Shown: positions 1 through 64,000 of the stretch, piece by piece
Position numbering within the stretch: the first letter of the stretch is position 1
How the letters are laid out: each line of letters opens with the position of its first letter
NCBI GenBank assembly: GCA_029207755.1
Contig: JARCOQ010000232.1
Location: 62,001 to 126,000 of the forward strand
DNA: 64,000 bases
From: Chamaea fasciata
Taxonomy: Eukaryota > Chordata > Aves > Passeriformes > Sylviidae
Direction: 5' to 3'
Position numbers and translations under genes: made by a program
The notes under the pieces: model-generated
Databases searched by the model: none
What the model was told of the DNA's origin: nothing
Seen by the model: the letters and a program-made list of their open reading frames with translations, nothing else

Positions 1-29
1 GGGTGCAGGCAGGTAGAGCAGCAGCAGAA

Positions 30-92
30 ATGGAGAGCAGTGATGCCAGGGAGCAGCAACGGCTTGACCCGACGGAAAGGCGACGGAATCAG
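30..92 (+). CDS. HYDIN: HYDIN exon E1 (putative 5'-proximal exon)
   Basis: A 21-codon open segment starts at an ATG in good context (G at -3, G at +4) and ends on a consensus donor, CAG|GTAAGT. It ends in phase 0, matching E2. It contains EQQRLDPTERRRNQ, a charged stretch plausible for the divergent HYDIN N-terminus. There is no in-frame stop between the window edge and the ATG, so this may be an internal exon truncated by the edge rather than the initiating exon. Support is from splice signal and phase only. Confidence 0.5.
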
Positions 93-3000
93 GTAAGTGG
101 GATTTTGGGGTAAGGGATACAGAGTGGACAAAACTGCTAAACAGCATTATAACTCTTGAACTGATTTTAACTAAACATTCCAACTCTATAGCCAACAACT
201 TATAACTCCATAACAATTCTCATCCATCACAATAACCTTTTGACATTGTTCAGCAAAATATCACCTCATCTCTCACACCTCCTCTGGTACTGTTCTCTTC
301 TTACTGATGTCTAAGTTCTAGATGAAAAAAAGATATTTGCAGTTGTGTGGGCCTCAGTTTCCCTGTCTCAGAACAACGGACATCCCAAAATTGTTTCCCA
401 TGGAGTCTGATGTAAATTTATGGGTTTTACTTCCTCCGTGAGTCCTCAGTCAGTGCCCCAGAGCTCTGTGACCTCATGGGCACAGGGCAGTGCTTAAGGT
501 AAGTGCTGCCTGGCATTCTGGAGAAGGAAACCCGGAGAAATAGGTGCCAAAAGAGCAGCTTGGCTTGAGCCTGCTCTCTGTGGCCCTGCAGCTCTTGATC
601 AGCTGAGAGCAGAGGTGGGTGAGCTACTGTTTCCCTAGTGTGGCCTGGGCAGAGGTGCTCGCCATGAGTCTGTACTTCAGTGGGGATCAGTGTAAGATTC
701 TCCTTCATGAACCTTCCTCCCAGCAGCTGAACGTCTCCCTGCTCTCTCTTGCCTCTCCAGCTGTCATCAACTCCCCGGAAAAAGAGATCGTTTCGCGTTT
801 CCCCACCAGAGGTGGTATTTCAGAACTTTGTCGTTCATGAGGTCTATGAAATGGTGGTGTCTCTCATGAATAAGGGCGAGGTAAGTGCTGGGACATGGAG
901 TGTTAACACTGTGCTGGAAGAGTGGTGTAATTCCCATAGTGTACAGCAAAGCAAGTTATCTGCTGCAGCACATCCAGAAGAAAATGTCTCAGCATCTTGT
1001 TCTGCACGATGGTGGAAATCTTCCTGTGCTGGGAACTCTCCCCTGATTTTGCCCATGGGCTGACAGTATCTATCCCAAAGGAGTTTCCTTCTTTTGAAAG
1101 CTCTGATTGATAGGAATGTTGAGGGTTGTACAGTTCTTACCTGCTCTCATGCTTTGCTTGAGTCTATACCACATCTTGTGTCTCCTTGGTTAATCTTGGT
1201 TCCTGGTAGGAATTTCTGCCTCTCTCAGCCTGTTTGGCTCCCTTTGTGCAGCTCACAGTCAAAGCTCAGGGGCTGAGTCGTCTACGCTTTCTGCTGGAAT
1301 CACTATCATTAGTGGCACTGGCACGGCAGGAAATGTTCTGAAACAGCCCTGGAATCAGATTGATGTAGCAGAAGCAGTAGGAGGCCTTTAGGTGCCACTT
1401 CAGGCTCCTGCTAAGCTTCATCCAGCTCTGCTCAGGTTTTCCAAAAGCAGCATGGTGCTCTGCTTTCCCTTTGGAGAACCACAGCACATCCAAAGCCATG
1501 TGCTCCTGTTTTGCAGTTTCCCAAGAGAGCTGAGAGGGAAAAAGTTGAAAAACGTCAGCAGTCGTGTTGGACTCTAAAGGGGAAAACTGAGACCATTTGA
1601 ATTTCAGTCAGGGAAACATTTTCTTAAATGAGGCTTGTGCCAAGAGTGGGCTGGTGGGAAGAGACAGGAAGGACTCAAAATCATCTGGTTTAGACTTTTT
1701 GAGAGCATTTTGGTGCTCAGGGGTTGATATCTATGTGTTGAAAATGCATGTTTGCTGTGTCTGTGTATCCCAGAGAGCAGAACTTGGCCTGCTGGCTGCA
1801 AGCGGGAATGCCCAGCAGCCCAGCTTGCCTGCACAGGCAGCAAGAACCCCTGGAGAGCCAAGGTTGGCTTTTAATACTGAAACCACACTGTGAGTCAGTG
1901 CTGGTCATGTTTTGAAATATTCCCCCCGCAGGCCCGGCCCCCCTCCCCGGGGCTAGCTCTGGAGAGGCTTTGGAGGAATATCTCCGAAGGGACAGGACAA
2001 AAGATTTCAAAAGAGGTTCTTACCCCCAGATTATTCCAAGTCGTTTATTCCTCAAAGGGGTCCAGGGGCCGAAAGAGAGAGAACAAAGAAATCCAGGGGT
2101 CTTATCTAGTCTCCTATTTTGGGAGGGTCCTGGCATTCAGCCAATTAGGTGTGGACATGTAGGGAGGAAATTCCAGAAGGGTCAAAAGGCGAGAGACCAT
2201 TCCCCTAAAGAATTGCAAGGTTTCTCCAGGAGGAAAATGCCTTTGAAGCCCGCAGTCAACAGGCACAACCTGTCTGTGTTTCCATCACTTTCGGGGAGGT
2301 GATTGCTGTAATCAGTTGATGATTCTTCCTTGCTGCTTTACTGGCGCTTTAAATTCTCTTTGTCATCTCCCTTTTTTAGGGATTGCTGTGTTCCTTCTTT
2401 TGCTTTTCAGGTTTGCATTTGTTCCCAGTAAGGCCACAGTGTTTGGTCTCCTCTCTTGCTGCTCTGCCTGCATGACTGTATCCCCCAGAACTGCCCTATC
2501 CAAAGCTGACCTGCTAGAAAGGAATTTCTTCCTCCCCGCAGGAGAATGTGCTGTTATGCTTTCAGGTAGCCCATTCCCTCCGTGGAACACGACTGCATAG
2601 CTGTGTGCAGGCAGAAATCAGCAGGTTTTTGGCCCTGTTGAATATGCAGATGATTTGGTTCAGGTGCTCTTGTCTCCATCCTGCCGGTGCTGACCTGCTC
2701 GGCCCTTCCTTCCCACCAGGCACTGCCCTACTGCCCCTGGCCAAAATGCTGGAGCCAGACAGAAGGGATTCAAGTTCACCCTTGGGAATTCTGTGCCTGT
2801 ACCTCCACAGCAGAAAGGGCTTTGGAAAAGGGGTCAAGGAAGGACGTCACCAGGGCATGGACAGGTCTCCTCTTGTCCTGTTTCCTCAAGTGGCAAAATC
2901 ATGGTTCCATGTCTTTCCTGCAGAATCTTCAGGGGGTGCAGGTCTCCATGGAGAGCTCACCTTACTTCCAGCTGGCGGGCCCCAGTGATGCATGCCGTGC

Positions 3001-6000
3001 CGTGCCAGGAGGCGCCATTACCGATGTGCGCGTCCACTTCACTCCTGACGAGAACAAGGTGAGACTGGAGGAGCCAAAACACAGAATTATCTCCAAAGCC
3101 ATTGTTGTCCCTGCACTCTGGGTACAGCCCATGCTGTGAGCTTGGCTCCAGGCCGTGGGCAGGCAGCCTGCAGCCAGTCCCAGCTTGGCATGTGCTGTCA
3201 GGCCCTGCACCCAGGCCTGACAGGCCCTGCTTCCCCTCGCTGCACATTCCTCTGAGCATTCCCAAGGGAAGAAAGATGCCCAGGGAACAGTAGGCAAACG
3301 GTAGAGGGGTGTTGATAGATGTCTGGCCATCTCTAGGTATAGTGGAAGGGGTTTCATTATTCTGCAAAGTACTAGAGGAACAAAGAGGTCAGAGAGCTTT
3401 CCGCCTTCCTGACGGGCAACAGCTTCCCTGCCTCACCCGGGGCTGGAGCAAGGACGGTGCTTTTTCACACCCTCTGTTCTCCAGCCTTGCGGCTGTGCTG
3501 TCCCAGAGCACAGCTGACCATGATACGGCTGCAAGGCCAGGGCAGAGGATGTGCTGTGCCCGTGGGCCCAGCCTGGCACAGGCACACTGAGCTCTAGGTG
3601 CCCTTAGTCAGCAGGAGCTTGGTGAGCTGCAGGGGACTTGGACACCTGCCTGAAAGAGCTCGTGTAGGGCAGGTACAGCCTGCAGGCAGGCAGACCTGTG
3701 GGCCCAGAGCCGGTGGCAGCGACACTGCTGCGGCTCTGTCTTCATGCCTGTCACTGTGGCTGCTCTGTCAGCTGGCGCCCATTCCATGCCAATTGTGCTT
3801 TTGCGTGATAGTTTGAACACCAGTGCCGAGGCCCTGGCAAGTCTGCTCTCAGCGCTGTGATCTGGAGGCTCGTTCATACAGAGGGGTTTAGGACATGGCA
3901 TGGAAGGGAGGAGGCCTTGCAGGGAAACAAAGAGAGGCTCTTTGCAACAGCATCCTGCTACCTCTTAGCACTGTTCTTCTCGTGACTTGGTTGGAGAGGC
4001 AAAGTTAGAGGGGAGTTCTGAGCAAACAGATATTTCTACACCAGGCCAGAGGTCCAGGATCTCTTTGGGTGCAGCTGTTCTCTCAGTTTCCTTTTGCTGC
4101 TTAGATTCAGTTTAACACTTTGTCCTATTCTCAATCAGTGGGAATATAGTAACCTAAGGAGGAATGTCCTGTGTTCCCTAGCTCCATGTTCCTTAGAAGG
4201 GACTTAGGAATTATTTAACATCATTAAAATTGAGAGTAAAAATTATGGTGGCCCTGGGCACTTGTCTGTATGACCCAAGTGACACAAGAGCTTAATGCCA
4301 CTGAGATAGGTTTTGCAAAGTGCACTGCTGCCTTTAAAATGTGAGATATTAGTAGAACTTATTGTTCATTTGGGGGTGGAATAGGTAAATTGATACCCTT
4401 GAAGGGATATAGGAAATGGCTTTTCTTCTGCCATGGAGATGGCACCAAATGACCTGTGCTGAGACAGTTTCTTTTCCTGCAGGTTTATTCCCATGAGCTC
4501 GTCTGCGTCAGTGGAGAGGAAAGGATAGTTGTGCCAATTCGGGCCATCCCTGCCCGAGCTATCCTGGACTTCCCAGACGAGCTGGACTTCTCAAAGTGTC
4601 CAGTCAAGGGCAGCACCCGCAAGAGTCTGCTGATTCAGAATTGTGGTAGTGTGGCAGCTCATTACCAGCTGAGCACCGAGAGGTGAGGCAGCTCATCTGT
4701 CCTTGTGCAAAACACCTTTGGGGGATAACAGAGTTGGGAAAGAACAACAAAAGGAACCAGAGCATGGGAGCTGCTGCCCTGCGTCGCCGGCTGGAAATGG
4801 GCAGGATGGATGGCATCTGCTCTTGCTTTCAGTGTTCTTAGCAGGATGCAGCCTTTGAGCTTTCTCTGCCCCAGATTTCCTGGGGGGTGCTGGAACATGT
4901 TAGTTGCTGGCTTGCGCCCTCCTGAGCACAAGCAGCTTCTGAAATGGGTACTCACCACTGTCAGCCAAACAGACCCATTCTCTGGGAGGACACAGGCACA
5001 TGGCTTTCCAGTGGTGCCTGCATCAGATGCCCAACATGAGCTGTGTTGCAGGCAGCCGGTGCAGTTCCTGTTACTTAAAGCTGATCTGATTTCCCTTGTC
5101 AGCTGAGGGCATCAGTCCCCTCTTCTGTTCCACGATGAACCTTTGAAAGCCGGTTTAAAATTTCAAACACGTGCTTTAAATCTCTGAATAAGGTCGTGCC
5201 CCCTTTCATTGAGATCTCATTTTACATATTCTGAAGTTCCTGTGTTTCTGCTGTTTTTTCATTTTGGTTTGTGTTAAATGTTTGCCAAAAGATCATGAAT
5301 TCTTCATTGGGAACTTTCATAAATGTCAAGCTCCTCCAAGGCCTATCAATACACCACATGCCCATAGGCATAGGCACAGGTGTATTAGAAACATGAGACA
5401 TTTAGTGACTATGTGAAAAGCAATTGGGCTGATTTAGAAGATAAAAGTATAGAATAACTTTCTCTAGAGGGGACCTCTGGAAATTGTCCGAGCAAATACG
5501 CTGCTCAAAGCAAGACCAGTGTCCGGGGATTGCAAGGGGCCATTGGGAGATCTGGAGTTGTCTTTAGATGCCATACAAGGAAACAAACATACAAATGGAC
5601 TAGTTAAAAAGCCGAAGAAGACCTATTAAAACCCCTCCATGACCTTATCTTTTCTGCCTGTCGGGTGCAGTAGTGATTCATTGAAAGGGTAGATCTAACA
5701 GGATGAGAACTATCTTAAGGAACAGCTGACAATTAACTCACTATATTGCTCTAATCAAGCCATAAAAGGCCAAAATTTATCCTGCCAGCCCCATCTCTTG
5801 GCAGTGGTTTTCATTTGGTTATTATAGCGTCAGGGATGTCTCCTTCACAGTCCTTCTTATCTGTGGGCTCAGGGAACAGCTTAGTGATGTTGACTGAAAT
5901 TCAGAGGAGTTAAGTTTAACTGTAGAGCTTGTGTCCTTGGGTCTTGGGGAGCCAGGTCTATATGAGAGATGACTGCTACAGCAGGAACAGGGGAGTCTGG

Positions 6001-9000
6001 TGGGTACAGCCTGGGGTGGGATGTAGGAGATGCAAGGGCTGATTTGCACTCAGTTTTTCAGCCCTGACAACTGAAACTTGGCTGGATCCTCTTCTCCTGG
6101 TAATTTGAAAATAAGAAGATATCTTCTTTCTCACGCAACCCCTGAGGTCACTCCCAGGAGTGTTATTCACATCCTGCCATCTGAGGGCAGGAGTATGTAA
6201 CATGGGGCAGGAGTGGGAAGGGAAGGGAAGGGAAGGGAAGGGAAGGGAAGGGAAGGGAAGGGAAGGGAAGGGAAGGGAAGGGAAGGGAAGGGAAGGGAAG
6301 GGAAGGGAAGGGAAGGGAAGGGAAGGGAAGGGAAGGGAAGGGAAGGGAAGGGAAGGGAAGGGAAGGGAAGGGAAGGGAAGGGAAGGGAAGGGAAGGGAAG
6401 GGAAGGGAAGGGAAGGGAAGGGAAGGGAAGGGAAGGGGAGTGCTGAAGTGTGGCCAGGGACTCCCTTAACTGGCAGCTTCTCTTTCTGGCAAAATTCCTG
6501 ACAAAACAATAAGAAAAAAATCCTGTGCCTTGCCCACACCAGGCACCGATCCCCCAAGCCCCAGCAGAGACCTGCAGCAGTGCTGGCTCACCCTCGGGGC
6601 AGATGTGGGAGCTCGTACAGTAATCGGGCTCCGGGGCTGCTGGGGCCTTGTCTTTCCTCCTCTCTCCCCAAAGTCTCACATCCAGCACATAAACATTGCT
6701 GGCCCAAGGCTTCTCCATCAGCCACTAGTGATGTTCTCACTAGTGGTAATGGAGCAGGTCAGGCCCATAACTGCAGCAATAGGTCCTTAGTGAGCAGAAC
6801 CTGAAGCAAGTTCATCAGCTGTCACTACTGACATGAATGAAATTCAGCTTGCCAGATGTTCTCTATATTTTTGTGTGTGATAAGTTCATCACCAAACTCC
6901 CCAGAACACCCTTTCTGTGCACAGATTGACCACCAGCAAAGCACTGAGGAACTTTTGTTTCCTCAGTGGGGCTGTGGAAGAGCACAAAGCCCAGCAACTT
7001 CTGGGCAGAAGCACATTTCACCTGAGCTGTCCCTGAGCATCAAAGCACGGAGTCTTGTGTTTGTCAGGCAAGAACTGTTCACCTGGTGACCAATCCTAAT
7101 TGCTCCTGTTACATCCAAAGTGCACCAAGACATTTGCGTAATTATTTCCAACACATTGCGCAGAGTTTGTCTGGTGAGCCAAGCAAACAGTTACCAGCCT
7201 GGATGACAACCCAGGGCCCCAGACTGCACTGCTGGTAAATACACAAAACCCTCCTGTTCTGCCTCCTCGATGTGCTCCTGCTAATGGTGCTTCATATGGC
7301 TGGGATTGGATCCTTCAGATTGTAAATGGCATCCTCCTTTTGGGTCTTGTTTCCATGTCACTGTATTGCTCTAATCTGCATTTGCACTCTTTCAGAGTTT
7401 TGATTGCTCCTTTTTGTAGAGCAGCTTTCATTGAAATGCTGACAAAATGTGCTAATTCAGGATCTTTTCAAGGTAAAATAAACCAAAGAGCCACGCTGCA
7501 AATTCAACAGTAGTTATTCCGTGGTCTTCAAGAGAAAGTTCCTTCTCCCTGTCTGATTCCTAGGCTGTAATCTCACAAGAGAGATAGTGCCCTAACATTT
7601 GCATCTCTTGAGAGGAAGTTTATAGGTAGCAGGAAATGAGAAATTCCTGAGGCAGTCAGCGTCAAGTTATGCATGCAGATAGCTCTTAACTCTCTCTGTG
7701 CTTTTCACAAACCATTCTCTGATGGGATTGCTGGCAGTCAGAAGGCTGGATGCAGAGTATGGGGGAGATTAGGTCGTTTTATCCCACAGGATCTTCTGAG
7801 GGCTGGATCTCCTCAGAAGTGGGTCAGTAGCTGTTTCTGATCCTGGCTGTTCTGTCTGTCTTGGCCGTAGTTTGTTTGCTCCCTGCTTGCCCAAGTGAGC
7901 TGAAGTGACCTGCACTGCAGAAAGAATGTCATGGCCAGAATTCCCCCCAAGTCCTGATCCTCTCTTTGTGTTGCAGTCCTTTCTCCGTGGTTCCAGCCGA
8001 AGGAATTCTGGGCCCTGGTCACACCATGCAGGTGACAGTGGGATTTCACCCGCTGACGTGCGGTGACCATTTCGGGTCCCTGGTGGCGCGCTGCATAGGT
8101 GAGTGCTGGGCAACGCATGGGACACAGGACAGTTCTCCACCATCACTCCCTGTTCATCCCCCTCAATTCCCTCTAGATGTACCTCCTCTGTTCCAGCTCT
8201 GCCCCAAAGAAAACTGAAATAGCTGGTGTTTAAATGGTTGAAAAAGTGGATCCCCTCTAACAGGGCTGAGATTTTTGGAATTCTGTTTTGCTGGGTGTTG
8301 CAGAGTGGAGGAAGGAGGAACCCTGATTCTCCACTACTGTGTGGCTACGCCTGGGTGAAGTTTTATTTTACTCCTGGGCAGTGCTGTATGTGAGCTGCGA
8401 GGTCTCCATCAGACTCTCTCCAATGCAGTGTATTTCTTGCACACCTCTGTCCTGTATGCCGCTTCTCCACTGGCTTGTCACAGACCCTTTTACTATGTTG
8501 CCCTCTACACATCCATGCAGTTTTTGCCTAATAACATCTTCAGGCCCTCAAGTTCCTGTATGGTGACAAATCAAGACAAATTTTTCCTCGTCCCCATTTC
8601 CCAGGCCGTTCATGCTGTTGCAAACCTCTCACATCTCCCATTTGATTTCTAGACTGAGGAATCCCATTCAGACTTCATATAGAAGCTGCTCTGTACTTAT
8701 TAATCTTTCCTTGTCCTTTTGTATTTAACCTGAAGTGCTCCATCTTGGTTTTTGAGATCAGGACAATATGAAATATTTCAAGACTGATGGGGCTGTGGGT
8801 TTGGACAGGAAGATGACGATGATGATGATTTTTATGGTGTTCATTTTGTAGTGGTTTGTCATATTGCAAAGCCAGGCTGGTTGTGTTTCCTCTCCTGTGT
8901 CCCCTCCTGCTGTGGGCTGTCACTTCACCTGTTCCTCTGGGTCTCCTTTTTCTGCCCACATGCCCCCAGGCGTATTTGCTTGTCAGCAACAAGGGATCCA

Positions 9001-12000
9001 AGGGATCAGGAGGGGCAGGAGTCTCGTGGGATGCGCAGGGGAGACCTCGGCAAGCCAGGATTGACCAGGGCTCCTCAGTGTCACCTGAAGGACTTTGATG
9101 CAGAAATCCCAGTGGTCTGAGTGGGTCACCTGAGCACATCTGACAAATCCCACTGTACATACTGTCACCTTGGGGCCAAATCTCTACAAACACCTTGGAA
9201 ATAAGGTGGTTAAGGAGGTGCCCAGGACATCCTCACGCAGTACACACAGAGCTGTCAGGACGTGATAAATGTACTGATCCATGGAACTGCTAATACATTT
9301 AAAAGCTATGACACTTTCTTCCGTGACCTGTGGTTTGCTTTGTTCCTTGTGCTTCCATCAGCAACTGAGCTAGCTGAGCAAAGACTCTGCTTTGTTCCAG
9401 GTGAAGAAAGTTTCTTCACATTCCTTCGCGCAGAAGCTGCAGATGTCAACATTGGATTGAGCACATATTCCATGAAGGTTGAGAAGACTTTCATCACCAC
9501 ATCAAGCCACACAAGCATGTTCATCAGAAACAGGAGTAACATCACAGCCCACTTCCAGTGGAAGATGTTTCCTACTGAGGAAGCCGACAATGAAGAGAAG
9601 AGGAGGTTGGTTTGAAAGATACGTTTCAGTGAGATACATGGCCCAAGACTGAAACTAATGCATGGCCTCAGGGGGGTGTTGGTGATTTTGAATGGTTTAG
9701 GCCAAGTAAACCATCCCTGGCATTAGGGTGTGTGTCCCTGGGCTGCAGGAGCTCAGCACAGCATTCCAGTTCCATTTATACTCCAACCAAGGATGGCATT
9801 TTGGGAAGGAAAGGTTGATTGCAATGACTGGATTTCCTCAAGTTCTAATTGGGCTTTTGCCTCCCTAATCTTCTTCCTACATGACCTGGCAACATCCTTA
9901 AACGTTTCCTGAGTTGCCAGCCCCTCTTTGCAAAGGCAATACGCCCTCTTTTTTCCCCTTAGTTCCTTCCAAATCTCCTTGCCCATCCAGGCTCGTTGTC
10001 TTCCCTGTCAGCTCATCTTTCAGCACACAGGGACAGTCTGTTCCTGTGCCTTCAAGACTTCTTTCTTGAAGTATGTCCATCCTTCCTGGACCCCTTTGTT
10101 TGTAAAGGCTGCTCCCCAAGGTCCTCTCCAAAACAGTCTCTTGAACAGGCCGAAGGCTGCCTTCCAGAAGACCAGAGTGGAAGTTTTGTTGATGCCCCTC
10201 CTTGTTTCACTGAATGTTGAAAACTCTGTTATTTCACAGTCACTGTACCCCCAGACAGTGGTGAACAGATGAAGTTCTTTTAGTTCTTAGGGAATCTCCT
10301 GGTGATATCCAGTACCTGGATCCCAGGGAGGCAGCAGGCTTCCCTGTGGAACGGATCCGCTCGATATACAGGGCCCTCATTTCCCCTTAGAAGGGATTCA
10401 CTTACTACCACTACCCTTCTTTTCTTCGTAATACTTTTTTCCAATTACATTTATTTTCATGCCAGTTTGTGTCCTAGCCTGTCACCAGGACATTTTGTTT
10501 TTCCTTACTTCCAGTCTTAGGGATGGTGTTAGCTCTAAGGCCTACTCTCCTGCTGTCAGAGATGCTTTTGAGATCTCAGAGCAGAGAGGACTTTTTTTTA
10601 TGAGAGGAGCTAGTGCAGGATCCTTTCCCTCTCTGGCCATTCTACTACCATGCACTGGGATGGGACCCAAAAAGCTCTGGATCCTGAAAAGATGATCTCT
10701 CCAGGAGTTTGCTGTCTGTCTCCTGCACCAAGAAGTCCCTTCCCCTCTCACAGCCTCTGTTTTCATGCATATAAAACCTTGGATGTCACTGAAGGGATGC
10801 GGTGCCTGAATTCATCAATTTCCTTTGGAAGTGCTCTGGGATGCTCTTGTGAAAGGCAGAGTAGGGAACAGGGCAGGTCCAAAATGGAAGAAACAAAGAG
10901 CGATGCTGGTAACACGTAACCACAACCCAGCTTCGTCTCCCTTTCCCAGGGAAGTCCTGCAGTGGGTGCTCCGTGATCTTTATCTGCTTCCCCTGAGCAG
11001 CTCAGTGGTAGGAAAAGCCAGCTGAGGTGGCTGGTGGATTCTCCCTCAGTTTTGGCAGAGGCTTTGAGGCAGGAGATTCTCTTGAGGGATGCTGGCTTTC
11101 CAAAGCTCTCCTGAGCTTGCAAGTGTGGAGTAAAGCTACCTGCTGAGCTAGTGCACAACAAGTTATCTTCTGATCCGATTGGGACCCTCGTGGCTTGGGG
11201 TCAGCCCTTGCTGGGGAGCTGCCGCTCCTCCCCAAGTGCTTTGCTCTCCCGCACTTCCGCTTCATCTGCAAATATGCGGCTCATTAAATGACCTGCTGGC
11301 TTTGTCTCTCCCTGCGGCTGCAGGCAGTGTGATTTGCTGGAGCCACCACCAAAGGTCTGGATGGAAGACTTCATGGAGGAGAAAAAATAAAGAAGGTGAA
11401 GGGCTTTTGTGAAAATTGCACCGCCCTCCTGAGCCAAAAGGTCCAGGAGGAGAAGGCAAAGGTGCAAGAAGACCCCCTGCTGTTCTCCAATGACTTTTGT
11501 TTTCATTGAGCCAATGGTAAGTGATAGCTGAGAACCTCATTTTCCTCCTCTTCCTTCTCTTCCTTCTCTTTCTCCTTGTCCTCCTCCTCTTCCTTCTCCT
11601 CCTTCTCCTCCTTCTCCTCCTCCTCCTCTTCCTCCTCCTCCTCCTCCTCCTCTTCCTTCTCCTCCTCCTCCTCCTCTTCCTCCTCCAGCCCACCCTACCC
11701 CCGCCCCTTCCCCCGGGTGCGGTCACTCAGCAGATCCTCAGCTGGCTCGCTGTGCTCAGAGGGAGGACATGGAGTTTCTGGTGCGGCTGCAGAGCTCACT
11801 GCTGAAAGTATTTCTGCCCTGCAGGCTCAAGGCAGGGCTGGGAGCCTGACAAAGCTGAGCTCTGCTGCCAGGGCTCGAGCTCAGGGCACTCCGTGTCCTT
11901 GAAGTGTCCACAGGGAGCAGTTTTTGTAGGTAGGGGCTCCCCCGACACGTGCTGCTGCGTGGGGTTCAGCGGAGGGTGTTGGAGCAGTGCCAGTTCACGG

Positions 12001-15000
12001 ATTGACCTGAAGCATGCAAGGGTTCGCTGGGAAAAGGAGGCCAAATTCAGCCCAAGGTTAATCGTAGAAATGCCTGTCCCTTCCTCTAACCACGACTCGC
12101 ACTGTTTGTGAGTCTCCCAGTGTCATCTGTGAGCCTGGACACAAGGGTGGGAGGTTATAATGGGCATTTTGAGTTCTCTTGCACACGGGGACAGTAAACC
12201 TTTTCTTTTTCTGTTTATGCAAGCAAACGCCCATGTCCTCCCATCAGCCAGAGCCCTGATTCTGAGTATTGGCATTGTGAGAGATGATGAATGCCTGGTG
12301 TCTGCACAGTGCAAAATCCCTTCTCATCCTGGAGTAAATCCTAGAATAATCCCAACCTCTGCTTTCTTTGAAAAAAGGTTAAACTAATATTTTTCTTTCC
12401 AAGGAAGGGGATCGTGTTCTTGGTTACTCCTATGGCCCGTCTAAGGCCAAGAGCCACCAGTGCACAATGGCAGTTAGGTACCACTGTAGCTGACTGCAGC
12501 ATGATGTGACCAGGAGCTTGTGTCAGAGCAGCAGGAACATTGTGGAGAGTGGGGGCTGATCAGCTGAGCATTGAGAGCGCCCAGTGGTGTGTTGAGCTGG
12601 GTTTAGAGTGTTTCCTTGGGCTCCTTATGTTGTTCACTCATCACTGATGCTCTAAAGAAAGGCTTAGAGGAGTGGTTGAAAACAAGAAGTGTGAAGTTTG
12701 AAGATAAATCTTTTTCTGTCTCTTTCTGTTTCAGGAGGGAGAGATTGGGCCACGTTGTTCGGCTGAAATCAAGGTGACCTTTAAACCCCTGGAAGCACTG
12801 GAGTATCAGAGTGTGGCCTACTGTGACATCTCAGGTACAGCTCCTTTCCCCTGCTTCTCTCACCCACAGTGAAGCCATGGAGCAAGCCTGAGCCCACTGG
12901 GCTCCCATGTAACTGCTGGGAAGAGTTCCTGGTCAGCAGGGCAGTGCTGGCACATCCCCAGTGTCCCTGCAGCTTCCAGGGAGTCTCCCATGCAAGGCCA
13001 GGGCTCGGAACACCTGTGTCTGGATTGCTGATCCCAGAACAACCCAGGCAGTGCAGGGAGATCTTTTCATGGCACGGCTTTGCCAGCATTTCCTCAAAGG
13101 CCAAGCAGCTACAGAGCAGAACAGCTTTAGTGAACAAGCACTAAGCCCCTCTAGACCACTGGCCTCCAGGATGGGTCCATTTGACATGGATCCACCATCA
13201 GGCAGTCGCAGCTGAGTTAGAAATGTGCTCCCTGAGCCTGGATCACCTCCAGACACCACCAGGCCAGCGGAGGCGGAGCCCCGCTGAGCCCAGGGTGTTG
13301 GTAGAAGGACCACCCTTGGCCAGCACCTGCTTCTCTCCCTGTGTGGGAATTGTCACCTTGCAGCTCTCAGTCTGTGCAAACAGAACACAGTGCCGAGTGT
13401 CAGAAGTGGAGGACAGCAGTCCTGTGCTGCTGGGCCAGGTGGTTTGGCAGTTGTTGCCTGGCAGTTTGCCAGGTAGCAATTGCCAAAGTCTTCGTGAGCT
13501 TTGTGCCTTCAATGAATGGATTTCAAAGCTCCTCTAAGTGCATGGGGAGGAAACCCTAGAGTCATAGTATGTTAAGGATGGAACGGACCTCAAAGACTGT
13601 CTAGTGCCAAGGCCCCTGCCATGGGCAGGGACACCTCCCACTAGACCAGGTAGCTCCAAGCCCCATCCAGCCTGGCTTTGAACACTTTCAGGGCTGGAAC
13701 CTCCACAACTCCCCTGGGGAACCTACTCCAGTGTCTCACCACCTCACAGTAAAAAAATTCTTCTCAATATCTAACCTAAATTTCCTTTCTTTCAATTTAT
13801 ACCTGTCACTCCTTGGCCTGTCGCTACAGGACACCAGAGATGTTTTAAACTCAGCAAACTGGTGGCTAAAATTGGAAACCAGCCCAAGGAATGGGTTAGA
13901 AATTGCAAGTCAGCCCCAGGGGATATCTCCTGAGGGAAGAGAAGGGTCCATATCTTCTGCTGCAGCATCAAGAGCTGGTTGCATGCAGCTCAGAATCAGG
14001 GTCTAGCATTGAGGCAGCCTGGAAAATCCAGTAGAACAGAGGGAATTATTGTACTGAAATGGACATCTCTCCCCAGGCCGTGAGAGCAGGCTGGCCCTGC
14101 GCCTCAGAGGGGAAGGCCGCGGACCCTTGGTTGAACTCAGCTGTGATACCCTGAACCTTGGGGAAGTTTTTGTCAAAACCGCCCACACCCATGAGGTGAG
14201 CACCAGGGGTTGGGATGGATCCTGATGGCTCCTGAGGCAGCAGCAAGCCTGGTGGACCTGTGGAATTCCTGGCAACCTGGGCAGTTGTGAGCAGGGAATA
14301 GCTGATGTACTGGTCAAATCTGGGCGGGGGGGGGAAGGGGGTGTTCCAGAAAAATGTGTCTGTTGTTCATGAAGCCCCAGTCCCTTCTTTTGGGCAGCCT
14401 TCCATAGGGATCAGCTGGGAGGCTTCCTGCAAAACAACCCCTTTTGACCCAACGCTGGGTCAAAAAGCTGTTCAGAGGCTTTTGTGGCAGCACCAGACAC
14501 AAGGCACCTTTGTACTGGGCTGTTCGGAAGCAGCTGGGACAAGCTGGCTACATTTGAGCTTCAGTCCACCGCAAACAATTTTTAGTCAAGTGTCTCCTGC
14601 TCATTCCTGGAAGTCACAGGAAAGCCATCCAGCCTCCTGGCTCAGTGCAGGCCCTTGCAAAGGGCTTGAGGATTCTTTCCCTTGCTGTCCAATCCCTCAC
14701 CACACTTCAGGCTTGGTGCATCTCTGGCTCTACAAAGAGAAAAGTGTTCCTGGGAATAAAGCAAAAGATTTTTCTACCTATTTGCCTCCCCCCTGTTGGG
14801 GGTCAAGTTTGCAAAAAAAAAGAGAGAGCAACTGAAAGAGGCAGAAAACGAGGCACTACATCATGCCAGACACTTTCAGAAGTTTGGTTGTGGAAGAGAA
14901 AGACACGTTGAGTTTTCTTACCAAAAGATGGCGCTGTCTGTACATTTTGATGTTGATGCCTCCTTCTCAGTGTATTGTTTTCACGATATGGGAAAAGGTA

Positions 15001-18000
15001 AATGCGTAGATACGGTACTGCTGGAGCTGTGCTGACTGGGGCAGCAGCAGCTCTGTGGTGATTCACTACGCAGCTGCAATCACCCCACGTTGCTCTCAGG
15101 GCCAGGTCTGAATGAGCTTGGTGCTACTGACCAGAGGTGGACTGCTCTGTGTCCGTGGGGTAACCCCAGGGTGACTCCAGTTATGTGGAGTTATGTGAGC
15201 TTCGCATGAAAACCCAAAGGCAGAACTTGTCCTGTTGTATTTTTTTGACTTCTGCCGTCCAGCAGCACAAAGCATCTTCTGCCTTTTCTGGGTGTTAATT
15301 GCGCCATTAGAAAATGACTCCCAGGAAGGGAAGATTTCACGTGTACTTGCATTTTGTTTTCTTGCTGCTGCAGGTGAAACTGATGAACAAAGGAGTTCTT
15401 GATGCTCCCTTCACCTATATCCCTTCAAACACGGAAGTGGACTGCTGCTTCAAGTTTGTACCCGAGGAGGGCCTCATTGCACCAGGTGGGATCCAGACTA
15501 TTCAGATCTCCTTGGATGCCGCCGTGTTGGGGCGGTTTGAGGAACCATTCCAGTTCCGTGTGGCTGGATCTCCTACGCCTGTGATCCTGACCATCGAGTA
15601 AGGACTCTGGGAGCTTACTCTGGGTGGGCACATCTGTAGCTGTCTCTGGGACATCCCCCACCTACCTCATTTTGGGGTCGGGCAGAGAAAAAAGATGTTT
15701 CCTGAGGTCTTAATCTCTGCTCTGATCCTGGCATTGCCTTAGTGTGGGGGTGCCTGCTGCCCTGTGTGGTACCCGGGAGCTGGAATGACTCCTCCCTGCA
15801 GGGATGTCCCTCTGCCTTGGGCCATGGCAGGCAGTGGCATGGATCAGCTTTGGGCAGTAGCAGTGTTTTTAAAAACTTCTGTTAATAATCCATCCCAAAC
15901 GGGCAGCAGCAGCCTCCCCTCACTTCTCATGGCCATGCATGGAGGCAGGCTGTGCTCCGAGCTCCTGTGCAGAGTGCTCTGCTACCTCCTTTCCACAGCC
16001 AGGAAAAGGCTGATGTGGGAGACAGGGAACTGTGCAGCAGGAACCGTCCCAAGGACATGGGCTTCATCCCATAATCCTGGCCCTGCAGAAGGGAGAAGGG
16101 GTGATGATGGGGGAGGCAGAGCTCAGTCCTCAGGACCACAGCAGCATGAGGGCTTGTCCCTGCTAGCCTGAGGCGTGTGCTGGTAGGATAACGTAGTGTA
16201 AGCAGGAAAGCTGATGCTGGCTGCTCTGGAGCTTTGGAGCTAGGCTGCTGCTGTTGGGAGGCACTGGATCAGGGCAATAAAGAAATGAAAGCAATCTGCA
16301 GTTGATTATACCAATAAGATAAGGGAGATGGATTAAAAAGAACATGAAACTTATTACTTAGCAGGAGAACAGTGTTGACTAGGTCTGCCCATAGTAGAGA
16401 AACAACTACACTGGCTTTGCTTTTGGAGAAAAAGTGCTGCTATTTTTATTTTGGAAATCAAGAGGGAACCTTTCACCATCAAATAATTGATTCTCCTCTG
16501 TCCCTCCCCCAAACTGGTCATGCGTGGGATGTTATTCCATAAGCAGCTTTCTCCTTGAGCAAGAGAAGGTGTCTCTTGTTGAGATGTGTAGAGCGGAGCC
16601 AGGGGCAGTCCTGTGAACACAGTAGAAGACACAGTTCACTGGTCCTTGACTTTTAACCAAAAGGCAGGGTGCGCATTGATTGGCGTCAACCATGAAATAA
16701 ACTCGTGTTGGGCAGCTTCAAGTGCTGCCTTCAGTGGATGTTGGTGACTTTTAGTGCCTGTCTGCTGAGTTCAAGGCCAGGGGAGGAGGTGTGGTAGATT
16801 CAGGACACCCATGTTTGGTTGTTTAAGCTATTGCTCCTGGCTGTGCCAGCTGGTGCACTAGTGACAAGCTGGTCCTTTCCTCTAGGATTCATCTGTCTAC
16901 TGTGTAGAACTGTTAATGCTCTTTTTGGAGGATGTTTGGGGCTCCCCTGGCTTCATGTCTCAAAACTCTGTCTGTAATGATTGTGTGGGTCAAAATCTCC
17001 TGAGAAAGCTCCTCCATGGGAAGACCAGTTACAGCCAAGTAGCAAAGCAGGGAACCTGTGGCTGGAAAGGCTGGTTACAGAAGTTTGTGGGGACACCTTT
17101 ATGTCCATCCCATTACAGATGGGGAAACTGAGGCACGGAGACACATCTGGGTAGGTGTTCAGGGTCCCCCATGGGACCACCGGCAACTTGGGGGCTTTTC
17201 CTGCCTGCCCTGCGTCCAAAGCCCCATCAGTGGCTGTGGGCTGCTGGCCTCTTGGCTTTAGCTGCCTCCTGTGCACATGGACACTGTGCTGAGCACATGG
17301 TGGTGTGTTGATTTGAAACCCACGATGCCCCTGACACCAGGTTTTGTGCCCCCAAGCCACGACAGCCGGAGGCTTTGCAATTCCCTTTAACACAGCCATT
17401 TCCTCCTGTGTCCCTGTCATCGCAGGGGGTGTGTCGTTGGGCCGACTTTACACTTCGACACCGATGAGCTCGACTTCGGTGACATCTCCTTTGGTGAGTG
17501 TTCCCTGCGCTGGGACACAGCGGGAGGGATCTGTGTGCTCCAAAATGGAGCACTTGAACGTAAAAGCATCCAGCACTGCTCATGTTCTGCCACAACAGCC
17601 TCTTCAGGGTGTGAACTGCAGGTGCCTCAGGTAGCATTTTGCCGTTGTGGGATCAAATAGGAGCAAGTATTTTCTGGTGTCTCTGTCCTGGTTTAAAAGA
17701 CAGATTCTGCCAAGGAAGGTGGCAATCTTCACGGAATGGAATGATGACCCTCCTCTCTCCAAATTACTATACCTTTGAAATTACAGGGCTTCCAGGCAAA
17801 AATATGGAAAAGGAATAGCAGTTCGTTACTAGAGTATATCCGGACAGCACAGACAACAACGCAATGCCAGAAGTTTCCAACCCACCGAGTCCTGTTTTCC
17901 CCTTTGGTGTGGTTATGATCACAGGCTGGAGGAGCGGTGGGCTCTGGCAGGGCAGTGATTTCCCTCCCAGCCGGCACGGGCAGGGAGGGAAGGAGGAAAT

Positions 18001-21000
18001 CGCTGCTTTTGCAAACTACGGGCAGCAGGAGATGTGGGCACTGGCAATCGGGAGCAGGCAGAAGCGGGGACGGCGGGCAGGTTCGATCACGGTGCTGAGC
18101 CCGGCGTCAAGCGCACGACGTCCCGCAGCAGCACGCTGCCGACCTTCCCGAGCCCCGGCGGAAGGACGGAAAGGTCTGCCCCCTGCAAACCTCGGCTCCG
18201 ACTTCACAACCGCCCGCGGCATCACGGCACAGCTCCCAAAGAGCCCCGGATGGAAAAGCCCACCCGCACAGCCGAGACCACCCCAAACCCCCTGTATTTC
18301 CCTTCCCAGACTGAGGCCAAAATTCACTACGAAACCTAAACTCATAACAATGAAGTTGTTGAACGTTTTAAGAAAACTAATTGCCTCTCCTGATCTGCTT
18401 CTTCGCCACCCTGCATCACCACTGAGGCATTTGTTAAGTTGCCTTTTGAATAAATGAAACAAGAAAGGCAACAGGTAGAAACGCATTCCTAAGGTCTCTT
18501 CAGCTGAAGGCAGCTGTTGTATCTTTGCTTCTTTTTAACTGTTGTTGACTGTTGTCTGCATGTGGTGACCTCAGTCTCATTTGAGGTTTTGACATCTGTG
18601 TTTGTCCCTTTTGTGCTTCTCTTGCCTCCCTGCTGGAGTCACTGCTGGAGCCGGCAGTGATTACTGTTGATGGGCACAGAGAAGCTCTGGGCTGCGCCTG
18701 CAGTTGTTTTTTTCCCCCACCTGTGTTCAAATGACTCTTGGTGAGCAGGCCTGGGGAGAAGTCTCCTCCCCACAGAGCTGGCCAGCCAGTCCACTGCAGA
18801 GCGGGTTGTGGCTGGTGTCCGGGCTCTGCAGGACATCCCCACCATGCGTGGCACTATCTCTGGCTTTCCAATATGGAAAGCAAATCTCAGAGTTAAGGTG
18901 GGGTAAACCCTTGCAGGCAGCAATCACAGTGAGTAGTATGGGTGCGATGTCCCCGCTTGTTGGATCAAGGCTCGGGTTTGCCTCCAGCTGAGTGGGCTCT
19001 GAGCTGTCACATGCCCAGTCTGTTTGGCCCAAACCAAAAGACGCCTTAAGAATTCTGCAGAGAGAAACTGCATTAGGGTGCTTTGCATCACGTTCTAGTT
19101 CCTGATTCCATCCTCACTTTCTTCTGCTGTAGCTTCTTCTCAATGGCGACTCACTCTTTATGTATCTTGAAAAGGGTAGGAGTGTTGGCAGACTTAACAG
19201 GGAATTTTACAGTTTGAATTTTCAGAGGAAATGCTTGGTCTGGGTGCACAGTCATCAGGGAGAAATAACTGGTGCTGGTTTGGGGCAGGTGAGGGAGCTT
19301 CTCCCCATCAGAAAGAGAGAAGCTTGCAGTGTTGAGCAGGGCTAAGAGCAGGCATTTTCAAGGCTGCAGTCTGGAATCAGTGTTAAAGGGAACTAAGTGA
19401 CGACTAATTCCTCTTGCAGCTTCTCAGTAATCTGTAGTTCAGATAATAAAGAGCTAAACTCCAATCACGCTTTCATGCTACCAGGGTATTCCCACCAGGA
19501 GTCACGACATAACTGGTGCCTAAATGGATATTTGTGTCCTTTTCCTAGGCTTTCCCTACACCAAGACCTGTCGCCTCACTAACACCTCACGGGTGTCGGA
19601 CGATGGCACTCAGCCTGCTGTTAGCAGCTTTGAGCAAATACTCAGCGACAGTGAGCCCTCCTGGAGGGAGGGAATTCATTTTTCTGTGAAGCCAAGGGAG
19701 TTTACACTGAACCCCAGCGAAAGGACCCTCCAATCCCAGGAACACCAGGATATCGAGGTATGGGAAGAGTCCAGCCACACACACTTCAGCAGCGGGTCTG
19801 AAGCTTCACGGGAGTGTGGGAGGGCTTTAGCTCTGATGCCAGCTCTGATCATCGTGTGAGCGAGGATCTGCACTGGCGTGGGGCCTCTGTGAGCTGGGTT
19901 ACTCGGGACGTTCCTGAAGGAGCACTGATTTGTTTCCAAAATCACAAGCTGAAATCATGTACTGAATTACTGAAGGCATTTTGGTGTTTTTGAGAGCAAT
20001 GTCTTTGATTGCAAGTGGGCAGAGGACGGACGAGGACCAAAGGTGGCTGTTAGAGAGATGTCATTATATAAAGCAGTTTGCTTTTCTTCTTGGTCTCATT
20101 TCTCCTGTCCTGGGGAGTAGAATGATTTGTGTTCACTGCAGGGATCTCCAGTGAAGGCAAAAAACTCTGCGGCCATGAACTGCCCAGCACCTGCTGGCCC
20201 ACGCTTTGTCTTCAGCTTCCTGCTGTAAAGCTGAACTCATTCTGTTCAAGTCAGCAGATTTCCACTGCATTTATGTCATTGTAGTCAGATGAAAATTTGC
20301 CCCTTGATTTGAATACAGTGCTGCACAGAGCTTTAGTCTAATGTTTTAATTTAGCTGACCTATGCCCTGATAGCAAGGTGTGCTTAACAAATCTGGTATT
20401 TGCCAGAAGGCTTTTGTCACTCTTAGAGACTGTGCTCTACACGTGGAGCGGCAGAAGAATTAAGGCAAAATCCTCCCTTTTCTTACCACAAAAACTGGAG
20501 GACATCACACGTGAGTCATGAGCTTTTGTAAAGAAGAATTTACTGCTCTTCTCTTCCACCAGGTGACCCTGTGTTCCAACACTGTGACGGAATACAACCG
20601 GAAATTGCTGGTGGACCTGGAGTGGTTTGGCAAGGGAGTGGCATCACTGGTCATCAAGGCCAGGTACCAGCACTTCCCTGGCCTCCCCCAGCGCACTGCC
20701 TTGCACAGGATGTGCTGGCTGCAGCTCCCAAGGAGACGTGTTGTTTAATGACCTCATGTTCTGCCCAGCTGGACATGAGAACAGCAGTGCTTGAAAAGCA
20801 GCCTGTGGTGAAAAGCAGCCCTGCTGACAGCCCAGCGTGGTCCTGGGTCGTTTTCTAAAGGGACCAGGAATGATATCATTTATTGACCTGGTGCTTGAGG
20901 TGAAGCAAATTTCCCAAGGGCCTCCTCGCCTTCTTCCTGCAAGAGGTGGAGTTGTGCTGGGTTGCAACCAGCCCACGTTGGCTTGGGGCACACCAAGCAG

Positions 21001-24000
21001 TCTGCTGAGGGTCAGGGTCTGGTTCTGTTAACGAGGGCACGTGACAGTGGGGAAGTGGCTCACAGCAAGAGAGGTGAGGGCAGGATCTTCAGAGGGGAAA
21101 TCAGTCCTTGATGTGGCAGGTCAGCTCTATTTTTTCCCCTTCTCTCTGCTTCCTGTTTTGAGCTTTGATGTTCTCAGGCTTAAAGCAAAAGTTGTTCTTG
21201 CTCCAGCAGAATTCCATCCTGCTGTGCTGCTCTAGGTGTCAGTTTAATGACAAGAGGGATGCAGTTCCCTGGTGCTGTTCCCACTCCCAGGCAGAGCCAT
21301 CTCGTCAGTGCCTGGGCTGCCATGTTTGAAAAGCAAGTGCCATTGGGGACAGTCAGTGTTTGGACCTGTGGAGTGAAGGACCAGGGGAGTTGTAGGAACT
21401 GGGAGGGAGTGATCTCCCACTCTGTGGGGCAGGTGATGTCTCATGCCCTCCAAGGCTGGGGCAAACAGCTGAGTTCTCAGGCAGGGTAACAGCACCATGG
21501 GAGAGAAGGGAGTCCTTTTTACTGAGACACTAGAGTCGTGTGTTCCTGGAGCCTTACTGAGCACTGATCCCTGTTGGGAAGGCTCCCCCAGAGCTCATGG
21601 ATCATTGGGACTGTTCCAGGAGTTCTTGCAAACCTTCTTGGGTGAAGGAGGGGCTGAGGCAGCTGTGGGACCAAGTGCTCTGCCTGGGGCACTTGGCAGC
21701 CTCTGGGTGCTGCCTCTCAGGTTTTGCCCCTCCTCGACAAGACGTGTTTGAGTGGGAGGACTTTAAAGGCAATTTTTCACCGTAGGGCTGTTAAATGTGT
21801 ATTTGACAGTGACAAAGGTGTTGTGCTCCATTTCACAATCTTTGGGGGTAAACGTTCTCCATTCTCTCAGTATCTCTGATTCCCTTGGGGTCATCTCTTT
21901 GCCCAGATGTTTCGTTCCTGAGCTGCAAGTGTACCCCCAAAACCGGGGGATCCATGAGTGCGACCTGAAGGCGCCGTTCGTGAGGAAGTTCTTCATTTGG
22001 AATAACACCCACCTTCCTGGCTGCTATGGGCTTATTCCCCAGGTTTGGCATCGCATCCACCTCCTCCTCTGAAATATTACTGTGGAGATTATTAGGGGGG
22101 AAGAGGGTTTGGATAAGACCTTGCCGGTTTCTATTCAGTCTTAAAGATCTGCTGAGAACAGGATCCTACCTGAATGTTAGCTTTAGGATGCAGTTTAATC
22201 TCTTGAGGAAAGGGCTTACGTTCTAGTCTTCAGGGTGTTTTCTTGTGGGAGATCTTCGAGGGTTGTGAAAAGCTGCTGCATCCACAGACACCAGTGCTTG
22301 TGCTGGCAGCCTCCTTGCAGAACCCCCTGAGAATGCTAAGCCTACAATTCTTGGATCTTGTTTGTGCCTTTTACCTTTGTCCTGGGGATTTTTAAAAATG
22401 TGTGTAAGTTGCTGTTGGGATGGATGTTAAGGAGTTTGAAGTTTCTTCAGAGGTCCCTCTGAAGCTGGATTTGATTCTGTCCCTTCTAGGAACCCGAGGA
22501 GGACTCTCCTGTGCTCTACTCCAGCCCCAGACCCTGTGGGATTCTCCAGCCTCGGAGCGCTGCAGAGATTCCAGTTACAGTTGAAATCCAAAGATTGGGC
22601 AAGCGTTGCACCAGTGTTTGTACCGGCGTGTTTGGGGATGCAAGAAACCCACTGGTGAGTGCAAGGGGAGGTGTGTGCCTTCGTGCAACTGGTCCTGGCA
22701 GGGTGCACAGTGTGCGGGGATTCTTCCGGGGAAAAGAGGCACAGGCTGCTGTGGAGAAGGACAGCAGGGGCAGGTGGCATAAACAGCTCGTGCCTTATAG
22801 GTGGCAATGTCAGTGTCTGACCCAGAAGGTAGTTCATCTAAGCTGGAATTGAGGATCATTTTAATGAATCTTTAAAATGCTCTTAACTTTGGAAACATCT
22901 TTTTTAAAATGTTACCTCTCAGCACAAAAGAGGATGTCAGAAGATTTCTGGGAACCTTGGGCTTTCTGTAAAAGAAAGGAAAGCTGGCATCTGAAGAGTA
23001 GTTGCAAGGATTTAAGCTTACATTAAAACATGGAAATGGTGATGCCAAATTCCCTGGATGGCACCAAACATCTGAACCTGGGCCATTGTGGCACTGCATG
23101 TAAACCAGTCAACAGGGAGGACAGGCAGTGCAGGCTGTGCCAGGGAGCCTGAAGTTTGACTGAGCACTTGCTTTCAACTATCAGATTGCTTACCTAAAGA
23201 GAAGAGTTTCTCCCCACCCGAAGAACCAGTTGTTTAACTGTCAGCCTGATCTTAACTAGAGATTTCTTGCAAAGCTTCTACCTTTGGACCAATAATTTGT
23301 AGTTTGAAAGTTTCTCTTTACTTAATCCTTTTCAATTTGGAGGTGAATACATAAGCTTTATTTTTTTCCCCCCAAAATCCCAGGAATTCAGCTGGAGAAT
23401 GGTAGCTGTCCCTAAAGAAATAACTTGAGCTGGGTTGAGCTGTTTAAGCTTTTTTAGGTTTCCCTGTTTGGGTTTGATTTTTTTTTTTTACTCTTTCTTG
23501 CCTGCTTTCTGTAACAGAGAACAGAACTACAGAGCCTTGGACGGCTGTCAGCAGTCTACATAAGTCCAAGGCTGATAGAGTTCGGCAGGATCCTAGTGCT
23601 AAGGCCTAATTCACAAGCTTTTGGCCTCTTCAACGAAGGTCTCGTCGATTTAGACTTCAGGCTAGAGATTGTAAGTATCTGTGGGGCCGTTTTCCAGGGA
23701 AATTGACTGGTTGACATTACAAGCTGCCATGACGTGGTTTTTATATGCATCGGCCTGTGTGAGAGGAAGCAAGATATTCCAAGATTCCATCTGGGTGAGG
23801 CAAAAGGAACCTGGCTCTGGAGTGGTTTTAGCTGGGGCACTCCTCAGTGAAATCAGGTGCAGAGATGTTGGAGCAGAAATTCGTCTGGATTGTGTTGACG
23901 AGTTCTCCCATAATTTTATGGAAGGTCTTTAGCTGTGTGTGTCACGGTTTTTGAGCTCTGAGATCAAGAGAAACCTGTGGTCCTTTGCTCCTCGGAGAGC

Positions 24001-27000
24001 ATGGGTTTCCCTGTGCTTTCCCTGTGCCATCTACATTTGCTTTGTGCCAAACTGCTGTTCATGGTAGAGAAGAGGGTGTGAGGTCTGTCCTCAGACTGCT
24101 GGTGGGGAGGCAATTTTCACACCTGCTGTGGGTCAGGCCAGTTGGGCTGTCCACACAAAGACATGTGTGGGGGTTGTGCACCCCCCCAGCCTGTGGTCTC
24201 TGTGCCTTTGAAGAGCATCTTTGGGGACCGGCTGCAGAGAATGGCTGTTTAATATGTGAAGGCTGCATAGGGCAGAGGAGCTGGGGCTGCTCCCCTGGCA
24301 GGGAGAGCAGGGCTGCTGCAGCCAGGAAGGGCTTGTAGGCTGGGCCTGGGGCTGGGTGGGATGTCTGCTGGAGGGGGAGATCTCTGAGGGGCTTGAGGTC
24401 TGTTCTTCTCCATGCTGGGTGTGTTGAACTTGGAGCTGGTTAAAACCTGATCCTGTGGACTTGTTTGTGTCTGTGGATAAAGCATCAGGCCATGTGGGAA
24501 AGTCCAGCCACAGCCTCCTGAGCCAAGGAGGAGGGGCATGATTTTTCCTCTTGCTGCTTTTCCTGCAGTTTGGGGGATAAATGTAACCTTAAAGTGAGGG
24601 ATTTTTCCAGGACAGCTTTCTCGAACTACACAATGAAATTCTGCCTTCCACCTCTTCAGGGAGCAATGCACCTTGGCTGGGTGGGCCTGGTGTGTAAAGG
24701 ATGGGCTTCACGTGCTCGTTCCAGGGCTGGACCTGCAGAGCTGTGTCTGTACAGCTGTGCTGGTGCGGGGCCTTTCCTCCCTCCTTTGGGCAGCTTCCAG
24801 CTCTCTTGGCCAATCTGTGAAGCCCATGAGAAACCAGAGGACACGAGTTCTTAGGAAGAGTGGGCCATGCCCACTGAGCACATGTCATCCAGTTTTCCCT
24901 CTGCTTCCTTCTTTCCTGCTCTGCCATAACCATTTAGAGGTGACTTTTCCAAAGCAGAAGGCCCTGGGGCACCTCTCTACAGCGGATGATCAGTGGGAAG
25001 TGAGGGCCTCGGTCCTTTAGGGGACGTTGAAAAGCATTGAGGGCCTCTTGGGAAAGGATAGTTTGGTGTTGGGGTTTTGCTCAACTGGTTTTGCGGAGAT
25101 ATTCTTCAGGCTCTCAGCAGTGTCCTCCAGCTGTGTGGTTTCTGGAGTGGGATTTGAGCCGTCATGACTTCCTCTGGCCCTGAGCCTTTGTGAGAAGCCA
25201 GGAGAGAGAAAGCAGCTTTCCTTGGCACACACTCCAGAGAAGGACTGGGGAAGGAACACTCTCCTGAGGATAAGCGTCCCTTGGGTTGGGCAAAACTGGG
25301 TTAATTAGGTGAGAGTCTGTTAAAGGAGGGGAAAGTACAGGTTGTGTAAGCTCTGCTGTTCCCCAATACTGCAGCTTAAATTTAGGGAAATTAGGCCTTT
25401 AGGATTTTTATCCTCCCCTCTTTAGTCTTCTCCTTTTCTTACACCCCATAAGAGACCAGGGTGTATGGTTTCCATCCTTAATGCACATTATGCGTGTCTT
25501 ACAGGCTTGTAAACCTCACTGCTATGTTATTGAACCCAGGGAAGGAGTGATCCCGCCAGGGGTGATGTTCATGTGACTGTCACAGCAACCCTGGATGACA
25601 CTGGGGTTTTTGCTGATGCTCTCCAGCTGTTCATTGGGAACAGACTTTGGACCACCTCCACCCTCCTGGCTTTTGGCACTGGCACCACAATTGTCACAGA
25701 CAAACCACTTGCCCCGGAGCTCAACTTGGGATACCAATTCAGGTAGGAGATCTCCCACTCCCACCTCTCCTTCTGTCTCAACAAGGAGCAGTTTTGCTGT
25801 AGTCCTTCAGGCACGATCTTCTTCAGTGTTCAAAGACCCTGACTCCTTCCCTGAAGGCAGAGATACCTTTAGAGACATGTGATGGCCAGTTGAGCGTTGC
25901 TAGGTACCCTCAAAAACCACTGAAAGAGAAACCAGTTGCTCAATTGCCACTGAATTGCCTTCAGTTCTAACACATCTATGTCCTCACTTGGTCAAGTAAT
26001 GATCTCGCAGGCTCCCCCAGAACAAAAGGTTCCCAAAATGGCGCCTGGATGAGGCGGGCCCTCCGTGTGGCTGCGGGACCAAGGGAAGATGGCATCGCAC
26101 CCTTCCCTTCCAAAATGGCACCTGCCAGGCAAGCAGGGGCCCTGGGAGCAAATGGACAGGAGGGTGATGACCCCCCTGGGAAGGCAGGAGCCCGCAGAGC
26201 AGTTCCAGAGGCAGATGGAAACTTGCTGGTTTGTGTGGGGCCTGCAGTGCCGCTGCCAACGCTTCCTCACGCTGCTCGTGGGCTCTGCTGCTGCCCTGCC
26301 TGCCCAGGACTGATGCTTGTGCGGGAGGCCAGAATGTTAGGGTGCCCTCTCAGGTGCATCACCTCTGGGTTTGACCGGCAGCCTCAGGATGGCCTAAAAT
26401 ATTAGCGAGGCAGCATGATCAGAGGTGTTTGAAAAGCAAAACTGTTTTAATTAAGGTGAAAATAAGAAGCCATGCAGAAAAAAGAGAAAAAGCTGTGCCG
26501 AGTGCAAGGAGGACCTTTGCACTTGCTACAACACCCCAAAAATGCCCTGAGGATCTTGGTCTATTCTCTTAAGCATGTAACAATCCAGGCCGGATTCTTG
26601 GCATCCTGCCCAATAGAAATAGGAACAGGGCTTGAGGCACAGTCTCAAAGATCCAAGGGCTGCGTCCGTCCTGGCACAAGGCCAAAAAAGGTATCAAAAC
26701 CTCTGGTTTTTACCTCATGAGTGAAACAAAGAATGGAACCCAAATCCTTCCCTTAAATGGAAGCCTCCTTGCCACTGTGGGGCTGCAAACCCTACCAGGT
26801 GAGGTACACTTCTACACAGGACCTTGCTCATTTTTCCGTTGCCAGCAGAGTTTGCAAAGTTCACTTCAAAACAGTTTCTGATTGCGAAATGAAGTTTCTA
26901 CAAATGACCACCAGTGCAAAACCAAAGCTTCTATGAACGAGAGAGCCCCTGCTCCCCTGGTTTCCTCTCCTAGAGCAGACAGATGATTTCTAGCAGCTTG

Positions 27001-30000
27001 CTGGGATCGTCCAGAAACTTCCTCCGCGCTGGCTTTTAAAAATGCCTGCAATCATACCCCCGCACACAAGGGCCTCAGGTGCAGGATCTCAAAGATTCAA
27101 TAACAGTTTCGGGTGCAGATTAATGCAAAATACAGTAACAGTATGAATCACCCCAGCACACACATTTTGGAGGAAAACACCAGATCCTGTTAGCCTGGCC
27201 TGGAAAATGCTACATTACCATTAGAAACATATTCCTCCTTGCAATAACGACATCAGAAGGGCAGCTTATCAGACACTGTTCCCGGTCCACATTAAGAGCT
27301 GCAAATGAAGACGGTCTCCAAGCTATTAACAGCTCAGAATCCTCATTGGGAGCAATCTGATGACCAGGACAATAGCTTCTCCCATACTATTTTCCATTCT
27401 GGTTGGTCTTCTAGCCTCCTTCCCTGTGCTCGTCAGTTCAGACTAACAGATGGGGGCCACCACTTCCATCAGCTCTTCTGGAAGGTGGAATGTAACAGGC
27501 CAGCTGGGAAGGAGGGCCAGAGCACCTCAGCCCACAGTAGCCCCAAGGCCAAACGTGATTCCCAGAGGCGCAAACGTACGGCCCCCGTGTTTGGGCTGGA
27601 GCCGCTGTCAATGGACCTGAAGCCAGGAGAGTCTGTGGACTTGGTGCTGCCAGGCTTCTCCCGCAAGGCGCAGGTGAGGTCCCCACCACGGGCTGAGCTG
27701 GGGAAGCATCAGATCCCCTCCCCTGGGCTCGTTCCACAGTCCCTTGACATTTGCCTGGGGAAATGAGCCTGTTTGGCTCCCTTTGTGCAGCTCAGAGTCA
27801 AAGCTCAGGGGCTGAGTCGTCTACGCTTTCTGCTGGAATCACTATCATTAGTGGCACTGGCACGGCAGGAAATGTTCTGAAACAGCCCTGGAATCAGATT
27901 GATGTAGCAGAAGCAGTAGGAGGCCTTTAGGTGCCACTTCAGGCTCCTGCTAAGATTCATCCAGCTCTGCTCAGATTTTCCAAAGGCAGCATGGTGCTCT
28001 GCTTTCCCCTCGGAGAACCACAGAACATCCAAAGCCATGTGCTCCTGTTTTGCAGTTTCCCAAGAGAGCTGAGAGGGAAAAAGTTGAAAAACGTCAGCAG
28101 TCGTGTTGGACTCTAAAGGGGAAAACTGAGACCATTTGAATTTCAGTCAGGGAAACATTTTCTTAAATGAGGCTTGTGCCAAGAGTGGGCTGGTGGGAAG
28201 AGACAGGAAGGACTCAAAATCATCTGGTTTAGACTTTTTGAGAGCATTTTGGTGCTCAGGGGTTGATATCTATGTGTTGAAAATGCATGTTTGCTGTGTC
28301 TGTGTATCCCAGAGAGCAGAACTTGGCCTGCTGGCTGCAAGCGGGAATGCCCAGCAGCCCAGCTTGCCTGCACAGGCAGCAAGAACCCCTGGAGAGCCAA
28401 GGTTGGCTTTTAATACTGAAACCACACTGTGAGTCAGTGCTGGTCATGTTTTGAAATATTCCCCCCGCAGGCCCGGCCCCCCTCCCCAGGGCTATTTCTG
28501 GAGAGGCTTTGGAGGAATATCTCCGAAGGGACAGGACAAAAGATTTCAAAAGAGGCTCTTACCCCCAGATTATTCCAAGTCGTTTATTCCTCAAAGGGGT
28601 CCAGGGGCCGAAAGAGAGAGAACAAAGAAATCCAGGGGTCTTATCTAGTCTCCTATTTTGGGAGGGTCCTGGCATTCAGCCAATTAGGTGTGGACATGTA
28701 GGGAGGAAATTCCAGAAGGGTCAAAAGGCGAGAGACCATTCCCCTAAAGAATTGCAAGGTTTCTCCAGGAGGAAAATGCCTTTGAAGCCCACAGTCAACA
28801 GGCACAACCTGTCTGTGTTTCCATCACTTTCGGGGAGGTGATTGCTGTAATCAGTTGATGATTCTTCCTTGCTGCTTTACTGGCCCTTTAAATTCTCTTT
28901 GTCATCTCCCTTTTTTAGGGATTGCTGTGTTCCTTCTTTTGCTTTTCAGGTTTGCTTTTGTTCCCAGTAAGGCCACAGTGTTTGGTCTCCTCTCTTGCTG
29001 CTCTGCCTGCATGACTGTATCCCCCAGAACTGCCCTATCCAAAGCTGACCTGCTAGAAAGGAATTTCTTCCTCCCCGCAGGAGAATGTGCTGTTATGCTT
29101 TCAGGTAGCCCATTCCCTCCGTGGAACACGACTGCATAGCTGTGTGCAGGCAGAAATCAGCAGGTTTTTGGCCCTGTTGAATATGCAGATGATTTGGTTC
29201 AGGTGCTCTTGTCTCCATCCTGCCGGTGCTGACCTGCTCAGCCCTTCCTTCCCACCAGGCACTGCCCTACTGCCCCTGGCCAAAATGCTGGAGCCAGACA
29301 GAAGGGATTCAAGTTCACCCTTGGGAATTCTGTGCCTGTACCTCCACAGCAGAAAGGGCTTTGGAAAAGGGGTCAAGGAAGGACGTCACCAGGGCATGGA
29401 CAGGTCTCCTCTTGTCCTGTTTCCTCAAGTGGCAAAATCATGGTTCCATGTCTTTCCTGCAGAATCTTCAGGGGGTGCAGGTCTCCATGGAGAGCTCACC
29501 TTACTTCCAGCTGGCGGGCCCCAGTGATGCATGCCGTGCCGTGCCAGGAGGCGCCATTACCGATGTGCACGTCCACTTCACTCCTGACGAGAACAAGGTG
29601 AGACTGGAGGAGCCAAAACACAGAATTATCTCCAAAGCCATTGTTGTCCCTGCACTCTGGGTACAGCCCATGCTGTGAGCTTGGCTCCAGGCCGTGGGCA
29701 GGCAGCCTGCAGCCAGTCCCAGCTTGGCATGTGCTGTCAGGCCCTGCACCCAGGCCTGACAGGCCCTGCTTCCCCTCGCTGCACATTCCTCTGAGCATTC
29801 CCAAGGGAAGAAAGATGCCCAGGGAACAGTAGGCAAACGGTAGAGGGGTGTTGATAGATGTCTGGCCATCTCTAGGTATAGTGGAAGGGGTTTCGTTATT
29901 CTGCAAAGTACTAGAGGAACAAAGAGGTCAGAGAGCTTTCCGCCTTCCTGACGGGCAACAGCTTCCCTGCCTCACCCGGGGCTGGAGCAAGGACGGTGCT

Positions 30001-33000
30001 TTTTCACACCCTCTGTTCTCCAGCCTTGCGGCTGTGCTGTCCCAGAGCACAGCTGACCATGATACGGCTGCAAGGCCAGGGCAGAGGATGTGCTGTGCCC
30101 GTGGGCCCAGCCTGGCACAGGCACACTGAGCTCTAGGTGCCCTTAGTCAGCAGGAGCTTGGTGAGCTGCAGGGGACTTGGACACCTGCCTGAAAGAGCTC
30201 GTGTAGGGCAGGTACAGCCTGCAGGCAGGCAGACCTGTGGGCCCAGAGCCGGTGGCAGCGACACTGCTGCGGCTCTGTCTTCATGCCTGTCACTGTGGCT
30301 GCTCTGTCAGCTGGCGCCCATTCCATGCCAATTGTGCTTTTGCGTGCAAGTTTGAACACCAGTGCCGAGGCCCTGGCAAGTCTGCTCTCAGCGCTGTGAT
30401 CTGGAGGCTCGTTCATACAGAGGGGTTTAGGACATGGCATGGAAGGGAGGAAGCCTTGCAGGGAAACAAAGAGAGGCTCTTTGCAACAGCATCCTGCTAC
30501 CTCTTAGCACTGTTCTTCTCGTGACTTGGTTGGAGAGGCAAAGTTAGAGGGGAGTTCTGAGCAAACAGATATTTCTACACCAGGCCAGAGGTCCAGGATC
30601 TCTTTGGGTGCAGCTGTTCTCTCAGTTTCCTTTTGCTGCTTAGATTCAGTTTAACACTTTGTCCTATTCTCAATCAGTGGGAATATAGTAACCTAAGGAG
30701 GAATGTCCTGTGTTCCCTAGCTCCATGTTCCTTAGAAGGGACTTAGGAATTATTTAACATCATTAAAATTGAGAGTAAAAATTATGGTGGCCCTGGGCAC
30801 TTGTCTGTATGACCCAAGTGACACAAGAGCTTAATGCCACTGAGATAGGTTTTGCAAAGTGCACTGCTGCCTTTAAAATGTGAGATATTAGTAGAACTTA
30901 TTGTTCATTTGGGGGTGGAATAGGTAAATTGATACCCTTGAAGGGATATAGGAAATGGCTTTTCTTCTGCCATGGAGATGGCACCAAATGACCTGTGCTG
31001 AGACAGTTTCTTTTCCTGCAGGTTTATTCCCATGAGCTCGTCTGCGTCAGTGGAGAGGAAAGGATAGTTGTGCCAATTCGGGCCATCCCTGCCCGAGCTA
31101 TCCTGGACTTCCCAGACGAGCTGGACTTCTCAAAGTGTCCGGTCAAGGGCAGCACCCGCAAGAGTCTGCTGATTCAGAATTGTGGTAGTGTGGCAGCTCA
31201 TTACCAGCTGGGCACCGAGAGGTGAGGCAGCTCATCTGTCCTTGTGCAAAACACCTTTGGGGGATAACAGAGTTGGGAAAGAACAACAGAAGGAACCAGA
31301 GCATGGGAGCTGCTGCCCTGCATCGCTGGCTGGAAATGGGCAGGATGGATGGCATCTGCTCTTGCTTTCAGTGTTCTTAGCAGGATGCAGCCTTTGAGCT
31401 TTCTCTGCCCCAGATTTCCTGGGGGGTGCTGGAACATGTTCGTTGCTGGCTTGCGCCCTCCTGAGCACAAGCAGCTTCTGAAATGGGTACTCACCACTGT
31501 CAGCCAAACAGACCCATTCTCTGGGAGGACACAGGCACATGGCTTTCCAGTGGTCCCTGCATCAGATGCCCAACATGAGCTGTGTTGCAGGCAGCCGGTG
31601 CAGTTCCTGTTACTTAAAGCTGATCTGATTTCCCTTGTCAGCTGAGGGCATCAGTCCCCTCTTCTGTTCCACGATGAACCTTTGAAAGCCGGTTTAAAAT
31701 TTCAAACACGTGCTTTAAATCTCTGAATAAGGTCGTGCCCCCTTTCATTGAGATCTCATTTTACATATTCTGAAGTTCCTGTGTTTCTGCTGTTTTTTCA
31801 TTTTGGTTTGTGTTAAATGTTTGCCAAAAGATCATGAATTCTTCATTGGGAACTTTCATAAATGTCAAGCTCCTCCAAGGCCTATCAATACACCACATGC
31901 CCATAGGCATAGGCACAGGTGTATTAGAAACATGAGACATTTAGTGACTATGTGAAAAGCAATTGGGCTGATTTAGAAGATAAAAGTATAGAATAACTTT
32001 CTCTAGAGGGGACCTCTGGAAATTGTCCGAGCAAATACGCTGCTCAAAGCAAGACCAGTGTCCGGGGATTGCAAGGGGCCATTGGGAGATCTGGAGTTGT
32101 CTTTAGATGCCATACAAGGAAACAGACATACAAATGGACTAGTTAAAAAGCCGAAGACGACCTATTAAAACCCCTCCATGACCTTATCTTTTCTGCCTGT
32201 CGGGTGCAGTAGTGATTCATTGAAAGGGTAGATCTAACAGGATGAGAACTATCTTAAGGAACAGCTGACAATTAACTCACTATATTGCTCTAATCAAGCC
32301 ATAAAAGGCCAAAATTTATCCTGCCAGCCCCATCTCTTGGCAGTGGTTTTCATTTGGTTATTATAGCGTCAGGGATGTCTCCTTCACAGTCCTTCTTATC
32401 TGTGGGCTCAGGGAACAGCTTAGTGATGTTGACTGAAATTCAGAGGAGTTAAGTTTAACTGTAGAGCTTGTGTCCTTGGGTCTTGGGGAGCCAGGTCTAT
32501 ATGAGAGATGACTGCTCCAGCAGGAACAGGGGAGTCTGGTGGGTACAGCCTGGGGTGGGATGTAGGAGATGCAAGGGCTGATTTGCACTCAGTTTTTCAG
32601 CCCTGACAACTGAAACTTGGCTGGATCCTCTTCTCCTGGTAATTTGAAAATAAGAAGATATCTTCTTTCTCACGCAACCCCTGAGGTCACTCCCAGGAGT
32701 GTTATTCACATCCTGCCATCTGAGGGCAGGAGTATGTAACATGGGGCAGGAGTGGGAAGGGAAGGGAAGGGAAGGGAAGGGAAGGGAAGGGAAGGGAAGG
32801 GAAGGGAAGGGAAGGGAAGGGAAGGGAAGGGAAGGGAAGGGAAGGGAAGGGAAGGGAAGGGAAGGGAAGGGAAGGGAAGGGAAGGGAAGGGAAGGGAAGG
32901 GAAGGGAAGGGAAGGGAAGGGAAGGGAAGGGAAGGGAAGGGAAGGGAAGGGAAGGGAAGGGAAGGGAAGGGAAGGGAAGGGAAGGTAGTGCTGAAGTGTG

Positions 33001-36000
33001 GCCAGGGACTCCCTTAACTGGCAGCTTCTCTTTCTGGCAAAATTCCTGACAAAACAATAAGAAAAAAATCCTGTGCCTTGCCCACACCAGGCACCGATCC
33101 CCCAAGCCCCAGCAGAGACCTGCAGCAGTGCTGGCTCACCCTCGGGGCAGATGTGGGAGCTCGTACAGTAATCGGGCTCCGGGGCTGCTGGGGCCTTGTC
33201 TTTCCTCCTCTCTCCCCAAAGTCTCACATCCAGCACATAAACATTGCTGGCCCAAGGCTTCTCCATCAGCCACTAGTGATGTTCTCACTAGTGGTAATGG
33301 AGCAGGTCAGGCCCATAACTGCAGCAATAGGTCCTTAGTGAGCAGAACCTGAAGCAAGTTCATCAGCTGTCACTACTGACATGAATGAAATTCAGCTTGC
33401 CAGATGTTCTCTATATTTTTGTGTGTGATAAGTTCATCACCAAACTCCCCAGAACACCCTTTCTGTGCACAGATTGACCACCAGCAAAGCACTGAGGAAC
33501 TTTTGTTTCCTCAGTGGGGCTGTGGAAGAGCACAAAGCCCAGCAACTTCTGGGCAGAAGCACATTTCACCTGAGCTGTCCCTGAGCATCAAAGCACGGAG
33601 TCTTGTGTTTGTCAGGCAAGAACTGTTCACCTGGTGACCAATCCTAATTGCTCCTGTTACATCCAAAGTGCACCAAGACATTTGCGTAATTATTTCCAAC
33701 ACATTGCGCAGAGTTTGTCTGGTGAGCCAAGCAAACAGTTGCCAGCCTGGATGACAACCCAGGGCCCCAGACTGCACTGCTGGTAAATACACAAAACCCT
33801 CCTGTTCTGCCTCCTCGATGTGCTCCTGCTAATGGTGCTTCATATGGCTGGGATTGGATCCTTCAGATTGTAAATGGCATCCTCCTTTTGGGTCTTGTTT
33901 CCATGTCACTGTATTGCTCTAATCTGCATTTGCACTCTTTCAGAGTTTTGATTGCTCCTTTTTGTAGAGCAGCTTTCATTGAAATGCTGACAAAATGTGC
34001 TAATTCAGGATCTTTTCAAGGTAAAATAAACCAAAGAGCCACACTGCAAATTCAACAGTAGTTATTCCGTGGTCTTCAAGAGAAAGTTCCTTCTCCCTGT
34101 CTGATTCCTAGGCTGTAATCTCACAAGAGAGATAGTGCCCTAACATTTGCATCTCTTGAGAGGAGTTTTATAGGTAGCAGGAAAAGAGAAATTCCTGAGG
34201 CAGTCAGCGTCGAGTTATGCATGCAGATAGCTCTTAACTCTCTCTGTGCTTTTCACAAACCATTCTCTGATGGGATTGCTGGCAGTCAGAAGGCTGGATG
34301 CAGAGTATGGGGGGGATTAGGTCGTTTTATCCCACAGGATCTTCTGAGGGCTGGATCTCCTCAGAAGTGGGTCAGTAGCTGTTTCTGATCCTGGCTGTTC
34401 TGTCTGTCTTGGCCGTAGTTTGTTTGCTCCCTGCTTGCCCAAGTGAGCTGAAGTGACCTGCACTGCAGAAAGAATGTCATGGCCAGAATTCCCCCCAAGT
34501 CCTGATCCTCTCTTTGTGTTGCAGTCCTTTCTCCGTGGTTCCAGCCGAAGGAATTCTGGGCCCTGGTCACACCATGCAGGTGACAGTGGGATTTCACCCG
34601 CTGACGAGCGGTGACCATTTCGGGTCCCTGGTGGCGCGCTGCACAGGTGAGTGCTGGGCAATGCACGGGACACAGGACAGTTCTCCACCATCACTCCCTG
34701 TTCATCCCCCTCAATTCCCTCTAGATGTACCTCCTCTGTTCCAGCTCTGCCCCAAAGAAAACTGAAATAGCTGGTGTTTAAATGGTTGAAAAAGTGGATC
34801 CCCTCTAACAGGGCTGAGATTTTTGGAATTCTGTTTTGCTGGGTGTTGCAGAGTGGAGGAAGGAGGAACCCTGATTCTCCACTACTGTGTGGCTACGCCT
34901 GGGTGAAGTTTTATTTTACTCCTGGGCAGTGCTGTATGTGAGCTGCGAGGTCTCCATCAGACTCTCTCCAATGCAGTGTATTTCTTGCACACCTCTGTCC
35001 TGTATGCCGCTTCTCCACTGGCTTGTCACAGACCCTTTTACTATGTTGCCCTCTACACATCCATGCAGTTTTTGCCTAATAACATCTTCAGGCCCTCAAG
35101 TTCCTGTATGGTGACAAATCAAGACAAATTTTTCCTCGTCCCCATTTCCCAGGCCGTTCATGCTGTTGCAAACCTCTCACATCTCCCATTTGATTTCTAG
35201 ACTGAGGAATCCCATTCAGACTTCATATAGAAGCTGCTCTGTACTTATTAATCTTTCCTTGTCCTTTTGTATTTAACCTGAAATGCTCCATCTTGGTTTT
35301 TGAGATCAGGACAATATGAAATATTTCAAGACTGATGGGGCTGTGGGTTTGGACAGGAAGATGACGATGATGATGATTTTTATGGTGTTCATTTTGTAGT
35401 GGTTTGTCATATTGCAAAGCCAGGCTGGTTGTGTTTCCTCTCCTGTGTCCCCTCCTGCTGTGGGCTGTCACTTCACCTGTTCCTCTGGGTCTCCTTTTTC
35501 TGCCCACATGCCCCCAGGCGTATTTGCTTGTCAGCAACAAGGGATCCAAGGGATCAGGAGGGGCAGGAGTCTCGTGGGATGCGCAGGGGAGACCTCGGCA
35601 AGCCAGGATTGACCAGGGCTCCTCAGTGTCACCTGAAGGACTTTGATGCAGAAATCCCAGTGGTCTGAGTGGGTCACCTGAGCACATCTGACAAATCCCA
35701 CTGTACATACTGTCACCTTGGGGCCAAATCTCTACAAACACCTTGGAAATAAGGTGGTTAAGGAGGTGCCCAGGACATCCTCACGCAGTACACACAGAGC
35801 TGTCAGGACGTGATAAATGTACTGATCCATGGAACTGCTAATACATTTAAAAGCTATGACACTTTCTTCCGTGACCTGTGGTTTGCTTTGTTCCTTGTGC
35901 TTCCATCAGCAACTGAGCTAGCTGAGCAAAGACTCTGCTTTGTTCCAGGTGAAGAAAGTTTCTTCACATTCCTTCGCGCAGAAGCTGCAGATGTCAACAT

Positions 36001-38222
36001 TGGATTGAGCACATATTCCATGAAGGTTGAGAAGACTTTCATCACCACATCAAGCCACACAAGCATGTTCATCAGAAACCGGAGTAACATCACAGCCCAC
36101 TTCCAGTGGAAGATGTTTCCTACTGAGGAAGCCGACAATGAAGAGAAGAGGAGGTTGGTTTGAAAGATACGTTTCAGTGAGATACATGGCCCAAGACTGA
36201 AACTAATGCATGGCCTCAGGGGGGTGTTGGTGATTTTGAATGGTTTAGGCCAAGTAAACCATCCCTGGCATTAGGGTGTGTGTCCCTGGGCTGCAGGAGC
36301 TCAGCACAGCATTCCAGTTCCATTTATACTCCAACCAAGGATGGCATTTTGGGAAGGAAAGGTTGATTGCAATGACTGGATTTCCTCAAGTTCTAATTGG
36401 GCTTTTGCCTCCCTAATCTTCTTCCTACATGACCTGGCAACATCCTTAAACGTTTCCTGAGTTGCCAGCCCCTCTTTGCAAAGGCAATACGCCCTCTTTT
36501 TTCCCCTTAGTTCCTTCCAAATCTCCTTGCCCATCCAGGCTCGTTGTCTTCCCTGTCAGCTCATCTTTCAGCACACAGGGACAGTCTGTTCCTGTGCCTT
36601 CAAGACTTCTTTCTTGAAGTATGTCCATCCTTCCTGTACCCCTTTGTTTGTAAAGGCTGTTTCCCAAGGTCCTCTCCAAAACAGTCTCTTGAACAGGCCG
36701 AAGGCTGCCTTCCAGAAGACCAGAGTGGAAGTTTTGTTGATGCCCCTCCTTGTTTCACTGAATGTTGAAAACTCTGTTATTTCACAGTCACTGTACCCCC
36801 AGACAGTGGTGAACAGATGAAGTTCTTTTAGTTCTTAGGGAATCTCCTGGTGATATCCAGTACCTGGATCCCAGGGAGGCAGCAGGCTTCCCTGTGGAAC
36901 GGATCCGCTCGATATACAGGGCCCTCATTTCCCCTTAGAAGGGATTCACTTACTACCACTACCCTTCTTTTCTTCGTAATACTTTTTTCCAATTACATTT
37001 ATTTTCATGCCAGTTTGTGTCCTAGCCTGTCACCAGGACATTTTGTTTTTCCTTACTTCCAGTCTTAGGGATGGTGTTAGCTCTAAGGCCTACTCTCCTG
37101 CTGTCAGAGATGCTTTTGAGATCTCAGAGCAGAGAGGACTTTTTTTTATGAGAGGAGCTAGTGCAGGATCCTTTCCCTCTCTGGCCATTCTACTACCATG
37201 CACTGGGATGGGACCCAAAAAGCTCTGGATCCTGAAAAGATGATCTCTCCAGGAGTTTGCTGTCTGTCTCCTGCACCAAGAAGTCCCTTCCCCTCTCACA
37301 GCCTCTGTTTTCATGCATATAAAACCTTGGATGTCACTGAAGGGATGCGGTGCCTGAATTCATCAATTTCCTTTGGAAGTGCTCTGGGATGCTCTTGTGA
37401 AAGGCAGAGTAGGGAACAGGGCAGGTCCAAAATGGAAGAAACAAAGAGCGATGCTGGTAACACGTAACCACAACCCAGCTTCGTCTCCCTTTCCCAGGGA
37501 AGTCCTGCAGTGGGTGCTCCGTGATCTTTATCTGCCTCCCCCGAGCAGCTCAGTGGTAGGAAAAGCCAGCTGAGGTGGCTGGTGGATTCTCCCTCAGTTT
37601 TGGCAGAGGCTTTGAGGCAGGAGACTCTCTTGAGGGATGCTGGCTTTCCAAAGCTCTCCTGAGCTTGCAAGTGTGGAGTAAAGCTACCTGCTGAGCTAGT
37701 GCACAACAAGTTATCTTCTGATCCAATTGGGACCCTCGTGGCTTGGGGTCAGCCCTTGCTGGGGAGCTGCCGCTCCTCCCCAAGCGCTTTGCTCTCCCGC
37801 ACTTCCGCTTCTCTCTGCAAATATATTAAATGACCTGCTGGCTTTGTCTCTCCCTGCGGCTGCAGGCAGTGTGATTTGCTGGAGCCACCACCAAAGGTCT
37901 GGATGGAAGACTTCATGGAGGAGAAAAAAATAAAGAAGGTGAAGGGCTTTTGTGAAAATCGCACCGCCCTCCTGAGCCAAAAGGTCCAGGAGGAGAAGGC
38001 AAAGGTGCAAGAAGACCCCCTGCTGTTCTCCAATGACTTTTGTTTTCATTGAGCCAATGGTAAGTGATAGCTGAGAACCTCATTTTCCTCCTCTTCCTTC
38101 TCTTCCTTCTCTTCCTTCTCTTCCTTCTCTTTCTCCTCGTCCTCCTCCTCTTCCTTCTCCTCCTTCTCTTCCTTCTCCTCCTTCTCCTCCTCCTCCTCTT
38201 CCTCCTCCTCCTCCCCCTCCTC

Positions 38223-38262
<40 letters not shown>

Positions 38263-41200
38263 CGCCCACCCTACCCCCGCCCCTTCCCCCGGGTGCGGTC
38301 ACTCAGCAGGTCCTCAGCTGGCTCGGTGTGCTCAGAGGGAGGACATGGAGTTTCTGGTGCGGCTGCAGAGCTCACTGCTGAAAGTATTTCTGCCCTGCAG
38401 GCTCAAGGCAGGGCTGGGAGCCTGACAAAGCTGAGCTCTGCTGCCAGGGCTCGAGCTCAGGGCACTCCGTGTCCTTGAAGTGTCCACAGGGAGCAGTTTT
38501 TGTAGGTAGGGGCTCCCCCGACACGTGCTGCTGCGTGGGGTTCAGCGGAGGGTGTTGGAGCAGTGCCAGTTCACGGATTGACCTGAAGCATGCAAGGGTT
38601 CGCTGGGAAAAGGAGGCCAAATTCAGCCCAAGGTTAATTGTAGAAATGCCTGTCCCTTCCTCTAACCACGACTCGCACTGTTTGTGAGTCTCCCAGTGTC
38701 ATCTGTGAGCCTGGACACAAGGGTGGGAGGTTATAATGGGCATTTTGAGTTCTCTTGCACACGGGGACAGTAAACCTTTTCTTTTTCTGTTTATGCAAGC
38801 AAACGCCCATGTCCTCCCATCAGCCAGAGCCCTGATTCTGAGTATTGGCATTGTGAGAGATGATGAATGCCTGGTGTCTGCACAGTGCAAAATCCCTTCT
38901 CATCCTGGAGTAAATCCTAGAATAATCCCAACCTCTGCTTTCTTTGAAAAAAGGTTAAACTAATATTTTTCTTTCCAAGGAAGGGGATCGTGTTCTTGGT
39001 TACTCCTATGGCCCGTCTAAGGCCAAGAGCCACCAGTGCACAATGGCAGTTAGGTACCACTGTAGCTGACTGCAGCATGATGTGACCAGGAGCTTGTGTC
39101 AGAGCAGCAGGAACATTGTGGAGAGTGGGGGCTGATCAGCTGAGCATTGAGAGCGCCCAGTGGTGTGTTGAGCTGGGTTTAGAGTGTTTCCTTGGGCTCC
39201 TTATGTTGTTCACTCATCACTGATGCTCTGAAGAAAGGCTTAGAGGAGTGGTTGAAAACAAGAAGTGTGAAGTTTGAAGATAAATCTTTTTCTGTCTCTT
39301 TCTGTTTCAGGAGGGAGAGATTGGGCCACGTTGTTCGGCTGAAATCAAGGTGACCTTTAAACCCCTGGAAGCACTGGAGTATCAGAGTGTGGCCTACTGT
39401 GACATCTCAGGTACAGCTCCTTTCCCCTGCTTCTCTCACCCACAGTGAAGCCATGGAGCAAGCCTGAGCCCACTGGGCTCCCATGTAACTGCTGGGAAGA
39501 GTTCCTGGTCAGCAGGGCAGTGCTGGCACATCCCCAGTGTCCCTGCAGCTTCCAGGGAGTCTCCCATGCAAGGCCAGGGCTCGGAACACCTGTGTCTGGA
39601 TTGCTGATCCCAGAACAACCCAGGCAGTGCAGGGAGATCTTTTCATGGCACGGCTTTGCCAGCATTTCCTCAAAGGCCAAGGAGCTACAGAGCAGAACAG
39701 CTTTAGTGAACAAGCACTAAGCCCCTCTAGACCACTGACCTCCAGGATGGGTCCATTTGACGTGGATCCATCATCAGGCAGTCGGAACTGAGTTAGAAAT
39801 GTGCTCCCTGAGCCTGGATCACCTCCAGACACCACCAGGCCCGCGGAGGCGGAGCCCCGCTGAGCCCAGGGTGTTGGTAGAAGGACCACCCTTGGCCAGC
39901 ACCTGCTTCTCTCCCTGTGTGGGAATTGTCACCTTGCAGCTCTCAGTCTGTGCAAACAGAACACAGTGCCGAGTGTCAGAAGTGGAGGACAGCAGTCCTG
40001 TGCTGCTGGGCCAGGTGGTTTGGCAGTTGTTGCCTGGCAGTTTGCCAGGTAGCAATTGCCAAAGTCTTCGTGAGCTTTGTGCCTTCAATGAATGGATTTC
40101 AAAGCTCCTCTAAGTGCATGGGGAGGAAACCCTAGAGTCATAGTACGTTAAGGATGGAACGGACCTCAAAGACTGTCTAGTGCCAAGGCCCCTGCCATGG
40201 GCAGGGACACCTCCCACTAGACCAGGTAGCTCCAAGCCCCATCCAGCCTGGCTTTGAACACTTTCAGGGCTGGAACCTCCACAACTCCCCTGGGGAACCT
40301 ACTCCAGCGTCTCACCACCTCACAGTAAAAAAATTCTTCTCAATATCTAACCTAAATTTCCTTTCTTTCAATTTATACCTGTCACTCCTTGGCCTGTCGC
40401 TACAGGACACCAGAGATGTTTTAAACTCAGCAAACTGGTGGCTAAAATTGGAAACCAGCCCAAGGAATGGGTTAGAAATTGCAAGTCAGCCCCAGGGGAT
40501 ATCTCCTGAGGGAAGAGAAGGGTCCATATCTTCTGCTGCAGCATCAAGAGCTGGTTGCATGCAGCTCAGAATCAGGGTCTAGCATTGAGGCAGCCTGGAA
40601 AATCCAGTAGAACAGAGGGAATTATTGTACTGAAATGGACATCTCTCCCCAGGCCGTGAGAGCAGGCTGGCCCTGCACCTCAGAGGGGAAGGCCGCAGAC
40701 CCTTGGTTGAACTCAGCTGTGATACCCCGAACCTTGGGGAAGTTTTTGTCAAAACCGCCCACACCCATGAGGTGAGCACCAGGGGTTGGGATGGATCCTG
40801 ATGGCTCCTGAGGCAGCAGCAAGCCTGGTGGACCTGTGGAATTCCTGGCAACCTGGGCAGTTGTGAGCAGGGAATATCTGATGTACCGATCAAATCTGGG
40901 CGCGGGGGGGAAGGGGGTGTTCCAGAAAAATGTGTCTGTTGTTCATGAAGCCCCAGTCCCTTCTTTTGGGCAGCCTTCCATAGGGATCAGCTGGGAGGCT
41001 TCCTGCAAAACAACCCCTTTTGACCCAACGCTGGGTCAAAAAGCTGTTCAGAGGCTTTTGTGGCAGCACCAGACACAAGGCACCTTTGTACTGGGCTGTT
41101 CGGAAGCAGCTGGGACAAGCTGGCTACATTTGAGCTTCAGTCCACCGCAAACAATTTTTAGTCAAGTGTCTCCTGCTCATTCCTGGAAGTCACAGGAAAG

Positions 41201-44200
41201 CCATCCAGCCTCCTGGCTCAGTGCAGGCCCTTGCAAAGGGCTTGAGGATTCTTTCCCTTGCTGTCCAATCCCTCACCACACTTCAGGCTTGGTGCATCTC
41301 TGGCTCTACAAAGAGAAAAGTGTTCCTGGGAATAAAGCAAAAGATTTTTCTACCTATTTGCCTCCCCCCTGTTGGGGGTCAAGTTTGCAAAAAAAAAGAG
41401 AGAGCAACTGAAAGAGGCAGAAAACGAGGCACTACATCATGCCAGACACTTTCAGAAGTTTGGTTGTGGAAGAGAAAGACACGTTGAGTTTTCTTACCAA
41501 AAGATGGCGCTGTCTGTACATTTTGATGTTGATGCCTCCTTCTCAGTGTATTGTTTTCACGGTATGGGAAAAGGTAAATGCGTAGATACGGTACTGCTGG
41601 AGCTGTGCTGACTGGGGCAGCAGCAGCTCTGTGGTGAGTCACTACGCAGCTGCAATCACCCCACGTTGCTCTCAGGGCCAGGTCTGAATGAGCTTGGTGC
41701 TACTGACCAGAGGTGGACTGCTCTGTGTCCGTGGGGAAACCCCAGGGTGACTCCAGTTATGTGGAGTTATGTGAGCTTCGCATGAAAACCCAAAGGCAGA
41801 ACTTGTCCTGTTGTATTTTTTTGACTTCTGCCGTCCAGCAGCACAAAGCATCTTCTGCCTTTTCTGGGTGTTAATTGCGCCATTAGAAAATGACTCCCAG
41901 GAAGGGAAGATTTCACGTGTACTTGCATTTTGTTTTCTTGCTGCTGCAGGTGAAACTGATGAACAAAGGAGTTCTTGATGCTCCCTTCACCTATATCCCT
42001 TCAAACACGGAAGTGGGCTGCTGCTTCAAGTTTGTACCCGAGGAGGGCCTCATTGCACCAGGTGGGATCCAGACTATTCAGATCTCCTTGGATGCCGCCG
42101 TGTTGGGGCGGTTTGAGGAACCATTCCAGTTCCGTGTGGCTGGATCTCCTACGCCTGTGATCCTGACCATCGAGTAAGGACTCTGGGAGCTTACTCTGGG
42201 TGGGCACATCTGTAGCTGTCTCTGGGACATCCCCCACCTACCTCATTTTGGGGTCGGGCAGAGAAAAAAGATGTTCCCTGAGGTCTCAATCTCTGCTCTG
42301 ATCCTGGCATTGCCTTAGTGTGGGGGTGCCTGCTGCCCTGTGTGGTACCCGGGAGCTGGAATGACTCCTCCCTGCAGGGATGTCCCTCTGCCTTGGGCCA
42401 TGGCAGGCAGTGGCATGGATCAGCTTTGGGCAGTAGCGGCTCTGGGATGTCCCCCCTGAGCACCCAGCAAGGCCCCCAGGGCTTTGGAGATGGGCCAGCC
42501 TGGGTGATTCTCCACCAGCAGCAGTGTTTTTAAAAACTTCTGTTAATAATCCATCCCAAACGGGCAGCAGCAGCCTCAGCTCACCTCTCATGGCCATGCA
42601 TGGAGGCAGGCTGTGCTCCGAGCTCCTGTGCAGAGTGCTCTGCTACCTCCTTTCCACAGCCAGGAAAAGGCTGATGTGGGAGACAGGGAACTGTGCAGCA
42701 GGAACCGTCCCAAGGACATGGGCTTCATCCCATAATCCTGGCCCTGCAGAAGGGAGAAGGGGTGATGATGGGGGAGGCAGAGCTCAGTCCTCAGGACCAC
42801 AGCAGCATGAGGGCTTGTCCCTGCTAGCCTGAGGCGTGTGCTGGTAGGATAACGTAGTGTAAGCAGGAAAGCTGATGCTGGCTGCTCTGGAGCCTTGGAG
42901 CTAGGCTGCTGCTGTTGGGAGGCACTGGATCAGGGCAATAAAGAAATGAAAGCAATCTGCAGTTGATTATACCAATAAGATAAGGGAGATGGATTAAAAA
43001 GAACATGAAACTTATTACTTAGCAGGAGAAAAGTGTTGACTAGGTCTGCCCATAGTAGAGAAACAATTACACTGGCTTTGCTTTTGGAGGAAAAGTGCTG
43101 CTATTTTTATTTTGGAAATCAAGAGGGAACCTTTCACCATCAAATAATTGATTCTCCTCTGTCCCTCCCCCAAACTCGTCATGTGTAGTGGTGCGGAAGT
43201 TTTCTATTACATTAAATGTATTACAGTTGTATGGTGTACCCTTGATTTTCTGTACTTTGGTTCAATGTACCCCAGTTCTATACTGTTCTATTTTTAAACT
43301 CCCTCATGTTGCCGTCTCCCCCTCTGCCTCCCTCTGCCTCTCCTTGTCTCCCCAGTTACAGTCCCTGGTCGGCTACCCTTTCCCGCCTTGTGTAGCTGTC
43401 TGTCATCCCTCAGGGAGATTCCCCCTCCCTGCCAGTCACCCAGGGCCTGTCCCCCAGGTCTGGAAGCTTCGATAGGAGCTTCCAGGTGACTGGCTGATTG
43501 GAGGGTCCTCCCCTGCCTCTTTTTGGTTACTGGTCGTTGTCATTGTCTATTATGTTAATGAATCCGCTCCTCTCCTACCCTACTGGCGTATGCGTACCCA
43601 CCCCGAGTCTCCACCTCCTGTGTGAAACCCCCTGCCTCCCAAGGCTCTGGGTCTCTCCGAGGCTCAGGCTTTAGGACGAGGGTCCCCTCGCATCAATAAA
43701 GCCGAAGTTCCAGTTGCCTCCGAGAGTCCCGCCTTTCATTCCTCCACCATAGCAAAGCGGCAGGGCGAGTCGGCAGCAAAGATCCCACTAAGATCCTGTG
43801 GGGACGTGTCGGGGCTAGCCAGGCGTGAGAAGACATGCGCCGCCGCAATCATGAGTGAGATGTTATTCCATAAGCAGCTTTCTCCTTGAGCAAGAGAAGG
43901 TGTCTCTTGTTGAGATGTGTAGAGCGGAGCCAGGGACAGTCCTGTGAACACAGTAGAAGACACAGTTCACTGGTCCTTGACTTTTAACCAAAAGGCAGGG
44001 TGCGCATTAATTGGCGTCAACCATGAAATAAACTCGTGTTGGGCAGCTTCAAGTGCTGCCTTCAGTGGATGTTGGTGACTTTTAGTGCCTGTCTGCTGAG
44101 TTCAAGGCCAGGGGAGGAGGTGTGGTAGATTCAGGACACCCATGTTTGGTTGTTTAAGCTATTGCTCCTGGCTGTGCCAGCTGGTGCACTAGTGACAAGC

Positions 44201-47200
44201 TGGTCCTTTCCTCTAGGATTCATCTGTCTACTGTGTAGAATTGTTAATGTTCTTTTTGGAGGATGTTTGGGGCTCCCCTGGCTTCATGTCTCAAAACTCT
44301 GTCTGTAATGATTGTGTGGGTCAAAATCTCCTGAGAAAGCTCCTCCATGGGAAGACCAGTTACAGCCAAGTAGCAAAGCAGGGAACCTGTGGCTGGAAAG
44401 GCTGGTTACAGAAGTTTGTGGGGACACCTTTATGTCCATCCCATTACAGATGGGGAAACTGAGGCACGGAGACACATCTGGATGGGTTTTCAGGGTCCCT
44501 CATGGGACCACCGGCAACTTGGGGGCTTTTCCTGCCTGCCCTGCGTCCAAAGCCCCATCAGTGGCTGTGGGCTGCTGGCCTCTTGGCTTTAGCTGCCTCC
44601 TGTGCACATGGACACTGTGCAGAGCACATGGTGGTGCGTTGATTTGAAACCCACGATGCCCCTGACACCAGGTTTTGTGCCCCCAAGCCACGACAGCCGG
44701 AGGCTTTGCAATTCCCTTTAACGCAGCCATTTCCTCCTGTGTCCCTGTCATCGCAGGGGGTGTGTCGTCGGGCTGACTTTACACTTCGACACCGATGAGC
44801 TCGACTTCGGTGACATCTCCTTTGGTGAGCGTTCCCTGCGCTGGGACACAGCGGGAGGGATCTGTGTGCTCCAAAATGGAGCACTTGAACGTAAAAGCAT
44901 CCAGCACTGCTCATGTTCTGCCACAACAGCCTCTTCAGGGTGTTGTAATAGATACATACTATTAAATTCGTGGATTAAAATTGTGTGTATTAAAACTTTG
45001 CAGTGGAATGTAAAAACCCCTGAATTCCTGGAAATAGTTCCAGGGCATCTCTTTGCATACCACAGCCTTTTCACAGTCCAAAGGTGTAACCTCGACATCT
45101 GCCAGAGAGATAACCGGGAAACAGCCCATTAATCATGGGCTGACCACATCTTCACAGTTCATCAGGAGATCCGATCCCAATCTGGGCGGAGGTCGGCAGA
45201 AAACCTTCTGACAGAAGATTCGGAGACTTTTCATTCAGACGTCTTTTCAATTTCTCAGGAAACTCTTTCAGATATCCCTTGCGGACACCAGACATTTCAA
45301 TGATTCTGTTATGTACATGATGTCATGTTCTTCGGGTTCTTTGTTACCGTCTTGTTTTCGCCTCAGGGTAGAAAAATGGTATAAAACGCCTACCCTGAGA
45401 CCCCGAATTTGTGGGCAGTACTCCGGAGAAGCACCCTTTGCTGCTCCCGGATTGTCCACCCAACCTTCGATCGATGTTGTCCTGATTTATTGTGGCGTTT
45501 CCCGAAATTGCTTTTCAAATTTGTTAAATAAATCTTTGATTTAGGAAATTGGCTCTGATCATTTATAACAGTGTGAACTGCAGGTGCCTCAGGTAGCATT
45601 TTGCCATTGTGGGATCAAATAGGAGCAAGTATTTTCTGGTGTCTCTGTCCTGGTTTAAAAGACAGATTCTGCCAAGGAAGGTGGCAATCTTCATGGAATG
45701 GAATGATGACCCTCCTCTCTCCAAATTACTATACCTTTGAAATTACAGGGCTTCCAGGCAAAAATATGGAAAAGGAATAGCAGTTCGTACTAGAATATAT
45801 CAGGACAGCACAGACAACAACGCAATGCCAGAAGTTTCCAACCCGCCGAGTCCTGTTTTCCCCTTTGGTGTGGTTATGATCACAGGCTGGAGGAGCGGTG
45901 GGCTCTGGCAGGGCAGTGATTTCCCTCCCAGCCGGCACGGGCAGGGAGGGAAGGAGGAAATCGCTGCTTTTGCAAACTACGGGCAGCAGGAGATCTGGGC
46001 ACTGGCAATTGGGAGCAGGCAGAAGTGGGGACGGCGGGCAGGTTCGATCACGGTGCTGAGCCCGGCGTCAAGCGCACGACGTCCCGCAGCAGCACGCTGC
46101 CGACCTTCCCGAGCCCCGCGCGGAAGGACGGAAAGGTCTGCCCCCTGCAAACCTCGGCTCCGACTTCACAACCGCCCGCGGCATCACGGCAGAGCTCCCA
46201 AAGAGCCCCGGATGGAAAAGCCCACCCGCACAGCCGAGACCACCCCAAACCCCCTGTATTTCCCTTCCCAGACTGAGGCCAAAATTCACTACGAAACCTA
46301 AACTCATAACAATGAAGTTGTTGAACGTTTTAAGAAAACTAATTGCCTCTCCTGATCTGCTTCTTCGCCACCCTGCATCACCACTGAGGCACTTGTTAAG
46401 TTGCCTTTTGAATAAATGAAACAAGAAAGGCAACAGGTAGAAACGCATTCCTAAGGTCTCTTCAGCTGAAGGCAGCTGTTGTATCTTTGCTTCTTTTTAA
46501 CTGTTGTTGACTGTTGTCTGCATGTGGTGACCTCAGTCTCATTTGAGGTTTTGACATCTGTGTTTGTCCCTTTTGTGCTTCTCTTGCCTCCCTGCTGGAG
46601 TCACTGCTGGAGCCGGCAGTGATTACTGTTGATGGGCACAGAGAAGCTCTGGGCTGCGCCTGCAGTTGTTTTTTTCCCCCACCTGTGTTCAAATGACTCT
46701 TGGTGAGCAGGCCTGGGGAGAAGTCTCCTCCCCACAGAGCTGGCCAGCCAGTCCACTGCAGAGCAGGTTGTGGCTGGTGTCCGGGCTCTGCAGGACATCC
46801 CCACCATGCGTGGCACTATCTCTGGCTTTCCAATATGGAAAGCAAATCTCAGAGTTAAGGTGGGGTAAACCCTTGCAGGCAGCAATCACAGTGAGTAGTA
46901 TGGGTGCGATGTCCCCGCTTGTTGGGTCAAGGCTCGGGTTTGCCTCCAGCTGAGTGGGCTCTGAGCTGTCACATGCCCAGTCTGTTTGGCCCAAACCAAA
47001 AGACGCCTTAAGAATTCTGCAGAGAGAAACTGCATTAGGGTGCTTTGCATCACGTTCTAGTTCCTGATTCCATCCTCACTTTCTTCTGCTGTAGCTTCTT
47101 CTCAATGGCGACTCACTCTTTATGTATCTTGAAAAGGGTAGGAGTGTTGGCAGACTTAACAGGGAATTTTACAGTTTGAATTTTCAGAGGAAATGCTTGG

Positions 47201-50200
47201 TCTGGGTGCACAGTCATCAGGGAGAAATAACTGGTGCTGGTTTGGGGCAGGTGAGGGAGCTTCTCCCCATCAGAAAGAGAGAAGCTTGCAGTGTTGAGCA
47301 GGGCTAAGAGCAGGCATTTTCAAGGCTGCAGTCTGGAATCAGTGTTAAAGGGAACTAAGTGACGACTAATTCCTCTTGCAGCTTCTCAGTAATCTGTAGT
47401 TCAGATAATAAAGAGCTAAACTCCAATCACGCTTTCATGCTACCAGGGTATTCCCACCAGGAGTCACGACATAACTGGTGCCTAAATGGATATTTGTGTC
47501 CTTTTCCTAGGCTTTCCCTACACCAAGACCTGTCGCCTCACTAACACCTCGCGGGTGCCGGACGATGGCACTCAGCCTGCTGTTAGCAGCTTTGAGCAAA
47601 TACTCAGCGACAGTGAGCCCTCCTGGAGGGAGGGAATTCATTTTTCTGTGAAGCCAAGGGAGTTTACAATGAACCCCAGCGAAAGGACCCTCCAATCCCA
47701 GGAACACCAGGATATCGAGGTATGGGAAGAGTCCAGCCACACACACTTCAGCAGCGGGTCTGAAGCTTCACGGGAGTGTGGGAGGGCTTTAGCTCTGATG
47801 CCAGCTCTGATCATCGTGTGAGCGAGGATCTGCACTGGCGTGGGGCCTCTGTGAGCTGGGTTACTCGGGACGTTCCTGAAGGAGCACTGATTTGTTTCCA
47901 AAATCACAAGCTGAAATCATGTCCCATATGGTCAAGTACTGAAGGCATTTTGGTGTTTTTGAGAGCAATGTCTTTGATTGCAAGTGGGCAGAGGACGGAC
48001 GAGGACCAAAGGTGGCTGTTAGACAGATGTCATTATATAAAGCAATTTGCTTTTCTTCTTGGTCTCATTTCTCCTGTCCTGGGGAGTAGAATGATTTGTG
48101 TTCACTGCAGGGATCTCCAGTGAAGGCAAAAAACTCTGCGGCCATGAACTGCCCAGCACCTGCTGGCCCACGCTTTGTCTTCAGCTTCCTGCTGTAAAGC
48201 TGAACTCATTCTGTTCAAGTCAGCAGATTTCCTCTGCATTTATGTCATTGTAGTCAGATGAAAATTTGCCCCTTGATTTGAACACAGTGCTGCACAGAGC
48301 TTTAGTCTAATGTTTTAATTTAGCTGACCTATGCCCTGATAGCAAGGTGTGCTTAACAAATCTGGTATTTGCCAGAAGGCTTTTGTCACTCTTAGAGACT
48401 GCTCTACACGTGGAGCGGCAGAAGAATTAAGGCAAAATCCTCCCTTTTCTTACCACAAAAACTGGAGGACATCACACGTGAGTCATGAGCTTTTGTAAAG
48501 AAGAATTTACTGCTCTTCTCTTCCACCAGGTGACCCTGTGTTCCAACACTGTGACGGAATACAACCGGAAATTGCTGGTGGACCTGGAGTGGTTTGGCAA
48601 GGGAGTGGCATCACTGGTCATCAAGGCCAGGTACCAGCACTTCCCTGGCCTCCCCCAGCGCACTGCCTTGCACAGGATGTGCTGGCTGCAGCTCCCAAGG
48701 AGACGTGTTGTTTAATGACCTCATGTTCTGCCCAGCTGGACATGAGAACAGCAGTGCTTGAAAAGCAGCCTGTGGTGAAAAGCAGCCCTGCTGACAGCCC
48801 AGCGTGGTCCTGGGTCGTTTTCTAAAGGGACCAGGAATGATATCATTTATTGACCTGGTGCTTGAGGTGAAGCAAATTTCCCAAGGGCCTCCTCGCCTTC
48901 TTCCTGCAAGAGGTGGAGTTGTGCTGGGTTGCAACCAGCCCGCGTTGGCTTGGGGCACACCAAGCAGTCTGCTGAGGGTCAGGGTCTGGTTCTGTTAACG
49001 AGGGCACGTGACAGTGGGGAAGTGGCTCACAGCAAGAGAGGTGAGGGCAGGATCTTCAGAGGGGAAATCAGTCCTTGATGTGGCAGGTCAGCTCTAATTT
49101 TTCCCCTTCTCTCTGCTTCCTGTTTTGAGCTTTGATGTTCTCAGGCTTAAAGCAAAAGTTGTTCTTGCTCCAGCAGAATTCCATCCTGCTGTGCTGCTCT
49201 AGGTGTCAGTTTAATGACAAGAGGGATGCAGTTCCCTGGTGCTGTTCCCACTCCCAGGCAGAGCCATCTCGTCAGTGCCTGGGCTGCTATGTTTGAAAAG
49301 CAAGTGCAATTGGGGACAGTCAGTGTTTGGACCTGTGGAGTGAAGGACCAGGGGAGTTGTAGGAACTGGGAGGGAGTGATCTCCCACTCTGTGGGGCAGG
49401 TGATGTCTCATGCCCTCCAAGGCTGGGGCAAACAGCTGAGTTCTCAGGCAGGGTAACAGCACCATGGGAGAGAAGGGAGTCCTTTTTACTGAGACACTAG
49501 AGTCGTGTGTTCCTGGAGCCTTACTGAGCACTGATCCCTGTTGGGAAGGCTCCCCCAGAGCTCATGGATCACTGGGACTGTTCCAGGAGTTCTTGCAAAC
49601 CTTCTTGGGTGAAGGAGGGGCTGAGGCAGCTGTGGGACCAAGTGCTCTGCCTGGGGCACTTGGCAGCCTCTGGGTGCTGCCTCTCAGGTTTTGCCCCTCC
49701 TCGACAAGACATGTTTGAGTGGGAAGACTTTGAAGGCAATTTTTCACCGTAGGGCTGTTAAATGTGTATTTGACAGTGACAAAGGTGTTGTGCTCCATTT
49801 CACAATCTTTGGGGGTAAACGTTCTCCATTCTCTCAGTATCTCTGATTCCCTTGGGGTCATCTCTTTGCCCAGATGTTTCGTTCCTGAGCTGCAAGTGTA
49901 CCCCCAAAACCGGGGGATCCATGAGTGCGACCTGAAGGCGCCGTTCGTGAGGAAGTTCTTCATTTGGAATAACACCCACCTTCCTGGCTGCTATGGGCTT
50001 ATTCCCCAGGTTTGGCATCGCATCCACCTCCTCCTCTCAAATATTACTGTGGAGATTATTAGGGGGGAAGAGGGTTTGGATAAGACCTTGCCGGTTTCTA
50101 TTCAGTCTTAAAGATCTGCTGAGAACAGGATCCTACCTGAATGTTAGCTTTAGGATGCAGTTTAATCTCTTGAGGAAAGGGCTTACGTTCTAGTCTTCAG

Positions 50201-53200
50201 GGTGTTTTCTTGTGGGAGATCTTCGAGGGTTGTGAAAAGCTGCTGCATCCACAGACACCAGTGCTTGTGCTGGCAGCCTCCTTGCAGAACCCCCTGAGAA
50301 TGCTAAGCCTACAATTCTTGGATCTTGTTTGTGCCTTTTACCTTTGTCCTGGGGATTTTTAAAAATGTGTGTAAGTTGCTGTTGGGATGGATGTTGAGGA
50401 GTTTAAAGTTTCTTCAGAGGTCCCTCTGAAGCTGGATTTGATTCTGTCCCTTCTAGGAACCCGAGGAGGACTCTCCTGTGCTCTACTCCAGCCCCAGACC
50501 CTGTGGGATTCTCCAGCCTCGGAGCGCTGCAGAGATTCCAGTTACAGTTGAAATCCAAAGATTGGGCAAGCGTTGCACCAGTGTTTGTACCGGCGTGTTT
50601 GGGGATGCAAGAAACCCACTGGTGAGTGCAAGGGGAGGTGTGTGCCTTCGTGCAACTGGTCCTGGCAGGGTGCACAGTGTGCGGGGATTCTTCCGGGGAA
50701 AAGAGGCACAGGCTGCTGTGGAGAAGGACAGCAGGGGCAGGTGGCATAAACAGCTCGTGCCTTATAGGTGGCAATGTCAGTGTCTGACCCAGAAGATAGT
50801 TCATCTAAGCTGGAATTGAGGATCATTTTAATGAATCTTTAAAATGCTCTTAACTTTGGAAACATCTTTTTTAAAATGTTACCTCACAGCACAAAAGAGG
50901 ATGTCAGAAGATTTCTGGGAACCTTGGGCTTTCTGTAAAAGAAAGGAAAGCTGGCATCTGAAGAGTAGTTGCAAGGATTTAAGCTTACATTAAAACATGG
51001 AAATGGTGATGCCAAATTCCCTGGATGGCACCAAACATCTGAACCTGGGCCATTGTGGCACTGCATGTAAACCAGTCAACAGGGAGGACAGGCAGTGCAG
51101 GCTGTGCCAGGGAGCCTGAAGTTTGACTGAGCACTTGCTTTCAACTATCAGATTGCTTACCTAAAGAGAAGAGTTTCTCCCCACCCGAAGAACCAGTTGT
51201 TTAACTGTCAGCCTGATCTTAACTAGAGATTTCTTGCAAAGCTTCTACCTTTGGACCAATAATTTGTAGTTTGAAAGTTTCTCTTTACTTAATCCTTTTC
51301 AATTTGGAGGTGAATACATAAGCTTTATTTTTTTCCCCCCAAAATCCCAGGAATTCAGCTGGAGAATGGTAGCTGTCCCTAAAGAAATAACTTGAGCTGG
51401 GTTGAGCTGTTTAAGCTTTTTTAGGTTTCCCTGTTCGGGTTTGATTTTTTTTTTTTTTTTTAAATCTTTCTTGCCTGCTTTCTGTAACAGAGAACAGAAC
51501 TACAGAGCCTTGGACGGCTGTCAGCAGTCTACATAAGTCCAAGGCTGATAGAGTTCAGCAGGATCCCAGTGCTAAGGCCTAATTCACAAGCTTTTGGCCT
51601 CTTCAACGAAGATCTCGTCGATTTAGACTTCAGGCTAGAGATTGTAAGTATCTGTGGGGCCGTTTTCCAGGGAAATTGACTGGTTGACATTACAAGCTGC
51701 CATGACGTGGTTTTTATATGCATCGGCCTGTGTGAGAGGAAGCAAGATATTCCAAGATTCCATCTGGGTGAGGCAAAAGGAACCTGGCTCTGGAGTGGTT
51801 TTAGCTGGGGCACTCCTCAGTGAAATCAGGTGCAGAGATGTTGGAGCAGAAATTCGTCTGGATTGTGTTGACGAGTTCTCCCATAATTTTATGGAAGGTC
51901 TTTAGCTGTGTGTGTCACGGTTTTTGAGCTCTGAGATCAAGAGAAACCTGTGGTCCTTTGCTCCTCGGAGAGCATGGGTTTCCCTGTGCTTTCCCTGTGC
52001 CATCTACATTTGCTTTGTGCCAAACTGCTGTTCATGGTAGAGAAGAGGGTGTGAGGTCTGTCCTCAGACTGCTGGTGGGGAGGCAATTTTCACACCTGCT
52101 GTGGGTCAGGCCAGTTGGGCTGTCCACACAAAGACATGTGTGGGGGTTGTGCACCCCCCCAGCCTGTGGTCTCTGTGCCTTTGAAGAGCATCTTTGGGGA
52201 CCGGCTGCAGAGAATGGCTGTTTAATATGTGAAGGCTGCATAGGGCAGAGGAGCTGGGGCTGCTCCCCTGGCAGGGAGAGCAGGGCTGCTGCAGCCAGGA
52301 AGGGCTTGTAGGCTGGGCCTGGGGCTGGGTGGGATGTCTGCTGGAGGGGGAGATCTCTGAGGGGCTTGAGGTCTGTTCTTCTCCATGCTGGGTGTGTTGA
52401 ACTTGGAGCTGGTTAAAACCTGATCCTGTGGACTTGTTTGTGTCTGTGGATAAAGCATCAGGCCATGTGGGAAAGTCCAGCCACAGCCTCCTGAGCCAAG
52501 GAGGAGGGGCATGATTTTTCCTCTTGCTGCTTTTCCTGCAGTTTGGGGGATAAATGTAACCTTAAAGTGAGGGATTTTTCCAGGACAGCTTTCTCGAACT
52601 ACACAATGAAATTCTGCCTTCCACCTCTTCAGGGAGCAATGCACCTTGGCTGGGTGGGCCTGGTGTGTAAAGGATGGGCTTCACGTGCTCGTTCCAGGGC
52701 TGGACCTGCAGAGCTGTGTCTGTACAGCTGTGCTGGTGCGGGGCCTTTCCTCCCTCCTTTGGGCAGCTTCCAGCTCTCTTGGCCAATCTGTGAAGCCCAT
52801 GAGAAACCAGAGGACACGAGTTCTTAGGAAGAGTGGGCCATGCCCACTGAGCACATGTCATCCAGTTTTCCCTCTGCTTCCTGCTTTCCTGCTCTGCCAT
52901 AACCATTTAGAGGTGACTTTTCCAAAGCAGAAGGCCCTGGGGCACCTCTCTACAGCGGATGATCAGTGGGAAGTGAGGGCCTCGGTCCTTTAGGGGACGT
53001 TGAAAAGCATTGAGGGCCTCTTGGGAAAGGATAGTTTGGTGTTGGGGTTTTGCTCAACTGGTTTTGCGGAGATATTCTTCAGGCTCTCAGCAGTGTCCTC
53101 CAGCTGTGTGGTTTCTGGAGTGGGATTTGAGCCGTCATGACTTCCTCTGGCCCTGAGCCTTTGTGAGAAGCCAGGAGAGAGAAAGCAGCTTTCCTTGGCA

Positions 53201-56200
53201 CACACTCCAGAGAAGGACTGGGGAAGGAACACTCTCCTGAGGATAAGCGTCCCTTGGGTTGGGCAAAACTGGGTTAATTAGGTGAGAGTCTGTTAAAGGA
53301 GGGGAAAATACAGGTTGTGTAAGCTCTGCTGTTCCCCAATACTGCAGCTTAAATTTAGGGAAATTAGGCCTTTAGGATTTTTATCCTCCCCTCTTTAGTC
53401 TTCTCCTTTTCTTACACCCCATAAGAGACCAGGGTGTATGGTTTCCATCCTAAATGCACATTATGCGTGTCTTACAGGCTTGTAAACCTCACTGCTATGT
53501 TATTGAACCCAGGGAAGGAGTGATCCCCGCCAGGGGTGATGTTCATGTGACTGTCACAGCAACCCTGGATGACACTGGGGTTTTTGCTGATGCTCTCCAG
53601 CTGTTCATTGGGAACAGACTTTGGACCACCTCCACCCTCCTGGCTTTTGGCACTGGCACCACAATTGTCACAGACAAACCACTTGCCCCGGAGCTCAACT
53701 TGGGATACCAATTCAGGTAGGAGATCTCCCACTCCCACCTCTCCTTCTGTCTCAACAAGGAGCAGTTTTGCTGTAGTCCTTCAGGCACGATCTTCTTCAG
53801 TGTTCAAAGACCCTGACTCCTTCCCTGAAGGCAGAGATACCTTTAGAGACATGTGATGGCCAGTTGAGCGTTGCTAGGTACCCTCAAAAACCACTGAAAG
53901 AGAAACCAGTTGCTCAATTGCCACTGAATTGCCTTCAGTTCTAACACATCTATGTCCTCACTTGGTCAAGTAATGATCTCGCAGGCTCCCCCAGAACAAA
54001 AGGTTCCCAAAATGGCGCCTGGATGAGGCGGGCCCTCCGTGTGGCTGCGGGACCAAGGGAAGATGGCATCGCACCCTTCCCTTCCAAAATGGCACCTGCC
54101 AGGCAAGCAGGGGCCCTGGGAACAAAGAGACGGGAGGGTGACGACCCCCCTGGGAAGGCAGGAGCCCGCAGAGCAGTTCCAGAGGCAGATGGAAACTTGC
54201 TGGTTTGTGTGGGGCCTGCAGTGCCGCTGCCAACGCTTCCTCACGCTGCTCGTGGGCTCTGCTGCTGCCCTGCCTGCCCAGGACTGATGCTTGTGCGGGA
54301 GGCCAGAATGTTAGGGTGCCCTCTCAGGTGCATCACCTCTGGGTTTGACCGGCAGCCTCAGGATGGCCTAAAATATTAGCGAGGCAGCATGATCAGAGGT
54401 GTTTGAAAAGCAAAACTGTTTTAATTAAGGTGAAAATAAGAAGCCATGCAGAAAAAAGAGAAAAAGCTGTGCCGAGTGCAAGGAGGACCTTTGCACTTGC
54501 TACAACACCCCAAAAATGCCCTGAGGATCTTGGTCTATTCTCTTAAGCATGTAACAATCCAGGCCGGATTCTTGGCATCCTGCCCAATAGAAATAGGAAC
54601 AGGGCTTGAGGCACAGTCTCAAAGATCCAAGGGCTGCGTCCATCCTGGCACAAGGCCAAAAAAGGTATCAAAACCTCTGGTTTTTACCTCATGAGTGAAA
54701 CAAAGAATGGAACCCAAATCCTTCCCTTAAATGGAAGCCTCCTTGCCACTGTGGGGCTGCAAACCCTACCAGGTGAGGTACACTTCTACACAGGACCTTG
54801 CTCATTTTTCCGTTGCCAGCAGAGTTTGCAAAGTTCACTTCAAAACAGTTTCTGATTGCGAAATGAAGTTTCTACAAATGACCACCAGTGCAAAACCAAA
54901 GCTTCTACGAACGAGAGAGCCCCTGCTCCCCTGGTTTCCTCTCCTAGAGCAGACAGATGATTTCTAGCAGCTTGCTGGGATTGTCCAGAAACTTCCTCCG
55001 CGCTGGCTTTTAAAAATGCCTGCAATCATACCCCCGCACACAAGGGCCTCAGGTGCAGGATCTCAAAGATTCAATAACAGTTTCGGGTGCAGATTAATGC
55101 AAAATACAGTAACAGTATGAATCACCCCAGAACACACATTTTGGAGGAAAACACCAGATCCTGTTAGCCTGGCCTGGAAAATGCTACATTACCATTAGAA
55201 ACATATTCCTCTTTGCAATAACGACATCAGAAGGGCAGCTTATCAGACACTGTTCCCAGTCCACATTAAGAGCTGCAAATGAAGACGGTCTCCAAGCTAT
55301 TAACAGCTCAGAATCCTCATTGGGAGCAATCTGATGACCAGGACAATAGCTTCTCCCATACTATTTTCCATTCTGGTTTCTCTTCTAGCCTCCTTCCCTG
55401 TGCTCGTCAGTTCAGACTAACAGATGGGGGCCACCACTTCCATCAGCTCTTCTGGAAGGCGGAATGTAACAGGCCAGCTGGGAAGGAGGGCCAGAGCACC
55501 TCAGCCCACAGTAGCCCCAAGGCCAAACGTGATTCCCAGAGGCGCAAACGTACGGCCCCCGTGTTTGGGCTGGAGCCGCTGTCAATGGACCTGAAGCCAG
55601 GAGAGTCTGTGGACTTGGTGCTGCCAGGCTTCTCCCGCAAGGCGCAGGTGAGGTCCCCACCACGGGCTGAGCTGGGGAAGCATCAGATCCCCTCCCCTGG
55701 GCTCGTTCCACAGTCCCTTGACATTTGCCTGGGGAAATGAGCAGGGGCCTTCAAGAAACTGGTTTAAGACCACACGTTTCTGTGGCAGCACCACTTATTT
55801 TCCTTGCTGGTCACCATCAGACCAGCTACAGCTTTATTGTGATTCCACAGCCACCAAAACCTAGTGCTGATCCCGAAGTAAGGGTAGAAGGAAATACTGC
55901 TCTTTTGGGGCAGACAGCGTTGCATGCTTTGTCAGCAAAGAAGGGCAGAGAAATAAGTTAGTACCACTTAGACTAGGAGCCCAAAAAGAAAGTGAATTAA
56001 ACAAGTGCCAAGTGGTTTTTCTGGGGTAAGCACAGAGTAAACCAAAAGCCATGTGAAGGGGGGGAGTTTATCACAAGTGCCTTTTGTGGTTATTGGGGTG
56101 CAGTGCTACAGACAGTTGAGTGCAAAATAAATAAGCTGCATCACTGGAAGAAAAGCGGGCAGTGACCATAACTCTGTGGCAGGAATAGGGCGCGTGGTGG

Positions 56201-59200
56201 GTGGTGGGTGCTGAGCCAATGCTGGGCATTTGCTGGATGCCCTGCCACCACCCCCTGGTGACAAGTGACTCTTGCATGCAGGTGGTGCAGAATTATGCCA
56301 TCTGCGAAGCTGTCATTGGGACAGGCGGCTCGATGAAGAAGATAATAGAAGCAACCATTACCTGCGAGTTTATTGATCCCACTATAAATATATCAGCCAG
56401 ACAATTCTCTTTCCGGGTGGAGAAGGTAAGTAAGTGTCTGGATTGCATCCTGGCATTGAACAGCGTGGCTGAGGGCGGGGTGTGCTTGTGTAAAAGCCCC
56501 TCTTTACCCTTCCTGAGGCACTTTGTAAAGTGAGGGGAGATGCTTTTAGAGATGAGACTGGTATTTAACGTCCCCAAAGTAAAATTGCAATTACAGCTGC
56601 ACTGCCAAGGAGGATCGTGGCCACCTCCAGAGAAATGCCAGTTTCTCTGCTCACAGTAAAGGGAGGTTTCTGAGGATCCTCCAGGGCACGGTGATGTCTG
56701 TACACCGATGCTGTAGGAAAGCAGGGAAAAAATGGAGATTCCTGTGAATTCCTCAGGCTGACAAGGAAAAACCCAGCATCTCCTGTGCCTCTTTGCCTTC
56801 TCTGCTGTTGGCATGAATGCTGTATGGTATAGCTATATGGTATAGCTCTGTGCATTTCCCTAAGCCTCACCTGCTTCAAAGCACCCCCAGACACCCTGCA
56901 GCTGCAGTGATGATAACACTGAGGCAGAGCAGGTGCCCTTTAATCTCGGGATCCCAAGTCCAGCATCATGCTTCCCTCTCCTGCAAGTTGTCTGAAAAAG
57001 AGAAGATGTTTCATTAGTTGGTTTCTGTAGTTTCAGGCCTCTCCTCTGGTTCCCAGGTTTCCACTCAAGTACAGAATCCCTGGAACAGGCAGTTCCGATG
57101 TAATTAGAAGCTTTTCAGCTCTCCCGGATTCTGCCTGGGTTCTGCTTGACGCCACACACACAAACTGATTTATTGCATGCTATGGCACCTATTTGATACC
57201 AGTACATGCAGAACTAGTTTCCCAAACTCCCTGGTTTCTCTAAACCATGCAGGAAGCCCAGCAGAATGCAGACAAGGAAGGAAGAGCCTAGGCTGATCAT
57301 AGCTTTGAGACCACAGACACCTTGTCCCTGTAGCAGGGACTGCAGGACGCATCCTGCAGACAAGCTGCTTTATGAGCCAATAAGGTTGTAAGAAATGGCT
57401 GTATGTGAGTGAAGATCATCTAGTGCTGCTCTGTGCAATAGAGAGACAAAACTGGAGACAAATGGTCTGGATTCCCTTTCTGGTGTAGATCTTGTTCAAG
57501 CAGCTGCCTCCTCTCAGGGCCCCATTTGCTCATCTGTACCTGGGAGTGTTTCCCTGTCCCCCAGAGGGTGCTGTGGTTTCTAAACATGAAAAGCATCTGC
57601 TGTAAAGAAAAATCTCCTGGAAGTGTAGAAACAAATAAAAAGGGTAAAAAGAAATGCGTGCACTTCTGGGACTGAAAACTGCGAGATGCAGCAGAAGCAG
57701 GTCTGTGGCTAGCTGAGGTTGGGTCTGTGGCTAGCTGAGGTTGTTTTTCCTTGTCTCCTGTTTGTGTAGAAACCCAGTGATGTCCTGACTCTGCAGTACC
57801 AGCCTTTGGCTATAAAGAACACCTGCCGGCTGCCACTCGACCTTATGCTCTACTTGGAGCAGCCGTTTCAGGTCTGCAGTGAGGACCAGCAGCCACTCCC
57901 ACATGGCCAGGTGAGCAGCCCCGGACTCCTGCAGTGGGGTTTGAAGAGGAGGGATGCGGTGATGCACTTCTGTTGGGACGTCCTTAAGTCAAGAAGTTTA
58001 ATCTGTAGCGTCAGCAGTGGGATGGCCTGAACTGCATCAGCAGAGCTGCTGAAGGAATCAAAAACTTATCTGAGTTGAGAAGATCCACCCTGGCTTTCAG
58101 GCACAGGGAGAAGGGAGCAGGCAACTAGGTCTGGGCAAGCCATGCCGTGAAGGTGTCTCCTGGAAAGCATCCCAGCTCTCCAGCAGCCACCCCTTGTATT
58201 GCTGCTGAGCACAGAAACGTGAGCCTGAGGGAATCCTGGACTCGAGTGTGGTGCCCGCAGTCAGACCCTTGCTGTAAAGAAATGAACGATGAACTGAGAA
58301 GCCCATGCTGGTGTCACACTTGGAGCATTTACTGGTTCATGCTGTCAGACCTTGGGATGTCATCCCACAGGTGACTAATTATTGTTCATCTGCTTGCAGC
58401 CTGTGACAGTGGACGTAGGGCAGACCTGTCACCTCTACATCGCATTTGACCCAGCTTATGGACTGGATTTTAATAGCTGGAAAACAATGAAGATCCTGAA
58501 GATAGAAATGGTCAGGGGCCATCCTTATGTGGAGCGTATCACCCTTTGCGGGGAAGCCCACTTCCCAAATCTCCAAATCCAGCCCAGCACCCTGGAATTT
58601 GGCGGCATCGTGGCTGGCACGAAACAGGAGCGTTCTCTGGAGATGACCAACTGCAGCCCACTTCCCGTCAAGTACCACTGGTCATTCCAGATGGACGACC
58701 ATGTGAAGAAGTTGAGGTATGTGCACCTTTGCCCTGTCCTTGAAGCTCTTCTTCCTGGTGTCCTGTTAGTACTTGGCAAAGAACAAAGCTGTTTGCCTAG
58801 GAGCTGACAAACTGCTTCTGCCTTGTCCTTGTGCAAATAACACTGACCGGCTGCGGTCAGGCTGGATGCTCAGGGAATAGGTTTGCCACCAATTTGGTGC
58901 TCATCGTGGTTTCCCCTGGGAAGGAAAGCTGGGGCAAAGGCTGCTTTCTCAGACCTCCGTGGCCTGAGGCACTGTCCACCCTGATGAAGGGCTCCTAGTC
59001 CCAGCTGCCACAGTGCTGCTGGAGGCCCTTTTGGCCCCTTTGCTTTGGGATGGGTCCTCTCTGCAGGAGCTGCTCTCTGCTCCTTGCCTTCCTCCCTTGC
59101 GCTGTGCTGGAGGACGCCCAGAAAGTCCCAACACCAGAGAAAGAGCTACTTAGCAACTGGGCTGATGCTGAACCTCTTGTTACCTTCCCTTTCCTTCTTT

Positions 59201-62200
59201 TCTGAGACAACTCCTTTAGTGCCAGGACAAATTCTTTCCCAGGGGTCAGCTTTCAGTGGACACCTTGGATTCCTCACGACCCTCTTTTGTGACACTTGTT
59301 ACTCACGTTGACTTTTCCCCACTGCAACATGTCCCTTATAGGTTCTGTACTGCTTGACAGCAGGACTTGTTCATCACATCATCTCCTATCCCTGCCTCTC
59401 GCTCCACTGCTTTAGAGTGAAAAATGTTGTCTGGGCACCATGGTCCTGTGAAGTTGCCTCAAACCATTCATTAAAACTAAAGACAGTGGAACAGATGATT
59501 AGGGATCTCTTGGGGGTTATGGTGAGAGAGCGCCTCATGCAGAAATGAAACCCAGCCTTAGATAACAAGCTACAAAGCGAAAGACAGTTTTTCTCTGGGG
59601 AGCAGGCACTGAATGCCTGTCTGGGAATGGAGCATCCAGGTTGTGTTTGACTGCGTGGGAAGCGCTTGTATCTCAGCAGGGTGACAGGCAGGCATGGCAC
59701 AACTTTGTCCCTCACGTGGCATTAGAAACACAAGCAGAGTTACCCTGAGCACCTGCTTCAATTTAAAATGGGGAATGTGACCTGAGTCACCCGGGAGTGC
59801 TGGAAAATGTCAGCCAACCTCCCCAACACTCTCAGGGAAACATTCGTGATAAATACCTGGTAAAGCCGCAGAGTTTCTGGCGTTGGGCGCTGGGGGGGCT
59901 GTGCCGGCTCATCACTGGCTGGGTCTGCCCCTTGGTGCCTCAAATCTCCCCTTTTTCTTGCCTTCCCTGTCTTTTCCTCTCCCACTGTGTTTTTTTGCAT
60001 CCCCACAAGGTGTTAATCTGTGTCCACTGTAGTTCCTCGCTGCGAGCAGTAGCAGCTGCCTGCACCACTGCTACCTCAGTGTCAGCCCTGGGCCACCTTT
60101 AGATGGGACCTGCTCCAGCCTGGATTGGGAAGGGCTGGATCAAACCATTTCTCAGTTCAACGCACCAGCACCCACCCAGGGGCTGCATCCTGAGCAGGAG
60201 CTACTGGTGCAGGTGTCCTTTCCTCCCACTGCAGGTCCCTGGTCATAGTTACGTTCTTTTCCAGACATGAGCTTTGCCCACCTAAATCCCAACCCAAACC
60301 ACCGACGACGGTGTCATTCCCTTTGGATAAGCCGGCAACTCAGTGGAGACACTTCAAGATTAGAAAAGCGGAGGAGCCAGCCACAGCCCTGGAAGAATCA
60401 CGGGATCTTGGCCAATCTTCAGGAGCAGAGGTAGATTTTCTTGTACACCTACTGCTTGCGTTACCTCCCTAGCTTGCCACCAACAAGTCCTGCTCGTGCT
60501 GACCTCCCTTTTTGCCGCCCTGCTGTCCTGTGCCCTGAGAGCGGGCTGGGCAGCAGGGCCGGTGGCTGGACATGGGGTGTGTGGGAGGGAGAAACAGGAG
60601 AGTTCTCCTTGGAGAAACCTGCTCAGATGCTGTGTTGAGTGTGGGTTTTTTGCCTTGTTTTCTTCACAATGTAAGATGAGGCTTTTGTCTGCATCATGAT
60701 GATAGGACCTCCAGCTTCCTTCCCAGAGCAAGCTGTGATGAGTCCTGATCTCCATGTACCCTCTTCCCGACCCAGCCAGACGACCTCTTTCCAGATCTCT
60801 CTCTTCACCCAAGAGCTGGTATCGCAGTGGTGGCTCTGAAGCTGTCTTACAAAATGAGACTTTGCAAAGTGGCTGTCTCTTCCTCCTAGCATAGAAAATG
60901 GCTTGTTTTTCAGGTGCCACCACGTACTTGGGAGAAGTATTACGTCCCACCAGGGTTGGAGGGAGTCACCTTTTTCATGGACTTAGGGTACACTCCCCTC
61001 GAAACTGAGAAGGTAAGAGGGAATCTGTCTCACTCCCACTTTTCCAGTGTGGCAAGCAGGGCTGTAGCTCCCAGTCCCACTGGTGGCCCTCAGCATTGCC
61101 CACAGCGGGGCCTCACATCCCTCCGGACCCATCGCAAAGTGCTGCTGAAGCAACTGGTTGTTAGAGAGGCTGTGCAGGACATGTTGTAGGGCTGCCCAAG
61201 GACGCTGTGCAGCACCGATGGAGGGCATTGCTCCCCTTGGACCTCATCAGGTGGTCCATAGGAAATTTTTGCTGGAGCACGTTGAGAAAGCGGCATAGAA
61301 ATCAGAGCGGGGCGGGGAAAGCATCAGGAGTCAGATGAACTGGGCTGGAATCCTTCCCTGAGCTCCAAGAGCTCTGGCTCTGAGTCGCCTCCTTTTCTAA
61401 AAGCAGTAAGAAATGCTTTTTAAGGGCAAGTTGTGCATCAGAGAGAATTTCTACTGCCAGGACACATCCCAGTTCACTTTCATGTAGTGTATTAATTAAT
61501 GCATTGATCTGCGAGTATGGGAGAAGATTTTCCCCATGGTCCCTCCACTGGTCAGTGGCATGGATACAAGATGAGATTAGGATGATTCTGGCTGTGTTTG
61601 AGGAACAGTCCCCTCTGGCTACAGCTGCACTTTGCTCCAAGAAGCTCTTCTGCATCCAATTCCATGCTCAACACCTCAGTCTCTCCTGTCCTCCGTCCAG
61701 GTTTTCAGTACCCTGCCGGTGTCGGGTGTGCTGCAGCCAGGAGAGACACAGCAGGCCTCCTTCACCTTCTTTGGCCTTCTCGACACCATCGCTCGTGTCA
61801 CGGCGCTGTGCCACGTGGAGGGAGGCCCCACCTACAAGGTGAAGCTGACCGGGGAGGCCTCACGTGTCAGCTACTTGCTGAGCTCCCGGGAGATTGACTG
61901 CGGCTTACAGGTACCCCACATGTCCCCTGGCACAGCTCCCTGCCCTGCAACCATGGCCAGCGGGTTCCTGCCCGCCTCAGTCCAGGCCTCCCTCCCCTTC
62001 CCAGCCCCTTTGTTGGCCTGGGGCTTGGAAGTACAACCTTTGAGGGACAAATCTGGCATCCAAGCTGGTTTCAAATGGTCATCTCCAAGCCTCCCCAAAA
62101 TGTTGAGAAAGGTACCCTGAGAAACACTGCCTCCTGGGGCAGGCAGGGTCCCAGTGGGGATGCTCTGAAGGACATGTCCCTGAGACATCCCTCTGCTGAT

Positions 62201-63328
62201 CCATTCCCAAAGCCTGACCTCCAAGGAGATGCTCTTGTATAAAGCTCTTGCTTAACCCACACAATAATCAGGGGAAGAATTTGGGCTTCCAGTCACTACA
62301 GTTGCAGAGACTGTCCCAGAAGAATCCCCACTTCGCTCTTTTTCAGTTGAAAGCCCACAGGTATTTTCAGCTGCTGGCCCTGTCTGTGTAGCCCTGTGTG
62401 ACTTCCTTGTTGCAGTATGTTGCTTGCCAATACTTGCGTGCAGGTGCCTTTTCTTCTGGAATGCCTGTCTTAGAAATGCACTGGCTTTTAGATACAATTC
62501 AATGGGGACAAAGTCATTGAAGCAAAAGAAAACTGTTCATTAGTAACAATTCAGCTGAGCCGGGTGTGTCTCCCTCCCCGAGAGCCGGGAGCCCAGCACA
62601 CACACCCCTTTCACCAAAACGGCTTCTTTTATTCTTTTTACCCGGCCAGGGTGGTCCCTGTCCTCCTTCCCATCGGATGGTACTCGGGAACTTCCATTCT
62701 CTCTGACCGCCAACTCTTCTGTCCCCTCCCCTCTCATCCTACTGCCTTTTAGTCAGGTCTTCAACCCTGCCCCTCTCCCAGCTCACAGCAACACCCAACA
62801 ACACGACCTGAACAAATCCAAACAATCCAAACAACAACACGCAAGAACCAACAACTTTCCTTCTTTAACCTCGTAACTCTTGGATTCATCTCACGCACCT
62901 CAGTGCCACCTCCTTTGTTTCTCCTGGCAGTTGGTGACCCCTGAGAGCACAGAGGGCCTGTGTCCCCTGGTTCATTTATTACTGGCCCTCACGTGGTCGT
63001 CACCACATGTCTGTGTGCTGCCAGAGCTCCCTGGTCCTGTGCAGGTGCCCTGTGCCTGGGGCTTGCCCAGCTTCCCAAGGGCCCGTATCTCCTCCCTGGT
63101 CCCTGCTCCCAGGTCTGCTTTCAACCCCGGGAGAGAGGAAGGAAATTCCCAGCACCAGGCCCGGGTCTGTAACTTCCTGCTCCTGTGCTTTCTCTCCAGA
63201 TGTTTAATGAAATTCATCACACCACGGTCACCCTGGAGAACACCTGCAATATGGAATTCAACTGGGTGCTAAACCCTAGCACTGCAGACCAGGATCTGCC
63301 TGGTGTGTTTCTGGTCAAGCCCACCGCA
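30..63328 (+). CDS. HYDIN: HYDIN, partial multi-exon gene with internal 16-exon tandem duplication
   Basis: The spliced exons read as HYDIN, the axonemal central-pair protein of motile cilia and flagella, built of serial ASH/MSP (PapD-like immunoglobulin-fold) domains. Diagnostic runs include PARAILDFPDELDFSKCPVK (E4), NRSNITAHFQWKMF (E6), EGLIAPGGIQTIQIS (E10), IVTDKPLAPELNLG (E17) and CHVEGGPTYKVKLTGEAS (E24), which match my memory of mammalian HYDIN in the same order. A single-copy path E1-E25 gives 4,017 nt (1,339 codons), about a quarter of the roughly 5,000-residue family length, so the gene continues to the right. All junctions between neighbouring exons agree in phase. Exons 3-18 occur twice. 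Three 1-base lesions disrupt the frame: E7 and E17 of copy 1, and a T-run in E7 of both copies. Gene identity is secure; whether this locus is functional, a pseudogene or an assembly duplicate is not. Confidence 0.92.
93..760 (+). other. HYDIN: Intron 1
   Basis: This is an AT-rich intron with no recognisable gene or repeat. A short C/A-rich stretch (about 180-290) superficially resembles retroviral LTR U3 sequence but cannot be assigned. Confidence 0.5.
761..880 (+). CDS. HYDIN: HYDIN exon E2, start of ASH domain 1
   Basis: This exon has 40 codons, phase 0 at both ends, acceptor TCTCCAG and donor GTAAGT. It encodes SPPEVVFQNFVVHEVYE and VVSLMNKGE, matching the mammalian HYDIN run FPPEVVF..Y....VYEVPL, the first strands of the N-terminal ASH domain. 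It lies left of the duplication, so it is single copy and could splice in phase to E3 (2924) or to E3' (29463). Confidence 0.85.
881..2923 (+). other. HYDIN: Intron 2, contains duplication start
   Basis: The left end of the duplication lies at 1229. A possible antisense LTR fragment sits at about 1915-2300. Otherwise I recognise nothing here. Confidence 0.6.
1915..2300 (-). mobile_element. Possible antisense LTR fragment (copy 1)
   Basis: Read on the minus strand there is an AATAAA-type signal (complement of TTTATTCC near 2045) followed by a G-rich, U5-like segment, and a CCAAT-like motif upstream. This resembles an avian endogenous-retrovirus LTR, but no clean ends or target-site duplication are visible. 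It is duplicated at about 28454-28839, so it predates the tandem duplication. Confidence 0.3.
2924..3058 (+). CDS. HYDIN: HYDIN exon E3 (copy 1)
   Basis: This exon has 45 codons, phase 0 to 0, acceptor TTTCCTGCAG and donor GTGAGA. It encodes the middle of ASH domain 1: ESSPYFQLAG, then PGGAITDVRVHFTPDENK, equivalent to the EESSPYFKV and ILFTPEENK segments I recall from mammalian HYDIN. It is the first duplicated exon. Copy 2 has His for Arg in TDV(R/H)VHF. Confidence 0.9.
3059..4482 (+). other. HYDIN: Intron 3 (copy 1)
   Basis: I see no recognisable gene, RNA or mobile element. The copy-2 counterpart (29598-31021) differs by only a few substitutions. Confidence 0.55.
4483..4682 (+). CDS. HYDIN: HYDIN exon E4 (copy 1), end of ASH1 and start of ASH2
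   Basis: This exon is 200 bp, starting in phase 0 and ending in phase 2, with acceptor CCTGCAG and donor GTGAGG. It encodes ERIVVPIRAIPARAILDFP, then DELDFSKCPVKGSTRKSLL. The RAILDFP and CPVK..T.K.LL motifs are among the most recognisable in HYDIN and mark the join of two ASH domains. Its last codon is completed by the first base of E5 (Ser). Copy 2 differs by Ser to Gly near the end. Confidence 0.95.
6215..6437 (+). repeat. (GGGAA)n microsatellite, copy 1
   Basis: About 44-45 near-perfect units of the pentamer GGGAA run uninterrupted. The open frames it creates on both strands (Gly-Arg-Glu-Gly-Lys and Leu-Pro-Phe-Pro-Ser repeats) are artefacts of a 5-bp unit without stops. Confidence 0.98.
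6722..6746. other. Hairpin, 10-bp perfect stem (copy 1)
   Basis: The arms CCACTAGTGA and TCACTAGTGG are perfect reverse complements separated by the 5-base loop TGTTC. The hairpin is also present in copy 2 at 33270-33294. No known function. Confidence 0.6.
7977..8098 (+). CDS. HYDIN: HYDIN exon E5 (copy 1), ASH2
   Basis: This exon is 122 bp, entered with one base completing Ser and ending in phase 1, with acceptor GTTGCAG and donor GTGAGT. It encodes PFSVVPAEGILGPGHTMQVT, then GFHP and GDHFGSLVARCIG, the P.S..P..G.L..G..MQ..V.F.P...GDHSG pattern of HYDIN ASH domains. Copy 2 reads TSGDH and RCTG where copy 1 reads TCGDH and RCIG. The Thr-Gly of copy 2 agrees with mammalian HYDIN, so Ile is probably derived in copy 1. 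Confidence 0.93.
8099..9400 (+). other. HYDIN: Intron 5 (copy 1)
   Basis: There is a short GAT/GAC triplet run near 8811-8829 and otherwise no recognisable element. The copy-2 counterpart is 34647-35948, with very few differences. Confidence 0.5.
9401..9605 (+). CDS. HYDIN: HYDIN exon E6 (copy 1), ASH2 end and ASH3 start
   Basis: This exon is 205 bp. Two bases complete Gly, and it ends in phase 2 with a weaker donor, GTTGGT. It encodes EAADVNIGLSTYSMKVEKTF, then HTSMFIRNRSNITAHFQWKM and TEEADNEEKRR, aligning with the mammalian L...S..IEKTYI......TI.NRSNI.AHF.WK.F...E...REKYR segment. Copy 2 is almost identical. Confidence 0.95.
9606..11323 (+). other. HYDIN: Intron 6 (copy 1)
   Basis: This intron contains a decayed antisense CR1 ORF2 fragment (9745-10270). 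The rest has no recognisable feature. The copy-2 counterpart is 36154-37865. Confidence 0.6.
9745..10270 (-). mobile_element. CR1 LINE ORF2 fragment, antisense (copy 1)
   Basis: One minus-strand frame, interrupted by a few stops, reads SDCEITEFSTFSETRRGINK, then FWKAAFGLFKRLFWRGPW, GVQEGWTYFKKEVLKAQEQ, and finally KKIREAKAQLELE. This is the characteristic linker between the endonuclease and reverse transcriptase of avian CR1 ORF2 (compare FGLFKDLLG..PW and REAKAQLELNLA). It is a dead fragment with no intact ORF and no 3' end nearby. It was duplicated with the block. Confidence 0.8.
11324..11516 (+). CDS. HYDIN: HYDIN exon E7 (copy 1), frameshifted with premature TAA
   Basis: The exon is defined by acceptor CTGCAG|G and donor ATG|GTAAGT. 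The first base completes Arg, then QCDLLEPPPKVWMEDFMEE follows, like the acidic insert after REKYRACDDL in HYDIN. The A-run after GAGGAG has six A, while copy 2 has seven. In copy 1 this gives Lys-Lys-TAA at 11388-11390. A second shift, a run of four T near the 3' end shared with copy 2, restores the downstream frame, so total length (193 bp) is compatible with phase 0 but the middle is out of frame. Both are homopolymer changes, so sequencing error must be excluded. Confidence 0.85.
11517..12734 (+). other. HYDIN: Intron 7 (copy 1)
   Basis: A long pyrimidine tract begins 24 bp after the exon. A modestly CpG-containing stretch follows (11690-11950). Nothing else is recognised. The copy-2 counterpart is 38060-39310. 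Confidence 0.55.
11540..11686 (+). repeat. (CCT/CTT)n pyrimidine tract, copy 1
   Basis: About 147 bp of almost pure C/T, mostly CCT and CTT triplets, lies immediately downstream of the E7 donor. It produces spurious Arg/Lys-rich and Leu/Ser-rich frames. Such polypurine/polypyrimidine mirror sequence can adopt triplex DNA. It is 147 bp here and 181 bp in copy 2. Confidence 0.95.
12735..12834 (+). CDS. HYDIN: HYDIN exon E8 (copy 1), ASH3
   Basis: This exon is 100 bp, phase 0 to 1, with acceptor TGTTTCAG and donor GTACAG. It encodes EGEIGPRCSAEIKVTFKPLE, then ALEYQSVAYCDIS, matching mammalian EGDVWPNSSAEITVYFNPLEA...YCDISG almost residue for residue in pattern. The preceding E7 ends ...IEPM only when read after the T-run shift. 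Confidence 0.95.
13443..13487 (+). other. Hairpin, 21-bp stem with 3-nt loop (copy 1)
   Basis: The left arm is 13443-13463, the loop GTT 13464-13466 and the right arm 13467-13487. Every position pairs in a + strand RNA, with three G-U wobbles. On the minus strand the same positions would be A-C mismatches. It is also present at 40019-40063. It is too short to be a typical microRNA precursor, and its function is unknown. Confidence 0.6.
13559..13831 (-). mobile_element. CR1 LINE 3'-end fragment, antisense (copy 1)
   Basis: The sequence carries the classic CR1 3' consensus: a CATAG-type tail at the left, GGAACGGACCTCAAAGA, then CCATGGGCAGGGACACCTCC, CATCCAGCCTGGCTTTGAAC, and GTCTCACCACCTCACAGTAA. 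The tail at the left places the element on the minus strand. It is 5'-truncated, as most CR1 copies are. This family marks the genome as sauropsid and is most abundant in birds. Confidence 0.95.
14077..14195 (+). CDS. HYDIN: HYDIN exon E9 (copy 1), ASH3 end and ASH4 start
   Basis: This exon is 119 bp, with two bases completing Gly and ending in phase 0, acceptor CCCCAG and donor GTGAGC. It encodes RESRLALRLRGEGRGPLVEL, then CDTLNLGEVFVKTAHTHE, matching the mammalian REIRLPLRIKGEGMGP..... pattern. Copy 2 reads LHLRGEGRRP: the Gly before Pro, conserved in mammals, is Arg in copy 2, so copy 1 is ancestral here. Confidence 0.93.
14196..15373 (+). other. HYDIN: Intron 9 (copy 1)
   Basis: This intron contains a perfect 10-bp-stem hairpin, arms TTTTGACCCA and TGGGTCAAAA with loop ACGC (14442-14465; copy 2 at 41018-41041), and a short A-run. 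No mobile element is recognised. The copy-2 counterpart is 40772-41949. Confidence 0.5.
15374..15597 (+). CDS. HYDIN: HYDIN exon E10 (copy 1), ASH4
   Basis: This exon is 224 bp, phase 0 to 2, with acceptor CTGCTGCAG and donor GTAAGG. It encodes VKLMNKGVLDAPFTYIPS, then CCFKFVPEEGLIAPGGIQTI and LGRFEEPFQFRVAGSPTPV, matching mammalian ILYNKGSIDA.F......F.F.P.EGII.P.G.Q.IQISF....LG.FEE.F...V.GSPEPV. Copy 1 has Asp where copy 2 and mammals have Gly (EV-D/G-CC), so copy 1 is derived here. Confidence 0.95.
15598..17425 (+). other. HYDIN: Intron 10 (copy 1)
   Basis: This intron lacks an 85-bp segment present in copy 2 (the joint lies near 15859) and holds the empty target site of the first copy-2 LTR (GGTCATGCGTG, near 16517). 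I recognise nothing else. The copy-2 counterpart is 42174-44756. Confidence 0.6.
17426..17493 (+). CDS. HYDIN: HYDIN exon E11 (copy 1), ASH5 start
   Basis: This exon is 68 bp. One base completes Glu from E10 and it ends in phase 1, with acceptor CATCGCAG and donor GTGAGT. It encodes GCVVGPTLHFDTDELDFGDI and SF, closely like mammalian RGCVIGPTFHFNVPALHFGDVSFG. It is a very short exon, but phase and motif make it secure. Confidence 0.93.
17684..17960 (+). mobile_element. Old LTR-like fragment (copy 1)
   Basis: The segment begins TGTCCTGGTTTAAAAGACAG and continues with AAGGAAGGTGG, AAATTAC and GGCAAAAATATGGAAAAGGA-type blocks. This pattern resembles a dispersed avian endogenous-retrovirus LTR family I recall from songbird genomes. 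It is decayed and the right end is unclear. It is shared by both copies. Confidence 0.5.
18060..18260. other. Intronic CpG-rich block (copy 1)
   Basis: About 200 bp is dense in CpG, unlike the surrounding intron; it reads CGGCG, GCGCACGACG and CCCGCGGCAT among others. It could be a small CpG island or internal retroviral sequence. No conserved protein is readable. The counterpart is about 46020-46221. Confidence 0.45.
19549..19757 (+). CDS. HYDIN: HYDIN exon E12 (copy 1), ASH5
   Basis: This exon is 209 bp, with two bases completing Gly and ending in phase 0, acceptor TTTTCCTAG and donor GTATGG. It encodes FPYTKTCRLTNTSRV, then EPSWREGIHFSVKPREFTLN and PSERTLQSQEHQDIE, like the mammalian GFPHTLICSLNNTS....PSW......MKPKEFTISP..GTI..Q. 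Copy 2 differs at RV(S/P)DDG and FT(L/M)N. Confidence 0.92.
19758..20562 (+). other. HYDIN: Intron 12 (copy 1)
   Basis: Nothing recognisable. The copy-2 counterpart is 47720-48529, with small indels. Confidence 0.5.
20563..20663 (+). CDS. HYDIN: HYDIN exon E13 (copy 1), ASH5 end
   Basis: This exon is 101 bp, phase 0 to 2, with acceptor TTCCACCAG and donor GTACCA. It encodes VTLCSNTVTEYNRKLLVDLE, then GKGVASLVIKA, matching mammalian VTLCSNTVQKYELALVVDVEGIGEEVLALLITARC. VTLCSNTV is exact. Confidence 0.95.
20664..21906 (+). other. HYDIN: Intron 13 (copy 1)
   Basis: Nothing recognisable. The copy-2 counterpart is 48631-49873. Confidence 0.5.
21907..22042 (+). CDS. HYDIN: HYDIN exon E14 (copy 1), ASH6 start
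   Basis: This exon is 136 bp. One base completes Arg and it ends in phase 0, with acceptor TTGCCCAG and donor GTTTGG. It encodes CFVPELQVYPQNRGI, then FVRKFFIWNNTHLPGCYGLI, like mammalian RCVVPALHLV......Y.KTLQLANQDDLPGFYEVQPQ. It is identical in protein between copies in the parts I compared. Confidence 0.92.
22043..22489 (+). other. HYDIN: Intron 14 (copy 1)
   Basis: Nothing recognisable. The copy-2 counterpart is 50010-50456. Confidence 0.5.
22490..22654 (+). CDS. HYDIN: HYDIN exon E15 (copy 1), ASH6
   Basis: This exon is 165 bp, phase 0 to 0, with acceptor CTTCTAG and donor GTGAGT. It encodes VLYSSPRPCGILQPRSAAEI, then PVTVEIQRLGKRCTSV and GVFGDARNPL, like mammalian TVLFSSPTPSGVISPSSTIHIPLVLETQ..G.....V...IFGSQDPPL. 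Confidence 0.93.
22655..23517 (+). other. HYDIN: Intron 15 (copy 1)
   Basis: This intron has a T-run about 30 bp before the E16 acceptor (12 T here, 17 in copy 2). Otherwise nothing is recognised. The copy-2 counterpart is 50622-51490. Confidence 0.5.
23518..23670 (+). CDS. HYDIN: HYDIN exon E16 (copy 1), ASH7 start
   Basis: This exon is 153 bp, phase 0 to 0, with acceptor TGTAACAG and donor GTAAGT. It encodes LGRLSAVYISPRLIEFGRIL, then VDLDFRLEI. This aligns with mammalian SAGEGPVIYVHPNQVDFGNIYVL...S....L.N. The acceptor was chosen over a nearby AG because only this one keeps the homologous frame. Copy 2 has EFSRIPVL for EFGRILVL; the Gly of copy 1 is the conserved state. Confidence 0.85.
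23671..25504 (+). other. HYDIN: Intron 16 (copy 1)
   Basis: Nothing recognisable in 1.8 kb. The copy-2 counterpart is 51644-53477, with very few differences. Confidence 0.5.
25505..25742 (+). CDS. HYDIN: HYDIN exon E17 (copy 1), frameshifted with premature TGA
   Basis: Acceptor TCTTACAG and donor GTAGGA define a 238-bp exon. It starts ACKPHCYVIEPREGVIP as expected for ASH7 (mammalian ..SLWTIEPNEGMVPP). Copy 1 reads ATCCCG where copy 2 reads ATCCCCG. The lost C shifts the frame to a TGA at 25574-25576. The remainder still encodes the homologous protein in the +1 frame (TLDDTGVFADALQLF, GTTIVTDKPLAPELNLG). Copy 2 is 239 bp and open, so the lesion is specific to copy 1. Confidence 0.92.
25743..27414 (+). 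other. HYDIN: Intron 17 (copy 1)
   Basis: Three ATGGC motifs of YY1 type (26035-26045, 26085-26093, 26113-26120) lie in a GC-rich patch, and AT-rich sequence follows. No gene is recognised. The copy-2 counterpart is 53717-55388. Confidence 0.5.
27415..27673 (+). CDS. HYDIN: HYDIN exon E18 (copy 1), ASH8 start
   Basis: This exon is 259 bp, with one base completing Ser and ending in phase 0, acceptor TGGTCTTCTAG and donor GTGAGG. It encodes LLPCARQFRLTDGGHHFHQL and FW, then VFGLEPLSMDLKPGESVDLV, aligned to mammalian FSLDTHYYHFKLINKGRRIQQLFW and PVFHLHPASMELYPGQAIDVIL. A later AG would drop nine residues, so the upstream acceptor is preferred. It is the last exon of the duplicated block, and its phase-0 end can join E3' or E19. 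Confidence 0.9.
27764..27771. other. Tandem duplication junction with 3-bp microhomology
   Basis: The left side (to 27767) continues in copy 2 at 55741 into CAGGGGCC. The right side (from 27768) matches sequence preceded at 1221-1228 by TCTCTCAG. The three bases AGC (27766-27768; also 1227-1229 and 55740-55742) are shared by both parental ends, so the exact crossover is ambiguous within them. No longer repeat flanks the ends, which argues against homologous recombination as the origin. Confidence 0.85.
28454..28839 (-). mobile_element. Possible antisense LTR fragment (copy 2)
   Basis: This is the counterpart of 1915-2300. Confidence 0.3.
29463..29597 (+). CDS. HYDIN: HYDIN exon E3' (copy 2)
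   Basis: This is the copy-2 version of E3: 45 codons, intact, same splice sites. One Arg to His change is seen in TDVHVHF. It could be spliced from E2 directly (bypassing copy 1) or from E18. In the latter case the first half of ASH8 would be followed by the middle of ASH1, making a chimeric domain. Confidence 0.9.
31022..31221 (+). CDS. HYDIN: HYDIN exon E4' (copy 2)
   Basis: This is the intact 200-bp counterpart of E4 with the same acceptor and donor. Ser to Gly in QLGTE is the only protein change seen. Confidence 0.95.
32754..32985 (+). repeat. (GGGAA)n microsatellite, copy 2
   Basis: The same array in copy 2 has about 46 units, net 9 bp longer than copy 1, and ends GGTAGTG rather than GGGGAGTG. 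The near-equal length of so mutable a repeat suggests a recent duplication, or allelic copies. Confidence 0.98.
34525..34646 (+). CDS. HYDIN: HYDIN exon E5' (copy 2)
   Basis: This is the intact 122-bp counterpart of E5. It reads LTSGDHFGSLVARCTG; the Thr-Gly end agrees with mammalian HYDIN. Confidence 0.93.
35949..36153 (+). CDS. HYDIN: HYDIN exon E6' (copy 2)
   Basis: This is the intact 205-bp counterpart of E6. The NRSNITAHFQWKMF motif is preserved and the weak GTTGGT donor is shared. Confidence 0.95.
36293..36818 (-). mobile_element. CR1 LINE ORF2 fragment, antisense (copy 2)
   Basis: This is the copy-2 counterpart of the fragment at 9745-10270, with only a handful of substitutions. The insertion predates the tandem duplication. 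Confidence 0.8.
37866..38059 (+). CDS. HYDIN: HYDIN exon E7' (copy 2), frame lost near the 3' end
   Basis: At 194 bp it has one more A than copy 1, so the frame stays open through QCDLLEPPPKVWMEDFMEE, KKIKKVKGFCENRTALLSQK, VQEEKAKVQEDPLLFSNDF. Then a run of four T (GACTTTTG) shifts into a TGA at 38050-38052. Removing one T in thought would give the expected FVFIEPM before the donor, matching mammalian VFTVEPLEG. The same T-run is in copy 1, so it is either an older mutation or a systematic homopolymer error. With it, copy 2 also fails to encode a continuous protein. Confidence 0.85.
38083..38263 (+). repeat. (CCT/CTT)n pyrimidine tract, copy 2
   Basis: This is the counterpart of 11540-11686, expanded to about 181 bp with extra CTTCCTTCT-type units. 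It also starts 24 bp from the E7' donor. Confidence 0.95.
39311..39410 (+). CDS. HYDIN: HYDIN exon E8' (copy 2)
   Basis: This is the intact 100-bp counterpart of E8, with protein identical by eye (SAEIKVTFKPLE, YCDIS). Confidence 0.95.
40019..40063 (+). other. Hairpin, 21-bp stem with 3-nt loop (copy 2)
   Basis: This is an identical counterpart of 13443-13487. Confidence 0.6.
40135..40407 (-). mobile_element. CR1 LINE 3'-end fragment, antisense (copy 2)
   Basis: This is the counterpart of 13559-13831 with two or three substitutions. The insertion predates the duplication. Confidence 0.95.
40653..40771 (+). CDS. HYDIN: HYDIN exon E9' (copy 2)
   Basis: This is the open 119-bp counterpart of E9. 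It has Arg to His (LALHLRG) and Gly to Arg (GEGRRP). The latter replaces a Gly conserved in the GEG.GP motif. Confidence 0.92.
41950..42173 (+). CDS. HYDIN: HYDIN exon E10' (copy 2)
   Basis: This is the intact 224-bp counterpart of E10. It reads TEVGCCFKF, with the Gly also found in mammals. Confidence 0.95.
42438..42522 (+). other. 85-bp segment present only in copy 2
   Basis: Copy 1 runs GGCAGTAGC directly into AGTGTTTTT. Copy 2 has 85 bp between these. AGC occurs at 42435-42437 and again at 42520-42522, so microhomology-mediated deletion in copy 1 is more likely than insertion in copy 2. Confidence 0.8.
43184..43847 (+). mobile_element. Solo LTR, copy-2 specific, intron 10'
   Basis: This 664-bp insert begins TGTAGTGGTGCGG and ends GCCGCCGCA (TG...CA). 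It is flanked by GTCATG (43178-43183) and ATCATG (43848-43853), a 6-bp target-site duplication with one mismatch. Copy 1 has the empty site with a single GTCATG. An AATAAA signal lies at 43695-43700 on the + strand, followed by a GC-rich U5-like part. There are no internal retroviral genes, so it is a solo LTR of an endogenous retrovirus. Confidence 0.8.
43695..43700 (+). terminator. Poly(A) signal in solo LTR
   Basis: AATAAA lies in the sense orientation within the 664-bp LTR of intron 10', a potential intronic polyadenylation site for HYDIN. Confidence 0.5.
44757..44824 (+). CDS. HYDIN: HYDIN exon E11' (copy 2)
   Basis: This is the open 68-bp counterpart of E11. Pro to Leu occurs in the conserved GPT (GCVVGLTLHF), from a C to T change. 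Donor GTGAGC replaces GTGAGT. It lies between the two copy-2 LTRs. Confidence 0.92.
45380..45386 (+). promoter_or_regulatory. TATA box in solo LTR
   Basis: TATAAAA lies in the middle of the 627-bp LTR, about 145 bp upstream of its AATAAA. It could drive transcription into downstream HYDIN copy-2 exons on the same strand; activity is unknown. Confidence 0.55.
45527..45532 (+). terminator. Poly(A) signal in solo LTR
   Basis: AATAAA lies in the sense orientation 38 bp before the LTR end. It could cause premature polyadenylation of HYDIN pre-mRNA in intron 11'. Confidence 0.5.
45646..45925 (+). mobile_element. Old LTR-like fragment (copy 2)
   Basis: This is the counterpart of the fragment at 17684-17960, with a few substitutions and one 1-bp indel. 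Confidence 0.5.
47511..47719 (+). CDS. HYDIN: HYDIN exon E12' (copy 2)
   Basis: This is the intact 209-bp counterpart of E12. Changes are Ser to Pro (RVPDDG) and Leu to Met (EFTMNPS). Confidence 0.92.
48530..48630 (+). CDS. HYDIN: HYDIN exon E13' (copy 2)
   Basis: This is the intact 101-bp counterpart of E13; VTLCSNTVTEYNRKLL is unchanged. Confidence 0.95.
49874..50009 (+). CDS. HYDIN: HYDIN exon E14' (copy 2)
   Basis: This is the intact 136-bp counterpart of E14, with no protein change seen. Confidence 0.92.
50457..50621 (+). CDS. HYDIN: HYDIN exon E15' (copy 2)
   Basis: This is the intact 165-bp counterpart of E15, with no protein change seen. Confidence 0.93.
51491..51643 (+). CDS. HYDIN: HYDIN exon E16' (copy 2)
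   Basis: This is the open 153-bp counterpart of E16. It reads IEFSRIPVL and NEDLVDL where copy 1 reads IEFGRILVL and NEGLVDL. The Gly to Ser change hits the conserved (D/E)FG motif that opens ASH domains. Confidence 0.85.
53478..53716 (+). CDS. HYDIN: HYDIN exon E17' (copy 2), intact
   Basis: At 239 bp, phase 0 to 2, this is the unbroken version of E17. It reads CYVIEPREGVIPARGDVHVT, then VTATLDDTGVFADALQLFIG and GTTIVTDKPLAPELNLGYQF. Comparison with mammalian ASTIVSDKPFAPELNLG shows this copy is in the ancestral frame. Confidence 0.95.
55389..55647 (+). CDS. HYDIN: HYDIN exon E18' (copy 2)
   Basis: This is the intact 259-bp counterpart of E18. It has Val to Ala (FWKAECN). Its acceptor region is TTTCTCTTCTAG instead of TTGGTCTTCTAG, a slightly better pyrimidine tract. 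It joins E19 in phase 0. Confidence 0.92.
55648..56281 (+). other. HYDIN: Intron 18, contains duplication end
   Basis: Copy-2 identity ends at 55741. The remaining single-copy intron has no recognisable element. Confidence 0.6.
56282..56425 (+). CDS. HYDIN: HYDIN exon E19, ASH8 end
   Basis: This exon is 48 codons, phase 0 to 0, with acceptor GCATGCAG and donor GTAAGT. It encodes VVQNYAICEAVIGTGGSMKK, then EATITCEFIDPTINISARQF, like mammalian IVKEKLVCHAIIGAQKGKSLVM.V.ITCEFVAPLIQLSTKQL. It is single copy. Confidence 0.92.
56426..57769 (+). other. HYDIN: Intron 19
   Basis: A small tandem repeat (TATGGTATAGCT twice, 56823-56847) and a 22-bp tandem repeat just before E20 are present. Nothing else is recognised. 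Confidence 0.5.
57701..57743 (+). repeat. Two-copy 22-bp tandem repeat before E20
   Basis: GTCTGTGGCTAGCTGAGGTT occurs twice in a row, ending 26 bp before the E20 acceptor, where the branch point would be expected. It includes two candidate GCTAGC/TGAG branch regions. Confidence 0.85.
57770..57910 (+). CDS. HYDIN: HYDIN exon E20, ASH9
   Basis: This exon is 47 codons, phase 0 to 0, with acceptor TTGTGTAG and donor GTGAGC. It encodes KPSDVLTLQYQPLAIKNTCR, then LPLDLMLYLEQPFQVC, like mammalian KKPNSILKPDYQPLAIKNISTLPVNLLLSTSGPFFIC. YQPLAIKN is exact. Confidence 0.95.
57911..58399 (+). other. HYDIN: Intron 20
   Basis: Nothing recognisable. Confidence 0.5.
58400..58716 (+). CDS. HYDIN: HYDIN exon E21, ASH9 end and ASH10 start
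   Basis: This exon is 317 bp, phase 0 to 2, with acceptor TTGCAG and donor GTATGT. It encodes HLYIAFDPAYGLDFNSW, then RGHPYVERITLCGEAHFPNL and STLEFGGIVAGTKQERSLEM, then TNCSPLPVKYHWSF. These match mammalian IKFDPSY..DLN.W, LRGEVHYPNL, LDFG.I....E and TNCSPLVVKFRWFF. Confidence 0.96.
58717..60264 (+). other. HYDIN: Intron 21
   Basis: Nothing recognisable in 1.5 kb. Confidence 0.5.
60265..60430 (+). CDS. HYDIN: HYDIN exon E22, linker
   Basis: This exon is 166 bp, with one base completing Arg and ending in phase 0, acceptor CTTTTCCAG and a weaker donor, GTAGAT. It encodes a proline- and acid-rich linker (HELCPPKSQPKPPTTV, then RKAEEPATALEESRDLGQ). This corresponds to the poorly conserved, low-complexity insert between the halves of this ASH domain in mammalian HYDIN. 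The call rests on phase, splice signals and position, not on strong identity. Confidence 0.65.
60431..60913 (+). other. HYDIN: Intron 22
   Basis: Nothing recognisable. Confidence 0.5.
60914..61012 (+). CDS. HYDIN: HYDIN exon E23, linker
   Basis: This exon is 33 codons, phase 0 to 0, with acceptor TTTTTCAG and donor GTAAGA. It encodes VPPRTWEKYYVPPGLEGVTF, then FMDLGYTPLETEK. It continues the insert between E21 and E24. No confident mammalian match is remembered. Confidence 0.65.
61013..61700 (+). other. HYDIN: Intron 23
   Basis: Nothing recognisable. Confidence 0.5.
61701..61910 (+). CDS. HYDIN: HYDIN exon E24, ASH10 end
   Basis: This exon is 70 codons, phase 0 to 0, with acceptor CCGTCCAG and donor GTACCC. 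It encodes VSGVLQPGETQQASFTFFGL, then VTALCHVEGGPTYKVKLTGE and SREIDCGLQ. This is very close to mammalian GKVKPHEMKQVTFTFYGH....VKALCEVEGGPTYEITLKGEAS..S......DIDYGLQ. Confidence 0.97.
61911..63199 (+). other. HYDIN: Intron 24
   Basis: This intron contains an antisense LTR-like segment at about 62536-62880. The rest is featureless. Confidence 0.5.
62536..62880 (-). mobile_element. Probable antisense LTR fragment
   Basis: Read on the minus strand, a C/T-rich U3-like part is followed by an AGAATAAAAG signal (complement near 62625-62635), a short R, and a GC-rich segment ending ACTAATGAACA. This order resembles a solo avian LTR. Ends and target-site duplication are not clear; a GTAAC pair flanks it loosely. 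Confidence 0.4.
63200..63328 (+). CDS. HYDIN: HYDIN exon E25, ASH11 start
   Basis: This exon is 43 codons, phase 0 to 0, with acceptor TCTCTCCAG and donor GTAAGT. It encodes MFNEIHHTTVTLENTCNMEF, then NWVLNPSTADQDLPGVFLVK, like mammalian LFDHVTEAEITLKNSGKVGFEFVVLNPD.AD....PGVPIV. It is the last exon in the window; the gene continues beyond. Confidence 0.93.
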
Positions 63329-64000
63329 GTAAGTAGCACAAGTGACTCACCCCAGCCCTGTGTCGGGTGGCCCAGGAGAGTGTGAAAGGGGAAAAAAGAG
63401 GGGGCGGGGGGGGAAAGGGACAAACAAGTCAGAGGGGAATACCCCAAACCCAGCCATGAGAGAGAGAAGGGTGTGAGCGATTTCTGCTGGGAGCAGAGAA
63501 GGTCAGACAAGTGCTGTCCTGATAGACTCCCCCACGGCCTTGGCTGGCGGGTGGCTCTGCTGTCTCACGGCAGACAGCGGCGGAAGGCACAAGTGTGTTG
63601 GTCACTGTCCCGTCCCGCTGTAAGGGGAGCAGAGGAGAATTCTTTTTGATAGATTTCTCGGGCGAAAATAAGGCACAAACGCAGCAAATATTACATCTGG
63701 AAATTGGTAAAGAAAGGGTACGGCCCCGACCAGAAGGGGACAGAAAAGAGAGCAGAGAGAGAAAAATGAATGAACAACAGAGGGAGTAACAGAAGCCAGG
63801 GACAGAGCGGTACCGCTGGAAGCCTGGGGCGCTGTGTCGGCGTCCTGCTCGGCGGCTGGAGCAGGAGCCCGTGTGCGGCCAGCGCCCCGAGCGTGCTGCC
63901 GCGGCGGGCTGGGCGCGCTCCGCGCCCGCGGCAGGCGCGGCGGTCCCGCGGGCTGCGGCGTCCGGGCTCCGCAGCTGCGGCTGGGCACGGCCGGCGCGGC
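63329..64000 (+). other. HYDIN: Intron 25, truncated, ending in a CpG-rich block
   Basis: A purine-rich run (63386-63422, including eight G in a row) is followed by sequence of retroviral flavour that I cannot assign, and then about 200 bp of extremely CpG-rich sequence from 63800 to the edge. No exon is recognised. Confidence 0.5.
63800..64000. other. CpG-rich block at right edge
   Basis: This block has repeated GCGCC, CCGCGG, GCGCGC and GGCGCGG words, very unlike the rest of the window. It could be a CpG island, the leader of an endogenous retrovirus, or both. It is truncated by the window. Confidence 0.55.

Follow-up and report, generated by a model that had tools for sequence, protein, structure and literature searches.

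A nested tandem array of a 16-exon cassette in an oscine HYDIN-like gene of the wrentit, probably tolerated in a broken gene lineage

The wrentit (Chamaea fasciata) most likely harbors a real, young, and nested tandem amplification, in which a multi-exon cassette is repeated inside copies of a HYDIN-like gene and tolerated in a broken gene lineage as a neutral macrosatellite. This reading is based on the observed repeat structure, the identity of the junctions, copy numbers in the assembly, lesions in first units, and neutral coding differences. We analyzed a 64,000-nucleotide stretch of contig JARCOQ010000232.1 (the window; its contig is C232 below) together with the sequence C12 of the same assembly, which contains the array.

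In the window, two unit copies (W1 and W2) abut directly and in direct orientation within one gene. A BLAST self-alignment pairs positions ~1227–27767 with 27766–55742, also in direct orientation, in four pieces of 98.5–99.3% identity, and the window contains zero N. Global alignment of the copies reveals 170 mismatches (118 transitions and 52 transversions) and small indels, in addition to three larger blocks of ~85, 670, and 631 bp present only in copy 2. The ~670-bp and ~630-bp inserts are missing from W1 and from six C12 units. At the junction, the end of one unit meets the start of the next, and the parent breakpoints share AG (AGC with the next base). The self-alignment, the abutting copies, and the recurrence of this junction bear out the direct tandem duplication of E3–E18 inside one gene proposed in the first-pass annotation; its two-copy event is not borne out, as the window junction is one of 50 in the genome. 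Rfam and tRNA searches of the window gave no lead.

Table 1 Positions of repeat units, exons, and inserts in the window
Feature	Position	Strand	Description
E2, HYDIN-like gene, left flank	761..880	+	phase 0 to 0, open
Unit copy 1 (W1)	1229..27767	+	26,539 bp, E3–E18; self-alignment
E3, copy 1	2924..3058	+	phase-0 start
E7, copy 1	11324..11516	+	two frameshifts: T4-G-T4 tract; A-run 6 not 7; early stop
E17, copy 1	25505..25742	+	238 nt, one C missing
E18, copy 1	27415..27673	+	phase-0 end
Chimeric intron E18–E3'	27674..29462	+	GT...AG
Unit–unit junction	27767..27768	.	50 occurrences genome-wide
Unit copy 2 (W2)	27768..55741	+	27,974 bp, E3–E18; self-alignment
E3, copy 2	29463..29597	+	splice signals
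E7, copy 2	37866..38059	+	one frameshift (T4-G-T4 tract), stop within E7
Solo-LTR-like insert in W2, ~670 bp	43185..43854	+	TG...CA, AATAAA inside
LTR-like insert in W2, ~630 bp	44940..45570	+	TG...CA, GTGT at both ends
E17, copy 2	53478..53716	+	239 nt, open
E19, right flank	56282..56425	+	phase 0, open
E20	57770..57910	+	open
E21	58400..58720	+	open; 58300–58800 is the gene-count probe

Genome-wide, a 35-bp string across the junction has 50 exact matches, 49 on C12 and one in the window, against 0 for its backwards control, a recurrence far beyond chance. The 48 spacings between C12 junctions fall into 35 of 26.6–26.8 kb, ten of 90.5–93.2 kb, which is the distance from gene to gene, and three of 28.0–39.9 kb. 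The HYDIN-like gene itself forms a head-to-tail array of at least 23 copies at 19.3–22.3 Mb of C12. Units of ~26.7 kb (E3–E18) form runs of 2–18 in 11 of these 23 tandem genes and 12 genes have one unit, giving a range of 1 to 18 units among the genes of one assembly. The window gene is also multi-unit, bringing the complete multi-unit genes to 12; the assembly holds 72 units, a subset of which we read letter by letter. The E21 probe matches 29 places, 27 at 93–100% (two on C232) and two at 69–71%, and indicates a gene that is multi-copy on one chromosome, as expected of the oscine HYDIN-like paralogue. The 200 kb of C12 that were read contain no N and seven exact unit junctions, and the left, middle, and right boundaries of one array gene (gene C) are those of the window, with 100% identity over 50 bp. 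The locus displays three attributes of a coding macro-VNTR of the LPA KIV-2 type, namely an intragenic head-to-tail multi-exon unit that varies in number within the assembly and preserves the frame, the latter a property of unbroken units, W1 and W2 themselves being out of frame.

The gene had been named HYDIN, a name that the tree and the identities do not uphold: judged by its sequence, it is a divergent oscine HYDIN-like paralogue. The window unit is 57–71% identical to other oscines' HYDIN-like proteins (49% for a single Corvus model of low quality) and 40–47% identical to members of the HYDIN clade. In a tree of 29 sequences, it falls within the oscine HYDIN-like clade, nested with Chamaea P0121, P0194, and P0195 and Sylvia borin (supports 0.98–1.00); the sister of this clade is a protein of the suboscine Pseudopipra, and wrentit P0029 lies in the HYDIN clade. 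We rejected a HYDIN orthologue, as the window unit does not cluster with the HYDIN proteins of reptiles or other birds.

Exons E3–E18 were placed using homologous HYDIN chains from PDB entries, splice signals, and bird relatives. Each unit contains 16 exons, beginning with E3 and ending with E18 in phase 0, and GT/AG signals are intact in both window copies for 15 exons, plus E7. The annotated exon map and phases are correct, as is the sum of 2,628 nt for the unbroken cassette (E7 = 193, E17 = 239), and open units of that length exist on C12. As printed, the exons of W1 total 2,627 nt and those of W2 2,629 nt, and both copies have internal stops. The in-frame transcript envisaged over both copies fails: each E7 carries a frameshift, and copy 1 is short of a further base in E7 and of one in E17. 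Over the unit, for which about seven ASH domains had been annotated, Pfam returns several Ig/ASH families that overlap. It recognized no domain over the E18|E3 join, where a chimeric ASH8/ASH1 domain had been postulated; across the 207 residues of the joined piece, it matched only the beginning of the following Ig domain (177–206). A PDB search with E7 returned chance matches only, and some open reading frames had no PDB matches.

The E7 lesion follows the position of a unit within its gene. The T-tract of the first unit is broken in all 11 multi-unit genes of C12 and in the window gene (12/12 complete multi-unit genes), while the last unit is open in 11/11 on C12 and broken in the window gene. 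Middle units are open at this tract in 34 of 38 cases, and two more middle units carry the A-run lesion. Working one-unit genes probably exist in the cluster, because 11 of the 12 one-unit genes are open at the E7 tract. The E17 tract is open at 74 of 75 matched genome places, W1 being the only one with a missing C. In another C12 gene (gene J), five of six full units measure 2,628 nt without stops, four of these with every splice dinucleotide; other gene-J units are broken. The open C12 units rule out that the whole lineage is a decayed pseudogene without any open unit. A local assembly error common to the units could account for the E7 lesion, although several lesion types segregate among them.

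The pattern of open last units also bears on splicing. A transcript might splice E2 directly onto the last unit's E3, yielding a one-unit protein and leaving the extra units as intronic ballast. The cassette is symmetrical, and splicing from E2 into E3 of any later unit would therefore stay in frame; the last units on C12 are open at the E7 tract, and the predicted protein P0121 (Chamaea), of uncertain locus, joins E2 to an unbroken, E7-open unit of the 8-T type. However, the exon-bearing DNA to be skipped would measure between 27 kb and about 450 kb, common descent of the last units gives a like pattern, and the last unit of the window gene is broken in E7. We consider this rescue unlikely.

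Ten units compared pairwise are 0.11–0.79% apart and, being mutually different, are therefore not a single sequence that the assembler passed through repeatedly. W1 lies 0.43–0.48% from the six gene-J units, 0.60% from both gene-C units, and 0.66% from W2, which is 0.66–0.79% from eight C12 units. First units cluster (W1 with C1, support 0.76), as do last units (W2 with C2, 0.997). The nearest relative shifts along each window copy, and array units are mosaics. A cluster of W1/W2 SNPs at 16.2–18.2 kb (30 in 2 kb, p = 0.0004) was considered as allelic, a reading dropped because the units along the array are mosaics. It is unlikely, slightly more so than splicing rescue, that the duplication exists but the assembler inflated the C12 array to a wrong unit number. 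The unit is longer than a typical HiFi read and neighboring units are as close as 0.11%, yet the six full gene-J units and two gene-C units all differ from one another, and unit runs agree with the gene spacing from the independent E21 probe.

Coding differences between the copies look neutral, with no constraint seen. W1 and W2 differ by 16 nonsynonymous and 4 synonymous changes, where the neutral expectation is 71% nonsynonymous, and their divergence is 0.76% in exons and 0.60% in introns (p = 0.29). The five 2,628-nt C12 units display 17 nonsynonymous to 7 synonymous differences, with 0.91% coding divergence versus 0.72% over all columns; adding one further unit gives 21 to 11, slightly under the neutral share. 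Open frames are weak evidence of function here because divergence is so low that openness is expected even without selection. We regard as very improbable a working multi-unit protein, in which the units are translated in frame to give HYDIN-like proteins with many-fold ASH arrays. The cassette is phase 0, many units are open, and the wrentit model P0193 (flagged LOW QUALITY), which has two units, the first incomplete, joins E18 to E3 in frame. These points are set against the first-unit frameshift in 12/12 complete multi-unit genes (11 on C12 and the window gene), the neutral ratio of nonsynonymous to synonymous changes, and the further broken gene-J units.

A haplotype false duplication, in which the assembler set two alleles end to end, is refuted for the unit structure and barely credible: although the copy identity is within the range of two alleles and PMC9516828 gives 4–16% falsely duplicated sequence in earlier assemblies of three species, the identical junction occurs 49 more times, no gap separates the copies, and W1 is nearer to six gene-J units than to W2. 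Contig C232 as a whole may represent an alternative haplotype for a stretch of C12.

For the favored amplification in a broken gene lineage, we infer the order of events and the mechanism of multiplication as follows. One microhomology-joined tandem duplication would have generated a two-unit gene with the E7 frameshift in its first unit. Subsequently, both entire genes and individual units may have multiplied and been shuffled via unequal crossing-over and gene conversion. The additional units would be borne as a neutral macrosatellite, tolerated because the gene lineage was already broken in its first unit. A transcript from E1 would meet a stop in E7 of unit 1, producing a fragment of roughly 300–345 residues. 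The absence of a long product is likewise inferred: the longer protein suggested at first is probably not made, because the first block is broken in every multi-block gene seen.

Human HYDIN2 is a partial HYDIN duplication dispersed to another chromosome; the wrentit duplication is likewise partial but internal and tandem, which supports the difference in kind drawn in the first-pass annotation. The predicted hawfinch HYDIN-like protein P0122 similarly contains three tandem N-terminal block copies in one protein, but its block boundaries run from the start region to about E13, and a gene-model artefact is possible. The KIV-2 repeat of human LPA, as described in PMC4378929, is a head-to-tail intragenic repeat of 1 to >40 copies, each 5.5 kb with two exons. 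It resembles the wrentit array as a multi-exon cassette repeated head to tail inside one gene in near-identical copies. In contrast, the wrentit unit spans 26.7 kb and 16 exons, its host gene is itself tandemly arrayed, its first unit is frameshifted in all 12 complete multi-unit genes, and translation of its repeats is hypothetical. Zebra finch HYDINL1-5 are likewise partial or divergent HYDIN copies repeated on one chromosome (chromosome 11), at loci flanked by assembly gaps; the consulted text of PMC4377847 describes no intragenic tandem repeat. Homologues of hydin on the nightingale germline-restricted chromosome also change copy number by duplication, but on another chromosome type, and the excerpted account in PMC10387091 describes no intragenic unit. 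A search of titles and abstract openings, together with selected passages, returned no earlier report of this array.

In one bird and on one chromosome, a 16-exon, 26.7-kb cassette multiplies inside gene copies that are themselves multiplying. As a long shot, products of this sperm-axoneme-related family (giant ASH arrays from open units, one-unit skipping proteins, or abundant N-terminal fragments from frameshifted first units) might reshape or interfere with the flagellum and help explain the tadpole-like sperm of the wrentit, reported from one male in PMC12310291. Because of its phase neutrality, the cassette is a natural setting in which to ask if giant repeat proteins can emerge and be tolerated, or if only broken genes bear such arrays. 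Gene models and counts of songbird HYDIN-like genes may also conflate separate genes with the units of a single gene.

The window holds two copies of a ~26.7-kb unit that abut exactly in direct orientation, and N bases are absent from the whole 64 kb. Exons E3–E18 were placed in both copies by homology to PDB chains of HYDIN and to bird proteins, as were E2 to the left of the units and E19 onward to the right. The cassette starts (E3) and ends (E18) in phase 0, and splice GT/AG dinucleotides are retained in both copies (15 exons surveyed, plus E7). The first-pass annotation had proposed an in-frame E3–E18 tandem duplication inside HYDIN; its exon map was confirmed, with unbroken exons summing to 2,628 nt, and its choice of gene was not. 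In a tree of 29 protein sequences, the window unit falls in an oscine HYDIN-like clade beside the predicted proteins P0121 and wrentit P0194 and P0195. Wrentit P0029 clusters with other birds' HYDIN, and a protein from Pseudopipra, a suboscine, is sister to the HYDIN-like clade. HYDIN-related genes of songbirds on chromosome 11 are described in PMC4377847. Copy 1 (W1) and copy 2 (W2) differ by 170 substitutions and small indels, and W2 contains three larger blocks missing from W1.

Positions of the repeat units and associated features (window coordinates unless marked C12)
Feature	Position	Observation
W1	1229–27767	First unit
W2	27768–55741	Second unit
Substitution peak	15858–17608	Highest W1–W2 substitution density (copy 1 coordinates), coinciding with three large indels
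E12	19549–19757; 47511–47719	Eight codons fewer, in frame, than in five oscine HYDIN-like relatives compared
LTR-like inserts	43185–43854; 44940–45570	In W2; missing from W1 and from six units on C12; GTGT stands at each end of one insert
85-bp block		In W2 and five C12 units; missing from W1 and one C12 unit
39.9-kb unit	C12:21118046–21157990	In the 11-unit gene; ~13 kb above most units

The junction between units recurs in the wrentit assembly (1.194 Gb, 1,341 contigs). A 35-bp junction string, searched with up to two mismatches, lies at 50 places, all with zero mismatches: one on C232, the contig that contains the window at 62001–126000, and 49 on contig C12 (24,058,687 bases), where a 200-kb stretch without N carries seven exact unit junctions. 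A 301-bp junction probe gave 40 scored places from 105 candidates. Ten units compared pairwise diverge by 0.11–0.79%. W1 is 0.43–0.48% apart from the six full units of gene J, a multi-unit HYDIN-like gene on C12, 0.60% from either unit of a second such gene, C, and 0.66% from W2. Because the junction is so often repeated and W1 lies nearer to gene J units than to W2, an allelic reading of the two copies is rejected as very unlikely. The left boundary, junction and right boundary of gene C match those of the window at 100% over 50 bp each.

An E21 probe matched 29 places: C232 has two and C12 has 27, 23 of which lie in order at 19.33–22.31 Mb. From the number of junctions between successive E21 places, 12 genes have one unit each (nine lie at the low end of the cluster and three at its high end), and the other 11 contain 2, 3, 2, 3, 6, 3, 4, 11, 6, 18 and 2 units. 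These multi-unit genes account for 60 units, which brings the total to 72. The E17 pattern occurs at 75 places in the assembly, 71 inside the cluster, so one unit lacks that exact string. Edge one-unit genes, eight at 19.33–19.92 Mb and three at 22.14–22.31 Mb, are spaced 83.5–84.6 kb apart and share the TTTTTTTCC form of the E7 tract.

The E7 T-tract was found at 76 places (72 inside the cluster), of which 18 have the frame-breaking T4-G-T4 form. Of these, 15 lie in C12 multi-unit genes, two are the window copies, and the remaining one belongs to a one-unit gene at 20.0 Mb. At this tract, the first unit is broken in 11/11 C12 multi-unit genes and the last is open in 11/11, as are 34 of 38 middle units and 11 of 12 one-unit genes. 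In addition, W1 carries an A-run of 6, which recurs at seven other places among 63 matched, and an E17 lesion found in W1 only among 75 matched places. Among the six full gene J units, four keep an open frame of 2,628 nt without a stop and retain every splice dinucleotide; a fifth carries an AA acceptor at E14, and the sixth combines an E7 frameshift with that same E14 acceptor. Besides the units broken at the T-tract, two middle units of gene J have an A-run of 8. Gene C has a broken first unit (C1) and an open second unit (C2). Common descent explains the pattern of first-unit lesions: W1 clusters with C1, whereas the closest grouping of W2 is with C2. With divergence this small, later units can be expected to have open frames, which do not prove that these units are used.

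Between W1 and W2, exons differ by 0.76% and introns by 0.60%, a non-significant difference, and coding changes are 16 nonsynonymous and 4 synonymous (random expectation, 71% nonsynonymous). The counts were 17 to 7 among five units on C12 with 2,628 nt of exon, U21583585 with its AA acceptor at E14 included, and 21 to 11 once C2 was added. The numbers are small but fit an absence of constraint on coding changes.

Gain or loss of the cassette, which has introns on both sides, would leave the frame unshifted; being phase-neutral and intron-flanked, its number could change freely by unequal crossing-over. We propose that a first duplication joined at 2–3 bp of microhomology, that a frameshift then arose in the first unit, and that whole genes and units would have spread subsequently. 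Rescue is possible by skipping of units or by starts inside later units.

The LPA KIV-2 repeat (PMC4378929) works alike, whereas the wrentit repeat has a greater size, lies within an array of genes and is described here at the DNA level. Among 296 proteins, taken from the best 120 at most of each search and no longer than about 5,650 residues, 291 had matches, and unit residues are re-used in four of these: wrentit P0193, hawfinch P0122 (threefold), and P0128 and P0257 (both partial). P0122, a predicted HYDIN-like protein, has three near-identical N-terminal blocks, which may represent a second, independent intragenic repeat. Among the 120 matches listed, Ammospiza caudacuta and Agelaius phoeniceus each have at least 11 HYDIN-like proteins, at least 10 of the former's on one 28.5-Mb contig.

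HYDIN is a central-pair protein. PDB 9ijj includes a HYDIN chain. Wrentit sperm are reported to be tadpole-like in one male (PMC12310291), and we conjecture, with low probability, that the wrentit array may be linked to this sperm form.
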